NCBI GenBank assembly: GCA_012845835.1 | Contig: JABAKD010000011.1 | Span: 6,882,381-6,946,380, forward strand | DNA length: 64,000 nucleotides | Direction: 5' to 3' | From: Undaria pinnatifida | Taxonomy: Eukaryota > Sar > Phaeophyceae > Laminariales > Alariaceae | Part shown: positions 1 through 64,000 of the stretch, piece by piece | How positions within the stretch are numbered: position 1 is the stretch's first letter | How the letters are laid out: each line of letters begins with the position of its first letter | Notes under the pieces: generated by a model | Seen by the model: the letters and a program-made list of their open reading frames with translations, nothing else | Told to the model about the DNA's origin: nothing | Databases searched by the model: none | Program-made: the position numbers and the translations under genes

Positions 1-470
1 TCACGGGTATGACTCCCACTCACTGCTGTGGTCACAGGCAATAGTGCGCAGCAGGTGATAGACCGTGGCGCTCCTACTCCTACAATAGCGCCATTCGAAA
101 CCCATATGTTTCCTGCCCCCATTGTTGGTTGGAGAGGCGTCATGTTACTTTGGTCGTGCCGTCCTGGTTCCCTCTTTCTTTTTAGTTGATTTTTCCTTCT
201 TTTTTGTTTTTTGTTTTTCTTACTTAGCTTTTTTTGGTTTTTACTGCAAATAGTCTGGTGTGCCGGCTTGCATGTTGGCGCGTGCTCATTGCGATTGACG
301 TTCCATGGATAGCCAAATGACCTGGCTGTATTTGCAAATGATGTCTACGTACGGTCCGTGCACAACAATTTTTCCATTCACGTTTTTTGTGCGATAACTT
401 TTTTTTGGAAAAAGAGTTGGAACGTGAAACAACGATGGTCGTGACCGCCTAGTCGATATATGTCGATAGC
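1..470. other. No gene seen; fragment of a dispersed repeat
   Basis: I see no coding region here. The stretch is T-rich between 170 and 240. Positions about 245-345 (antisense words of GCAATGAGCACGCG, and a TTTGCAAAT motif) resemble the repeat family found at 8830-9010, 14990-15335 and 33930-34140. The resemblance was judged by eye only. Confidence 0.4.
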
Positions 471-1066
471 TTCAGAGTTTTTTTTTTGGCGACATGCAAC
501 ATTTTTGACAAAAGTCATACACGGAGCCCCCTAAACACGACATACCTCCCCTCTCGGGGGCAGTCAACCTTAAGGGAGTGCTAAAAAAAGTAGAAGGCCA
601 ACACGAAAGAAACGGAAACATGCACAAGGGGCACAACAATCCCGGCAAAGCTGTCACAAAGACAAAGGTTTGTCCAGCACTGGTACGCACTCAAAACACA
701 AACATATCACGATGCATCGTTCTCGACCTCCTTCTCCTCTCCCCCCTCCTTCTCTGTCCCCCCCTGCTCCATGGCGCGCTTCTTCTTCCACGTCTTGAAT
801 GCCTTTTTCGCCCTCCTCGTGAAGAAGGTTCGGCATTCCTGCGAAGCCGCCAACGCCTTCGCCGCCGCGGCGTCCTTTTCCGGATGTGTTTCCCCCCCCC
901 TCGTTGCCTCCGAGACGGCATCCCCCCTCCGGGTGACTTCTCGGTGCGTGTGCCACTCCTTGAGTTCGCGGTCCTTGAGGTAGTCCACCATCCCGTCGTC
1001 GTACGCTTCAACGTATAGCCACACCACCCCACTCCACGCGCGGATGTGTTCCAACGGCACCCCACT

Positions 1067-2310
1067 CTACGCACCCTGCAGAATCTCGAGCATGTGGGTG
1101 AGGGAGTACTCGCAGTGAAGGCGAGGAACGTGCTTGACATATCCCCAGTACCGCTCAATAGCGTTGAGCTCGGGGTGGTACTTGGGAAGGAAGATGCACA
1201 CGTGGCCGGCGTCCTTGAAGATTTGCTGAACCTTGTTGAGCTGCGCCTTGAAAGCCCGCAGGTCGGAGAAGACCCTTTCCATACAGCATCGCTGCCTCCT
1301 TCCAGCCGCCCCTCGGGATCTCCAACGGAAGAATTCTGCTGCTCCCGCCGCGCTTGCTCTAGAACTCTCTCCCGCTCCTCCCCGCCTTTGTTGAATGCTG
1401 CGATCGCTTGCCGTCATACCGCGTTGTCGGCCTTACACTTGTTGTAACACTTCACGAGCCGCTTCGCCCTCTCGCCGTCAAGCCGCCACAACCCCATCTC
1501 CTTGAGCATCTGCTCACCGCCTTTGTTGAGCCCACGCAGCGGCGATTCAGGCGTGACTTTGGTTCCGACGGGGTACTGCTTTTTATCGAGCCCCGTTCCA
1601 AACTTGCGCCCCTTGATCTTCTTTTGCTCCTCTGTCTTCGGCTAGAAAATCTTCTTGTCGTTGAGCAGTGTGTCACCAAGCTGGAATGTAGGGTGTGCCG
1701 TCCTTCCGTTGTCATCCTCGAACACCCTGACCGCAGTCTTCTCCCCACCCGGCGCCAAGCTGATCTTGTGGGCCAGCAACGCGTCGTCGTCGGAAGCGTT
1801 ATGCCTGGTGGAGTTGTCGAAGATTAAGACACCCTGCCGGTGCGGCCCATTCGTCAGCTCGAACATGGCGGTAGCCGCCGGCAGTTGGGCGCACATGCGG
1901 TCGCTCGTCCAGTAGCCATCGTGCTGCTTCCCAACGGTCATGATGACAGCAGCCGTCGAAGAGTCGTTCGCTGTCTTCAACACCTCGCAGTCTGCAGCGG
2001 CCTTCTTCAGCACTTTCACCGCGTCTTCAACCTTCTTCACCTTGTGGCCAGCTGCCCCCTCACCCTCTGTCCTGCCGAAGTACTTTCCAGAGCGGCCGGT
2101 ACCGGCATCGTAGTCCTCCTGCATCATGCCCCACGCCTTCTTGCCGATCTGCAGCTGCCCAAGGTAGACGCCGATCACACCCGAGATGTGCGCGGCGCGG
2201 CCCTCCCCCTTGACTTTCATGGCGGCCCCCTTCTTCGCCGAGATCCATTGGTGGTTCCCATCGTCGTTCTCCTTCGCCGTGATCTCGTCGTGGAATAACA
2301 GCGACAACAC
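1067..2310 (-). CDS. Transposase catalytic core (D, D and E blocks)
   Basis: The frame opens with L-S-L-L-F-H-D-E-I-T-A-K-E-N, the first catalytic Asp of the family, at plus positions about 2285-2295. The second Asp lies in G-V-L-I-F-D-N-S-T-R-H-N-A (about 1800-1835). The Glu lies in L-P-K-Y-H-P-E-L-N-A-I-E-R-Y-W-G (about 1150-1195). The stretch between 1642 and 1450 continues in the minus frame without an ATG through K-Y-N-K-C-K-A-D-N-A-V. Frame changes near 1410 and after Q-G-A at 1067 indicate decay or unrecognised introns. Confidence 0.75.
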
Positions 2311-2367
2311 TTCGTGATCAGGCAGCAGGTGGTAGTCCCCCCTGCCGTCGGTCGCGATGAGGTCGCG

Positions 2368-2991
2368 CTAATCGAACGGAACCTGCTTGGAGTCGACTCC
2401 CGGCTCGCGCGTGCAGTGGTCGCACTCACATCGAAGGTAGCACGAGCACTTGCGCCAGAGCTTTCTCTGGTCGCACAGGCATCCCTCGAGCTGTTGCACA
2501 CGCATGTAATCCCTCCCGAGAGCGTGCGCCCGGTCGTGGATGCGCACATGCTTGTACTCCTCCTTGCCGTCGACCGTCCGCACTGCTGGCCAGAACAGCG
2601 CCTCGCGTTTCACCTTCTTCGGTCGTAGTACTCCTTCACCTCTTCATCAGGGAGCAAGCGGTAGCAGCCCTTGGAGTCGGGTGCCGCCAAGTCGCGCGGG
2701 CCGAACGGAACACGCGTGCAGTCGCCTGCCACGCGCTTTGACGCCTCGCCATCGCCGTAGACGCGCACGTGCTTGTACTCCTCCTTGCCGTCGACTTCCC
2801 TGACTGCTGGCCAGAACAGAGGTTCCCGGCCCGTCGTCGCCCCCGTGTTCATCTGCTCGTCATCGCCCGTCTCCGACCTGGCCGCGCCGTCCCGTTCGTC
2901 GCCGCTGACGTCCGAGTCATCCGATGCTCCCTCCTGCCGAGCTTCACGGCGGCTGGTTGCCGCCATCACCGTTTCTTCCACGCGGACGGGG
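2368..2991 (-). CDS. Transposase linker region, internally duplicated, with Cys-rich insert in one copy
   Basis: Two diverged copies of one segment lie in a row. The first (2613-2830) reads P-L-F-W-P-A-V-R-E-V-D-G-K-E-E-Y-K-H-V-R and ends in C-Y-R-L-L-P-D-E-E-V. The second (2368-2603) starts A-L-F-W-P-A-V-R-T-V-D-G-K-E-E-Y-K-H-V-R and carries a Cys-rich insert (C-L-C-D, then C-S-C-Y-L-R-C-E-C-D-H-C) before V-P-F-D. A TAG follows in frame, after which D-Y-H-L-L-P-D-H-E-V leads straight into the first catalytic Asp. A partial tandem duplication of the exon would explain the layout. The Cys pattern could bind zinc, but that is inference. Confidence 0.65.
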
Positions 2992-3358
2992 CTGCCAACT
3001 TGGCAAACATTAAGCCAGCAGCAACGGAAGGACACGGCGGGTTAAGTACTAGGAGCACCAGCCATTATTCGCAGTTGGGTTCTTGTCTGTTTTTGCGAAC
3101 GAAGGTAAACCAAAGGAACGAGGGAAAAGAACGAACACACAACACACACGAGACGTCAGGTGCTGGGTGTGTGTGTGGTGACGCCGCAGGCATCAGGCGG
3201 ACAAAAAGGAGCGGTACACCGCATGTGACACTGCACGACACGCCAAAGAAGAAAAAAAACGAAATACATCGGAGTGTTTCGACATCCCAGGCTGATGAAA
3301 CCACCCCCCGAGCCAACAACTGCTTGCGATTTTTGCATTTTCGATTTCTGTTTCTCAC

Positions 3359-3568
3359 ATGGACATCTTCTGGCGCAGGCTCTCTAGCAACGCCACAAAG
3401 CTCCGACGGCTGGTGACGATGTCCGGTCTGTTGTGGCGTTCCACGTACACGCACTTGTGGTGCCTCGACCAACGAAAGCCGAGTTTCTGCATCCACTTGT
3501 GCACGGTCCTCCGAGAAATTCCTCTCTTACCGGCAATCTCCTCCTTCAGCAGATCTTCGTTGATCCAC
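3359..3568 (-). CDS. Transposase exon: second DNA-binding segment
   Basis: The exon is 210 nt with GT-AG borders on both sides. It encodes W-I-N-E-D-L-L-K-E-E, then G-I-S-R-R-T-V-H-K-W-M-Q-K-L-G-F and V-Y-V-E-R-H-N-R-P-D-I-V. In DDE_3-like transposases this G-F-x-W/Y-S...Y-V-x-x-H-x-R-P-D block is the link from the DNA-binding region to the catalytic core. The donor (GTGAGA after the codon pair TCC AT) and the next acceptor at 2991 are in the same phase, so the exon chain is internally consistent. Confidence 0.75.
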
Positions 3569-3956
3569 CTGTTGCAAAGTCGACACATTGCAGGATGAGT
3601 GCATGGAGAATACCACGAAAACAACTGACTACGACTTGGGGGGGTCGAGAAGAGGTTCTTTCCAATACATCAGAGAGATGCTCACAATGGAGAACTGACG
3701 TGAGGGGGAGGGTCACCGGCCAACTGAAAAGTATTCAATAAGCACAAAACTCCATTCCGAAGATAGGGATGAAGGTTGGTTCCGACGCTCGCGCGTACCT
3801 CCTACACTAATCATTTGTAGGAAGCGGGGGGGGGCGTCACAGCTGGAGGTGGGCCGCGTGTACGGCAAACAATGCACACGAGTGTCGTACGTAGCAGCGT
3901 CTCCCTTATATTCTACGTCCCCTTCTCTTCCCCCCCCTATTTTAAACCATACTCAC

Positions 3957-4372
3957 CTTGGCACGTCTGCGATTCGAAGGCGTGGCTCGTCCTTCTTCCG
4001 TCGGTACAGCCTCCGGTCGATGTACTCCCTCAGGCGGCTGCGGATGTCCTCGTCGTCGATGTGAGAGTGCGCCTCCCGCTTGTTGTGCTGCCGTTTGCGA
4101 ACAACAAAGGAGTCACCTTTGCAAAACTCCGTCACCCACCGCCTCACTGTCGTCGGGTTGATGTCGGCGACCTTGCCTACTTCTCTGCTGTGCTCTATTT
4201 TCGCGACCCCATCTCGGATTCTGTCGTTAATTCGGGCGTCATTTTCGTTTTGGGGGAATGTGCGGTAAACGGAGTATCCTCTTATCAAACAGCACCATCG
4301 CACAGCAATGAGTACCCGACAGCAACATTCAGCGCCCATGATGCAATAAAACAACAGCCCCGCTCCAAACAA
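3957..4372 (-). CDS. Transposase exon: N-terminal helix-turn-helix
   Basis: The translated end reads D-R-I-R-D-G-V-A-K-I-E-H, then P-T-T-V-R-R-W-V and later E-Y-I-D-R-R-L-Y-R-R-K-K, a typical DNA-binding helix-turn-helix followed by a basic linker. The exon ends in A-D-V-P-A-G before a good GTGAGT donor (complement of 3951-3956). Joining to 3568 gives P-R-W-I-N-E-D in frame. The first 25 or so residues of the open frame are hydrophobic and probably not coding, so the true start is uncertain. Confidence 0.7.
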
Positions 4373-4892
4373 AAGGTCCTAAAGCAGAAGACGAAAGACA
4401 GGAGAAAAAACAGCACTGCACATTCCCCGCCCTCACTCACTCGAGCAACAGGAAATGCTTCACGGTCCGGATAACACGGGTGGTGCGAACCAGTTGTGTT
4501 TCATCCAGCATCGTCGTCGAATTCTCCACCACCGATCTGTAGTTGTTGGTCTGTTCAGCCTGTGAGGAAGGAGGAAGAACACGTGCGTTTTCGAGATGTT
4601 GCCGTCAGCTGCAATTTCAGGCAATCTCGTCTCAACCGTAGGTTCCGATATGAAGGGAAAAAAAACAAAAAAAAATATGGACACGTGGCACGCAACCTGC
4701 CTTCACCAAAGAAGCGGCTAAAAACAGTGGCGGTGGCGCCCTATGGGTGGCCAAAGCAGTGCTAAGAACAGGCGCTAAGTCTGCGAGTGTCTGACGCTCA
4801 AAACCTAAAGAATGTTTACGGTTCGCTTTCGTTGATAAGCATTGATCACGTGCTGCTCCTCACGCCGCTACCAATTGTGGTTGCTACTCACT

Positions 4893-6200
4893 CTACTCTG
4901 CTACGTCGTATCTCACCTTCTGAAGCACGTCGTAGGCGTTGCGGTAGGTTTCCATGAGATCTGCCTCACGCCTCGACCAGTGCTTCCGCGTTCGGTCCCT
5001 TGCCCGAGCCAGCGCCGCAGGCGTCCATGTTTTGCCTTCCTGCACCACCCTCTCCCTCCGCATGGCGCGCCGCGACTTATTCGTCTGAAGCTTTGTCGCA
5101 GTGAGACCTGATCTGTCGCGGACCTCCTCCGGCGCCAAAACCCTGTTGCCCTTCCCTGTCCCACCTTTGTTGTTGCCAGCCGTGTTGTCGTTTCGGCGCG
5201 TGGGTGCAGCAAACGCACCGCCGAAACAACCGTCTCGAGTGCTACGGCGGGAGGGCCCTGATGCGGGGAGCTCTGCAATGACGGGCACTCCAGTGGTTCG
5301 CATGCTGTCTCCGACCTCACCGTTCGCCCCCGCCTCCTGCCGAACGTCTACTGCCTCTTTGCCAAGAGGCAAAGGGGGGGGGCGCCCCTCTCAGCAGAGC
5401 TGCTGCCGTCGCCGCCGCCGCCGCTGCTGCTGCTGCTGCTGCTGAACTCTAAACCGTCAAGAAAACCGTCTGATGAGGTATCGCAGTTGTCATCCAGCGC
5501 TTCTTCGGCGTCCTTTATCTCTCGACCACTACACCACTCCTCTATCAGAAGCCCGTGACCCGAAGCTATGGCCATGTCACCGACGCTGCCACAGCTACTG
5601 CTGGCCTCTACATCTCCGCACACGCTGCCGCCACCCGAGGGGCTAGTGCGCGGCGCAACCTCTGAATCCACCGCCGATTCCTCTACTGGATCAACCTCGC
5701 CACCGACAGAGGAGCTCTTCTCCTCTTCCAGCTCCTGCTGCTGCGTCTCCTGCTGCGCCCGCCGCAAGAACGCCCCCATAGCTCGTGCCATGTCTGCTGT
5801 TTGTTGTCCGAGAAGCGTTTTTATGTTGCGGAGTTGTTGGCTTCTGGACAGCACACGCGGCATGATTTTTTTCGCCACGTTTCCTGCTGCGCGCGCTGCG
5901 GGCTCCACGGACCGGTGCGCGAAACTCAGCATCGACTGACCTATACCACTGCTGCGTGCACCGCTGGGATGCTCATCGCACCACTCCTCGTCGTTGGCGT
6001 CCTCGTCTGCCGCCTTCCCTTCCTCCTCATCCACGTCCATCGAATCCGCGCCGTCGTGGCCATCGAAGGGTGCATCACCAGCGCCGGGCGATGGAAGATC
6101 ATGTTGCTGCGCCGGCTTCGGCTTCTTAGAAACCGCCCGGCCATCGGCTCCGCGATTGCCGAATTTCTTCTTCTTAGCCCGTATGCGTATCTATTTCTGT
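4893..6200 (-). CDS. Acidic, Ser/Gln-rich protein of unknown function, frame shifted at a G run
   Basis: Two overlapping minus-strand frames (5348-6040 and 4893-5372) probably belong to one protein. The upper frame stays open to about 6195 and starts A-K-K-K-K-F-G-N, then M-D-V-D-E-E-E-G, a Gln/Glu helix (R-A-Q-Q-E-T-Q-Q-Q-E-L-E-E-E-K) and a poly-Ser/Gly tract near 5410-5450. The lower frame reads P-L-G-K-E-A-V-D-V-R-Q-E-A-G and ends in a basic, helical region (W-S-R-R-E-A-D-L-M-E-T-Y-R-N-A-Y-D-V-L-Q-K-V-R). They meet at an 8-base C/G homopolymer at 5371-5378, where one inserted or lost base would switch frames. I do not recognise the family. It lies just upstream of the transposase on the same strand and may be an accessory gene of the same element or an unrelated host gene. 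Confidence 0.5.
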
Positions 6201-6354
6201 CTCGTAGTTTGTGACCCCAGAGCTCGTCACTCAACGAGGTCTGAGGCATCAGCAAGGATACTGCTTGCGCTGGATGTAGATGGGTGGATGGAAATATCCG
6301 TTTAGTGCCAAGAACGCACACCTTCGCGCTCATATCATATCTTACCTGATATAT

Positions 6355-6800
6355 CCCCCCCCCGCCGCCTCCCTCCTCCCCCGCCACCCGCACCATCGCC
6401 TTGACCTAGCGCGTATAACAGTAAGTTCCTACCATGTATACATTTATGCGACCTAAAGCGGTTGGAAATCCCTCCCCCCCCCCCTTCGTTTTGTTCTCTC
6501 CCGCCGCCTCACCTAAAATCAAATCTGCCATACAGAGTAATAAACACTACCAGGCAGGTGATGATATAATCCCATTACCTTTCCAGCCATCAGTACCGTA
6601 GCTCCAACCCCCCCCCCCCCGCCCCCTCCTTCCCCGCCATCTGCACCATCGCCTAGACCTAGCACCACGCGTATTTTAGTAAGTTCCTACCAGGTATACA
6701 CTTATGCGACCTAAAGCGGTTGGAATCCCCCCCCCCCCCCCCCCGCTTCGAACATTCCGCCCTCCCCTCACCGGTTGTACGACTTGCAGGATATACATGG
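6355..6800. repeat. Local repeats around poly-C tracts
   Basis: Two imperfect copies of a unit containing CACCATCGCC, TAGTAAGTTCCTACCA and ATGCGACCTAAAGCGGTTGG occur at about 6390-6470 and 6645-6735, each followed by a long poly-C run. The end of the stretch (CCGCCCTCCCCTCACCGG, then a GACTTGCAGGATATACATG word) recurs at 7788-7835 and 8448-8480. No coding signal was seen. Confidence 0.55.
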
Positions 6801-6849
6801 TAAACTGATGCTTCCGCAAATGGACCGACCGCCCGCCCCTTCGGCACTA

Positions 6850-7249
6850 CGCTTCAGGCCGTGAACTTGTCTGGTCTTCACAGCGTGACACGAGTTCCCT
6901 TCTTGTCTTCTGACTTGGTTTCCGCGTCTATACATTCCTCTTTGGCTCCCTTCGCATCCTTGCGCTCAGTGGCCGCGCCCTTCGTGTTTTCGTAGGACGA
7001 TTGCTACTGCTATACCGTAGGTACGTACCCTTTTTTGAGCTCTCACGGTTGTGAGCTCCATCATAGGGTTGTATATCTTGCAATGAGACATTTAAGCCTC
7101 GTTATTACGAGGTGTGGGGGAATCTATGGCCTCGTTTTCGTTTCTTTCGAATAGCCGCATCTTCCACCCCCTTTCCAATTCTAGATGTTTTGTTGACATC
7201 CTTTGATTGGCAGGTGATCTGCATCTACGACTATTCAGGGTGGCCTAGT
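6850..7249. other. No gene seen
   Basis: The stretch is AT-poor to mixed, with no reading frame of note. A short GAGCTCTCACGG / CCGTGAGAGCTC-like inverted motif sits at 7038-7058. Nothing else is assignable. Confidence 0.3.
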
Positions 7250-7637
7250 GTAATGGAGTGCCCTCCGTAGAAAGATAGTTTATAGATTCGACGTGAAACC
7301 ATGTAATGGTTGAGGTGAAACTGCATGACATTAGATGTCACATTCACGTCAAGGTCATCATAGATGGGCGATAATGTAGGTGACGATGATGGGACAAGCA
7401 GGACGCCCCACATCTCACTACCTGCACTACCCTGTGTTTCCCTGCGTTCCCCCGCACTACCGTGCCTAGGCCTGTTATGTCTGGCTTTCAGAGTTCAACG
7501 TAGAGGGAATAATGTATAAGCTTTTGAGACTATCCAGCGAGTCATGAGGAGAGACCAAACAAGGGCACCGGAACCCATGAGGAGCACGCTTCCCAACACC
7601 GACCAACCACGCATCCCCCACTCGGAGTACCACTACA
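7250..7637. repeat. Dispersed ~390-bp repeat, copy 1
   Basis: This copy starts TAATGGAGTGCCCTCCGTAG and ends CGGAGTACCACTACA. A second copy at 13926-14324 is nearly identical by eye and in the same orientation. Apparent small reading frames inside (such as the minus frame starting M-W-G-V-L-L-V-P) are shared by both copies but resemble nothing I know. The class is unknown; it could be a non-autonomous DNA transposon. Confidence 0.7.
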
Positions 7638-7787
7638 ATTCCTTCCACAACCATCATCAGATTTGTCCCCGTAAAAGGGTTTATAATTTCCCCGAATAGA
7701 TTGATGAGTTGCCGCCCCCCCCAGCCCCCCCCGCTTCCCCCTGTTTTTCGCCCCCGGCCCCATTTATTTATTTTTTCCTTAAAAATC

Positions 7788-8310
7788 CGCCCTCCCCTCA
7801 CCGATTATACGACTTACAGGATATACATGATATACTGATGCATTTCCTTCCACACGCAGCTTGTCAGACTTTGTCCCCCTCAAAACCTCAAAAACGAGTT
7901 TTATAGTTTCCGCGCACAGATTGATTAACATCATCACCCTGCTGACCCTGGTACAAGCTACACTGTAGTTCCAAGGGGAGTCGCCGACCTATGATATGGA
8001 CACATACCCAGTAGTACGCGCGATCGGAGTATCACACACAGCTTTCAAAGATGAGTTTCGATGAAATCTTCGACCTCACAGTTGGAGGAGTATATTTTTA
8101 TTTTTATACGAGTAGCCAGCTCGGAGTAGCACATCATAACAATAAAAATACACTCCAGCTGTGAGATCGAAGATTGGAAGATTTCAATATTTCAAGATTT
8201 CGTCGAAACTCATACTTGCAAGCTGTGTGTGATACTCCGGTCGCGCGTATTACTGGGTGTGTGTCCTCATTAAGGATATAGGCCGGCAACCCCCCTTCCT
8301 ATCAGTATGT
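7788..8310. repeat. Palindromic (fold-back) element
   Basis: The left arm (about 7970-8105) and right arm (about 8147-8303) are inverted copies, meeting at an AT-rich centre. Arm landmarks are AGTATCACACACAGC, TTTCGATGAAATCTTCGA and CGCGCGATCGGAGTATC on the left, with their complements on the right. The sequence left of the arm (7788-7970) recurs at 8448-8620. Half copies occur at 8448-8760, 16185-16440, 18245-18330, 30885-30965, 46990-47060, 53478-53690 and 55845-55915. The structure is that of a long-TIR MITE or fold-back transposon. It has no coding capacity. Confidence 0.75.
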
Positions 8311-8447
8311 GTAACTTGGTGGACCTAGCCACCAGATATCACTTCTAGTATTAATTATTAATGAAACTGTCTTTGCTTCCAAACGCAATATTAAACTATT
8401 AATATTTTGAATACGCTTCCCCTCCCCGGTTCAAAAATAAAACGCCC

Positions 8448-8760
8448 TCCCCTAACCCGTCATACGACTTCAACAGGATAACACATACTAATAAACTGGT
8501 GTATTCCACAGCCGTCAGATTTTGTCCCGCTCAAATACAATATTGTTTTGGAGTTTCCGTGCACAGATTGGTTGACATCACCGCCGCCGTGTTGACCCTG
8601 GTACAAGCTAGTTCTAAGGGGGGTCACACACCCAGTAACACGCGCGACTGGAGTATCGCACACACTCAGCTTGCAAAGATGAGGTTCGACGAAAATATTT
8701 TATCTCACAGCTGCTGTAGTACTCGTAGCTATTTTTATTTTTCCAACATGTATTATCCAC
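8448..8760. repeat. Half copy of the palindromic element
   Basis: This has the same order of landmarks as 7788-8105: CGCCCTCCCCT, GACTTCAACAGGATA, GTTGACCCTGGTACAAGCTA, CGCGCGACTGGAGTATC, then CAGCTTGCAAAGATGAGG and TCTCACAGCTG. The right arm is absent. About 8310-8440, between the two copies, shows nothing assignable. Confidence 0.65.
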
Positions 8761-8829
8761 TTTTTTTCTTACCTCAGATAAGAACAACGTGTGTGAATTT
8801 GTGCTTATGATCACGTGTTTCGGCTTGCC

Positions 8830-9015
8830 ATGTGTGCGTGCGTTTTCTTTTCACTAACCTGACGTTTCCACCTGTCTACATACACCCAGCGCAATCAGTC
8901 AGCCGCCCGTCTTCCTAGCTAGAGAGACGAGCTCTGTGGTCACCAACTACGAGACAGAGACACACTTTTTGTAAATACAGCAAGTAAGTGCGAGGTGATT
9001 TGGCCACCCATGCGA
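8830..9015. repeat. Dispersed repeat with GTGATTTGGCCA landmark
   Basis: Landmarks are TACACCCAGCGCAA, GAGCTCTGTGGTCACCAAC, TACGAGACAGAGACAC, AATACAGCAAG and GTGATTTGGCCA. The same order is found at 33950-34125 and inside the palindromic element at 14990-15335; complements occur at 6195-6325 and 11675-11800. It is non-coding. Confidence 0.6.
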
Positions 9016-9126
9016 ATGCGCAACCGTAATGGACAGGAGGGGTGCTCTCTTGAATCTAGGTATCACAACGTTTACCTGTCTTCACATCAAACCGTTATGT
9101 GGTCACAGACTGTGAAAACAGAGTAA

Positions 9127-9885
9127 TGTTGAGGTATCGGTGGCTGGGGTAGGTATTATTCCGTTTGACCACTTGCAAAAGATTAACCAATAAAACAGCT
9201 TACCCAAACTAAGCCTTATAACATTCCCCCCCTGAAACGGCGGGATACCAGGTCGGCCGGATATATTCATTTTCTTTGTTTCTTGTTTCCAGTTGACTTG
9301 CGTCTGTCGTACGTATGCGTAGTGATAGGTACTACGTGCAACATATACGTGGTGGTCTTTCCTGGGTGGCGAGCGGTATACCAGGTAGTCGGTTTTTCCA
9401 GACGCGAGTAGTGAGACGTATGCACCAGTATAACCTGGCACATCGTAGGCTGACTCCCAATTTCACTTTTTATATGTTTCTGGTGGAGGCACGAATTGCG
9501 TCAGCTGCGATACATGCGTGTACCACCTTTGGTTTGTGTTTTTCCCTGGGGTATTCCTCAGCTGCAGAGTGACTGGAGCCTGTCCTGTGACCACGGACTT
9601 GATTATGCGAGTTAATGTGAGAACAACAACAACAACAACAACGGGCGGACCTGTCATATCCAAGCGGTTTCATGTCCTGGGTATAACGGGGAGAGTATTT
9701 TTCAAGTTCGACATGGGGAAAGTCTGAAAAAGCTTATTATTTTGTGGATGGTGGATTTGAACCCACGCCAAAAAAAAACATGGTCTATCGACGACGCCAT
9801 TTGTTAAGGTATTAGTGGGGTATTAGTCCGTTTGACCACTTGCAAAAGGTTAACCAATAGCTTACCCAAACTAAGCCTTATAACA
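9127..9885 (-). mobile_element. TRIM-like LTR element, copy A, interrupted by a LINE 3' fragment
   Basis: This is a fossil, non-coding LTR-type element on the minus strand. Its terminal repeats at about 9127-9223 and 9802-9885 begin TGTT and end AACA when read in one direction, and the inner region matches the copies at 25862-26243 and 56228-56590. A GTAA tetranucleotide flanks both outer ends, consistent with a 4-bp target duplication. A later LINE 3' fragment (9267-9642) sits inside it. It has no gag or pol. Age was not measured. Confidence 0.75.
9267..9642 (+). mobile_element. 5'-truncated LINE 3' end with (AAC)n tail
   Basis: About 355 bp matching the 3' untranslated end of the LINE at 27304-29342 (here in plus orientation), ending in seven AAC units at 9622-9642. 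The landmarks ACTTGCGTCTGTCG, TGGTGGAGGCACGAATTGCG and GGAGCCTGTCCTGTGACCAC are shared with 58556-58962 and, as complements, with 27304-27640 and 62564-62996. It interrupts the TRIM-like element at 9127-9885, so it inserted later. Confidence 0.8.
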
Positions 9886-9904
9886 GTAACCAAACAGTCG
9901 CAAT

Positions 9905-10110
9905 TCATCAAGGTAAAGCAAGTGAAGTGCTAGCGTACCGGGTACGAGAACACAACAAAACAAGCCAGGTCATAACAAAAAGAGAAAGAAAGAAAAAAGA
10001 AAAGACAAAAGAAAAATAAAAGAATACAAAGCAAAACAAACGACACGTGTTCTGAAGAATGTGATGCATGAAGATCGGAAAGGAAAGGCAAGGCTGCAAT
10101 TGCCAGAGGA
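9905..10110 (-). repeat. Dispersed repeat with polypurine core
   Basis: The complement of this segment matches 15556-15755: TTGCAGC, CTTTCCGATC, CACATTCTTCAGAACAC, then a long pyrimidine tract, then GTTCTCGTACCCGGTACGC. A looser relative ends at about 11640. It is non-coding. Confidence 0.6.
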
Positions 10111-10559
10111 ACACCATACCTGATACGTGCTGAAGAGGAACAGATGCTTGTTCAACTACATTGTTATTAGTTGCCAGTTATCTGGCAGACAACTATACTG
10201 CTGTGTGGAATGTCTGCGCAAAAAAGCTGTCCTGGCTGGACAACTACCGGGTAGTTGCGACCCCGTACATAACTCTTACTTGTAGTTGCCAGTTGTAGTT
10301 GTACAAGGTGGACAGGTGTGTATGCATGTATTCATAAAACGAGACGAGACCGGTGCAATAGAACTTGAACATGCACATGCATGTGTAGAGAACAGGTAGA
10401 CTCGGCAGAGAAGTAGAACTTGAACATGCATATGTGTGGGGGCTGTATGATGTCAGCTCCCTGTGATCAGATAGTACTTCCAATATCAACTATTATTGCC
10501 GTCAACGTCGTTTTCCTGTTTCGTTCGCAATTGCACAACGGCAACCTAATGTTTGTCCA

Positions 10560-10735
10560 TACTACTATACGGGGCGGGGGGAGGGGGGGCAGCAGGAGGG
10601 GTAGAAGGAACACCGCACAAGGGTATGGGGGCAGGGGGGGGGACAGGAGGAGTAGAAGGGAAACCGCGGTAGATGAAAGTAGGAAGGAGACCGCAGACAG
10701 GGTAGCAAGGTACCAGGCCGACTAGTAGGTGGAAC
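10560..10735 (+). repeat. G-rich direct repeat, copy 1
   Basis: This segment (AGGAGGGGTAGAAGGAA..., ending CAAGGTACCAGGCCGACTAG) is repeated at 11110-11280. Both copies are followed by pyrimidine-rich sequence with the words GGGGTATTTTTTTCCCC and GCTTTGGCTC. The arrangement points to a tandem duplication of roughly 550 bp. Confidence 0.65.
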
Positions 10736-11109
10736 CTTTCTATCTATGCCACTCGTACCGCCAACTGCTGCGGCTGCTCGGAATGTGATGTCTTGGTACT
10801 TTGATTTCTCCGTGAATTTATTTATTTTCTTTCTTTTTTTTCTTTCCCCTTCTTATCCTTATGAAGGGAGTCTTGCATGGTGGGTAGGTGACGAGCCTGT
10901 TTTATTTGGCCCTCCCAGACTTCCTTCTTTTACTTGTTTCCTTTTTCCGGGGTATTTTTTTCCCCTTGCATGTCCACTTTGGCTCATGCTCGGGGTATGT
11001 TTCTATCTCCCGAGCTTTGGCTCCCCTTTTAATTTATTTATTTATTTGTTTGTTTGTTTTGTCTTGGTTTCTTTCGTTGTTTCTCTCTTTTACAAGGTAT
11101 TTTGGTTTA

Positions 11110-11280
11110 ATGAGAAGAACACAAAGGGGGGAGGGGGGGAAACAGGAGGAGTAGAAGGAAAGCCGCCCAAGGGAGTGGGGGCAGGGGGGGCAACAGGAGG
11201 AATAGAAGGGAGACCGCGGTGGACGAAGGCAGGAAGGAGATGGCAGACAGGATAGCAAGGTACCAGGCCGACTAGTAGGT
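11110..11280 (+). repeat. G-rich direct repeat, copy 2
   Basis: This is the second copy of the 10560-10735 segment, also ending CAAGGTACCAGGCCGACTAG. The surrounding T-rich frames (10746-11255 and 11323-11639) translate to Phe/Leu-rich strings because of the pyrimidine tract. I do not regard them as genes. Confidence 0.65.
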
Positions 11281-11779
11281 ACGTAGCACTTTTCTTCTTT
11301 TTCTGGGGTATTTTTTTCCCCTTTGTTCCCTCCTTGCGTGTCCAGGTTTTTGGCTCGTGTTCGGATTATCTTATTTTGGTTTTACTTTACTTTATTTTAT
11401 TTTATTTTATTATGTTTCTTTTCCGAGCTTTGGCTCTCCTTTCCGGTTGGGTTGTTTCATCGATTTCCCCTTCATTTTGTTCGTTTCATTTTTGTTTTAT
11501 TTTATCTTTGTTTTTATTTGTTTTCTTATTATTATTTTGTTTTAGTTTTTGTTTTTGTTTTCGTTTATTTCGTATTCTCTCTTCCAATGTATTTCTGTTG
11601 CTGACGTATGTATGTTGTGCCTGTCGTACCCAGTACTAGGGCATGACATTGCGTTGTCGAATGCATTACGATGCATTATCTCTGTGTCGTAGCTTGTGAC
11701 CACAGAGCTGATCTTTCTAGGGTGAAGAATCAGTACGGACACTGGGTGTGCTGGATGTCGACGAGTAGAAGAACGGTTT

Positions 11780-11812
11780 AATGTGAAGAACACACACACA
11801 CACACACACTTT
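11780..11812 (+). repeat. (CA)n microsatellite
   Basis: A run of about nine CA units follows a fragment of the GTGATTTGGCCA family (about 11675-11780). From 11820 to 12800 I see no gene. The stretch is AT-rich with short inverted words (CGAGATATCG, CGAGATTTCG) near 12145-12170. Confidence 0.5.
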
Positions 11813-13659
11813 TACGAGCTGTCTGGCCTAGAGCCCCGCCAGCCCCGACAGTTGAATAGTTTTCCGCCGCTCAATTTTGCGATTTTTCGTCTGAATCTTT
11901 GCCTGGGGCCCTGTATGCGCATTCCTCATCGGGCCAAAGCGGCTCCAGAAGAAGAAAACAAGGAGCTAAATTTGTGACCGTTTGAGTGAAACGCCGTGCA
12001 TGATAGAAAAGGACCGAAATAAACGTTAAACAAAACGTTTTGCTTCTGGAGCTGCTTTGAAGGCCTAGACTACAGTAATAATAATGCCCTTCGAATCACG
12101 TGTCAAAATTTCAGTGCAAAAGTAGACAGTTTGAGCTGCGAAATCGAGATATCGTGAAATCGAGATTTCGTGTCTTCTCGTAATATCTTAAATTTGTATT
12201 GGGATCTTATGCGCGTCGTATCTCTCGATAGATAATGAATTAGGCGAACGAGAATATAACGATCGCTTCCCCGTCCCCCAAGGAATGGTCACACCAAGAA
12301 TCAGCGGCATCCGCTTTAAATATTTTTGTGGGTTTCGTATAGACTGTTGTATGTAGCAGTACAGAAAATGTCGATACGTGACGGAATTTTCTCTAAGTGG
12401 CTTTTTTCGACAAAATCAACTCGGATTCCAACATCTCAAACGTCTGCAAAAATGCGCTACGCACTCAGCAACACGGTTGCCAAATTGGAGTCGGAATATT
12501 TCCAAACAAATGCAAAAGCGCCGGTCAAATGAAAATCTGCTCTATGGCCGGACAAGCTCGTATCAAATATCTATCTGTTCAGTCCCGTCATTTTCAGTAG
12601 AGCTTACCCCGTTTTCGAGACGGAACGGTGGTTGCCGCAGACTGCGTACGAGACGAGGGCGGTTTCACTCTACGTTGGTTGGTTGCGTTTCATTCTGTTA
12701 GGATTAGGGTACATATATATAATTTAAAGACTTCGTCAATCATTTTCTCGAAAAAGCGGCTAGGTACCCTCGTCATTTTCGAATAACTATGGATACAATT
12801 TTCGTCTGCCGTGCACCTTACGTCGCATAATGTGAGAATGTTATGCCAGGGTATACAATCGGTACCCAATAAATAGGAATAAAATATAAAATGGTTACAA
12901 CACGATATATATCATATACCAGGTATATAATATCATATACCAGGTATACAACGAAATTCCTGGTATGATGTATATGCTGTTTTACATAATAATAGAACAG
13001 CAACAGCAGTAGACATGGCGATGACCTTTTCGTTGCATCAAAAATATGTGCGGAGTATTTTTTTAGAGCTGGAAAATAATACCTGGTTTGAGGCACTACA
13101 TGAAAAAAAAAATCCGCACGAGCCCATATTAATAGTAGCATGCATTTTCCCCAAAACAGCAAAGGTGTTATACGGGGTTAAGGTGAAATGTTTAGGTTTT
13201 CCTTGCTTCTTCCAGTCAATCGTGCACTGTTGCAGCCGCGATCTTATTTACGCCGCAACGACGCATCATCAGCACCAGCAGCAGCACACACACGCAAGAA
13301 TTTGCTCGCACCAACCGGTTCACACCACAACTACGCCCCTCCCCCAGCTTGACAACAAGTTTGCACTCCCTTCTTTTGTCACCTCTTTGGCCTGGAGTGC
13401 AGTTAGGGCTGTTACAACTTGCTGCAGTGCTGTCCTCAGGCCACTTCGCTTCGGTTTCATCTCTTCCTGGCCTCGTCTCAGGTGGTGAAGGTCAGTGGAT
13501 ATACCGGTAGATTGTATCATACTCGTCAACAGCAGCAGCCGTCTAGGGTGCCTCGGCTCTGTTTTTTGTCGCTTTGGTCTCTGAGCATTTATTTGCTGTT
13601 TTTGGCCGTTTTCTACCGGGTACACAGCTCCCTCCCTTTTGCAACTCGGATCCGGGGTG

Positions 13660-13925
13660 GCATACAGCGGGTACTCGACCCCCCCCCCCCCCCCCCCTCC
13701 GCGTTGCAGTACGTAGCTTCAATCATTTATTGTCGCGAGAATAGCTCATAATTTTCATTTTTCTATTAGATAAGACACACCCAATATGTTCTTCCCCCGC
13801 CAACTCGTCGATATGTGCACGTATATACACTATTTATAGTACACACGTGTCACGTCAAGTCAAGCCCTATGCGTCGATGTTGGCATCAGAAAGAGTTCCC
13901 CTATGGGCGGGGCTTTTGAGCCAGC
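13660..13925. other. No gene seen; poly-C tract
   Basis: A C-run of about 17 bases lies at 13680-13697. The open minus frame 13320-13625 just before it is rich in Gln and Leu but resembles no family I know. Confidence 0.3.
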
Positions 13926-14324
13926 TGTAATGGAGTGCCCTCCGTAGAAGGATAGCTTTATAGATTCGACGTGAAGCCATGTCATGGTTGAGGTAAAACC
14001 ACGTGACTTTAGATGTCACATTCACGTCAAGGCCATCATAGATGGGCGATAATGTAGGTGACGATGATGGGACAAGCAGGACGCCCCACATGTCACTACC
14101 TGCTCTACCTGCTCTACCTGCTCTACCCAGCCCTATCGTGCCTAGGCCTGTGTTGTCTGTCTTTTAGAGTCCAATGAAGAGGAAATAATGTATAAGCTTT
14201 TGAGTCTATCCAGCGAGCCATGAGGAGAGACCAAACAAGGGCACCGGAACCCATGAGGAGCACCCTTCCCAACACCGACCAACCACGCATCCCCCACTCG
14301 GAGTACCACTACACAGCCAGACGG
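13926..14324. repeat. Dispersed ~390-bp repeat, copy 2
   Basis: This is the same unit as 7250-7637 in the same orientation, with a short CTGCTCTAC triplication at 14100-14127 that copy 1 lacks. Confidence 0.7.
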
Positions 14325-14989
14325 TCCTCTGCGTATGGGACTCGCATTGCTGTTGTAACAGGGTCGTACTCTGTCTTTTCCTGGGTACACAGTCTGCTAC
14401 ATTCGAATCATTGATGTAGAGGTATTGCTACATTCTACTTCGAAAGCACGGCCAAGAACCATTCGAAGCATTGAAACCACCTATTCCTCTGTATTTGAGA
14501 TCCTTTGAAGCGTTGTTTCATCCTCCGACAGAGACAAAAGCGTCATCATCAGTTTGAACTTAGATCCCTCAAAAGGAAAGCCACAAGACATTCAGCATGA
14601 AATTGTCGAAAATATCACAAAAAAAAGGCCTACAATTTTTTTCGCCTGCAGCGAAAAGACGCCATAAAATTGTTTTCGCATTTCCGGCGAAATAAACCCG
14701 CACATGTTGTGGGGCCTGCGGCCAAAAAAGGTGCGGGGGGCGAAACCGAATGTGCGACAAGCCTCACATCTACTTCTGTTTGTGGTGCGCTCAAGCCGAT
14801 TTTCTCAGGAAAATCATGCAACACTGCGCAACACTTCACCACCTAATTATAACCCTGCTGGGTACCCTCTTCCCTCCTCCCTTACGTTCCTATTTCTCTT
14901 TCCTTTTTCATTTTTTCCTTAGTTTTTTTCTTCTTTCCTCTATTCCTTACTTGCAAGCAGAGTCTGGTGTGTTGTCGTAGCTTTTCCGC

Positions 14990-15335
14990 CCTTTTACCCA
15001 TTGCGTTCGGCACTGCATGACCAAATCGGCTTGCTATAGTAGTTGCGCTGTAAACCTCTGTCTTGTGCTTGTGATCACAGACAAACCTCGTCTCGCTACT
15101 CGCAGGAGGTGGTATCGGCGCGGACGCTGGTTTTTCCGGGTGGTGTGTGCTCTTCACGTTATTAAACTGATATTTTCACCCATATTCATCCAGCACAACC
15201 GGTGTCCGTGCCGATACTTCATGGGGAGACGAGGTCTATAGTCACAAACTACGAGGCAGAGACACGACACAATCATTGCAACTACAACAGGAAGGTGATT
15301 TAGCCATGCAATGCCGAACGCAATGAATGCGGGGG
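14990..15335. repeat. Palindromic (fold-back) element of the GTGATTTGGCCA family
   Basis: The left arm (about 14995-15125: CATTGCGTTCGGCA, GACCAAATC, GTGATCACAGAC, CTCGTC) and the right arm (about 15185-15330: GACGAGGTC, GTCACAAACTACGAG, GTGATTTAGCCATGCA, TGCCGAACGCAATG) are inverted copies around a spacer. No coding capacity was seen. It is probably a long-TIR MITE. Confidence 0.7.
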
Positions 15336-15479
15336 GCTTGCGTGCCGCAGGCGTGTTGCCCAGCGCGCAACAGACGCCAAAGCACTAATCAATGCCTAGT
15401 TTCCTATTCCTAGTCCCGACCAGGTAGTACCTCCTCACCACTTACTGGTATTCGAGAAAGACCCTTTGAATTATATGTA

Positions 15480-17195
15480 CCCTAACCCTAACGGAAAAAA
15501 GTTCTGCACACTTTATAGCATATAAGTCATGCACACTACTACTACATGTGTTTCTCTTGCAGCTTTTCCTTTCCTTTCCGATCTGCTTGCATCACATTCT
15601 TCAGAACACCTGTCGTTTGTTTTGCTGTGTTTTCTTTCTTTTTCTTTTTCTTTTTATTTAATTTTTTTTCTTTCTTTTTTTTTTCTCTCTTTATTTAATG
15701 GTCTGGCTTGTTTTGTTGTGTTCTCGTACCCGGTACGCCAGCGCTTCACGTGCTTTAGTACTTTGATTAATCGCGACTGTTTGGTTTACTCTGTTTTTAC
15801 AGTTTCTGAACACAGAATTTGTATCTCTCTAGCATGAATCAGCACGGACTCTGGGTGTACTGATGTCGTTGGGTATACAGAAAGAACGGTTTGATGTGAA
15901 GACATCACACATCTACGATACCTATCTTACTCTGGCACTCGTGTGCAAGGTTGACTTGTGCGGCCTGCCAAAGGAAAAGAGTGAAAGGTGACCGCTTCAG
16001 CGCGAAACATATATACTTTGAAGTACACCCTTAACGACCCTTATCGGCGTACATACCCCATGCACCCCAACCCAAAGTACTGAATTTTGTATGGACACAC
16101 CTTGATCCCACCCGCTATGATACTCGGGCTAGGTTCAGTTAGGGCTTAGGCTTCTGGTCGGGTTGGGACCTGGTACCAGCTATTATACCAGTACACTACT
16201 ACTGCTACTGCTGTAGTAGTACAGTAAATGCGGGTTACACAGCTTCCGTGCGCAGAACAAGGTTGAATGTCTTAGGCCTGTTGACCCTGTCATTAGCAGG
16301 GGAGTCACCGACCGGTATCCTTCACGAGGGTATACACACCCCGTAACACGCGCGATCGAAGTATCACACGCGGCTTGCAAAGCTGAGGTTTTATTATTTT
16401 TTTTTTTAAATGGTCGATCTCACAGCTGAAGTGTAATTTTTTCTTTTTTTATGAAATAAATGGGGGTGCATATATACATACATATATTTTTTGAATTTTT
16501 AACTACAGCAGTAGTAGAGTACCGATATACCTGGTACGAGGTCCCAACCCGACAAGAACCCTCAGCCCTATGTTAAGATACGGCCTCGAAAGGCCTGTAA
16601 TTATCCGAATTTGAGATCATTTGGATGGATTTCGTATGATAAGGTTGGCGTTTTATATTCGGGAAAGTTAGGAAATACTCGAGTAGATCGCAGGCACGAG
16701 CCTCCGATCTCAGAAGCTATCCGGGGCTCTGGTGGAATCGAATAAAGCAACGTCTCTACGAAGGAAAAGAAAGTGAGTACTCTCCGAGGGCCTGCTCAAT
16801 TGGCAGACCTGTAGGGGGCACTCTGTGTCCCCCCTATAACTTTACATGTGGCGTCGACGGCAGGACAAGAAAGAAAAAATAATGGGAAGCCTAGCCCGAA
16901 TATCATAGGGGGTGGGATTCGGATGTGTACATGTAAAATTCACTACCTTGGGTAATTTTTTTTCTGTGCGTGGGTTATGTACACCGATAAGGGTCGCTAA
17001 CGTATACGGTAACTATTAAGGGTGTATATATTTTTTTCGCCCTGAAGCGGTCACCTTTTCACCCTTTTCCTTTTGGCAGACCGCACAACAAGCCAACCAA
17101 CCTTGCACACGAGTGCGAGAGTACGATAGGTAGGTGTGCATGACTTATATGCGTACCTAGGTGTGCATATTTTTTTTTCGTAACCCTAACCCTGA
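15480..17195. repeat. Large inverted-repeat element with telomere-like motifs at both ends
   Basis: Outer segments match as inverted copies: ATATAAGTCATGCACAC at 15519 against its complement at 17133; the CTCGTGTGCAAGGTT to CCTTATCGG block at about 15940-16055 against about 16985-17115; and the ATGATACTCGGGCTAGG word at about 16120 against 16895. CCCTAACCCTAAC lies at 15480-15492 and TAACCCTAACCCTGAC at 17181-17196. The left arm is interrupted by the polypyrimidine repeat (15556-15755) and more. The interior holds fragments of other repeats (16185-16440 and 16585-16830). A related right arm occurs at 36900-37110. Confidence 0.6.
16585..16830 (+). repeat. Dispersed ~240-bp repeat, copy 1
   Basis: Landmarks: GATACGGCC, CGAAAGGCCTG, TTGGCGTTTTATATTCGG, GGGGCTCTGGTGG, GAGTACTCTCCGAG, CTCAATTGGCAGACCTG. 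The complement of the same order is found at 34325-34605. It is non-coding and its class is unknown. Confidence 0.65.
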
Positions 17196-17618
17196 CCCAA
17201 TGAAACTCGAAGAAGTGGTAAGCTCTATTGCCCTAGTAGGCCTTGGATCACTTCTCGCAGATCGAGTCGAGTCGGGGTCTCGTCAGGGTGATACGACCCC
17301 GTGAGATTTGAAAACCTCCTGGCCCGACCCGCGGGGCGGCTCATGACCACTCGAAAATCCCTTACCCCACGACGAAAGCACTGCTGAAGGATCTCAAGTC
17401 CTTTAATAGGGACCACCATACAGACTATCGCTTGAAAAACGCCGCATAAATCCCAAGAAGCATTTAGAGGGGCCAACTTCGTTAACCCCTTTAGAGCCCC
17501 CGAACCCCTCCCTATACTAAATCCAAGTAATTTTGTCCCCAAAAACGGGTTTCCGGTTGTAAAGGGGTTAAGGGACGTCGGGATATCCGGGATCCTGCAG
17601 CCCCAGCGCACTACGAAC

Positions 17619-17789
17619 CAAAGATGTCAGGAGCCGGCCAGTCAAGAGAAAACGTCCAGCGGACAGTCAAGGGTGTCAAGCCGACCGTTCCACACTAAAA
17701 TATGGTAGTTTGGCGTCAAGTCAGCGTAAATTATTGGAGAATTGCCGTCGGTCAAGGGGTCACAGGGCCGTCTCCTGACATCGTATTTA
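17619..17789. mobile_element. hAT-like MITE, copy 1, with perfect 8-bp target duplication
   Basis: About 170 bp. The left end starts CAAAGATGTCAGGAG and the right end reads CCGTCTCCTGACATC. CTACGAAC flanks it on both sides (17611-17618 and 17790-17797). Internal words GACGGCAA and GGTCAAGGGGTCA are shared, in either orientation, with copies at 32601, 35776 and 50173. It has no coding capacity. The 8-bp duplication points to mobilisation by a hAT transposase. Confidence 0.85.
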
Positions 17790-18499
17790 CTACGAACGGT
17801 CCGTGACAGAGGGCAACCTACCATTAATCTGCCCTTTGCCCTTTCGGGGCTTAAGGTCGCTCTGAACGAAGAGATTATTTAGGCGTTTACCAACAGTTTC
17901 GGTTTTTGCCGAAATTATTTCGTTTTCTTCTCTCGGGAAAAGCCTAAAAACTTGGATCCCAAAAAAACAGGCCTCTAAGTTTTTCAGTTTTGTTGTTTAG
18001 GGAAAAAAACTGATAGAAAAAACAAAACTGATAGTTAGGTACAAGGGGCTTCGCCGGCGGCCTGAACGGCCACCGGTCGCAGGTTGGCGTGAAGCCCAAT
18101 TTATAAGTAGCAGCTATGGATGTCGTGAAAGATGGAGGTCAGACTTAATGCCAAGAGTTGAGAGCGCTCTCTATAGGTGACGAGCTCGTTTAGCATGAAG
18201 ACCGCCAGAAATTGTAGATCGCCATCTAAAAAACTACACAGTCCGTAGTACGTGCGATCAAGGTATCACACACAACTGTAGTTTGCAAACATTACTTTCA
18301 GGAAGTAAAGTACGCTCACAGCTGATGTTTTCCAGTACCTCGGCTGTCTTCGATCTCTTGGCCGGAGACCGACTCAGCGGGTCCATAAGGAAAGCTTGGC
18401 AGTTGAAAGATGAGGGAGAGTGGGAGAGTACTACTGCTGTTGTAGTACGCACCAGTGTGCTCGCGATGGTCGTGGCAGCTGGTGGGCGGTGGGTGACAT

Positions 18500-19500
18500 C
18501 TAAAAAAAATTGGGACATAGCGGGCGCTATGTCCCGCATCGCGAAGCACAATAGTGCTTACAGCTGATTATTTTCACCATGTACACATATTAAGGTGTAA
18601 AAGGACACACGATACATACGCGTGAATCACTCCATTCAAGACAACCTGCACGCACCAAAAGCAAACAGCAACGAACAGCAACAAAACACAACCCCGCATA
18701 CAAAAACGATTGTGTCTGTGGAATCGGTGGAATCGCCATTTTCTCGATTGACCGCTGCATTGTCGATTGTCGATCGACTGATACCTGGAACACAGCACAG
18801 CAGTTGTCGTGAAGAAGGACGCTGAGCTTGCATCCATGCAGATGCCTAGCAGGATCTTAGGCGCGATGTACCATGCCTCAACATCCCCGTTGGTATTATC
18901 CGCTCTAGTGCGCCATGCCCTGAGCCCTCGCCCCAGTTGTCGCGAGTTGCAGGCTATACGCCTTGTCCAAAAAAACAAAAAAAGGAACCTCGCAGATGTC
19001 TCCCATGGCTGACACATAACACATGCATGACATTACTACATACGTCATCGCCACGAAACATGGACGGCGTGTTTGTGCCGGGCGGGCAAAGCATGTCGTA
19101 GATCTCGACCTTGCCGTCGCCCGCGACCTTGCCGTCGCCCGCACAGTCCCCACGAGATCGGCGCCGGCAGCGCGGCCGACTCTCCCGGGAGACCGGAGGT
19201 CGGAGAGCACGTCCCCGAAGAAATCGAGACAAAATACAGCTAGTTCCTGCGACGAGCGGTGTGAATCAAAACGTTGAGCGCAAGGCCAAGAAGAGAGATT
19301 TATAGGTATATCTACGAGGATGTAGAGGATCGGGCAGCCGCGCCGCTCGAGCTGTGCCACCACTCGCGAGCGCAAGAGACTGAGCAGGGTCGTTCCCAAG
19401 GTCATCGGCAGGTCATCACTGATCGCAGAAGGCGCAATGAGTGTCTGAGCTTGATTCGTCGAGTTGACAAAGTGACCGCACCGAGGCGGCCTGAGGAGAC
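18500..19500 (-). other. Open minus-strand frames, not recognised
   Basis: Several overlapping minus frames (18574-19017, 18905-19405, 18954-19232) cover a moderately GC-rich stretch. One contains R-Q-L-G-R-G-L-R-A-W-R-T-R, another E-I-Y-D-M-L-C-P-P-G-T-N. None matches a family I know, and no splice pattern was evident. A 10-bp hairpin (GGGACATAGC / GCTATGTCCC) lies at 18511-18534. The stretch could be remnants of a retroelement or a host gene. Confidence 0.2.
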
Positions 19501-19502
19501 GA

Positions 19503-19829
19503 TCTCAACACCGGTAAGCTTGGGTCACGCGGTATGCCGAAGGCAGCCAAAGCAGACCATCAGATGAGGCAGAAGAACATGTAGAAACTTATTTTGCATT
19601 CTCCACCGTACAGTCCTCGTACACGCACACAACACACACTCCAACAATCACACACTGGCCCGGTTGGGCACAATTCATCCAATACGAAAGATTGGAATCA
19701 CCATACATCCCAAACATACCAAGAACTCCTCGTGATCGGAGAACAGAATGAATCATCAACCATTTCCGTAGATCATATGCAGTTACATCTACATGACGTT
19801 GTTGCAAGTAGCCGTTAGATCCACATGAT
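19503..19829. repeat. ~327-bp direct repeat, left copy
   Basis: It starts TCTCAACACCGGTAAGCTTG and ends CGTTAGATCCACATGAT. The right copy lies at 24633-24956 in the same orientation with few differences by eye. The two could be terminal repeats of an old LTR-type element of about 5.45 kb, or just two copies of a dispersed repeat. No shared flanking duplication was found. Confidence 0.65.
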
Positions 19830-21568
19830 CGTTCAGCCCCCCTGCTTGCAATACTGTCATACTTCCTGTGTTCAAGACATTCCGTACGCATACCCCTAAA
19901 AATCAGATAATCATTGTACTCGCTCATAATATCTCACGATGGTTCAAAACCAATGATCACCAAGCGCAAACCCAAACAAATTCCCATCTACCTCATTGCT
20001 TCTGCAATGGGATGCCCTTTCCAACAGTCAGTGTCCTATCCATTCAGTCTGAGTTAATATACTCAATTGAATGCACGTTATGCTACTATCAGATTACTCT
20101 ACTGCAAACCTCAAGCAAGTGCAAAACCCCAAAACTAGCTAATTGGCCTCCCTGCGGCGATGACATCCTATTCGATCTCATACTTCCAGTCAATATGTCT
20201 CCAATCTCAACCTGGGAGATTCAAAATTGAAATCAAGACAAAGCTCAGTTCCACTATGTATCAAAATTTCCAAACATCCCCCCCCCTGACGTTTTATCGA
20301 TATGCCGTAAATTGGCGTTTCAATTAATCCGTCCTTTTTCTCCATAATCAAACCAAGCTGCAATGAAATGCTATAACTGGAAAAAGGTGTACGAGCAATA
20401 TCATTCCACTCTACCCCCCTGCTCGTTGCCTTTCTTTCCATAGTAAGTCCATAGATGCATCATTCCATCTAGACTAGTGTAAGCTCAAAAGCAGAATCTT
20501 GAATTGAAATAAAGTGTAAGAGCATCGCCTTCAACTATTATATCATGATCCAAAAAATCAATTAAGATATACCTCCTCCATTCCGGAGTCAAGCCACGAT
20601 TGGTCCAACCAGTTCCGCTCTGGTTTAGTCCATACCAAGCTCTCAACACGCATTGGTGTTACAGGGCACTTTGATTGGGACATGTGCTTCTTCAACTATG
20701 GAAGTCAGCATTCATCGTACCTACCTACGTTTAAATTTACCTGTCCAACGCAAAGATACCCTTTCTCAAGTCGAATTTTTCGCGTCACGCATCCTACCAG
20801 CTCGCAAGAATCGAAAAGTTTCATGTCGTGCGTATGGCGACTGCTTACATGCCATCTACCATACATTGAAGAGGCCAAATGGAAGAAAAAAAATGTTGGA
20901 TCCCCGATGTCTCAACATTTCAAGAGTCCCCCCATCAGCACTTACTTGGTTAGTGAATGCTGGCACACAAAAATGCAAATTGGATTGCTCTCGGCCTTGA
21001 TTCTACAGGCAAATTGGCTCCTGTCTAGCATAGAACCCCAAATCTTAGCATCCACCTCTCGTATACTTGTACGTCGTAGGTAACATTCTACAAGACTTCC
21101 GCAGTCCAACATGACACTAAACGCTGTCCTCACATTCAATCATTGGGCGGTAATCCGCCCAATGAGAGAGTTAAGGTTCGTTCTTACTGTTGTTTGTCGG
21201 CGCGTACGTACATACTACTAAAGTTAGTATGGTATGCGCGCACGACCATTTTCAGAGAGTCCATGCAGCATCAAACACAACATCAGAATTTAGATACATG
21301 GAAAGCCCAGTACTCTGCTGTAAATCATCATCTCGCCCGCGATGCCTGTGAACTATTAATAACACCTCCTTGGGCTTCCGGGCACGCAGTTACAGGCCTG
21401 CAAGGAGCGTCAGACGTTGCGTTCGGCATATGCTACTCATGGTCCCCCCCGGTTCTCATCGCTCATGCCCCAAGTCTTCAATGCGTGCTGCTTGTACAAC
21501 GGAAAGAAAACGCAAACTCAATATACGTAAAGCGTCTCAGTCAATACAACGAAAAAATCATATTGTAC
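19830..21568. other. Stretch between repeats, no recognised gene
   Basis: Long frames on the plus strand (20653-21000, 20682-21083, 21143-21700) overlap each other and mostly reflect low stop density. The minus strand has a frame at 20190-20441. None resembles a protein family I recognise. If 19503 and 24633 are terminal repeats, this is interior sequence of a broken element. Confidence 0.25.
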
Positions 21569-21619
21569 CTATACTACAAGGGTGTGTTCGGTACGGTACA
21601 TACCGAGGCGTACCGGCGG

Positions 21620-22115
21620 TATATACCGGAAGTATTACTAGTACCGGACACTGCGATAAGTTCGATACGGCGTCAACACCGCTACCGGAAACTTCGGTAA
21701 GTTCGGTACGACATCAATACCGGTACCGGAAACTTCGGTAAGTTCGGTACGACATCAATACCGGTACCGGACACTTCGGTAAGTTCGGTACGACGTCAAT
21801 ACCGGTACCGGACATTTCGGTAAGTTTGGTACGCTATCAATACCGGTACCGGAAACTTCGGTAAGTTCGGTACGACATCAATACCGGTACCGGACACTTC
21901 GGTAAGTTCGGTACGACATCAATACCGGTACCGGACACTTCGGTAAGTTCGGTACGACATCAATACCGATACCGGCGGTACCGGTTTGCACGTATGTACC
22001 GGAGCCGGTACCGGTATCGGTACAACACCGATACCGGTACCGGACACTTCGGTAAGATCGGTACAACATCAACCCGGTACCGGACACTTCGATACGTTTG
22101 GCACGATATCAACCC
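21620..22115 (+). repeat. 41-bp subterminal array, left
   Basis: About eleven diverged 41-bp units. Each carries the self-complementary GGTACCGG-type core and the words ACTTCGGTAAGTTCGGTACG. Because 41 is not a multiple of three, the R-Y-R / V-R-Y-R strings in translations are artefacts of the repeat. Confidence 0.85.
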
Positions 22116-22237
22116 GATTCCACCACATTGTGAAGTCATCTCTTGGAGCTTTGGCTTCAGGCAGCACTCCAAGCCACACACCCCTCGGTCCCCAAGCACC
22201 TTCCAGTACGCTCGGTATACCGAGACTCTGAGCACGC

Positions 22238-22636
22238 ATGAGCACGGGCGCAACTCCCCAGAATGAGGTCGCCTCCAGCAGTGGTGCCACCGCATCCGGT
22301 GGCGGGTCATCTTTAAAGTCTGCCAACTCACTCACACCAGCGCTGGCGACAGAAGTTATCGACGTAGACGCGGAAAAGAAAGCCTTGCCGGCGATTTTGC
22401 CTGCTCCGGTGCTCAACTCGCTCACGGGAGACGTGTACGAGTTGCCGCCGGAGAAGATCAAAGCCGTCGATGGTTTCACGGTGCCGGCCGGTTTTCGGAG
22501 GGGAGGGACGCGTGAAGCCTCGTTTATGTACTCGATTGGCGTGTACGTCGAACTATCGACGAGAAGACGGCGCCCTGCTGATAATCCAAACGGTACCTTA
22601 CCTTTTGAACAGCGTATCAAGACAAAGATCAAATAA
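22238..22636 (+). CDS. Short open frame in the core of hAT element 1, unknown
   Basis: The frame encodes 132 residues starting M-S-T-G-A-T-P-Q-N-E-V and ending K-T-K-I-K, with E-V-I-D-V-D-A-E-K-K and T-G-D-V-Y-E-L-P-P-E-K-I-K-A-V-D-G-F in between. It is the only non-repetitive coding-like stretch in the element, and its composition is more protein-like than its surroundings. It does not resemble a hAT dimerisation domain or a BED finger. It may be a captured host exon or the remnant of the element's first exon. Confidence 0.4.
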   Translation: MSTGATPQNEVASSSGATASGGGSSLKSANSLTPALATEVIDVDAEKKALPAILPAPVLNSLTGDVYELPPEKIKAVDGFTVPAGFRRGGTREASFMYSIGVYVELSTRRRRPADNPNGTLPFEQRIKTKIK

Positions 22637-22789
22637 GAGAAAGTATTGAAAATATAAGAACCAATTATAAGTCACTTCAATTTTATACCTCAGCGGATAC
22701 CCCCGGCCAATATCGGATTTGCTTTGTACATGTACCGCCAGTTTATGTCCAGTTTATGCACCTAAGCGCAAGTGTGCGTAGGTACTTGC

Positions 22790-23215
22790 CGGCGGTATAT
22801 ACCGCCGGTACTGCCGGTATATGTATGAATTCAAGTGTGTGCCGGTGCCGGTACCGGTACAGAAACGGACGCTTCGGTAAGTTCGGTACGACACCAATAC
22901 CGGTACCGGTACTGGAAACTTCGGCAAGTTCGGTATGACATCAATACCGGTACCGGAAACTTCGGTAAGTTCGGTACACCATCAATGCCAGTACCGGAAA
23001 CTTCGGTAAGTTCGGTACATCAATATCGGTACCGGAAACTTCGGTAAGTTCGGTATGACATCAATAACGGTGCCGAACACTTCAGTGAATTCGGTACACC
23101 TCCAATACCGGTACCGGACGCTTCGGTAAGTTCGGTACGACGTCAATACCGGTACCGGAAACTTCGGTAAGTTCGGTACGACATCCATACCGGTTCCGAG
23201 AATACCGATACCGTA
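22790..23215 (+). repeat. 41-bp subterminal array, right
   Basis: About nine units of the same 41-bp repeat in the same orientation as the left array, ending a few bases before the right terminal repeat. Confidence 0.8.
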
Positions 23216-23451
23216 CCGAACACGCCTTTTCTATACTATAGTCTGATGATGTACAGTGAAACAAGAGACACGACAAAAGAAGAAAAATAAAACAACACAT
23301 TAGGCGGGGGAGGGAAGGGCAAACACAAAACCTGATCAAGTGGATCTGAAGGTAGGAAATCCATCACCACCCCAGCTCCAGCACCGCCCAGCTCCCGTCT
23401 CGATTCCTCTGACACCTCGCAGTGGATGAGGCTGGCGTGCGCTCTCTCGTG

Positions 23452-24579
23452 TCATTTGCTATTCTGTTGTTCATGCGCTGAACCGTACCCTATTCGCCCC
23501 CGCTGAATATCTCCATCTTGAGGATCGGGTGGCTGGTGTCCCAATCCCCACGCGATGTTTTGCGAGACTTCCGGCTGCTGCTGCTGCCCCGGCCGCGGCG
23601 ATGGCGGTGGTCCCGGTGACGGCAGTAGTGGCGTGGGCTGCTGCTGCTGCTGCGGCGGCGGTGACGACTGCGGCGTCGATGGTTGCGTCGACTGCTGCTG
23701 CGGCAGCGATGCCTGTGCTTGTCCCTGTGCCGGTTTTTCCATCACCTCATCATCCTCCGGCTTAAACCCTGTTCTTTCACCACAACCACCAAAACTTCCT
23801 TCCCAGTCGTCTCTTGCTGGTCACCTTCTATCTTGGCTTGCTTTCGGGGCGACGGCGGCGACGGCGGCGGCGTCTCCGAGGACACTCGGTCTAGCCACCA
23901 ATCTGGCTCCGCGGTTCACAGCGGCGGTATCGATGACCCTTTCTGCACCTCTTTCGTTGCTTGAGGCTGCGGCGGTGAAGTTGCATGCAGCTGCCGCTCC
24001 CATTCCACCACCTGCTCTTTGAGACCCCCCTCTTTAGACGGCGGCGGCTGCGGTAGCGTCCTCGTCGCTTGCGCCAGTGGCACCAATGCCTCCTGCTTTT
24101 CTATGCGCCCTTCCTCCATCAACACTAACGCCTGATCATCACCACCCAGCTCCTCCGCCTCCACCTTATCCCCCCCAATCTCCAGCATTGGTTGCGTTCC
24201 AGTTACCGAGGTCGCTGGCGTTGGCAAACTCCGCTTTTCGGCACATGGGCTAGGCGGCGGGATTTGGCGGCTTCTCTTCGCTCGCTCTCTTTTCGCGTCA
24301 GCTCTTCTTGCTATCTTGCTCGAGTATTGCGTTATACCTTGACGCCAAGCCATTGTAAACCCTCAGGAATTCTTCGTAGGCTCGCCTTTCGTAGGCTTCG
24401 TATGTCTCCAAATGCTGGGGGGGAAAGTTGCTCATTGGCACTCCAATTGGTAGATGTTGCTCTCTGACGGCAATGATGTTTTGTCTGGCTTCCCATGCTT
24501 TGTCGGTGATGATAAGCGTCGCTTTTTTCACCAGCACTTCCATGGGTAGACTCCGCCAATAGTCCCTCATCATGAACAC
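23452..24579 (-). other. Minus-strand open frames, Pro/Gln-rich, not recognised
   Basis: Three frames lie in a row on the minus strand: one of 93 residues starting M-F-M-M-R-D-Y-W-R-S-L, one starting M-A-W-R-Q-G-I-T-Q-Y, and one rich in Gln and Pro near 23452-23745. They lie just inside the right copy of the 327-bp direct repeat. If that repeat is an LTR, the position would fit a gag-like region of a broken element, but no zinc knuckle or other diagnostic motif was seen. Confidence 0.3.
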
Positions 24580-24632
24580 CAGCTCTTACCGTGCGAGCTC
24601 CCCGCTCGGAAGACGCTAGCGAGATGGGATGG

Positions 24633-24956
24633 TCTCAACACGGGTAAGCTTGGGTCACGCGGTATGCCGAAGGCAGCCAGAGCAGACCATCATATGAGAC
24701 AGAAGAACATGTAGAAACGCATTTTGCATTCTCCACCGTACAGTCCTCGTACATGCAGACAACACACACTCCAACAATCACACACTGGCCCGGCTGGGCA
24801 CAACTCATCAAATGCGAAAGATTGGAATCCCCATACACCCCAAACATACCAAGAACTCGTGATCGGAGAAAATAATGAATCATCAACCATTTCCGTAAAT
24901 CATATGCAGTTACATCTACATGACGTTGTTGCAAGTAACCGTTAGATCCACATGAT
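24633..24956. repeat. ~324-bp direct repeat, right copy
   Basis: This is the same unit as 19503-19829, from TCTCAACACGGG to TAGATCCACATGAT. Differences between the copies are scattered and few, suggesting moderate age. Confidence 0.65.
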
Positions 24957-25389
24957 GTTTACGGCCGACCGATCGAGCTTGCTGAGGGGCGAAGCTGGGA
25001 CTTTTGTCGCGTTGGGCGTTGTAGCACGACGAGTTGGTTATGGATTTCACTCCCCAAGGCACTGGCACCTGCCTACGAGTACGGCCGACTCCAGTGGGAC
25101 AACCGCGCGGGTGACTTCCGCGGGTGTTGCTGCTGTAGTAACCGTTCTGTGCTGGGTGGACGATTGTTATGCGAGCCAACTGAGGGTCGTATTCGTTAAG
25201 ATTCAACCCTCGTTGATTTCGACAAAATACAGAAATTTCATCAAAAACAGAAATGTTGTACGTATCGTTAAGAACGAGGGAAACATTGACAAATAAAACT
25301 GACGATTGCAGCATCTTTCGGACGAAGCTACCCGGGCCGCTATATTATCATAAGCGGACGACGATTTTACCGTCCAACTCCGATTCGTA

Positions 25390-25510
25390 GGGCTAGTCAC
25401 AAGCTGGCGAAGCCGACTAGCTGACTTTAGTCTGTAAGTTGGCTGGCGACGACTTGCCGACTAAAGTCGGGCGAGCGAAGCGAGCCAACCCCCCCCCCCC
25501 CCCCGGCCGA
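25390..25510. repeat. Dispersed CCGACTAAAGTC repeat
   Basis: This contains several CGACT(T)TAGTC-type words and GGGCGAGCGAAGCGAGCC followed by a poly-C run of 14. An inverted copy lies at 63615-63735, and a poorer one near 26980-27060. Confidence 0.55.
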
Positions 25511-25861
25511 GGGGGCCCCGCTGGAGACGCCGCCGGAGGCGAAAAATGCGCTATTTGGCTTCATATTACGCAAGGAGAGCGCAAAAATATTACCTTTGAT
25601 AGATTCACACAATGTTTCAAACGAACAAAACAAAAGAAGCTTCGGTGTGTACAAGATGTGCGCAAAAAATGAAAAGTGCAACGCCTGTGCCAGGTAAATC
25701 TACTCCGGACCAGCGGAATGTGACAGCAATTGTTTGAGTCGCGATACTACCTGGCGAGGATACGAGCGACAAAGCGAACTCATCACCAAGATAGGGGCGC
25801 AAAAATTTTCCCCAGAAGAAAAGGGCTTGGATCCCTCCGTGATGTTATCCGTTTATTACTG

Positions 25862-26243
25862 TGTTGTAAGGCTTTGTTTGGGTAAGCTATTGGTCAATCA
25901 TTTGCAGGTGGTCAAACGGACTAATACCTCACTAGTTCCTCAACAAATGGCGTCGTCGACAGACTCATGGTTTTTTTGGGTCGTGGGTTCGAATCCCGCC
26001 ATCCACAATAATAAACTTTTTCAGACTTTCCCCATGTGGAACTTGAAAATACAAAATACTATCTCCGGTATCTCCAGGAAATGAAACCGCTTGGATATTG
26101 GCAGGTCCGCCCATATATCCGGCCGACCTGCTATCCCGCCGTTTCAGGGGGGAGAGTATTATAATAAGGCTTTGTGTGGGTAAGCTGTTGGTTAACCTTT
26201 TGCAAGTGGTCAAACGGACTAATGCCCCACTAATTCCTTAACA
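25862..26243 (+). mobile_element. TRIM-like LTR element, copy B, looks whole
   Basis: This is a fossil element of 382 bp with no coding capacity. Terminal repeats at 25862-25945 and about 26159-26243 (84 bp) begin TGTT or TATA and end AACA. ACTG flanks both sides (25858-25861 and 26244-26247). The inner region starts AATGGCGTCGTCGACAG, where TGGCGTCGTCGAC could be a tRNA primer-binding site. It then holds a tRNA T-arm-like piece (GTGGGTTCGAATCCC) and ends in the purine tract AGGGGGGAGAG before the right repeat. Family: terminal-repeat retrotransposon in miniature, LTR kin. Confidence 0.8.
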
Positions 26244-26253
26244 ACTGTCTCTC

Positions 26254-26919
26254 TCAACCTTGCGCGAAACGCGCGCATCGATGACGACCGCATGTGAGTC
26301 CTAAACCATCGATTTTTAGAGCTGCGCCGATGATGAACCGAACCATCTTGCCCGAGAATGTCTTGACGCCGTCCACGTAGGCAATGATACTCCCCATCCT
26401 TCTCGCTCGAGGCCTCGCCACTGCCTCCGCCTTTGCCGCCCTCCCCATGCGCCTCATGTTATTTCAGGGTCTCGCGATGCCCTTTCCTCTTGGTGTCTAG
26501 ATGCTGCCTCAAATTAGTAGGGGACCCGTACCTAACCTCGGCATCGGCGAAATCACCGTTCGCCTCGCAAAGCTAGAACGAGGCGATGCCAGGAAGCGAG
26601 TCCTTAAGGTAGATATGAAAAAATTGCGCAGCGGGTTGTTGGACCTGAGCGGCTTGCTGCGCCTCTGCTCGTGCTTAACGCGGTAGAGCACCGTTTCGGG
26701 GTCGCGTGCACTCGCCAAGGTGGTCCGAGGGCCGACAATGGCCAGAACGTCGCCGATGAGATCTCCGCTCTCAGCGTCAGCATTGGGTGTGCCAGGGCTG
26801 ACGCCGTCGGCACCGTCGAGGGAGATGGGCTGTTCCGCCGTGCGTGCGTTTGTGTGCGGATCTCCCGCTGTGCGCTGCAGTGTTACAGGCCATGTGAGAG
26901 GTATCCGCAGCCGCAGCAA
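26254..26919 (-). other. GC-rich open minus frames, not recognised
   Basis: Two frames, 26509-26919 (136 residues, with D-P-E-T-V-L-Y-R-V-K-H-E-Q-R-R) and 26254-26457 (with G-S-I-I-A-Y-V-D-G-V-K-T-F-S-G-K-M), lie end to end in a stretch clearly richer in GC than its neighbours. That looks like former coding sequence. I cannot assign a family. Confidence 0.35.
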
Positions 26920-27956
26920 ATCACGTTAAAATCTGCACCCCGCATTGAAAAAGCCTTCCTACAGTTAAGGAAACCCAATAAGTGTCGGAAAGTCGGCACG
27001 TCTGTTTCACGACTGACTATCAGTCCTACCAATAACTAGTCGGCGACTCAAGTTGTGCCGACTCACAGCCCTACCGATGCAAGTACTACCTGTAAGACAC
27101 GCCCATAGCGCTGCCGTGCGCTGCATGCTCGCGCCATGATAAGACCGCGCTTGTACTTTGTCTTCTGTCGCTGTACTATGATCAAGTCACGAAAGGGTTA
27201 ATATTAGCTAGATACCGTAGCTCTTTGAACCATGCAGCAGCAGTAGTGAGTGTTTTTTTTGTTACTTTTTTTGTTTTCGTTGAGTTCAATTGGGGGGGTG
27301 GTGGTTGTTGTTGTTCTCACATTAACTCGCATAATCAAGTCCGTGGTCACAGGACAGGCTCCAGTCACTCTGGAGCTGAGGAATACCCCAGGGAAAACAC
27401 GCACACAACCCAAGGTGGTACACGCATATATCACAGCAGACGCAATTCATGCCTCCACCAGAAACATATAAAAGTGAAATCGGGAGTCAGTCTACCATGT
27501 GCCAGGTCCATGCCGGTGCATACGTCTCATTACTCACGCCTGGAGAAACCAACTATTCCGATTGCCACCCAAGGAAGACTACCACGTATATATTACACGT
27601 AGTATCTATCACTACGCATACGCGCGACAGGCGTAAGTCAATTGGAGAAAAGAAACAAAGAAAAGAAAAGAAGATAAAGGTAAGGAAAGAAAAGAGAAGA
27701 AAACGAAACAAAACGAAAAAGGCAAGGAAAAAGAAGAAAAAGACAAGAAAAGCAAGAAAAGACAAGACAAAAAGAGGAAGCAAGGCAAGGAAAAAAGAAG
27801 AGAAAAAAGAAAAAAGAAAAAGAAAAGAAAGAAAAATGTCATACTCGCAGACCCTAGGAACTGGCTAAGGATGGCATTGGGCTAACAGAGGGTATCACGT
27901 CCATCATCAATGGCACCTGGGAGAGAACGCAACATGGCGAAGAAGTCAGGGCGGTC

Positions 27957-28583
27957 TTATGCTATCTTGTGACGGCCATTAGAAGGCCTACAACTTTCAA
28001 TACGATGATGGCCAAACCCAGACTTCAGTCTCTTGGGCATGACGCTCCCCCTTCCACCCCTCCCCCCTTCCTCCCTTTCCCCCTCCCCCCTCCCCCCCTC
28101 TCCCAGTCCCCTCCCCGCCCCCCCCCTTCCCCCTCCCCCCGGCCGCTTGGAGTTTCCAACGGTGGATGGCGCTGCCGCAGCCTTTGCGCGTCGCCCTGCA
28201 GCTTTGCGTCTCTCCGTTTCATGCCAATTCCGCATGAACAAATCGGCTCCCTCTACTTTTCGAAACCATCTGCCAGCCTTCTGAGCAGCCTTTCGCCATC
28301 CTTCAAATTTAATTCCAAAGACCAACATATCCTCCTTCAGATTATCCATCCAGTCTTTCTCTTGCCCCCCTGAGTAGCCCTTACCCCCAACAAACTCCCC
28401 AAACATCACCCTCTGTGGCAGACGCTCCTCCCCCATACGTGCCACGAATCCCGCAAACAAAATCCTCCGTTTGCGCACTATCGCCTCAACGCTCTCGGAA
28501 TCTGTCTGGGCAAGCGCGTCGGCGTACGATAGGGTATGGTCATCGCGCTTCCGTTTCCGCCATCCAAGGCATCGGAGGATCAT
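27957..28583 (-). CDS. LINE ORF2 C-terminal part
   Basis: The frame contains C-L-G-W-R-K-R-K-R-D-D-H-T-L-S-Y, I-V-R-K-R-R-I-L-F-A-G-F-V-A-R-M and W-M-D-N-L-K-E-D-M. In many LINEs the region after the thumb reads R-x-R-x-L-x-W-x-G-H-V-x-R-M, and this corresponds. The end is a Gly-rich tail from C-rich DNA and may lie beyond the real stop. A frame break separates it from the polymerase block. Confidence 0.75.
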   Translation of the reverse strand: MILRCLGWRKRKRDDHTLSYADALAQTDSESVEAIVRKRRILFAGFVARMGEERLPQRVMFGEFVGGKGYSGGQEKDWMDNLKEDMLVFGIKFEGWRKAAQKAGRWFRKVEGADLFMRNWHETERRKAAGRRAKAAAAPSTVGNSKRPGGGGRGGAGRGLGEGGRGEGEREEGGRGGRGSVMPKRLKSGFGHHRIESCRPSNGRHKIA

Positions 28584-28631
28584 GGAGCGGTAAAGCCGTC
28601 GTAGCCTGTCATAGTCAGGCTTCTTCGGGCT

Positions 28632-29342
28632 CTACATCATGCAACCATACAGCAGTGTCTCGACCTCCTCAGCTTTCGGCAACCGCACCTCCAACCGTAA
28701 ACGCACACCCGAGCGATCATAGATTTCCATCTTGTACCGCTGGAAGCACGCCCAGGCCCTCTGAAGACGCCGCGTTATTTTAATGCTAAAGTCTCTGTCT
28801 GCGGTGATAGCCCCGCCAAAGTATACAAACTGGATCGTTTGTTTGTATACCTGGCCGGCTGCATTGATCGTGAAGGACACCTTCCCCCCGCTTTTGGTTT
28901 CCAGGCACATTATCTTTGTTTTTGCCTCGGATACTGTAAGCCCGAACGACGAGCACGCAGTCACGATCACCGTCATCATCCTCTCCAGCCCTTTTGATGA
29001 TCGCGATACGATGCCCGCATCGTCCGCGTACAGCATACCCCACAATCTCTGCACCCCCTCCCCCTCCTTCTCCCTCCGTCCGTCGACTTTGCCTGTGCGT
29101 GAAGTGCCCTTCTTCTCGCCTTCCTCCTTTCGCTGGAGCTGCACCATGTTGTCCGTGATGGCTGCATCAGCGAGGGAGCGTTTCTCGGCCACACGCAGTA
29201 CCGCCGTGAAAAACATGCTGAACAGCAGTGGCGCGAGCACGCATCCTTGCCTGAGACCTTGCCCCACGTCGAACTTATCCGAGCACTCTCCATCATCCAG
29301 CCGCACGCATGCTTGGTTATGCCGTTGTTGCCTCGACTTTCA
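28632..29342 (-). CDS. LINE reverse transcriptase fragment
   Basis: The frame contains G-L-R-Q-G-C-V-L-A-P-L-L-F-S-M-F-F (RT block with the QG motif) and M-L-Y-A-D-D-A-G-I-V-S (the YADD catalytic block), then G-L-T-V-S-E-A-K-T-K and Y-F-G-G-A-I-T-A-D. These are the palm and thumb motifs of a LINE reverse transcriptase. The N-terminal fingers and endonuclease are missing through truncation. The frame stops at 28632, and the protein continues in another frame at 28583 after a break. Confidence 0.88.
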
Positions 29343-29449
29343 GCTTTGAAGCAATTCTTTGTGCACAACGAGTGCCACATGTACACTTCCAAATCCCAAG
29401 GGCTTCCAGATTCGCGCTGCTTCATTCTGTCTGGTATTTCCCGCATAGA

Positions 29450-30880
29450 TGGATGATTGCCAGCGCAGCAGCTCCGCGGCTGCGACCACGACGCGTCCGT
29501 TCGACAAAAATTTCAGCACTGCCGTACGTATACCGGCACTGCTGCTGTACGCTTATACCACATCGCAGCATTCCAAGTACATTACACCGCACTACGTAAA
29601 TATGCTATGTGAATATCTACAATGCTCCGGAGTACCAGGTATGATGCAATGCCCAGCAGCAGTGGGCAGACCATGCATAAACACACCAAACAAACGCTAT
29701 CTAGATGTCTACACATAAATAATGCTCCGGAGTGTGTACGACGTTGTTGTACATCACCACATACATGCTGTATATGTATGTAGAACAAGGCGCACGGCGG
29801 AGCGGATTGGCCTGATGCGGACAAAAAACACCTCTCAACGAATCGACGAAAAAAGTGTAGACCTTAAAAAACGAAACAAAAAAGTGCGAAGATAATCGTA
29901 GATGGGTTGTGCAAAAAAAAGAGATCAAAATGATTGCCTAGTCTATCCATAGGACCCGCCGCCTCTAGGGGCGGTGGTTGGGACATATATTGCAGCAACC
30001 AGGGATGCCCCGTCGACGTTGTGCCAGGCATAGAAATTTCGAGCGCGCACCACGCATTGGTATGTACGCATTCTTGGCAATTGGCCAGACCAATGATTGT
30101 CCGTACGTGCTGAGCTTCGGAGAAATACGACAAAATGCTGGCCATACATCATAGAATGACGTACAACGCCCCACGGTTTCCGAGGCCATACATCATAGAA
30201 TGACGTACAACGCCCCACGGTTTCCGAGGGAACTCCATTTTCCTCAACATCTACGGCAGCCGTACGTGACAGTGTAAAATATCCAACAGAGCCACTGTTG
30301 TCCAGGCCCCCACCGTCTCCATCAACACGTCGCTGCTCCCACCCCGGTGCACACTCCACCCCTGGCTTCCATAGCCGCCCACCCCATGCGGCCTGCGCCT
30401 GTCACCATGGCTTAGATGCTCCCACCCTCGAGCAACCCTAACTGCTGTACCTACATCGGCTTTAGACTTTTACGGGCATTACGAGAAGCCGGCGGTGGGC
30501 ATTGTTGATTGGACGAGCATACCGTTGGCGGTATACCGCTAGAACGTGGTTCATGCTAGTGTTGCTGCCAAGGGTTTTATTATCACACCGGTATCTAAAT
30601 GTCTACTTTGAAGTATATCATTTTGGGCATGCGTGGAGCCGGCAGGGGGCGTGAAGCCCGCCGTGGCAAAGCCCCAATTTTAGTCGGTACGATACGGCTT
30701 CGTATTCATAGAGTGGCGACGCAAGATCGAGGAGAAAGATCGAGGAGAGTTTATAAATAATGAACGCACGTACCTGATACAAAACGGTAATGTCTTCATG
30801 GTTCATTGCGCAGGCTTAACGTCCACTATTACTATTGAACAGGTTTTTGACTCGTGATAGCTTACTAAAAATGGGCGACC
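29450..30880. other. No gene seen; small tandem duplication
   Basis: A unit of about 48 bp (GGCCATACATCATAGAATGA to CCACGGTTTCCGAGG) is present twice at about 30140-30228. The rest holds short open frames without recognisable content. Confidence 0.4.
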
Positions 30881-30884
30881 GGTG

Positions 30885-31187
30885 TAGTACGCAGCTTGCA
30901 AAGATGAGTATCGACCCTAAGTTGGTCGAACTCACAGCTGACATTGTTCGAACAATTTTATAAAATATGTGGCCTTCGTATATATGTATTCGTCTCGTAC
31001 AATTGTTTTGACACCAAACATCATGTGGTGGTAGAGTTATTACTTTTGAAAACTTAAAATGCGTGCTTCCCTTCCCTGCCTTGTCCTGTCATGCCCTATC
31101 CGGCACTGCCCTGTAATTCCTGCGATTTTCTGGCGTCTGCCCGTCCCGTTTTCGTTTTTTTTTGTTTGGTGTTGTTAACACTCCCAG
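30885..31187 (+). promoter_or_regulatory. Region upstream of the lipoxygenase gene
   Basis: About 30885-30965 is a half copy of the palindromic element (GTACGCAGCTTGCAAAGATGAG, TCACAGCTGA). After it come an AT-rich stretch (TATATGTAT near 30980) and a C/T-rich leader (31070-31180). The start codon context is CTCCCAGATGACC. The promoter itself is inferred only from position. Confidence 0.35.
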
Positions 31188-31501
31188 ATGACCAGCTCCC
31201 GAGCAATCACGGCGGCTGCAGTCCTGGCCGCCTGCCCGACGGCCGTGGCCTTCGTTCCTCGCGTCCCTCTGGGGAGGAGCGTGTACACTTCGCCAGCACC
31301 TTCGCTACAAGTATCCTCATCGTTGGGACCACGTTCATCCCGGTCGGATGGCTTCAACGGTTTGCAAGCACCCAAGAGCCGCGCGAATCAAGTCTCGGCC
31401 GCGGCCCCCCTGAGTGCGTTCGCTCCTCCACGAGTCCTTTTGGGACTTGACAGGAAGAAATTGACCATAAAAGTGGCGATTACCGATCGGCCAAATGGGG
31501 G
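31188..31501 (+). CDS. Lipoxygenase exon 1: bipartite plastid presequence
   Basis: The exon starts M-T-S-S-R-A-I-T-A-A-A-V-L-A-A-C, a signal-peptide-like hydrophobic core, followed by A-V-A/F-V-P-R, the heterokont plastid cleavage motif with Phe at +1. A Ser/Arg/Pro-rich transit peptide lacking acidic residues follows for about 60 residues. It ends L-D-R-K-K-L-T-I-K-V-A-I-T-D-R-P-N-G before GTAACG at 31502. Such presequences send nucleus-encoded proteins through the ER membrane into complex plastids. The donor leaves two bases of a codon, while exon 2 expects one. The donor lies in a run of six G, so a one-base length error would reconcile them. An unseen small exon is the alternative. Confidence 0.75.
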
Positions 31502-34500
31502 GTAACGCGGGGTACCGTACCGGATATGATGGGCTGACGATAGGCTTGGTAGTGTTCCGAGCCACGGTGGTGGTGTAACGTTTTTTTTTTGTTGTTGTTT
31601 ATCATACTCGTGCCGCTGCGCGTTCATGCTGGACTAGGCGGTTGGCAAAAAATGCACGTTTTTTTTTGTTGGTTGTGTCGTTTGTTATTCCTGGGGCCTC
31701 GAACTGGCAACCAAGTCTCGCCGTTTAGACAGGTTGTTGTACTCTCCCGCGGCAGACGCATGACACGATAGAGGTATACCTTTTTTTGGCTATTTTGTTT
31801 CTGAACAACGATGTTCCTTAACCCAAAATCGTCGGAAATACGACATTTTTCTTCCCATGATTCTCGGTGCATACCTAGGCCATGGGATTCATCCGGTACG
31901 TATATAAGCAGTTTCATCTGATTAACCTCCCGAATTGGGAAACATGAGAAAAAAAGTGATGCATCTCTATCGTAGCACGCGTCGGCATGAAGGCGGGTGT
32001 CACCGCAAGCCATGTTGTTCGATCGTTGCGGGGTCGTAGTCATATTCCCCGCCTCCCTTTTCTGGGGTGTAAAGTTCTCTGACGATTCGTCCTAACCCGA
32101 GCCTTTTTTTTTCCCGTCTTCGTCGTCGGTAGCCGTTTCATCCGCCGCTTAATCGGCAGCTTCGTTTGTAACTGTCTCATCCGCCGCTTCGTCGGTAATT
32201 TTCTTGCCAGTCGCTCCGTCGGCAATTGTCTTACCCGTCGCTTCGTCGGTAACTGTCTTATCCGCTGCTTCGTCGGTATTTGTCTTATCCACCGTTTCGT
32301 CGGTATCTGTCTCATCGGCCGATTCGTTGGTATCTGTCTTATCCGCCCCTTCGTCGGTAACTGTCTTTATCCGCCGCTTCGTCGGGAACTGTCTTATCCT
32401 CCGCATCGCCGGCATCACCTCTTGTTTTCATCCTCATCATCAACACACTCGCTACGATTCGATGACGACGGTTGTATTGCCAGATGCCTTGCCGACGGCC
32501 GTTACCGACGTTCGTGGTGCAGCTGAAGAAGGCGGGTCCTTGATCGTCAAAATTGTTGAGGGTGAGTGGTGCCCCCCCTCACGTCCGTCTCCCTTGAAAC
32601 CAAAGATGTCAGGAGACGGCACCTTGACCCCTTGACGGACGGCAATTTTCCGATAAGTTGCCTTGACTGACGGCAAACTACCAGGTTTCAGTGAGGAACG
32701 ATCCCTTTGACACCCTTGACCGCTGGACGTTTTCCTTGACGGACCGTCTCCTGGCATCTTTGCTTGAAGCATTAGCCCTTTTTGGGGCCCATGTACAGCG
32801 ACAAAACAAAGCATAGCAAGCCACGTTCTTAATCGTCACGGTGCGAGCATGCAGCACACGGCGGCAGCGCAAGCTATGCGCGTGTCTTACCGGTGGTAGC
32901 TGCATTGAAGTTCGACAGTAAAATCATCGTCAGTTAATCTACTGTAGGACACAACCTGCAGTACAGGTGCCGCCTTTTTTTTCTGTGGGCTCTATATACC
33001 TCGCCTCCCCAAAATGTTTTTGGGAAACGTCGGATAGTGCAACGGCTATTCATATACCTCGCCCCTCAAAGAATATTCTGGGGTAAATTTTCTGAAAGTT
33101 CAACCAGCTGACCAAAAACCATGGGCAGAGGTATAAAAAAAGCTCGTAAAAGTTCAACCAGCTGACCAAAAACCCATGGGCAGAGGTATAAAAAAAGCTC
33201 GTTTTCGCAAAACAAGGTTGAAATTCCGACTATTTGGGGTGAAGAAGCCCCGTCGTTCAGAAAAAAAAAAAAAAATCAGCCCAAAAGTGCCATCTCTATC
33301 GTAGCACGCGTCGTAGCAGCCCGGGTTGCTTCGTATGAAATAAGCTGAAAAGTTTTCTTCGTCAACGCTTCCCCTCTGAAGCGCCTACAGGGTTTTCCAC
33401 GTTTTGGAAGCCAGGAATCGGGATTTTGAAACACGACAAGAAGAGTTGTCTTAGCAATCATCTAGAGAAATATCGTGGCACAGCAGTAGCACTGCGGATA
33501 CCACAATGCGCGCGTTGTACTTCTGCTTTCGTTGCGGCGGAGACGTTCCCTGCCCCGGTAGCCCGAGCTGATTGATGTAATAGATGCCGCAATTCATTAA
33601 AAAAATGTTCATTTTTTTTGCCGACGTTTTTTTTTTCTTGTTAAAAATATAGTTTTTCCCTCTTGAAGGTCCCAAATGGGATCTTACGAAGTGACAATGA
33701 GCAGAGATTTTTGATGTCTTGAAATCGTGCGAATCAAATTATCCCCCCCCCGATATATATGGACATACTCAAGATACCAGGTATGAATTACTGCTTGCTT
33801 ATTTTGTTTCTCCCCCCAAGGCAAGGTGGAATTGATGTTTCATGTCATGGATTCGTGCGAGTCGATTTCGTTTCACCCCCCCCATCTCCCCTTTCCATCA
33901 CCTGCTTTGAACACCAAAAATAATGCGTGTGTATGTGTGTTCTTCACAGTACGCTGATGATGTTTCCACCCATCTACACCCAGCACAACCATGTCCATGC
34001 GGATGCCTCACAGAAAGAGGGCTGCAGAAAGGCGAGGTCTGTTGTCACAGACTACGAGGCAAAGATACACGTTGCAAATACAGCAAGGTGATTTGGCCAT
34101 GCAATGCCAACCGCAATGAGCACGCGGGCCAAAAACATACATATTCAAGCCAGCACACCAGACTGTTCTGCAGTACAAAATAAAATAAGGAATTACTTGA
34201 ACTAGTGCGGATTCGTACGTTTTCACCCCTCCGCCTCATGCATTTGATTCTGTCGTCTGCCTCGAAGATGGAATTGTGTTTTATCAAAGTCTCGAATTCA
34301 GTATATTACGACTTTGCAAGAGTATTGGGCGGGGACACAAAAGTGTCCCCTGCAGGTCCGCCAATTGAGCAGGTTCTCGGAGAGTACTCACTTTCTTAGC
34401 CTTGGGAGAGACGTAGCCTTATTAGTTTCCACCAGAGCCCCGGATGACCTCTGGGAACGAAGACACGTTCCTCCGTTCTACTTCCTGACTATGCCGAATA

Positions 34501-37500
34501 GAAAACGCCAACATATCATGCGAAAACCGGCAAATTACCTATCAAATCAGATAATTGCAGGCCTTTCAAGGCCGTACCTTAACAACTTACCATTGAATAT
34601 CCAGCACCCCCACACCAATGTGATGCTCCTGTAGGCCTGTATTTTTGTTTTGCATTTTTTGGTGGGAAAAGCAAGGACAGCGGCGCGCGTGCGCATGCGC
34701 GCGTGTGGGTTCAAGCACAGCCCTTAGATTTCCGTGACATCGTGCTACACAGAAGTGCAGCTGCCCTGCGCTGCACCGCACGATACAGCTAACAGTAGCG
34801 CTACCAAGCGTTTTGGAACGGTGTTGGTGCGAATAGAGCACCAGATATGGTACACAGCGCACACAAGCAAAGCCGGGAATTTTTGGTGATATTTTTTACG
34901 AGTATCATGCGCTTGGTTTTGTGTGACCGGGGCTTGTGTTTGGTGTGCTTGTTTCTGTTTCATGTCATAGATCACCCCCCCTTCCCCCCCCGACCGCGCC
35001 CCCGCTCTCCTTGTACCGTTCCGTCGATTGAACAGCCTTAATGGACAGAGAGGTCTGCCTCCCTGCAGACAGCGGAGATCCGGTAGCCCGTGCAGAGGAG
35101 TTGATACAACAGCAGCAAATCTACGATTGGAGCACCGATGTGAGGGTCAATATCATCTTCCTCTATTATGGCTAGAAAAAAAAAAACTTGAGGACGAATT
35201 TTTCTTTGATGGCTTTATTTTTGACTTAGTGTGTTCTAACGCACCTAGCTGCTCAGCGATCTAGGGCATCGCGAGCATCAGAGACAGCAGCATATGCTTG
35301 GATTTGATTTGTCGCCGTCATCTGCCATGCATGGTCCTTGTGCGGACGAACAAAAAAACATGGTGGGGACGGTCGATCTTGACTTCCTGCAACCTTGCGT
35401 TGTCGGCATGTACAGCCGACGGTTGTCCCAAAAGACTACTACTGTTGTATCGCGTTTTACCCAAAATAAATTTAGGCTTTGGTGTCCCCCAGTCTTCACG
35501 ACCATCCAGCGGCCGCCCACACACGCAGCGAGCTGCTGCTGGTTTTCCTGCCTTCTGCTGCCTGCTGCTGCTGCCTGCCGTTGCGTGTCGATGCCCCTGT
35601 CGCTCATTCCCTAGCGTATGCTGCCGGTATACCTCAAGTATTACCGCTGGCAATATCTATGATTTTTGAGCCTGCAGTGCTGCCTGTAGGTGTGGTATTG
35701 CGCTCACGTCCAAGAAACAAGTCATATTTCGTAACTGAAATCCACACAAATAATGTGCAGGCGTCCCCTGTGAAGCAAACATGTCAGGAGACCGCACTTT
35801 GACCCCTTGACCGACGGCAATTTTCACGTTATGCTCTGACTGACGCCAAACTACTAGGTTTTAGTGTGGAACGATCGGGTTTATACTCTCGACCGCTGGA
35901 CATTTTCCCTTGATTGACCGTCACCAGACATTTTGCTGTGGAGTACTCGTAGTAAGCAAATTTCGTCCCGACTAAAGTCAATAATGCGGGTTCAAACCCC
36001 CCCGAGCGCGTGCATACTCGTGCTCGTACGAAGGGATTTATTTCGTGCGTAAAAAATGGACCATTAGCGGCGGAAGCGCGAGAGCATGAGTTAGCAAAGG
36101 TCGAGGAAACGCGACGAGCGCCAAAAGCTGAAAAGTGGGAATGCTGAACCCTGTACGCGATAATGATGAAGTCATGTACCGAGGGGGAGGGGAGACACCT
36201 GTGACGACGGCTTATCCAGGAGGTCGCTAAAGGGTGAAACAGTAGGATACGAGTTGAGCGGGAGAGTAAAAGTGAAAAGCGATGATTTTACAAAAAAAAA
36301 CGTTTCGGGAGGAGAGACCATGGCTCGCTCTGCTCGAACCCAGTATACTGAGTCCAGTACACTGGTTCAATCCAGTGCACTGATGCAGTCTAGTACACTG
36401 GGTGCTGACACAGATCAATGAGAGTATCATCTACTGATATTGAGGCTGCCAGCGCACAGCCCTATGTATGAATACCAAATATGATGCATTGTTTCACAGC
36501 GATATTCCCTGTCTTGTCTCTTGAGACTACCACGTTTACGCGTAAAATAATTCCGTCCATCCATCTGTCCACGACCCCCTCATTGCTCGTACAGCCTCGA
36601 AACAAACAAATATATGCCCCCCCAGGGGTGTACCCGGTATATAAGCTTGCACCCCTTCTTAACGTACTGCTTTTGGTATACCGATACATATATATATATA
36701 TATATATCTTTATATTTTTTTCACGCTTCTACTTTCCAGCTTCTGGACAAGCCGTGGGTCACAGGTGTCGCCCCTTCTTCCCCCCGGTTCTTGCCTTCAA
36801 TTTTTATCGCGCTTAGGGTTCAGCAATCCCAGCGCTCGCGATTTTTCATCGAGTGTTGCTAGCTCACGCTCTCGCGCTTTCCGCATGCCAATTTGTGCAC
36901 AAGAAAAAGGGTTACTAGGGTTAGGGTTAGGTGCACCTGGTACCAGGTCCCAACCCGACCGGGAGCGCAATCCCTCTCACCTAGCCCCAAAACAGCAAAA
37001 TCATGCGAGTACACGGTGGGATCGGGGTGTGCACATAAAATACAATGTTTTGGGTGGGGGTGCAAGGCTTGTGTACACCCCTAGGGGTGTATATATTTTT
37101 TCTTCTTGCACAAAAAGCGCTACCTTCCCCTGTCGCATCTAAAACTGCTCTCGAACCGTGCTACGATGATTGAGGCAAAAGTGCTCGTCGTCGCGCGTTG
37201 GCCGGAGTGAGTCTACGGCAGACCCCCCCAACTTTTCTTGAACGAAATCACCGGGTGTGGAAACCAGCTCCCGCGACCATTATCTCCTGAAAATACGGTG
37301 CCCGTTGCCACCCCGACGTCATCGTTCGGTATGATATGTCCTTTGAAAAACAAAAAAACATGTGAAGATGCTGTTTCTTGAGCATCCTTCCTCGTGTCGA
37401 GCAGCCATGAAAAGTTCATTGAAGAAAAACGCCTTTTTTGGGGGGGTGAGGGGGAGCTATCGTAGCACTTTTTGATCCACTTTCTCTTTTTCGGCATGAC

Positions 37501-40500
37501 GGGTGCTCCCTAACCCATTTCCAACTCCTAATTGTTTTTCATAGTCTAACTCGAAGTGTTTTGTCCCCATCTCTGGACTGCGTTCCTAAAAGGGTTAATA
37601 ACCCAAAAATCGTCGGAACGCCATGTCTGTCTTGTTTTGGCCAAAATGTTGACATTTTTTTTATCCCTAGGCCACACGATGGGTTTGTTTGGCCATCGGG
37701 GTGCATGTTCAGTTTTCTCGGAAACATGTTGGCGTTACTAACTGACTGACTGATCTTAATCGTCGCAATGCCATGTCTTGTTTTGGCAAAAAGTTAACAT
37801 TTTGTTGCATCCCGAGGCCATACAGATGGGTTTGTTTGGCCATCCAGGTAGGTGCATTTTCAGTTTGCTCGGAAATATGTTGGCGTTACTGACTGACTGA
37901 CTCTTCGCTCACACGCACTCCTTCCTTTTCGCCCGGCATTCCGCCTTCGCTCCCTCCGACTCGCGGACTTGGCGTGCCAACGCTTCGCGGTATGATGCGA
38001 CTTTTCAGGGCATATTTGGAGATGTCCCCTTCCTTGCCGGCACACTCCCCGACGCGGAGGAAACGGGGCTTTTGTGGAAGACAAAAGTTGTGGAATCTCT
38101 GGTGGACCTAATCGCCGGCACTATCAGGTGCGTCACCGCCGGCTGTAACGCGAGCGAGCTACGTATTGTTTAGAACTCGTGCTCTATATATGATGCGCGA
38201 TGCAGCGACAGCCAGCAGTATTTTTTTCTTTTACTAGAACGATGTATGAATGACGGAGCCTCCTTGAAAAAGTTAAAGGTCGTGACAGTAGAGTCTGCTT
38301 CTTTTTTTTCCAATTGTGTTCGCGTTTATGTATGCCTAAGTCATGGTGGACTCGTTTTCTCGGGTTTGCACTCTTCATTTTTATGAAAAATATAGCAGTT
38401 TTCGCTAGAGGTATGAGGAGCCCCCCCTCAAGGGATGGGCCTCTGAAAAACTAGGAGCGCCCGCTGCCATCGTAGCATGCGCCGGTAGGGAAAATAACAG
38501 CGCTTTTCGGCGAAAAACAAATCCTCGCGGCGCATCTCATCTGAAGAACTACCGGATGCCGTTGCTATGCTTATCAGTGACGCGTGCCACAATAGAAGTG
38601 CACCACGTTTTTTGTTCTGAGGAGGTTCCTCAGTTTTTGGAGCTGAAGACATGTCAGTCTTAACCCCAAAAAACTGATTTGTAGGAGAAAAATAGAACTG
38701 CTATCATACACACCGGATGAAAAATCCCATGGCGTCGGTACACGACGAGAATCATGCAAACAAAATGGCCTTCGTATTATATATTTTTTTCCGACGATAG
38801 TGTTAGTAGGTTAAGGAGCCCCCGTCATTTAGAAACAATTTTCGCCAAAAAAAGGTATACCTCTATCGTAGCACGCGTCTAGTATAAACATCAGTCGTTG
38901 AATAGATGGATGCCCGGGCCATGAGATGTTGTTGGTTGTGTAGATGCCCAGACCGTGATGTGTAGATGCCGAGGTCATGGTGCATAGATGACCAGGCCAC
39001 GGGGTTGTTGTTCGTTGAATAGATGCCGAGGTCATGGTTCATAGATGACCAGGCCATGGGACTGTTGTTCGTTGAATAGATTGCGAGGTCATGATGCACA
39101 GATCACCAGGCCATGATGTTGTTGTTCGTTGTGTAGATGCCGAGGCCGTTTGTGCATTGTATAGATGCCGAGATCATGATGCACAGATCACCAGGCAATG
39201 AAGTTGTTATTCGTTGTGTAGATCCCGAGGCCTTTATTCGTTGTATAGGTGCCGAGGTCATGATGCACAGATGACCAGGCAATGAAGTTGTCATTCGTTG
39301 TGTAGATGTCGAGGCCGTTAACACCATGGCCTGGTCATGATGCACAGATGATCAGGCCATGGTGTTGTTATGGTGTTGTTACTCGCCGACTAGATTAGAT
39401 GCCCGACACATGCTAGGTGCGGTAGAGGCGCGCCATTTTTTTTTCTTAATACTCCTCCTCACTTGGGCTTTCAACCTCTCCCCAAACCCGATTTGGAGAA
39501 GACTAGCGCTCCTAAGTACCAGATAAACCATCACATCCATGGCCTGATTTATTTGGCCAGTTTCAGCTCGGGCAAGAATTTACTGCAGGGAATTTTTTTG
39601 TTCCGTGTATTCCGAAATAACTGTGTCCCCTAAATCGCATTCCCAAAATTCTAGGAAAAAAAAAAAAATCGCTTATCTATAATAAATTAAGAGGCATCGA
39701 ACAACATGGACAATTTTTTTAAAGGAATACAAGGAATATATCATGTTATGGTGCATCAAAAATTAACGAAATTCCGACCGTTTTGGGGTTAAGGCGCGCC
39801 CCGTCATTCAGAAACTTTTTTTTACGAAAAAGTGCTATTACGGAGATGCCATTGTTAACAGGATGAAAATTTCACAAAAGAAAAAGAAAAAAGGGAAGCA
39901 TCGCCACTTTATGGGCGAGCTCTCTCTCCTGCGCTACAACTGTGTTCGATCGAGGCTCTGTATACTCGGCAAGAGCAGCCAAACGGAAGTGGACTGTAGC
40001 CAAGCGCGTTTGCACAAAGCCGGGTGCTTTTTTTGTCCCCCTTTGTCGTTTGATAATTTCATCCTGCTGACGATGGATCTCCGTAATACCTCTATCGTAG
40101 CATGCATTAGTTGCCCATGCCGTGAGGTTTGTTCACCGGATTGCGCACGTTTCAGTTTTTGTCACCATCAACAGGCAGCTGTTGTTGCCTTCGGTCGGCA
40201 TGGACCCCGTTTCGAACGAGGAGAGTGAGACATGGTAGGGGACGCCTCTGTTTTCTGGCGCTGGTGTTTTCCAACTCTTGAAAGAAAAATCCCAAGTCTA
40301 GATTCTGACTCCCCAAGTGTTTTGCCCTCATGTCGGAGACTGCGGTGCTAAAAGGGTTTTTGAGACTCGTGGTACGGCGGTCGGGAAGAGATATTAACCG
40401 GGCGTTTTCTGAGCCCCCCCTCAACTTTTACCGGATCCATACCCCACCAAACACTTTGCTCTTGACATAAAAACTGAATGTAGTACAAGTACATATCACC

Positions 40501-43500
40501 CGAGGAAAGCCCCATGGTCTATATGATATTATAGGAGTATTTAGTGATAACGCAACGTTAACATTTGGAAAACCATTTTTTTTTTTTTTCCGACGGGCCG
40601 AGGCTACGTCGGTAGCGGGGGGCACCCCGTTTTTCACCACCGGACATGAGACACACGCACAAGAGTGAGAGACTCTACTGCTGTGTCTCAACTGATGAGA
40701 ACTAATTTTGGCGATGTTTGTTCGGCGCAGCGTAGCCATCCTTTCCGTTGTGGATTCACTGTCGCCAGGTTAACAAAGCACGAAAGCTTGACCCCTTTTA
40801 GAGCCCCCAAAAATCCTCCGTGTACAGACGTGAAGTAACTTTTGTCCCCAAACAGGAGACCAAGTTGCAAAGGCTTTAATAAAACCGCGCAACGGAACAG
40901 GGGCGACACTCGCTCGAGTGAACCTGCGCTGCTCCTGCAAAAACGATGCCCCAAAACCGCCCCCCCCCCACCGCAGCTTTGTGGTGAACGCTGTTGGTTA
41001 TAATATAGGTATAGTATGTTACAGTCAGTCCACGGTAGATAGAGGTCGCTTTTTGAGCCAAAAAAGGGTTTGTACCTGACCGGTTGAGCTCGCTCAAGTA
41101 GTGAAATACTGCTTGGGTCAGTATTATAACGGTGTTACGGCTATCTTTGTTTTGGGTGCTTAGCGCACAGATATGCCGGTCGGGCTGCGCGAGCGAATGT
41201 CGTCGAAGTCATGTTTCCGGTCAGACAATGCGTTGGGTTGAGCTCCTTGCGTTAGGATCTCAGAAAAAAATTGTGCTGCACCCCTGAGCGCGGCATGGCT
41301 CCTTGGCTTAGTTAACCCTTCTGGAACTGCTATATTTACTCCCACCACTAATTCTAAGGCACTGTAATAGTCCCCCAAAACCCGTGTACCCAGCACGAAC
41401 AGGGTTAACGCCTTTACAGCTGGATACCCGTTTTTGGGGACCAAATTACTTGGAACTAGTATAGGGAGGGGTTTACGGGCTCTTAAAAGGGGTTAAGGAG
41501 GCCCCTTCAGGCAGAGTCGAATTCCTCCAGAAATGTCTACCCCTGTCTTAGAAAGGGTCTCTGTCTTGAGGGGTTGCCTTTTTTTTTGTGAGGCTGGGCA
41601 GCCTTCCTCGCTTGGAAAGCTCTGTGCCTCAACGCCAAAAATTGATTTTGAGACTCCTTCCTCGGTTGGGGGGGAGCTCTGCACCTTAACCCCAAAAACT
41701 GTTTTTGAGCAACAAAACTGAGTTGTAGCAACTAAACTGATTTTGAGCAACAAAACTGAGTTTTAGCAACGAAACTGATTTCGAGCAACAAACCCATGGC
41801 CTCCCAGGTATACAAGAAGAAAAAAAAACGTTTTTTCCAAAAAAGAATATGCCATTTTCCGACGATTTTGGGTTAAGGAACCCCGTCATTCAGGGAACAG
41901 TTTTGCCGAAAAAGTGCCATAATACATTTCACCATCGTATATAGCATGTCGTCTTCTATTTCTAGTACGGACCGCAGAAGAAACTCCGGCGAGTGGTTGG
42001 CTCTGTACGTAGCCCGCTTTCAAAAAAAAAACACTTGACGATATAATGTTGGCACAGCAGTGCAAACAACACCTCACTTCAGGCCGCTGCATATCTCGAA
42101 ACTGTAGTGTAATAGAACGTGCGAAAGAAAGTAAAATGGGGGTGTGATGGCAATCAGTACACATCAACGTACAAGTTGATTAAATTATGCGATGGTTTTT
42201 AAAATCAAGCCGAGGTCAGGGTTGTGTGATTACGGTAGCAAGCTTACGTCTGGGACCTCGTCTTTCGCTGGCTTAGAGCCACTCGAACGAGAGTGAACAG
42301 CTTATGTCTTGGCGGTGAAAGGGCGTTGGATCGCGACTTCCAATTTATGTTTTGGGGTTGGAAATATACGATAATAGTATTGAAACCGACGACGGTCATA
42401 TGAAACCCAAGGGCCAACCAACAACCAAACCCACGAGAAAACTAGGTTGGGAAATGAAGAAATGGTAGGAAAAACGCGCTGCTAACCTATTTTTTCCAGG
42501 GCTTTTTTCACGGGTGGAATCCCTTGTCGGTATACCAGCCGGATCGGGCCAGGGTAAGCCGGCCCGACCCGTGATATTTTGAACAAACCTCCTGACCCGA
42601 CCCCACCCCAAGCCGTGAGATTCCAAACGCCTACTTGTAAGCACCTCCTGACCCAGCCTCGACTCTACCCTCGAGTTCTTGGAAACCTCTTGACCCGAGC
42701 CGCGAGCGGGTCATGACCTGAGAAAAGCCCCTGATTTTTTCACGATTTTTTCATGGGCTGGGTTGGGTAGGCCGCGGGTTGTGACGTTCGACGATTTCAA
42801 CATTAATTCCTTCGTGTTTTCCTACCCAAGTCCTCCTTGAACCAATGAACGCCTGGTACAATAGTGGTGCATCACATTTTTTTTCCTGAGGTTCCTTACT
42901 TTAGGAGGTTAAGGCATGTCATTCTTCACCCAAACACTGATTTGGAGAAAAATATGCAACTGCTACATACCGGATGAAAAATCCCCATGGTCTAGGTCAG
43001 GTACACAGCGAGAACCATGCAAAAAAATGGCCTATTATTTATTTATTTTCCGACGATTTTGGGTTAAGGAGCCCCGTCATTCAGAAAACATTTTCGCCAA
43101 AAAAAGGTATACCTCTATCGTAGCTTGCGTCCAAAGTTGGTACATGACGCAAACACGCTAGCATATATTCATACCCCAGGTGAAGTTTTTGGGGTCTTGG
43201 GGAGTTCGTGATACGCAATCGTGACGGATTGTTTTTCGTGATGTCGCGCGCCAACGCAGATTAGAGTAGACTTGGTTCATTGTTCGCTGCTGCGGCTGCC
43301 GCTGTGGTTGCGGCTGCCCTTGATCGGTTAACTTCTGCTTGGCTCACTGCGATCGAGCTACTTTTTTTCTATCATGAAAGCATGACATATTGCGCAGATT
43401 CGCTTTGCAGCATCTATGTTAAAAGTTTGGAAGTCCCGTTTTGAGTAGTGCGCCATTCGCGCGATTAGTCTGAAGTCGGTACTACTGTGATGAAAAGGGG

Positions 43501-46500
43501 ATTACCAAGGGCGTGCTCGGTACGGTGCCGGTATGGACATCGCACCGAACTTACCGAAGTTCCCGGTACCGGTATTGATGTCGTGCCGAACTTACCGAAG
43601 TGCCCGGTACCGGCATTGATGTCGTATCAAACGTATTACCAAAGTTTCCGGTACCGGTAATGCCGGCGGTATGCCTCTGTATGTACCGTGCTTGCTGCTA
43701 CTGTGGTGAACTCTCGTATATATGATACCTATTAATAGCCACAAAAGAGGCGCGCTGGGTGCGTTGCTCTTCTTGGTCTCTAGGTCCGAGCCCGCGTCCG
43801 CCGGCTAGCTATATATAGTGCGGCTACGGAGAGACGCGTCGACTGCGCTCGCGCATCGTGTTTGTTTTCCTAGTCCAACGCATCGCGATCGTTACTCGTG
43901 CATTTGTGTGAAGCTCGTACTGCTACTGTACCAGGCTCTGCGCAGTTACATCTTTACCTGATGAAAGACTGATGCCATTTTTCGATTTGAGAATCCGACA
44001 GGTCGAATCGTCAGGTAAGATCTGACGACTTGGATCATTGGCTTCTCAAATCAGATTTTATCCCGTCTGATTTTGCAATAATATCGGACTGCACAAGAAG
44101 GCACATCTATTTTTCAGATCGAAACGTGAGAATCTGAAGCTCGGAACCGGATCGCATAAGAAGCAAACCTTATTTTCATGTCAAAGTGTGGCGGTACGGG
44201 GTTGATATCGTACCAAACTGACCAAACTGTCCGATACCGGCATCGATGTCGTACCGATACCGGTACCAACTCCGGTCCAGACGTCCATACCGGTACCGGG
44301 GGTACCAGTATTGATGTCGTACCGAACTTACCAAAGCGTCCGGTACCGGTATCGATGTCGTATCGTACTTATCGAAGTGTCAGGTACCGGTATTGATGCT
44401 GTACCGAAGTGTCCGGTACGGCATGAAAGTCTGTACTGGTGCCGGCGAAACCGGTATCCATATCGTACCAAAAACTTACCGAAGTGTCCGGTACCGGTAT
44501 GATGCCGTACCGAAGTTACCGAATTGTCTGGTACCGGTATTGATTGTCGTACCGAACTTACCGAACTGTCCGGTACCGGTTATACCGGCGGTATGCCTCG
44601 GTACGTACCGTAACTAACACACCCTTGGGGATGACCACCTTCCTGCAAACTTCCATCCGAAATCCCACCCCGATGGGTCCTTTTCCGTCCCTTCTTTGGT
44701 AAATGTAAAGTTTGGTGTTGTTTTTTCCTCTCTTTGTCGCGTGCCCGCCCTCGGTGGTTGGAGTCTTCACATGTTTTTACACGGTTTTTTCGCCCCCCTT
44801 TCCCGCCCCCCCACCCCCCCCCCCGCGCGCCTCTCGGCTTGTGCTACGCTTGCTGTGTGGTGTTTGGAACGCGTTAGGGGGAAGGTCAAAGGCGTCGGCG
44901 TTGAAGAAGTGCATTTGGCGTTGCAAAACTTGTTGGACTCAATCGAGGATCATATTCGATGGCAACGGAGATGGCCATATTGATTCTCCTCTGCAACGCG
45001 TTCTTCAAGCTCTCCAGAAAGTCTATGAAGACGAACTGGTAAGTAACATACAGACTAGTGTTGGTAAGCAGCTAAATAAGCATGCTTAATCAAATTGTTT
45101 TGGCTTGCTTATTAAAAGTATACTCAAAAGCAACCACGTCGTACGTATTGGCTTATTCTAGCTATATGGATGTAGCATGGTACACTAAATGCCATACACA
45201 ATATGTGAACGTATGGGTTTTAGAATGTCCGTTGTAAAATCTAAACAAACAAAAATTGTACGTTTTTTTGTGAGCACACAAAGGTATGAATTTTGGTATG
45301 GCCATACTGAAATTCCATAGTTATATGTGCACAGGGGTGCGCAAACTAAACGCCATAAGAGCGAACTACGTTGCTTAAAAACTAAGCAACTTTTTCAACA
45401 TTATTTAACTATAAAAATTTAAGCAACCCCTGTATTTAGTTATTTGCCAACACTAATACCGGTATAATACAGACACAAACACCATTCTCTCAGAGACTTA
45501 GTTGGTCAAGGAATCTGCTGCGTTTTGCTTGCTGGCGGGTTGATTAGTTGGTTGGGGGGCGGGGGCGGGGGTGGTGGAGAGTTTGGTGTTGGTGTGTTGT
45601 TTCTGTTGATGATGCTGTACTGATGTAGTTGGCGGTGGCTTTCGCTGCAGTTTTTTCTGTTGCGGTGTTGCTTGCTTAGTGGTATGGTGTTCATTTGTTT
45701 TACCCGTTCGTTGAATTCACTCGTTGGCTATTGCGTGCATGTTGTTGTTGTTGTTGCTGTGTGCCGTAGCTTGCTACTATGATCAGAATGTTTCAGTGCC
45801 GCTGCACTGCTCTCTACAACAACGCCGGCAAAGTCGCTTGACACGACTGGATTTCTTGATATTTGATAGTAAACAACTAACGCATTTACAGCTGGAACCC
45901 TTTTTTTTTACAAAATTACTTGAAGTTAGTATTGGGAGGGATTCGGAGGCTCTAAACGGGTTAACATGTATGACAACTCTATTTTCAATAGGCCCTGAAT
46001 AGTGCCGGCATATCACGACGGCTCATACCGGCACTGCTGGAAGTTTCCCACTCTTAGATAGAGTACGAGTCTGCCTGGTATACTGGCAAACACAGAGCAC
46101 AAAAACAACCGCAGAGTCATTCCGCGTTAGGGTTGCAGCCGAAACTCCCTTCGAGCTCCTCACATGAAGAACTCAGTATCTCACCCGATACTACATGGCT
46201 TCGAAGGCATTCGTTTGCACAACCCGGCCGAGCTTCTATGCCTCAGTCCTTCGTTCCTAGAAACAAATTGTAGTCGTGAAATTACTTGATGACTAGCCGG
46301 CAGTTCCCTCACATGAGGAATTCAATCGACCAGGGACTTTTTGGCCCAATCCTACAACTGCAAACCCCTACGGTGGGATGACTCCGCACACGCGCGCACT
46401 GCGCACCACAGCAGTAAATCAGCAGTCAGCTACAGACACTGTCGCACAGAGGCAGAGTGGTACCAGCAGCCAGGCAGAGCAGAGCAGGACCTCTTTCCTC

Positions 46501-49500
46501 CTTCCCCCTGTGTTCGAGTCTTCCCGCGGTGCTGCCAATGTCGAGCTCTGCTTGAAGGCATGCTAGCGTTTGCGGTCATACCTGGCCGAGTAGGGGCTGC
46601 AGATAGTGCCGTGCGGGCGTCACCTCAGATGCTGACGCTAGAAGCCCGCCTGCTGCGGGCTAGTCGTGCTGTGCATCGTCGTCTGATGTCGGCTTCTGGC
46701 GCTAAAAGTCTGCCTGCTTGGGCTACTCGTCGTGGCCACCTAAACCGGAAGCACACCGGTTTGGGCTAGTCGTACCAGCCACTTAGAACAAAACAACGTA
46801 TCTGTTTAAAACGCGACAATGTGCAGCTTGAAGAGTTCCCATGTCGATCATTCATAAATATTGCCAATAAGTAGAAGAAAATCGAGGGAAATCCCCTAAA
46901 AAAAACGCACCGTTGGTATGTACAAACTCCCACCTCTCTTCTATCCCTACTTCCGGCTCAGTACGTATAGTACCGGCCGCCTGGTAACAAACCGAGGTAT
47001 TGTATATACTTGAAAATATGAGTTTCGACGAAATCTTGGATCTCACAACTGGACTGTATTTTTATGTTGCAATATGAGTTGCACTGGTTTTAGCCTTGGT
47101 TTCTTCTATTGGAAAGGACGCAAATGGCCTTCGCAAAGTTGGGTGGGCGACAGCTGTCGGATTTCTTGTGTCCCCCAAATGATTAAGCAAACTTTTTTGT
47201 GTGGGCTCGTTCGTGTGGGAGGGCCGATAGTTGTGCGATTCTAACCCACGTGCTGCCGCTCTTTTGCTCCGTATTTGCTTCTCGTTTTGTTTGCTCGTGT
47301 GCCTTCTACTCTTAAAAACCTTGATGCATGCTGTGGGTCAGGCCGAATCGCTTGATGACTACAACCGCCTTCACTCGTACCCTATGGAAACCCCCGATTC
47401 TGTCTACGACTTCCAGGATGACGACGCATTCGCTCGCGACCGCCTCCAAGGTAAGGACGCACAAATGCAGTACTTAGGGGTTTCCCAATAAGGAGGCCAC
47501 ATTGAGGTGGTGTCCCGAAATATTGGCGGTCGGTTCCAGAGTAAGGGGCGCAAATCTAGTAGGTGCCCCCCACGATGGCGGTCTGATTAAGGCGGTAGCT
47601 CGATGTAAGGCGGTTAAAATCGCCTAGCGCGACTGGGAAATTGCACTCGTAACCCAAACTAAGGCATCTTCACTCTAAAAGGCGGTCATGTCGCTCTGGC
47701 ATACACCACCGCCTTGTTGGAGGACCCCTGCCATTTGTGTGGCAAGAAAAAAAGGGCGTCTGCACACGCGTTCTTGACAATGCGGCATCTGCTACAGGCA
47801 GTGCTCGTCAAAGATACGCAGCGCAGCAAAACCAACGGTCCGTCCGTACCGGTTAGAGGTAGTGCTACTGCTTACACGCGGTTACAATCTAGCACGGAAG
47901 CAGGAAAACAGAGGCGTCGGCGCGTGCCACGATATTTGGAGGAAACTACTTGGCATAAGTATAGGAAAGGGTCTCGGGGCTCGTAAGGGGTTAAGACTCC
48001 GTCGGGACAAGCCATTTCAGTAGTCTTACCTCCCACGTTCGGCCTTTTTGGCCTTAACATTTGCTACTTGAAATAAAAAGCTCCCCCCACCATTTCCAAG
48101 TAGTCCGTTCCAAAGGGACAAGGCCGTGTTTCCCTGGTCTTTTATCCATCGGAAGGTGTGTGAAACCGGGTCGTCTTGAAAGGTGGATACACCACTCTGT
48201 GCTGCAATTCGTAGACGCAAAACTTTTCCTGGCCGAATGGGACCTCCTAGCCCAACAAATTCCCCGACATTCGTCGCGTTTTACGATAGCACTCGGCTAT
48301 CAACCTTGATCCCCCGGGATCGATCCGTGGGAGTGTTCCATCGGGGCTGCACGTTCCTTGTTTTCTCCAAAAAACTTTTTTGGGGGGGTGGATCCGTGGG
48401 ATTTTTCATCGGGTTGGACTTCCTTCCTGGTTTTCTCTCGAAGCTATTTTTTGTTTTGGGGGGTTGGTCCGTGGGGTTGTTCCACATCAGAGTTGCGCCT
48501 TTCCTTTTTTTTTTCTGAAAAAGGAGAAATATTATTAGGAATCGGGAACCGATGTAAGAATAAGATATTGTTTGTTGTTCCTGAGAGAATTAGGCGTTAG
48601 GGGTCATAATTTTTTTTTGGCGGAGTACGTACGTAGCTGACTTTGACAGCAGCAGCTGGCATTGTTTGATTGATCGCGCTTGTGGAAATACCAAGTGGAT
48701 ACCGCACGGGACGGTGCTGGCAGATTGGTAGAACACGCGAACAGACAGAGCTGTTGTTTCAACTGGACAGCGGTCGATCACTGGACCGGTGGGACCAGAT
48801 AGTTCGTGTTTTTTTTTGTGAGGTATATAACTCCTCACGTGAGGGGCCCCGGGGAAAAAAATGGTGCTGCTGCTGTACCCCTAATGTATAGCATGTGTCC
48901 ATTGCTAAGTGCGAAGCACTTGGTAGCGAGGGAAATGCCAAAACCGATTGGTTCGAAGATGCCGATCACATGCTCTAGTGCCTAGCGCCTACTTACCAAC
49001 ATGGATCATGGATCACAAAGATACAAAAGATCAACGGGCAGGATTTTTCAAAAGAGTTATTGATTTGCCTGTCTCTCCCATAACATGATAGGTCGCTCGA
49101 TTCTATGACGCGATGTCAAAGTAGGAGGGGGCGCTTCTTGACATGACTGTGCAACAAGTGTTACCGGTAACATAAGAAAACCGCACATACATTTCGTGTA
49201 TACTTTTGTTGCCGCTGTTGACGCGAAGAATAATGGCTGGTCCGCTGATGTCGGTGGCCATCACAAAGAAGGTACAATTTAAGATGGTTTTCAACGTGAA
49301 AGGAGGCGTTCTGTCAGGGTACACTCCGCCACATTTTTTACCGCAAGAAAAGTCGTTAGCCACCCTCAACTCAAGTTACCTTTGCGCTATCGCTACCGGT
49401 AACGTGTGGTACATACTGGTCGCTGTTTGAGGACTTTTGTTTGAGCGTCTCAAGGCCTTTTGCGCGAGTGATTACCGAGTGGAAAGTCCGTATGCTGTTG

Positions 49501-52452
49501 TGACTGTATTAATAGTGTTTTCTCGAGGTATGTACGCCGCCATCGAATTGTTTTTGTTACACTGCTTGCTTTGAAAAAGGGGCACTCCCCCCGCCCCCGT
49601 TTCCTTGGTCACCCCATCCCGTCCCGCTCAGCCCCACCTCCCGCGCCGGCTTCTGCGTATAATTTGTGTGATTTTCGCTCTTATCCTGACCTGGCCAAGG
49701 AACAGGGGGCAACTGCATCACCATCCAAAAATGCTCCGAGACAACGTACAACAAGCTGGGGCTATCGTTGGCACAAGAGGAATATACGGCAAGAGCGGGC
49801 GTTTTTGTTTCTTTGCGTGCAGGCGTTCCACGACTTGACAATTGCGTGCAACGATAGGAGTAGTTTTTTTTTCGGCTAAAATTTGTCCTGCGTGGCGGGG
49901 CTCCTTAACCAAGAATCGTCGGAAAATACCGTTCTTGTTTTGGCCAATAAAAGTCGTTGTATACCCAGGGGGAGCACTTAAAGAAAGAAGAACCGGAGCC
50001 ACACTCCTAGAAAGGTAAAACAAAAAAAGAATCGGAGCGTTGCGATTTCTGTGCGAATCGAGGGATTGGCGTTTCTTTTCGAACTTTTTATTTGTTTGGT
50101 TCTAGTATCCCCCCCCTCCTGTCAGGCTCCTTAAAAAGTGTGGGTTAGATACTTTTTTCGTGCTCCCCTGGCGAAAGATGTCAGGAGACGGCACTTCCAA
50201 CCCTTGACAGACGGCAGTTTCCCAAAAATTACCTTGACTGACGGCAAAATACTAGGTGTTAGTGTGGAAGGCTTCGTTTGACACCCTTGACTGACCGTCT
50301 CCTGACATCTTTGCCCCTGGTATACCTGATATACCTTGGCCATGGGATTGTTCGTTGGGTCACACGCTTATTTTTTTCTCAACTTTTTTTTTCGTTCTGG
50401 TTGGGGTATACACGAAGGCTCTTCACGGGTCATGACCCGCTCCCCTGGGTCGGGTAAGGAGGTATTAATAGTTCAAAAACCCGCGGTGTTCCAGAAATGT
50501 TACAATCTGCCCAAGGTGCAGGGTTTGAAACCAGCTTGTCCGAGAGCTACAAACAGTTGTTGGTTACAAGGAAGACCTGCGCCACACCCTATTGGTTACA
50601 AGGTAATCCATGTTTGGAGCCTGTGCATAGTATTATGCATAACGTGTTAGCCATCCATTGTGACGTAGCGCACGATAATTGGTCACAGCTCTACCGTTTG
50701 TTCAAATGGCACATGATACAGCATATGGTAGTACGATACCTGAGACACCCCATTACCTGATGTTTGGCCACAACCCGCTGTACGTATTATCGTCTCCCTC
50801 GAACGTTGAAATTGATTTTTGTCTCCAACTATGAATACGGACATGAACTAATTTCACCCCCCCCTCCCCCCGCCCCCCCCACACCACACCACACGTACAT
50901 ATCCCTGTTGTTGTCGTCTGCTTCGATGGTGGAAATTAGTTAATGTCTTGAATAAGTATGGGTCAACTAAATTATTCCGTCCCTGTACTATTAATTAGTT
51001 ACCAACCTCCCCCCAACACATAACAATGGTAATATTTGTTGTTGTATTATTACATACACCCCCTTTATATTCCGCCCCTCTTTCGCAAAATGAATCAATT
51101 ACGACCCCCCCCCCCCCCACCCCTAAAAAATAAAAATAGTACGCCTTTAATTGTTTGCAATACCCCCACTATGTATGGTGTGTATCGCGCTTTGTGAGCT
51201 CGTGTGATTGAAACGATAGAGTTGAGATTTCGAGGGGTCCGGTTCATGTGCAACACATGATATCCGTACACGCCGTAAGGATCTCGCTGCAAACCCGGTT
51301 ACAAACACACAAAAATAAACGTGTTTTTTGTCTGCACAGTACAATATGTGTCGGGAATAGCAAGGTGCAGCGAAGGCAGTCAAGTCAGTATTAGAGAGAC
51401 TTTGTTACCACTTGCAGGCCAGCATTGGAATCCGTGGGTTCTTTCCGAGAAGGTGAGCAGACAATCGTACAACTGCTGCTCGTTCCCGCGGGGAAACACT
51501 GTGCTGCTAAATACGTACGCGCCTCTCTTCTAGCTTGCAAATCTTACACGGTTCATAAAAGGGAGGCAGGAGGCAGTATCGGTGCCCGTCTTATGGCGGC
51601 GCGTACAGCTACCACCACCAATGCACAGCTACCGCCTACCATCCATCCGCCCAGCGAACACAAATTGACGGCAGATACAAGTGTCCTGCCGCGCGAGTTC
51701 CTTACTACAGCTGTCGAGTACTACATTTTTATGAATATAGGTTTAGCATCAGCCGTCGACGCACATCATAGTCAACTAACAGGGTTTATTTTTTCGCGTC
51801 CCCCGCAGCAAAAACGCCACCACATATTTTGTAGTGTGTAGAGTTACACCAAGTTTATGGTGGGGATATATGTAGTATTCTATCTTACCCCCCCTTCCGC
51901 TCCCCTGCTCTGTTGGCGTTTTGTTTTCGTTTGCCAGGAGCTTAAGACCAAGGTCGACAGCCTTTACGCCGCCGGGCATCTGTTCGTCGTCGACCACGAG
52001 CTTCTCGCGGTAAGAAAGGTTAAAAGGTTTCGCAATGCCGGACAGATCACGATGTAGATCATATAGATCCCATAGATCCTAGATGTAAAAAGTACGATTA
52101 CCAACAAGAAGTAATATTAGCAGCAATCGGACCCGTGGTTATGACACACTTATTCAAGAAGCGCAGTAACTTCGGCCGCACCATGTGACGGGAAACCTGT
52201 CAGCGCTGCAGCTGTAGATCATGCAATAGCTGGCGCTGAGCATAGGTTGGGGTAGAGCGAAAACAGAGTGGACTAGTCTCTCACAGCACAGACGTCGAAG
52301 GTGTCTGTACCGACGGGCTAAAGATCCTAGAGGATGCCATTCAGGGCAGATTGTGTCTCTGGTCTACCACGTATATATCCCACAAAAAGGTCGCTAAATC
52401 ATCATGTACTTCGAAGTGTTTTCGTCGTCGTCGTCGTCGTCGCCGTTGTTGT

Positions 52453-52487
<35 letters not shown>

Positions 52488-55400
52488 TTCGCATATTAAC
52501 TCGCATTATCAAGTCCGTGTTCACAGGACAGGCTCCAGTCACTCCGGAGTGGAAGAATATACCCCATGTGTATGTCATTCAGAGCAGATATTTAGATAAA
52601 CCAGATCGCCATGCGTGATCTACCTGCCATTCAGAGCAGATATATATAAATATCTGGGTTATACTATATGAAAAAATTGTTTAGCCGGTTGCCCCGGTGG
52701 TCTAGTGGTTACCCTGGAATACTACTAGCGTTGGTCTTTGAATCCAATTCCCACCGTGACGAGATTTTTACTTTATTTGCAAAAATGCAAAAAAAAAATA
52801 TCAACTGCTGAGAGCGCCTAGCAGCGTGGGTACGCACAATTCGACGCGAGTCGACGAGGGGAGAAAATGCTGAGTTCTTCTCGCGATAAAAACGAAGGCA
52901 CGTACCGTGGTGGGGAGGGGGGAGGAGGGCCCGCTATGCAACCCCGGATCTGAGCTACTATTGGGAGGGAGGGCGAGAGTAGTGCGAGGATAATAAATGG
53001 GATGGAAAAAAAAGATAATAGAGCTCTAGTTAGGAGCCTCGGAATGACATGGTGCTACCCCTAGGCATGTCCTACGATAGGTGTGTGTTCGAGCGGGCCT
53101 GACAGGGTTGTCGGTGCTGGGAAGCAGCGCTCTCCTTGTGGTTCTTGGTGTACAGGGTTGTCAGTTTTGGGAAGCAGCGCTCTCCTCATGGTTCATGGTG
53201 TCTTTTGTTCACACATTATCTCTCCATTGGCTCTCTGCTTGGGACACGAGGGCAAGGGACAGAGAGACTTCTGCCGCGCCCTCAAAGTGGGATGACTCGT
53301 TGCCTGGACGCATGCTAGGGCACAGGCGCGCCATTTTCTTTTTCAGAGAGCTTCTTCGTCGCTCTGAGGAAGTTCCCTTTATGCCTCACCTCCTTTATGC
53401 CTCACCTCCTCAAAAGCTGATTTCGAGAAACAGAAGAAGTCCTCTTCGATGAACAATCCCATGGCATATTATGAAGAAATTAAAATACACTCCAGCTGTG
53501 AGATCGAAGATTTCGTCGAAACTCAACGTTGCAAACTGTGTGTGATACTTCGGTCGCGCGTATTACTGAGTGTGTGTGTCCTCACCAAGGATACAGGCCG
53601 GCGACTCCCCTTGAGCTGCAGTGTAGCTTGTACGAGGGTCAACAGGGTGGTGTCAACCAATCTGTGCGCGGAAAGTATAATACCTTTTTTTGAGGGGGGG
53701 GGGATCTGACGACTGTGGAGGAATGCAATGTGTATAGGTACACGACCAAAAATATACTACAAACATGGAAAAAATGAAAAATTTCGACCATTTGGGGTTA
53801 AGGTAGCCCCGTCGTGCAGAAAATCGCTTCGGCCAAAAAGTGGTATACCCTAATGCTTCTATCGTAGCACGTGCCCCTGAATAAGCTGGACAATCTGAAT
53901 GATCTGAATGATCTGAATGATCTGAATGATCTGAATGATCTGAATGATACAGCACATAATGTTTTCTAGGTTGGGCGTGAGCTTACACAGATCCTGCACC
54001 GCTTACCAATCACGACGGCAGGTGCAATACCTAAATAATCTAAATCGAGGTCTGCCCGATGTGTGAAAGGTCGTCGCCATCCTCCGCGTGGCACAAGTAC
54101 CGCTCCCCCCCCGCCTCCTGGTGCTCGGTCTCGTAAGGGAATCGTGGTCAATGGTGTAAATACTAAGGCAAGCAACAAATGAGTACGCCCCCCGCCCCCC
54201 CCCCGCCCCCGATTCTCCCCGTCCTTGTGCTTTGCCTGGCGCCCGCGGTTTCGTTGCGGTAATATGCGGATGGTCGTGTACAGGGTAAGACGACGGCGTC
54301 TGTCGACGGTTACCAAAAATTCCTTGCTCCGTGTGTGGCAATGTTCGAGTATGTCCAAGAAGACCAAGGTCTGCTGCCAATCAAGGCCATCGGCATCCAG
54401 GTGAAAATGAAATGAAGCGTTTTCGCACGTCAGACACATGCGTGTGTTTTTTTTGTAAAATCTCCATCGGATGGGGGAAAATAAAGCTTTCAAGATCACC
54501 ACACACACCACAATTCTACGCATTTTCATGAATATCGTGTCGATTTAACTCATTTGTATTAACAATCCAACGCTACTGTAGCTGACATATCCTTCAGTTC
54601 CCGTGGCAATGACAGCGCGAGCTCTCCCTACCCGGGTGGTCACCGTTTCTAAGCCAGCAGTGCAAGCTCCCGTTGTATACGGGTGCGTGAGTAGCCGACC
54701 CGACGTTGTTGTTGTTGTTATGATTACTGTTGTTGTTATCATTATCACCATTATCACCATTATCACCATTATCATTGTCATTGTCATTGCCATTGTCATT
54801 GTCATTATCATTTTCATTATCATTTTCATTTATCATTATTGGTCCTCCGGCGGATGGTCATAATCGGAGTTCGCGCTGTACCGTAGACGAATCTTACTCT
54901 GTTCACGGCCTAGAAAACGCGCAGCACTTTAACCTTGTGTTGTTGGAACACGTGCCACCGCTCTCGTCTCGGCGTACTGTTTTGGGGTGTCGTTACAGCA
55001 GCAAACACGTCTTCGCTGATGTCGTTCCTGCCGCTGCAGCCGCCGCCGGCGTTGCTGAACATGTGCAACCGCTATCTGTACGGCATGCTCTCTTTTCGAG
55101 AGTTGTTACTGCACCACGCCACATGTTTACTGATGTCCGCCCCTGGTCTCTGTATCGGTCTTCTGTCCTTCTCGTCAGCTGAACCAAGGGGAAGTGGCCA
55201 GCCCAATTTTCATGCCCACCGACGGGGACAACTGGGAGATCGCCAAAGCTTGCTTCAGGGCCGCGGACTCCATGTAAGCGCTACGCCGTCCCCGATGTTG
55301 TTCCGCAAAAGTGCCACGGCGCGGCGAAGATAGCGGGGGTGGTGGGGGCAGGGATGTCGAAAATATATGCTTGGTCGAACGAACTGGACGCAACAGCTGA

Positions 55401-58400
55401 TGATCGCGAAAAAGGGAACTTGCGCGCTGTTGGTATGTTTCGTATTCACCAGGCCGTGTATATACCGTGAGTGTAAAACGTGTATGATATAATCGTGCGG
55501 CGACTGCGTAATGTTTTTAGAAGAAAAAAAAAGGTGTCGCCAACGTTGACCGTGTGCTACCGTTAAGGGTCCCATTGTTGTGCGCACATGGGACAGCAAT
55601 CAGATCCGTCGTTTTACGGCCTGTATTTCATGGGAGAGACCGCTGGTCTGTACGATCCATCTTCAATGGGAGACGGAGCTATCTCTGCTCTATATGATCT
55701 GCATGACGTACATAGATTATGTTACCGGGTTATCTGAACGATCTATATAGAAAAGACGTTTGTTGGGTTGCATCTGTACTGCACAGGCCATGCAAAACGT
55801 GCCATGATGACAGATGTATGATCTATCTATTTAATCGGAGTAACACACACAGCTTGCAAAATATGAGGTTCGACAAAATCTTCGATCTCTTAGCTGGAGT
55901 GTTTTTAATTTTTATAATATGATCTATATGATCTGTGTGATCTAGATCGTGATGTATGATCTCTATGATCTCCTGTAGATCGTGATATATGATCTACATG
56001 GTCTAGATCGTGATGTATGATCTATGTGACCTAGATTGTGATGTATGATCTACATGATCTATATGATCTAGATCGTGATGTGTGTCCGATGTGTGCACTG
56101 TTATTGGGATGATCTTTTGTCTCGCTAAATGCGCGCCCCGAGCAGGAACGCCACGATATCTTGTGAATCCCTTTCGTCTTATATCAAAGTATTGTGCATA
56201 GATCTGCCTAGTCCCATGGAATGGTTATGTTAAAGAATTAGTTGGGTATTAGTCCGTTTGACCAAACGGACTAATACCCCACTAATTCCTTCACAAATGG
56301 CGTCGTCGACAGACCATGGGTTTTTCGGTCGTGGGTTCAAATCCCACCATCCAACATAATAAACTTTTTCAGATTTTCCCCATGTCGAACTTGATAAATA
56401 CTCTCCCCGGTGTACACAGGGAATGAAACGGCTTGGGTACATTGACAGGTCCGCCCGTATATCCGGCCGACCTGCTATCCCGTCGTTTCAGGGGGGGAGA
56501 GTATACTGTTATAAGGCTTAAATTGGGTAAGCTATAGGTTAATCTTTTGCAAGTGGTCAAACGGACTAATACCCCACGAATACCTTAACAGCTATAGTCG
56601 GGATTTATATATAGTCTCGTTTAAAGTATCGATGCGAGTCTACGAGGGAAGAAATAGCTGGAATCTGCTCACGATAAAAACGAAGGCGCGTATACATATA
56701 TATAAAATCCTTCTTTGGTGTCAGGTATTTGGTCAGGAGTTTTTTGTCTCGGCCGAAGTATGCGATTCGCGGAACTGGAATTCTCGGTCGAATATAGCTT
56801 CGTTCGAGCGCCGCCTTTGGGGGGCGGCTCCAACGCCCCTCACCCTGCCGTGTCCGTTCCGCACATCGACTTGCACGCAGACGGATGCTGAGCGAGACAA
56901 GCGAGAAGTTGCAAAAATACCGCATGTCGAGGAGGAATTTCGGAAATTTTGGTTGAATCTTAATGGCTGCAACGCCTGGATGATGTACAAAATTGACATC
57001 ATTTCCAAACGGTACTTGATAATGTTTGGAATTTTTTGCGGTGGCATACTCTCGAGCGTTAGTTTCTTTGCTGTACTTTTTTACTAGTTCGTTTGGTTTC
57101 TTGCTCGGCCTTTATTGTTTTTGTTTCTGCTCATTTTTTCAGTTGGAAATTCAATTTTTTAGTGTGGGTTCACCTAAAACGTGACACAAATTGCCGACGA
57201 TATCCAACAACTTCGTGACACAAATTACCGACGGCAAGACGTTTCGTGACAAAATAACTCCCAAATCATGATATTTTCACGTGACAGAATCTCGAGACAA
57301 AACCAAGCAGGTAGAGCCGTCTCTTCGACCTCTGGCCCTGGCTTTAGCACGGCCGCTGACACTCCAGGCAGCCTCTGCTCTAGGCATGAACGAGTGCGGT
57401 TGATTCGCAGCGAACTATCCCGCTGTGCTCGCTTCTATGTGGCCATTGTCCATGCCATTTCATGTCACCTCCCTTCTGTTTTGAGCTCGTCGTCGTACGG
57501 TTGAGGTACGAGGAAACCCGTACGTACTGGATGAGAACAGCAGTATGTACGACGAGCATGAACGCCAACTGACGACATTGGCAAGCACACAACAGCAGGT
57601 GTAGCAGCAGTAGCCGAAGGGCGAAACTTCTAGCACATACTGCAGCAACTAGCAGCAACCAGAACCATAGCAGATAGCTCGAAGTGCAGTACGAGTGCCG
57701 TTGGCAAGTTTAGTCGTACACGCATCACTCTGTCCAATAGACTATAGTCTATAACAGAATCTCGAGACAAAACCAAGCAGGTAGAAGAGCCGTCTCTTCG
57801 GCCTTTGGCCCTGGCTTTAGCACGGCCGCTGACACTCCAGGCAGCCTCTGCTCTAGGCATGAGCGAGTGCGGTTGATTCGCAGCGAATTATATCCCGCTG
57901 TGCTCGCTTCTATGTGGCCATTGTCCATGCCATTTCATGTCACCTCCCTTCTGTTTTGAGCTCGTCGTCGTACCCTTGAGGTACGCGGAAACCCTTACGT
58001 ACTGGGTGAGAACAGCAGTATGTACGACGAGCATGAACGCCAACTGACGACATTGGCAAACACACAACAGCAGGTGTAGCAGCAGTAGCCGAAGGGCGAA
58101 ACTTCTAGCACATACTGCAGCAACTAATAGCAACCAGAACCACAGCAGATAGCTCAAATTGCTGTACGAGTGCCGTTGGCAAGTTTAGTCGTACACGCAT
58201 CACTCTGTCCAATATATAACAACCGTTTTATGTTCATAATGATGAAGAAAAAAAAACACATTTTCTGCAAGAATGATACGTCGTACGAGCGGACGTTCTG
58301 GTGTGTTGCTGCCGTGAGACCATCGAACACACCGCATGTTTTACCCAAACAAGAGCCAACAAGAGGCAGGGCACAGGGGCCCCCAACACAGAGACACGTG

Positions 58401-61400
58401 ACAACCACGGCCAGCTGTCGATCGCGTAAATGGCCGGTAGTCCGTGCTTCGGTGGGTGTATCGGAAGTCGTTCGAAGTACTGCTGTAGACCGTCGAAAAA
58501 CCACGTGACATCCCGTTCTGGTGGCAGACTCGCCAGTAAACCCCCCCAAAATTATTTTTCTTTTCTTTTTCTTGGCCCCATGCACCCATTTCCTTTCCTT
58601 TCTCTTCTTTGTTTGTTTCTTTTTCACTTGCGTCTGTTGTGTGCATGCGTAGTGATAGATACTACGTGTAATATATACGTGGTAGTATTTCTTGGGTGGC
58701 AAGCGGTATAGTCGGTTTTTCCAGGCGCGAGTAATGAGACGTATGCACCGGTATGGACCTGGCACATCGAAAACTGACTCCCGATTTCACTTTTATATAT
58801 TTCTGGTGGAGGCATGAATTGCGTCAGCTGTGATTTATGCGTGTACCACCTTGGGTTGTTTGTGTTTTTCCCTAGGGTATTCCTCAGCTCCAGAGTGACT
58901 GGAGCCTGTCCTGTGACCACGGACTTGATTATGCGAGTTGATGTGAGAACAACAACAACAACTGAAATATTGCCTGTTTCTTGACCTTTCAGCTGCTTCC
59001 CTGCAAATTTGGTTTTTCTGCCAATACGATTTTGAACCTTTTCGCGATTTTTTCTTCCTTTTTATCTAGTAAGTTGAACTTCCTACCATTTGCCGCTAAT
59101 TTGCCGCCTGTGCATTAGTTGCGGAACGGTCCAGCTTTAGCTTTTCTTTGATTCCCACCATTTGTTTTATACTTGACGAAGCTTCATCGGCTGAGATCTG
59201 GGCTTGGCTCATCAGCTCCACACCGCCAACCACCCCATCGCAGCGCTATAGCTCACAGCAACGAAGCGCCGTGCAGTGCCCTGCGATGCCCTGCGGCTCA
59301 GCTCAGCAGCGCACCGCTAGCTCAGCAGAGCGAAGCGCTATGCTTTGCCGTGCTCTGCCGTCGCGGTGGTTCGTTATTCATGATATCTAAAACTCCGCGT
59401 ACGCTGATATTTAGGTATTTGGCGCTTTATTCTATATCGCGTCAACCATCGTAATATCATACAATATGGGGGAGGGAATGTAATCTCTATGCAAATATCC
59501 TGTTTTGTTTTAATCAATTGTCAGCCGGCCGCCCCGGTGGTCTAGTGGTTTTACCCTCGAATACTACTATTGATAACGCTTGGTTGTCCTTGAGTTCGAC
59601 ACCCACCACGATGAGAATTGCCTTTATTTGCAAAAATGCAAAAAAAAAAGGATCAACTGCTGAGAGCGCCTAGCAGCGTGGGTAGGTACAATTCGACGCG
59701 AGTCGACGAGGGAAGAAAATGCTGGATTCTCCTCGCGGTAAAAATGAAGGCACGTGCCGAAGTGGGGAGGGAGGGGGAGGGCCCGCTATGTGACCCCGGA
59801 TCTGAGTTACTACTGGGAGGGAGCGCGAGAGTGGTGCGGGGATAATAAATGGGATGAAGAAAAAAAAATGTTGCAAAGGTATATTAATATTATTACTACC
59901 AGTAAATAATATGTCAGTCTCTAGGAAATACGCACGGCACTATCAGCAGTCGTCATGGTAGAGACACTCAAGATATTTTGTATTGAGGGGACGCGTCCGA
60001 TTTCGACAACGTGAAAGCACCCACGAAGCAAAGACAGCAGACACACATATTCCGCCTTCCCGAGAAAAAACAGAGAAGAAGCGCTACGCCAACCTCCCGT
60101 ACGAGCAAAGCCACCCCCGCACCTATCTTAGACAACGCCGCCGCAACGAGAGATCGCCCTCCTCTTCTACGTTTTCCTCCTCGCCCGCGACCACGCAGAC
60201 CAATCAATGCGACAGCCTTCACGTAACAAACAAAGCAATCTTCTTCCAAAACCTCGCCGGCTGACATGGCCCCATGTCGACGTTTGATGCAAACCGACTT
60301 TGCATCCTGCCGACTTCGAACCTCCATTGCCACGGGGACAGCAGTACAGTCTCTTCATTAATGCTAAGGCCTCTTTCGTTTCGCCTTGAGGCGACGCAGG
60401 TTCTCAATAATACTCTTTGCGGTATTTTTGTTTGACAGACGCCAACTTTTACTTGACGGCGCATTTAACATAGTGTGTTTCGCCTATCCTTGCCTTCTTT
60501 GTGGTATAATATTACGTTTTTCTTCGGTCAAAGTATGACTTTCAAATTCCCACGTTCGTATTAAACTTTTGGCATTACTTTAAAGTTCAATGCATGCCAA
60601 ATCGGACAGCTACACCTTAAGTTGTCGAAGTGCTGCCCTGCCCTACCCAAAGCATGGGCGCCGGCGAACGCCGGCGCCCATGCGGAGCCCTTGTATACTG
60701 TAGTATTCTTCTGCGGCTTCACCGATCATTTAAAGTAATTATTGGATTAGATGAGGCCTCCTGCCCCGAAGCAGGAGGGTCTCGTCCGGGATGTACCTCC
60801 GCGCTGAGCGCTCAGCGCGGCAGTAATCCTGGAAAAAAAATTACTAATAACAGAAAACTAAAAAGTAAAATAGAATAAAACACGGCACAGAAGCTACTCA
60901 GCACGCAGGATGTCTAGGGTGGTCTGAAGCAGTTTTTGCTTCCTCTTGTTCTTGCCCGTTGGGCGGAGGTTGAAGGCAATGATTGTGGCTCCGGTACTGT
61001 GCCTCGGATAGGCTCAGATAGGCCGGAACCAACAGCTTTGTTCCAATCTCGGATCCATTTGAAGACACCCCTAGTTGCTTCCGCACGGGGCTGAGTGTGG
61101 CAAGGCGCTTGCAGACTTCTCCGGTCCGTAAAGGTTGTAAAACAAGAAACTACTGCATGCATATGCTGGGTGGGTGGGATGGTCAGTATTTCTCCTTTAA
61201 CGTATGTTCTCTGGCGTTGGGTTCGTGAGAAACAGGCACAATGTGGCCTAGATTCTCCAAGTAATTCAGCGGTTCCAAACCATGGAGCCACCTCCGTACC
61301 ATCGATGCCTCATTTTCTGGAGACCCGATTTTACCGTAGTGGGGAGAAGGGGAGAAGAGCCTTCCTAAGTGACCCCGGATCTGAGTCACGTCCAGGGAGG

Positions 61401-61898
61401 GAAAAAGGGAAAGGAAACGTGCGAAGAAAATAGAAGGGATGACAAAAAAAACAACAAAAAAAAGAGCCGGCTGTCGGTTGAGATTCGGAACTCTTCGCGC
61501 GAGGAGCCTCATAATGTTAATTTTAGCCCCCAACCCCCCCCCTCATTTATTGTAGCACGCGTCTGCGTCGTTTTTTTTTTTGGAAATCATTGGATTGGGG
61601 TAGAGCGGAGAATACCCTGCTGTGACGCCCGTCGGCCTTTTCTTGCATTCGTTCCTCGCTGATTTTTTCATCTTCTTTTTCTCCTGTTTATTCCGTCGTG
61701 CTCTTGTTCTTGCTGTTTTTTTTTTTCCCAACCAACGACAGCATCCATGAGGTCATCTCTCACCTGGCGTACACCCATATCGTGCTGGAAGGGCCCATGG
61801 TCTCGATAAACCGCCAGCTATCCCCGGACCACCCCATCAACAAGCTGCTTCGGGCCCACCTCCAAGGGACCGCCGCGATCAACCTCGGGGCACAGAAC
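31188..61898 (+). CDS. Lipoxygenase gene, plastid-targeted, 5' part, at least 11 exons, runs past the window
   Basis: The exons are 31188-31501, 32484-32561, 35036-35139, 38009-38127, 44878-45038, 47342-47450, 51418-51452, 51938-52009, 54284-54400, 55179-55273 and 61742-61898, about 1361 nt. Lipoxygenases insert O2 into polyunsaturated fatty acids using a non-haem iron. Exon 11 carries the full five-His signature, and exons 8 to 10 match the preceding conserved blocks (L-F-V-V-D, P-I-K-A-I-G-I-Q, W-E-I-A-K). The presequence suggests plastid import, where galactolipid-derived fatty acids would be substrates for oxylipin synthesis. All joins from exon 2 onward agree in phase, except for one surplus base inside exon 5. 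The exon 1 to exon 2 join is off by one. The last third (third His ligand, Asn, terminal Ile) is not in the window. Confidence 0.88.
32130..32412. repeat. 27-bp minisatellite
   Basis: About ten units based on CGTCGGTAACTGTCTTATCC plus GCYGCTT lie in intron 1. The period is 27, so both strands stay open in translation: the minus strand gives a 9-residue hydrophilic repeat (T-D-E-A-A-D-K-T-V). I treat it as a repeat and not a gene, since no start, splice pattern or conserved flank supports coding. Confidence 0.8.
32484..32561 (+). CDS. Lipoxygenase exon 2
   Basis: This follows an acceptor TATTGCCAG and ends before GTGAGT. It encodes A-L-P-T-A-V-T-D-V-R-G-A-A-E, then S-L-I-V-K-I-V-E. It ends with one base of a codon, which joins cleanly to exon 3. 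The N-terminal region of lipoxygenases is poorly conserved, so the assignment rests on splice borders, phase and position. Confidence 0.62.
32601..32762. mobile_element. hAT-like MITE, copy 2
   Basis: 162 bp from CAAAGATGTCAGGAGACGG to CCGTCTCCTGGCATCTTTG. Flanks CTTGAAAC (32593-32600) and CTTGAAGC (32763-32770) match in seven of eight bases. It lies just 39 bp downstream of exon 2, inside intron 2. Confidence 0.88.
33100..33205 (+). repeat. Short tandem duplication (~51 bp)
   Basis: The unit AGTTCAACCAGCTGACCAAA to GGTATAAAAAAAGCTCG occurs twice in a row in intron 2. A copy of the GGGTTAAGGAGCCCC family fragment follows (33230-33310). Confidence 0.7.
33930..34140. repeat. Dispersed repeat, GTGATTTGGCCA family
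   Basis: The landmarks TACACCCAGCACAACC, GAGGTCTGTTGTCACAGAC, TACGAGGCAAAGATACAC and GTGATTTGGCCATGCAATGC are in the same order as the right arm of the 14990-15335 palindrome. Confidence 0.65.
34325..34605 (-). repeat. Dispersed ~240-bp repeat, copy 2
   Basis: This is the complement of the 16585-16830 unit, from CAGGTCCGCCAATTGAGCAG to TTCAAGGCCGTAC, in intron 2 of the lipoxygenase gene. Confidence 0.6.
35036..35139 (+). CDS. Lipoxygenase exon 3
   Basis: The acceptor is GATTGAACAG. The exon encodes L-M-D-R-E-V-C-L-P-A-D-S-G-D-P-V-A-R-A-E, then E-L-I-Q-Q-Q-Q-I-Y-D-W-S-T-D before GTGAGG. Lipoxygenases commonly have a helix of the form R-x-x-E-L-x-x-x-R-x-x-Y-x-W just before the L-P-G-L-P segment, and this corresponds. 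It ends in phase 0, matching exon 4. Confidence 0.83.
35776..35935. mobile_element. hAT-like MITE, copy 3
   Basis: 160 bp, starting CAAACATGTCAGGAGACCG and ending GACATTTTG. Flanks CTGTGAAG (35768-35775) and CTGTGGAG (35936-35943) match in seven of eight bases. Its ends have diverged more than those of copies 2 and 4, so it is probably older. Confidence 0.85.
36676..36720 (+). repeat. (TA)n microsatellite
   Basis: A run of about ten TA units lies within an AT-rich part of intron 3. The surrounding 35945-36900 shows no gene; short repeated words CCAGT(A/G)CACTG occur at 36340-36400. Confidence 0.6.
36900..37110. repeat. Arm of the inverted-repeat element with telomere-like motif
   Basis: GGGTTAGGGTTAGG at 36918-36931 is followed by CACCTGGTACCAGGTCCCAACCC, words also found at 16165 and 16545, and by GGGTGTATATATTTTTTC as at 17020. 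This looks like another partial copy of the 15480-17195 element in intron 3. Confidence 0.5.
38009..38127 (+). CDS. Lipoxygenase exon 4
   Basis: The acceptor is CGACTTTTCAG. The exon encodes G-I-F-G-D-V-P-F-L-A-G-T-L-P-D-A-E-E, then K-V-V-E-S-L-V-D-L-I-A-G-T-I before GTGCGT. Bacterial and algal lipoxygenases have a similar G-L-P-x-x-P-x-A-x-x-L-P-x-D-E segment followed by an amphipathic helix, directly after the Y-x-W helix of exon 3. Start phase 0 fits exon 3. It ends with two bases of a codon, fitting exon 5. Confidence 0.88.
38785..38885 (+). repeat. GGGTTAAGGAGCCCC dispersed repeat (example copy)
   Basis: This unit reads roughly TTTTCCGACGAT, TTAGGTTAAGGAGCCCC, GTCATTTAGAAACAATTTTCGC, GGTATACCTCTATCGTAGCA. 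Related copies by eye: 31780-31850, 33230-33310, 37595-37680, 39770-39850, 40085-40105, 41850-41960, 43050-43132, 49895-49945, 53785-53875 and 62080-62460. It is concentrated in the lipoxygenase introns and shows no coding potential. Confidence 0.65.
38905..39410. repeat. 57-bp minisatellite
   Basis: About nine units, some shortened, built from GATGCCGAGGTCATGRTGCA, AGATGACCAGGCCATG and TTGTTGTTCGTTGTGTA. The period of 57 is a multiple of three, so the minus strand reads as a 19-residue repeat (M-H-H-D-L-G-I-Y-S-T-N-N). It lies in intron 4. Nothing beyond the open frame argues for translation. Confidence 0.85.
40790..41500. repeat. Dispersed TTTGTCCCC / TACTTGG repeat fragments
   Basis: Fragments with ACCCCTTTTAGAGCCCCC, GTAACTTTTGTCCCC (40790-40860) and their complement GGGGACCAAATTACTTGGAA, GGGAGGGGTTTACGGGCTC (41415-41495) belong to one family. 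It also appears at 17485-17570, 45885-45965, 47940-47990 and 63295-63355. It is non-coding; each copy is about 90 bp. Confidence 0.55.
41500..42900. other. Intron 4 interior, no gene seen
   Basis: Short direct repeats of GAGCAACAAAACTGAGTT are present at 41706-41790. A CCCGACCCGTGAGAT-type repeat at 42530-42720 resembles 17290-17360. No exon-like frame with splice borders was found. Confidence 0.4.
43506..44627. mobile_element. hAT-type DNA transposon with 41-bp subterminal arrays (element 2)
   Basis: The left end is CAAGGGCGTGCTCGGTACGG. The complement of the right end starts CAAGGGTGTGTTAGTTACGG. Flanks GGGATTAC (43498-43505) and GGGATGAC (44628-44635) match in seven of eight bases. Subterminal arrays of the 41-bp unit lie at about 43530-43700 and 44195-44600, in the opposite orientation to element 1. 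The middle (43700-44190) is unique, non-coding and unlike the middle of element 1. It sits in intron 4, 250 bp upstream of exon 5. Confidence 0.85.
44878..45038 (+). CDS. Lipoxygenase exon 5 with EF-hand-like loop, one surplus base
   Basis: After the acceptor GCGTTAG, in the phase set by exon 4, it reads G-K-V-K-G-V-G-V-E-E-V-H-L-A-L-Q-N-L-L, then D-S-I-E-D. One base later in frame it reads I-F-D-G-N-G-D-G-H-I-D-S-P, then Q-R-V-L-Q-A-L-Q-K-V-Y-E-D-E-L before GTAAGT, in the phase exon 6 requires. The length, 161 nt, is one base more than the two neighbours allow, with the switch at about 44948-44955. The Asp-x-Asn-x-Asp-Gly-x-Ile-Asp loop resembles an EF-hand, but position 12 is Leu instead of Glu. 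The extra base is either an assembly error or a real disabling mutation. Confidence 0.75.
45039..47341. other. Intron 5, no further exon seen
   Basis: This holds a copy of the TTACTTG repeat (45885-45965) and a half copy of the palindromic element (46990-47060). Overlapping open frames at 46341-46769 (Ala/Arg-rich) and 46378-46566 have no family resemblance and are bounded by no convincing splice sites. Confidence 0.4.
47342..47450 (+). CDS. Lipoxygenase exon 6
   Basis: The acceptor is GTGGGTCAG and the donor GTAAGG. It encodes A-E-S-L-D-D-Y-N-R-L-H-S-Y-P-M-E-T-P-D, then V-Y-D-F-Q-D-D-D-A-F-A-R-D-R-L-Q. Many lipoxygenases have a L-x-D-Y-x-x-L-F-x-x-x-P-x-P segment followed by W-x-x-D-x-x-F-x-x-Q-R-L-x-G. 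Here F-Q-D-D-D-A-F-A-R-D-R-L-Q-G corresponds to the latter. It ends with one base of the Gly codon, matching exon 7. Confidence 0.88.
48305..48505 (+). repeat. ~65-bp tandem repeat, three diverged units
   Basis: Each unit contains (G)ATCCGTGGGA or GTCCGTGGGG, then TTCATCGG or TTCCACATC, then CTTCCTGGTTTTCTC or similar, in intron 6. The apparent S/V/F-rich frame 48183-48518 is a product of this repeat. Confidence 0.55.
49100..50100. other. Intron 6 interior, no gene seen
   Basis: A plus frame (49206-49430) with G-G-V-L-S-G-Y-T-P-P-H-F-L-P has no recognised similarity and lacks splice borders. GTTACCGGTAAC, a perfect 12-bp palindrome, lies at about 49159-49170, and CTACCGGTAACG at 49392-49403. 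A GGGTTAAGGAGCCCC relative is near 49895. Confidence 0.35.
50173..50313. mobile_element. hAT-like MITE, copy 4
   Basis: 141 bp, starting GAAAGATGTCAGGAGACGG and ending CCGTCTCCTGACATCTTTG. Flanks CCCCTGGC (50165-50172) and CCCCTGGT (50314-50321) match in seven of eight bases. It lies in intron 6. It lacks the CCGCTGGAC stretch found in copies 2 and 3. Confidence 0.87.
51418..51452 (+). CDS. Lipoxygenase exon 7, 35-nt micro-exon
   Basis: The acceptor is CCACTTGCAG and the donor GTGAGC. It completes the Gly codon left by exon 6 and adds Q-H-W-N-P-W-V-L-S-E-K, ending in phase 0 as exon 8 needs. Lipoxygenases have a conserved G-x-N-P-x-x-I/L after R-L-x-G, and N-P-W-V-L fits. Compared with animal and bacterial enzymes, about 15 to 25 residues are missing between here and the start of exon 8, so a further small exon in 51453-51937 may have been missed. 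Confidence 0.65.
51938..52009 (+). CDS. Lipoxygenase exon 8
   Basis: The acceptor is TTTGCCAG and the donor GTAAGA; 24 codons, phase 0 on both sides. It encodes E-L-K-T-K-V-D-S-L-Y-A-A-G-H-L-F-V-V-D-H, then E-L-L-A. The family has x-G-x-L-F-I-V-D-Y/H-E-x-L at this place, the start of the catalytic domain core. Confidence 0.92.
52423..52556 (-). mobile_element. LINE 3'-end fragment with degenerate (GTY)n array
   Basis: CGT, GTT and GCT triplets fill about 52423-52487. They are followed by the complement of the LINE terminus (CATATTAACTCGCATTATC, GTCCGTGTTCACAGGACAGG). Only about 70 bp of LINE sequence remain. It lies in intron 8. Confidence 0.75.
52684..53012 (+). mobile_element. tRNA-derived SINE, copy 1
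   Basis: The head CCCCGGTGGTCTAGTGGTTA carries an RNA polymerase III A box, and TTTGAATCCAATTCCC is a degenerate B box. The body runs through TGCTGAGAGCGCCTAGCAGC, GACGCGAGTCGACGAGG and CCCCGGATCTGAG to AATAAATGGGATGG and an A-rich end. Copy 2 is at 59526-59872. Fragments lie at 56625-56700 and 61340-61445. Confidence 0.85.
53478..53690 (-). repeat. Half copy of the palindromic element
   Basis: This is the complement of the 7860-8105 half: CACTCCAGCTGTGAGATCGA, TTTCGTCGAAACTCA, GTGTGTGATACTTCGGTCGC, GGCGACTCCCCTTGAGCTGC, CCAATCTGTGCGCGGAAAG. It lies in intron 8. Confidence 0.7.
53893..53950 (+). repeat. 9-bp minisatellite (CTGAATGAT)n
   Basis: Six nearly perfect units of CTGAATGAT lie in intron 8, directly after a copy of the GGGTTAAGGAGCCCC-type repeat (53785-53875). 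Confidence 0.85.
54284..54400 (+). CDS. Lipoxygenase exon 9
   Basis: The acceptor is GTCGTGTACAG and the donor GTGAAA; 39 codons in phase 0. It encodes G-K-T-T-A-S-V-D-G-Y-Q-K-F-L-A-P-C-V-A-M, then F-E-Y-V-Q-E-D-Q-G-L-L-P-I-K-A-I-G-I-Q. This equals the family block Y-x-A-A-P-x-x-L-F-Y...G-x-L-x-P-I-A-I-Q-L, with the final L supplied by exon 10. Confidence 0.92.
54706..54838 (+). repeat. GTT / CATTAT microsatellite
   Basis: GTTGTTGTT is followed by about sixteen ATCATT-, ACCATT- or GTCATT-type hexamers in intron 9. All six frames stay open over it, which explains several long but meaningless frames. Confidence 0.85.
55179..55273 (+). CDS. Lipoxygenase exon 10
   Basis: The acceptor is CTCGTCAG and the donor GTAAGC. 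It encodes L-N-Q-G-E-V-A-S-P-I-F-M-P-T-D-G-D-N-W-E, then I-A-K-A-C-F-R-A-A-D-S and two bases of Ile. The family has I-F-x-P-x-D-x-x-x-W-x-L-A-K-x-x-x-R-x-A-D here, directly before the iron-binding helix. It joins exon 11 in phase. Confidence 0.94.
55845..56085. repeat. Palindromic-element fragment and GATCTA-rich tandem stretch
   Basis: About 55845-55915 is a half copy of the palindromic element (CACACACAGCTTGCAAA, TCGACAAAATCTTCGATC). From 55920 to 56085 short units such as ATGATCTATATGATC and TAGATCGTGATGTATGATC alternate. It lies in intron 10. Confidence 0.65.
56228..56590 (+). mobile_element. TRIM-like LTR element, copy C, left end rearranged
   Basis: This is a fossil, non-coding element of the same family as 25862-26243. 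The right terminal repeat is 56507-56590 (84 bp, TGTTATAAGG to CCTTAACA). The inner part has AAATGGCGTCGTCGACAG, GTGGGTTCAAATCCC and the purine tract. The left end is broken and partly inverted, giving a short hairpin. It lies in intron 10. Confidence 0.75.
56605..57280. other. SINE fragment and unassigned intron sequence
   Basis: About 56625-56700 has GCGAGTCTACGAGGGAAG, TGCTCACGATAAAAACGAAGG, matching the middle of the SINE at 52684-53012. The plus frame 56632-57087 runs through it and ends in a hydrophobic stretch; I found no family for it. Confidence 0.45.
57284..57739. repeat. 456-bp tandem duplication, copy 1
   Basis: From ACAGAATCTCGAGACAAAAC to ACTCTGTCCAATA. The second copy starts at 57754, 470 bp away, with only a handful of differences, so the duplication is recent. 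Minus frames in both copies read L-L-L-V-A-A-V-C-A-R-S-F-A-L-R and resemble no known family. Confidence 0.85.
57754..58212. repeat. 456-bp tandem duplication, copy 2
   Basis: This is the second copy of the unit at 57284-57739. A 14-bp spacer with TAGACTATAGTCTATA, a near-palindrome, separates the copies. Confidence 0.85.
58556..58962 (+). mobile_element. LINE 3'-end fragment with (AAC)n tail
   Basis: The pyrimidine-rich part 58556-58625 is followed by ACTTGCGTCTGTTGTG, CGCGAGTAATGAGACGTATG, TGGTGGAGGCATGAATTGCG and GGAGCCTGTCCTGTGACCAC, ending in about five AAC units. Orientation is opposite to the LINE at 27304-29342. It lies in intron 10. Confidence 0.85.
59526..59872 (+). mobile_element. 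tRNA-derived SINE, copy 2
   Basis: The head GCCGCCCCGGTGGTCTAGTG has a good A box, and CCTTGAGTTCGACACCC a near-consensus B box, so this copy preserves the promoter better than copy 1. The body ends AATAAATGGGATGAAG and an A-run. The head resembles a tRNA with a TGGTCTAGTGGTT D-arm, as in Glu or Asp tRNAs. Confidence 0.88.
60652..60820. other. Cluster of three perfect hairpins
   Basis: Hairpin 1 (60652-60683) has a 15-bp perfect stem GCATGGGCGCCGGCG with a 2-base AA loop. Hairpin 2 has the stem CCTCCTGC at 60757-60764 and GCAGGAGG at 60771-60778. Hairpin 3 is a perfect 22-bp palindrome at 60799-60820 centred on GAGCGCTC. All three lie within 170 bp in intron 10, with GC-rich stems in an otherwise mixed sequence. 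Confidence 0.8.
61340..61445 (+). repeat. SINE 3'-end fragment
   Basis: GTGGGGAGAAGGGGAGAAGAG, GTGACCCCGGATCTGAGTCA and AGAAGGGATGA match the end of the SINEs at 52684 and 59526. The head is absent. Confidence 0.65.
61742..61898 (+). CDS. Lipoxygenase exon 11: iron-binding signature
   Basis: The acceptor is AACGACAG and the donor GTGAGA. It encodes H-E-V-I-S-H-L-A-Y-T-H-I-V-L-E-G-P, then N-R-Q-L-S-P-D-H-P-I-N-K-L-L-R-A-H and T-A-A-I-N-L-G-A-Q-N. The five His are spaced 4, 4, 17 and 8 residues apart, exactly the lipoxygenase signature. The second and third His (codons 61761-61763 and 61776-61778) are the first two iron ligands. All five are intact, so there is no sign of decay in this exon. 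The exon ends in phase 0, and the next exon is outside the window. Confidence 0.96.
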
Positions 61899-62460
61899 GT
61901 GAGACACATGAATTTTGTTTTTCGGGGGCTCAATTACGGGGTCTCAATATTTACACGAAAAAAAACGTTTTTGAGTGAGCTGAAAAATGCACCCCGATCA
62001 ACCAAACCGTGGCCTAGCTAGCTATAGGTGTACCAAAAAAGACATCGTTTTGATGCTCAAAAAAGAGAATCATTTGGCCATTTCCGACGATTGTGGTTTG
62101 AAAATAGTCAATAGTTGCTAACAAAAAAAGAATGGCATTTCCGACGATTTTGGTTTTCGATAAAAATCATAGTTGTGCTCAAAAAAAGAATGGCACCTCC
62201 CGACGACTTTGGTTTGAAAAAAATCATAGGTTGCTCAGATGAAGAACATAAGGCATTCCGACAACGATTTTGGCCTTGCAAAAATCATGTCACTCAAAAA
62301 GGAATGGGCATTCCGGTGCTTTTGGTTGAAAAAAATATTACTTGCTAAAAAAAAGCGTGGGCATTCCTTTCGTGATTTGGATTAAGGAGCCCCTTAAATG
62401 TCTCGGAAAATAGTTTCAAACCCAAAAGTGCTCGTGCCTCTCTCTACTAGTACATAGCAC
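61899..62460 (+). repeat. Start of intron 11: degenerate array of TTTCCGACGATTTTGG units
   Basis: At least six imperfect units of the form AAAGAATGGCATTTCCGACGATT, TTGGTTTGAAAAAA(A)TCAT lie at 62070-62400. They end in a GATTAAGGAGCCCC block like the dispersed repeat. This is the only place where that repeat's head is tandemly amplified. Confidence 0.65.
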
Positions 62461-62563
62461 CCGTCGTAGGGCGTTCGTTTGATAGGTTCTCCTGAAACCC
62501 CTCCGCTGGTAGCAGACGGGTGACCCTCCATTATTCTGTTTTTTTAAACCATGCCTAACTAAC

Positions 62564-62565
62564 CC

Positions 62566-62605
<40 letters not shown>

Positions 62606-62613
62606 GCTGTTGT

Positions 62614-62651
<38 letters not shown>

Positions 62652-62996
62652 TTGTTGTTGATGTTGTTGTTGCCGTTGTTGTTGTTGCTGTTGCTGTTGC
62701 TGTTGTTGTTGTTGTTGATGTTGTTGCTGCCGTTGTTGTTGTTGTTCTCACATTACCTCGCATATTCAAGTCCGTGGTCACAGGACAGGCTTCAGTCACT
62801 CTGGAGCTGAGGAATACCCCAGGGAAAAAACACAAACAAACGAAAGGTGGTACACGCATATATCACAGCTGACGCAATTCATGCCTCCACCAGAAACATA
62901 CAAAAAAAATGCAATCGGGAGTCAGTCTACGATGTCTCAGGTCCATACCGGTGCATACGTCTCATTACTCGCGCCTGGAAAAACCGACTATACCGC
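62564..62996 (-). mobile_element. LINE 3'-end fragment with ~185-bp (GTT)n array
   Basis: The triplet array (GTT with scattered GCT, GAT and CGT) spans 62564-62746. Next come TCTCACATTACCTCGCAT and the complement of the LINE terminus through to TTCATGCCTCCACCAGAAAC and ACTCGCGCCTGGAAAAACCG. The tail is far longer than in the other copies. It lies in intron 11. Confidence 0.85.
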
Positions 62997-62999
62997 TAA

Positions 63000-64000
63000 C
63001 CCATACCAGGTACGAAATGCTGGTCGAAGTGACCCCTGGTGACATCACTGCGGCAAAATGGTTAGAAATGTCAAGTAATGTGTATCACTGCGGTATCCCC
63101 AACAATATCTCTCGGACAAGGCATCAGCCCGCTGCGGCGAAGCCCCCGCTTGCGACACGTTCCACGGCGGTGGCGGGGTGCGCTGGATTTCTGGATTTTT
63201 TTTTCTGAAGGTCCTCGCGTGAAGAGGTGTATATATAGCGCACCCTTGAAAATATAGATTTTTAACTCATTTCCAATTGGCGAAATGATCCAAGTGTGAC
63301 TCCTAAGGGTTTTGTCCCCCCCAATCGGGAGGGACTGCGGAGCTAGAAAGGGTCAAAATAGAAAACACGTGTATCATATACACGCAATCAATGGACCAAT
63401 GCATCGGCTAGTCACACGCAACGATTGGCATCGTCAAGCTTTCAAAAAAATGGGATTCAGGAGGCATTGGGTAGTTCCCTAGAGGCTATGAGTCATCACG
63501 GGTAAACTCGCCAACCCGGAATTGCCGGCTATTCGACTTGCGGGGTTTCCATTATTGTAGAAAATATTGTTTAGATCGGGATGTACGTTTTCTTTTTCGG
63601 GGCAGGTCTCAATCGGCCGAGGGGCTAATTTGGTTCGCTTTGCTCGCCCTACTTTAAGTCGGCGAGTCGGCTGGCCATCAGCTGGCGTCTCCAGCCGACT
63701 TGCCGACTAAAAGTCAGTCAGTTGGCGAACGGCACCTCCTGCCGATTTGTTTTTTGTTGTGAATTGCAGCCGAGTCACGACTCTACCGATCGACACATTT
63801 CCAACCTTACGACACAGCGCCCCGAAGCTTAATTCGAAGCATGCTATTGTAATAATTACATTTCAGTATAACAATGTCACTTGTTTTCCACCGTCGAAGC
63901 AGACGTAACGTTGTCAGTAGCAAATGCGGTTTGTGAATATATATTCTTTGTCATTTTTCAAGCAAGCGGTTGCGTTGGCATATACTACCTGGCTTGATGT
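63000..64000. other. Intron 11 interior, no further exon seen
   Basis: I looked for the third His region and the following lipoxygenase blocks and found none. A TTTTGTCCCC-type repeat lies near 63310, and an inverted copy of the CCGACTAAAGTC repeat at 63615-63735. Confidence 0.5.

What the first reader, a model, noticed from the sequence alone, without database searches (positions are those of the whole stretch)
31188..61898. One plastid-type lipoxygenase gene hidden in ten repeat-filled introns
No single open frame reveals this gene: its exons are 35 to 314 nt long, separated by introns of 0.5 to 6.8 kb. They were found by matching family blocks and splice phases. Exons 2 to 11 join in phase apart from one base in exon 5. 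Exon 11 has the complete His-x4-His-x4-His-x17-His-x8-His signature. Automated gene callers would probably split or miss the gene.
Basis: partly seen in the sequence, partly recalled or inferred. Interest (0 to 1): 0.85.

Follow-up and report, generated by a model that had tools for sequence, protein, structure and literature searches.

The report
Long-intron algal lipoxygenase gene, cut off
This stretch holds the first part of an ordinary, intron-rich gene for a fatty-acid-oxidising enzyme (lipoxygenase), most likely of the kind known from brown algae; it is real but not new in kind.

Summary
Exons 3-11 (35036-61898, + strand) are nine GT-AG-bounded blocks that join in phase into 300 residues without a stop. 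Against a profile of 76 bacterial lipoxygenases the join scores 171.7 bits (163.4 for its one domain, positions 52-378 of 637). Pfam PF00305 matches at 5e-16. A spliced-profile search scored 158.5 bits on target and at most 29.9 in 30 random sequences. Exon 5 needs no shifted base: two phase-consistent forms exist. Exon 1 looks like a secondary-plastid presequence, but clashes in phase with exon 2; it can join exon 3 directly. The gene leaves the window: no credible exon 12 before 64000, so three iron ligands are unseen. "Plastid-type" may be right for targeting; the enzyme is of the bacterial/animal sequence type, not the plant kind. It fits published brown-algal lipoxygenases (PMC5712309: 15 of 18 genes with 15-20 introns, introns to 9.7 kb, six of 18 predicted in the chloroplast). 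The host is not identified, and no algal sequence was available to compare. Ordinary member of a known family.

The parts
31188..31501 (+). exon 1 (314 nt): ATG, signal peptide-like stretch, AVA|FVP start of a Ser/Arg-rich transit-like stretch; donor GTAACG
   Evidence: GC 61% against 48% in introns; donor only in the top 20% of GT sites; link to the rest unproven
32523..32561 (+). possible exon 2 (39 nt), donor GTGAGT; joins exon 3 in phase, not exon 1; may be skipped or wrong
   Evidence: no family match
35036..35139 (+). exon 3 (104 nt; or 35049-35139 if joined directly to exon 1), profile start 52
   Evidence: E 0.9 alone
38009..38127 (+). exon 4 (119 nt)
   Evidence: E 5.4 alone; exons 3-4 joined 15.2 bits; splice sites
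44948..45038 (+). exon 5 (91 nt form); 44885-45038 (154 nt) is also phase-consistent and scores nearly the same; the long form from 44878 needs a one-base shift
   Evidence: donor GTAAGT in top 0.1% of GT sites, acceptor poor
47342..47450 (+). exon 6 (109 nt)
   Evidence: six-frame segment 7e-6; donor GTAAGG
51418..51452 (+). exon 7 (35 nt), G-QH-WNP motif
   Evidence: top of 214 candidates in phase
51938..52009 (+). exon 8 (72 nt)
   Evidence: E 36 alone
54284..54400 (+). exon 9 (117 nt)
   Evidence: E 0.22 alone
55179..55273 (+). exon 10 (95 nt)
   Evidence: 1.5e-5
61742..61898 (+). exon 11 (157 nt): five-His motif with first two iron ligands; Ala at the stereocontrol (Coffa) position 61890-61892
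   Evidence: 1.2e-18
61899..64000 (+). start of intron 11; no credible exon 12

Best explanation
This is the 5' part of one nuclear gene for a non-heme-iron lipoxygenase of the prokaryote-like, single-domain kind known from brown algae, in an alga with a red-type secondary plastid. Nine or ten spliceosomal introns inflated by repeats separate the exons. Shown: colinear in-phase exons covering positions 52-378 of a 637-position bacterial lipoxygenase profile, with the five-His motif. Inferred: the transcript continues past 64000 to the third His, the Asn and the C-terminal Ile ligands; the protein enters the plastid by a signal peptide plus Phe-led transit peptide; it adds O2 to polyunsaturated fatty acids, probably with S stereochemistry (Ala at the Coffa position, a recalled rule), feeding oxylipin synthesis; the host is a brown alga or close kin.
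For: Join 171.7 bits, one domain of 163.4; PF00305 5e-16; null controls; donors of eight of the nine exons 3-11 in the top 0.1-7% of GT sites (exon 9: 16%) on a hand-set GTRAGT scale; exons 3-8 alone 38.3 bits, best of 500 shuffles 1.2 (315 reported). Best PDB match 5mee. Brown-algal genes (PMC5712309): 15 of 18 with 15-20 introns, introns to 9,722 bp, 346-747 residues, grouping with prokaryotes, no beta barrel, six of 18 predicted in the chloroplast. Nine or ten introns by 59% of the profile extrapolates to about 15-17.
Against: No transcript; host unidentified; no algal lipoxygenase sequence was available to compare and no tree was built. Closeness to prokaryotes is not clear-cut: 3o8y (64.3 bits) and ALOX15B (62.5) score above the 4g32 enzyme (56.3; from Pseudomonas, as PMC5712309 says of 4g33), and over 49 residues of the His block identity is 49% to 3o8y, 45% to three plant-like chains and 47% median (39-57%) to 76 bacterial ones. 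Pfam sees only residues 221-298 of the join (exons 10-11), nothing in exons 3-8 alone, and the full join scores no better than a draft of fewer exons (58.8 against 61.2 bits). Exons 5 and 7 were chosen with the same profile that then scored the join. About 18 profile positions are missing between exons 7 and 8. Exon 1-exon 2 phase clash. My confidence was lowered from 0.8 to 0.75 on rechecking these prokaryote-against-animal comparisons.
Confidence: 0.75

Rival explanations
1. A decaying lipoxygenase pseudogene: a frameshift in exon 5 and a lost segment between exons 7 and 8 show it no longer makes an enzyme.
For: The long exon 5 needs a one-base shift; about 18 profile positions are missing; PMC5712309 reports two likely lipoxygenase pseudogenes in Saccharina.
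Against: Two phase-consistent exon 5 forms exist; the extra 5' part of the long form has no lipoxygenase signal (-1.7 bits); no stop in 300 residues, splice sites and the five His intact.
Confidence: 0.1
2. The same enzyme, but exon 1 belongs to another gene and the lipoxygenase is cytosolic with an unseen first exon.
For: Exon 1 has no family match and does not join exon 2 in phase; 12 of 18 brown-algal enzymes are not predicted in the chloroplast.
Against: Exon 1 is on the same strand just upstream, GC-rich, ends at a GT donor and joins exon 3 in phase through the acceptor ending at 35048.
Confidence: 0.25
3. A lipoxygenase of the same sequence type from a host that is not a brown alga, for example another red-lineage alga.
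For: The host could not be identified; the presequence motif is shared by diatoms, cryptophytes and dinoflagellates (PMC4329603); the sequence lies about as close to animal as to bacterial enzymes.
Against: Intron number and size match brown-algal genes, and PMC5712309 reports brown-algal enzymes closest to prokaryotes and not to those of the other stramenopiles it sampled.
Confidence: 0.2
4. A plant-type plastid 13-lipoxygenase.
For: The five-His spacing is shared by the plant enzymes; 45% identity to three plant-like chains in the His block, about the bacterial median.
Against: Leu not Trp after the second His, no PLAT match, lower plant scores.
Confidence: 0.03

Closest known systems
Brown-algal lipoxygenases (Saccharina japonica, Ectocarpus siliculosus, Cladosiphon okamuranus; PMC5712309)
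   Same: Many introns, introns of several kb, same five-His motif, some with signal peptide and plastid prediction, no beta barrel, reported to group with prokaryotic enzymes
   Different: Could not be compared by sequence; about 40% of the profile lies beyond the window here and the host is unknown
Bacterial lipoxygenases (myxobacteria, cyanobacteria, planctomycetes; solved example 5mee)
   Same: Best sequence matches; colinear from profile position 52 to 378; Ala at the stereocontrol position in 71 of 76
   Different: Single open frames in the bacterial loci used; the stretch between exons 4 and 6 is 32 residues here, 11 in 5mee and longer in the profile; about 18 positions missing here between exons 7 and 8
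Animal 5- and 15-lipoxygenases (3o8y, 7laf)
   Same: Leu after the second His (seen in 3o8y); close second in score
   Different: Have an N-terminal beta barrel (PMC5712309 abstract); not compared over the whole length
Plant lipoxygenases (soybean LOX-1, LOX-3)
   Same: Five-His spacing
   Different: PLAT domain (recalled) and Trp after the second His absent here

Membership tests
Lipoxygenase (PF00305) | Pfam match above curated cut-off | tested here: met
   58.8 bits against 23.6, E 5e-16
Lipoxygenase (PF00305) | His-x4-His-x4-His-x17-His-x8-His with two iron-binding His | tested here: met
   exon 11
Lipoxygenase (PF00305) | third His, Asn and C-terminal Ile iron ligands | not testable with these tools
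   would lie past 64000; no exon 12 found
Brown-algal prokaryote-like lipoxygenase | closer to prokaryotic than to plant or animal enzymes | tested here: inconclusive
   best PDB score prokaryotic, but animal chains above a second bacterial one; His-block identity does not separate the groups; no tree built
Brown-algal prokaryote-like lipoxygenase | 15-20 introns, some of several kb | tested here: inconclusive
   nine or ten introns of 485-6820 nt over 59% of the profile
Brown-algal prokaryote-like lipoxygenase | no N-terminal beta barrel (PLAT) | tested here: inconclusive
   no PLAT match in exons 1 and 3-11 at E up to 1 nor in the frame holding exon 2 at E up to 10; the true 5' structure is not settled
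Brown-algal prokaryote-like lipoxygenase | host is a brown alga | not testable with these tools
   no genome held
Secondary-plastid bipartite presequence (ASAFAP type) | signal peptide, Phe at +1, hydroxylated, net-positive transit peptide | tested here: inconclusive
   AVA|FVP; 58 residues after the Phe with 12 Ser, 1 Thr, 5 Arg, 1 Lys, 1 Asp, 0 Glu; criteria seen as passages of PMC4329603; SignalP and ASAFind not run
Plant plastid 13-lipoxygenase | PLAT domain | tested here: not met
   true 5' end not settled
Plant plastid 13-lipoxygenase | Trp after second motif His (as in 5 of 5 plant-like chains shown) | tested here: not met
   Leu here

The most novel reading that the evidence does not exclude
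Exon 5 encodes a calcium-binding-like loop (FDGNGDGHIDSPL) inside the lipoxygenase, so this plastid enzyme could be switched by calcium through a built-in EF-hand-like element, which I do not know from the family (recalled; not searched for in print).
Probability: 0.03. Interest if true: 0.5.

Novelty: new member of a known kind. Interest (0 to 1): 0.15.

Why it matters
It is a worked example of how long-intron algal genes hide from open-reading-frame callers, and it gives exon coordinates that RNA-seq can test. The enzyme class is already described in brown algae, where lipoxygenases are linked to pheromones and defence oxylipins (PMC5712309, discussion read), so little changes beyond one more gene model.

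Tried and rejected
Second lipoxygenase copy in the window (adjacent pairs occur in brown algae): none found on either strand. The minus-strand score of 46.4 bits is probably the poly-glutamine repeat at 62565-62747; its alignment was not traced.

L001 (IMG/VR contig) as a viral lipoxygenase: the matching stretch lies in a 343-residue frame that, by eye, lacks the five-His motif; it was not scanned against families and was left out of the profile.

Exon 12: of 310 candidates (acceptors 61951-63900, 30-219 nt, with a donor) the eight shown scored 9.2-10.8 bits against the profile, no better than stray candidates elsewhere (up to 11.4); rejected. The 21-nt piece at 62108-62128 that the spliced search appended lies in a tandem repeat; rejected. 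Missing segment between exons 7 and 8: 33 candidates, eight shown, none convincing. A small exon at 50522 was considered by eye and dropped for 51418-51452, which carries an NP motif and the top score. The donor at 47470 used by the first spliced alignment was replaced by GTAAGG at 47451; its pieces at 48524-48553 and 51842-51859 were dropped.

EF-hand in exon 5: Pfam EF-hand_5 E 0.25, 11.3 bits against a cut-off of 25.9: not significant. Rfam at gathering thresholds and ARAGORN on the window: nothing. NCBIfam: nothing. No tree and no structure prediction was made: no algal, plant or animal full-length sequences were at hand, and a spliced protein does not seem to meet the structure tool's stated condition. 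Identity in the His block as a classifier: does not discriminate.

Full report
What is there. Translating all six frames and searching 2823 stop-to-stop segments (12 residues or more) with a profile of 76 bacterial lipoxygenases puts five segments on top, all on the + strand and in model order along the window: exon 11 (1.2e-18), exon 6 (7e-6), exon 10 (1.5e-5), exon 9 (0.22) and exon 3 (0.9). The next, a stray on the minus strand, has 1.1, so only the first three are significant alone. The profile came from the one genome-contig scan: 121 relatives found, 80 kept, 77 with a frame holding the motif, 76 of at least 450 residues used.

Gene model. A spliced-profile alignment with hand-set splice weights found exons 8, 9, 10 and 11 with their final borders and exon 6 with borders later corrected, and it added small pieces that were dropped. 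Phase-constrained candidate lists gave exon 7 at 51418-51452 (best of 214 candidates) and exon 5 at 44948-45038 (best of 379; 44885-45038 is second, 11.9 against 12.1). Exons 3 and 4 were read by eye from ORF lists and sequence and checked in the join. Exons 3-11 join to 300 residues, the first completed by one base left over from exon 2, with no stop; introns run from 485 to 6820 nt. Donors of exons 3-11 lie in the top 0.1-7% of GT sites in 31-62 kb except exon 9 (16%); acceptors are less distinctive, 0.2% to 39% for eight of them, and that of the chosen exon 5 is poor (-2.3 against a median of -0.6).

Strength. The join scores 171.7 bits against the bacterial profile, 163.4 in a single domain from position 52 to 378. 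Exons 9-11 carry most of it; exons 3-8 alone score 38.3 bits, with the best of 500 shuffles at 1.2 (315 were reported), and exons 3-4 alone 15.2 bits. Since exons 5 and 7 were picked with this same profile, their share is somewhat circular. Pfam sees PF00305 at 5e-16 but only over residues 221-298, finds nothing in exons 3-8 alone, and gave slightly more to a draft of fewer exons (61.2 bits, against 58.8). The spliced search scores 158.5 bits on the target, 79.1 without exon 11, 23.4 on 30001-47000 alone, and 29.9 at most in 30 Markov sequences. So exons 3-5 are not detectable by that procedure on their own; they rest on order, phase, splice sites and the joined score.

In the long form (from 44878) the 5' part of exon 5 continues exon 4 in phase but runs in another frame than the 3' part. 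Starting at 44948, or at 44885 in the other frame, the exon joins both neighbours in phase, and the extra 5' part of the long form shows no lipoxygenase similarity (-1.7 bits). The simplest reading is that there is no frameshift; which form is right is open.

The 5' end. Exon 1 opens with Met three codons after an in-frame stop (one search prints it), then a hydrophobic stretch, AVA and FVP, then 58 residues with 12 Ser, 1 Thr, 5 Arg, 1 Lys and a single acidic residue. This fits the published description of secondary-plastid presequences: Phe at +1, many hydroxylated residues, few negative, net positive (passages of PMC4329603). Exon 1 leaves two bases over, exon 2 needs one; exon 3 taken from 35049 completes the codon and reads on in phase, as does a shorter form from 35073. 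Exon 1 to exon 3 directly is therefore the simplest in-phase link, leaving exon 2 doubtful in spite of its strong GTGAGT donor (top 0.3%).

The 3' end. Exon 11 ends at 61898 before GTGAGA. Of 310 candidate exons in the remaining 2.1 kb none stands out. The profile has 259 more positions, so about 40% of it is outside the window and activity cannot be judged in full.

What kind of lipoxygenase. In the PDB the best chain is 5mee (73.1 bits; cyanobacterial, recalled), then 5-lipoxygenase 3o8y (64.3; human, recalled), 8x8f and ALOX15B (62.5 each) and the Pseudomonas-type 4g32 (56.3); the only plant-like chain among the 22 listed has 43.5. Over 49 residues of the His block identity is 49% to 3o8y, 47% to 8x8f, 45% to each of three plant-like chains, and 39-57% (median 47%) to 76 bacterial enzymes, so this block alone does not separate the groups. 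The Leu after the second His (73 of 76 bacterial, 3 Phe; also 3o8y) against Trp in the 5 plant-like chains shown, and the lack of a PLAT match, argue against a plant enzyme. They do not separate bacterial from animal type. The residue 11 after the last motif His is Ala, as in 71 of 76 bacterial enzymes; that this position controls stereochemistry is recalled (the title of Coffa and Brash was seen in a reference list).

Comparison with the literature. PMC5712309 (abstract, sections 12, 16 and 17 and passages read) describes 18 brown-algal lipoxygenases that group with prokaryotic ones, 15 of them with 15-20 introns and ten with 17, introns up to 9,722 bp, six of 18 predicted in the chloroplast in its Table 1, and a single-domain fold. 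What is seen here fits. No brown-algal sequence was at hand, so the assignment rests on features, not on alignment. Diatom lipoxygenase papers were seen only as a search listing and, for one, two reference-list passages; the other paper searches were listings.

Repeats. 26% of intron bases are repeated elsewhere in the window (self-blastn, E up to 1e-5, tandem copies included) and none of the 1,252 exon bases, which fits exons that are not mobile sequence. Introns differ: 42% in intron 1, none in introns 7 and 9.

Verdict. A real, well-read gene; an ordinary member of a known family; the title's 'plastid-type' would better read 'bacterial/animal-type, possibly plastid-targeted'.

Noticed in passing
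window 1070-1432, - strand: DDE_3 transposase domain (PF13358, 3.5e-7) in a GC-rich stretch; four neighbouring - strand frames up to 6190 gave no Pfam match. Probably a DNA transposon.
   Followed up: partly
window 28635-29339, - strand: Reverse transcriptase (PF00078, 2.2e-12), LINE-like by eye; the next frame at 27960-28631 gave no Pfam match.
   Followed up: partly
window 21641-22112, 22872-23198, 43523-43659, 44301-44580: A 41-nt tandem repeat (CGGTACCGG...TTCGGTAAG type) in two arrays upstream of the gene and, inverted, in two arrays inside intron 4.
   Followed up: no
window 32152-32412: A 27-nt tandem repeat of 9.6 copies in intron 1 lies in an open frame of 160 codons (32153-32632), helped by a unit that is a multiple of three.
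   Followed up: no
window 62566-62746: A (TGT)n array of about 60 units, a long Gln run on the - strand, which gives false profile matches.
   Followed up: partly
window 44948-45038: Exon 5 reads FDGNGDGHIDSPL, close to an EF-hand loop but below significance (E 0.25).
   Followed up: partly
window 57284-58214: A 475-nt tandem duplication, 95% matching, inside intron 10.
   Followed up: no
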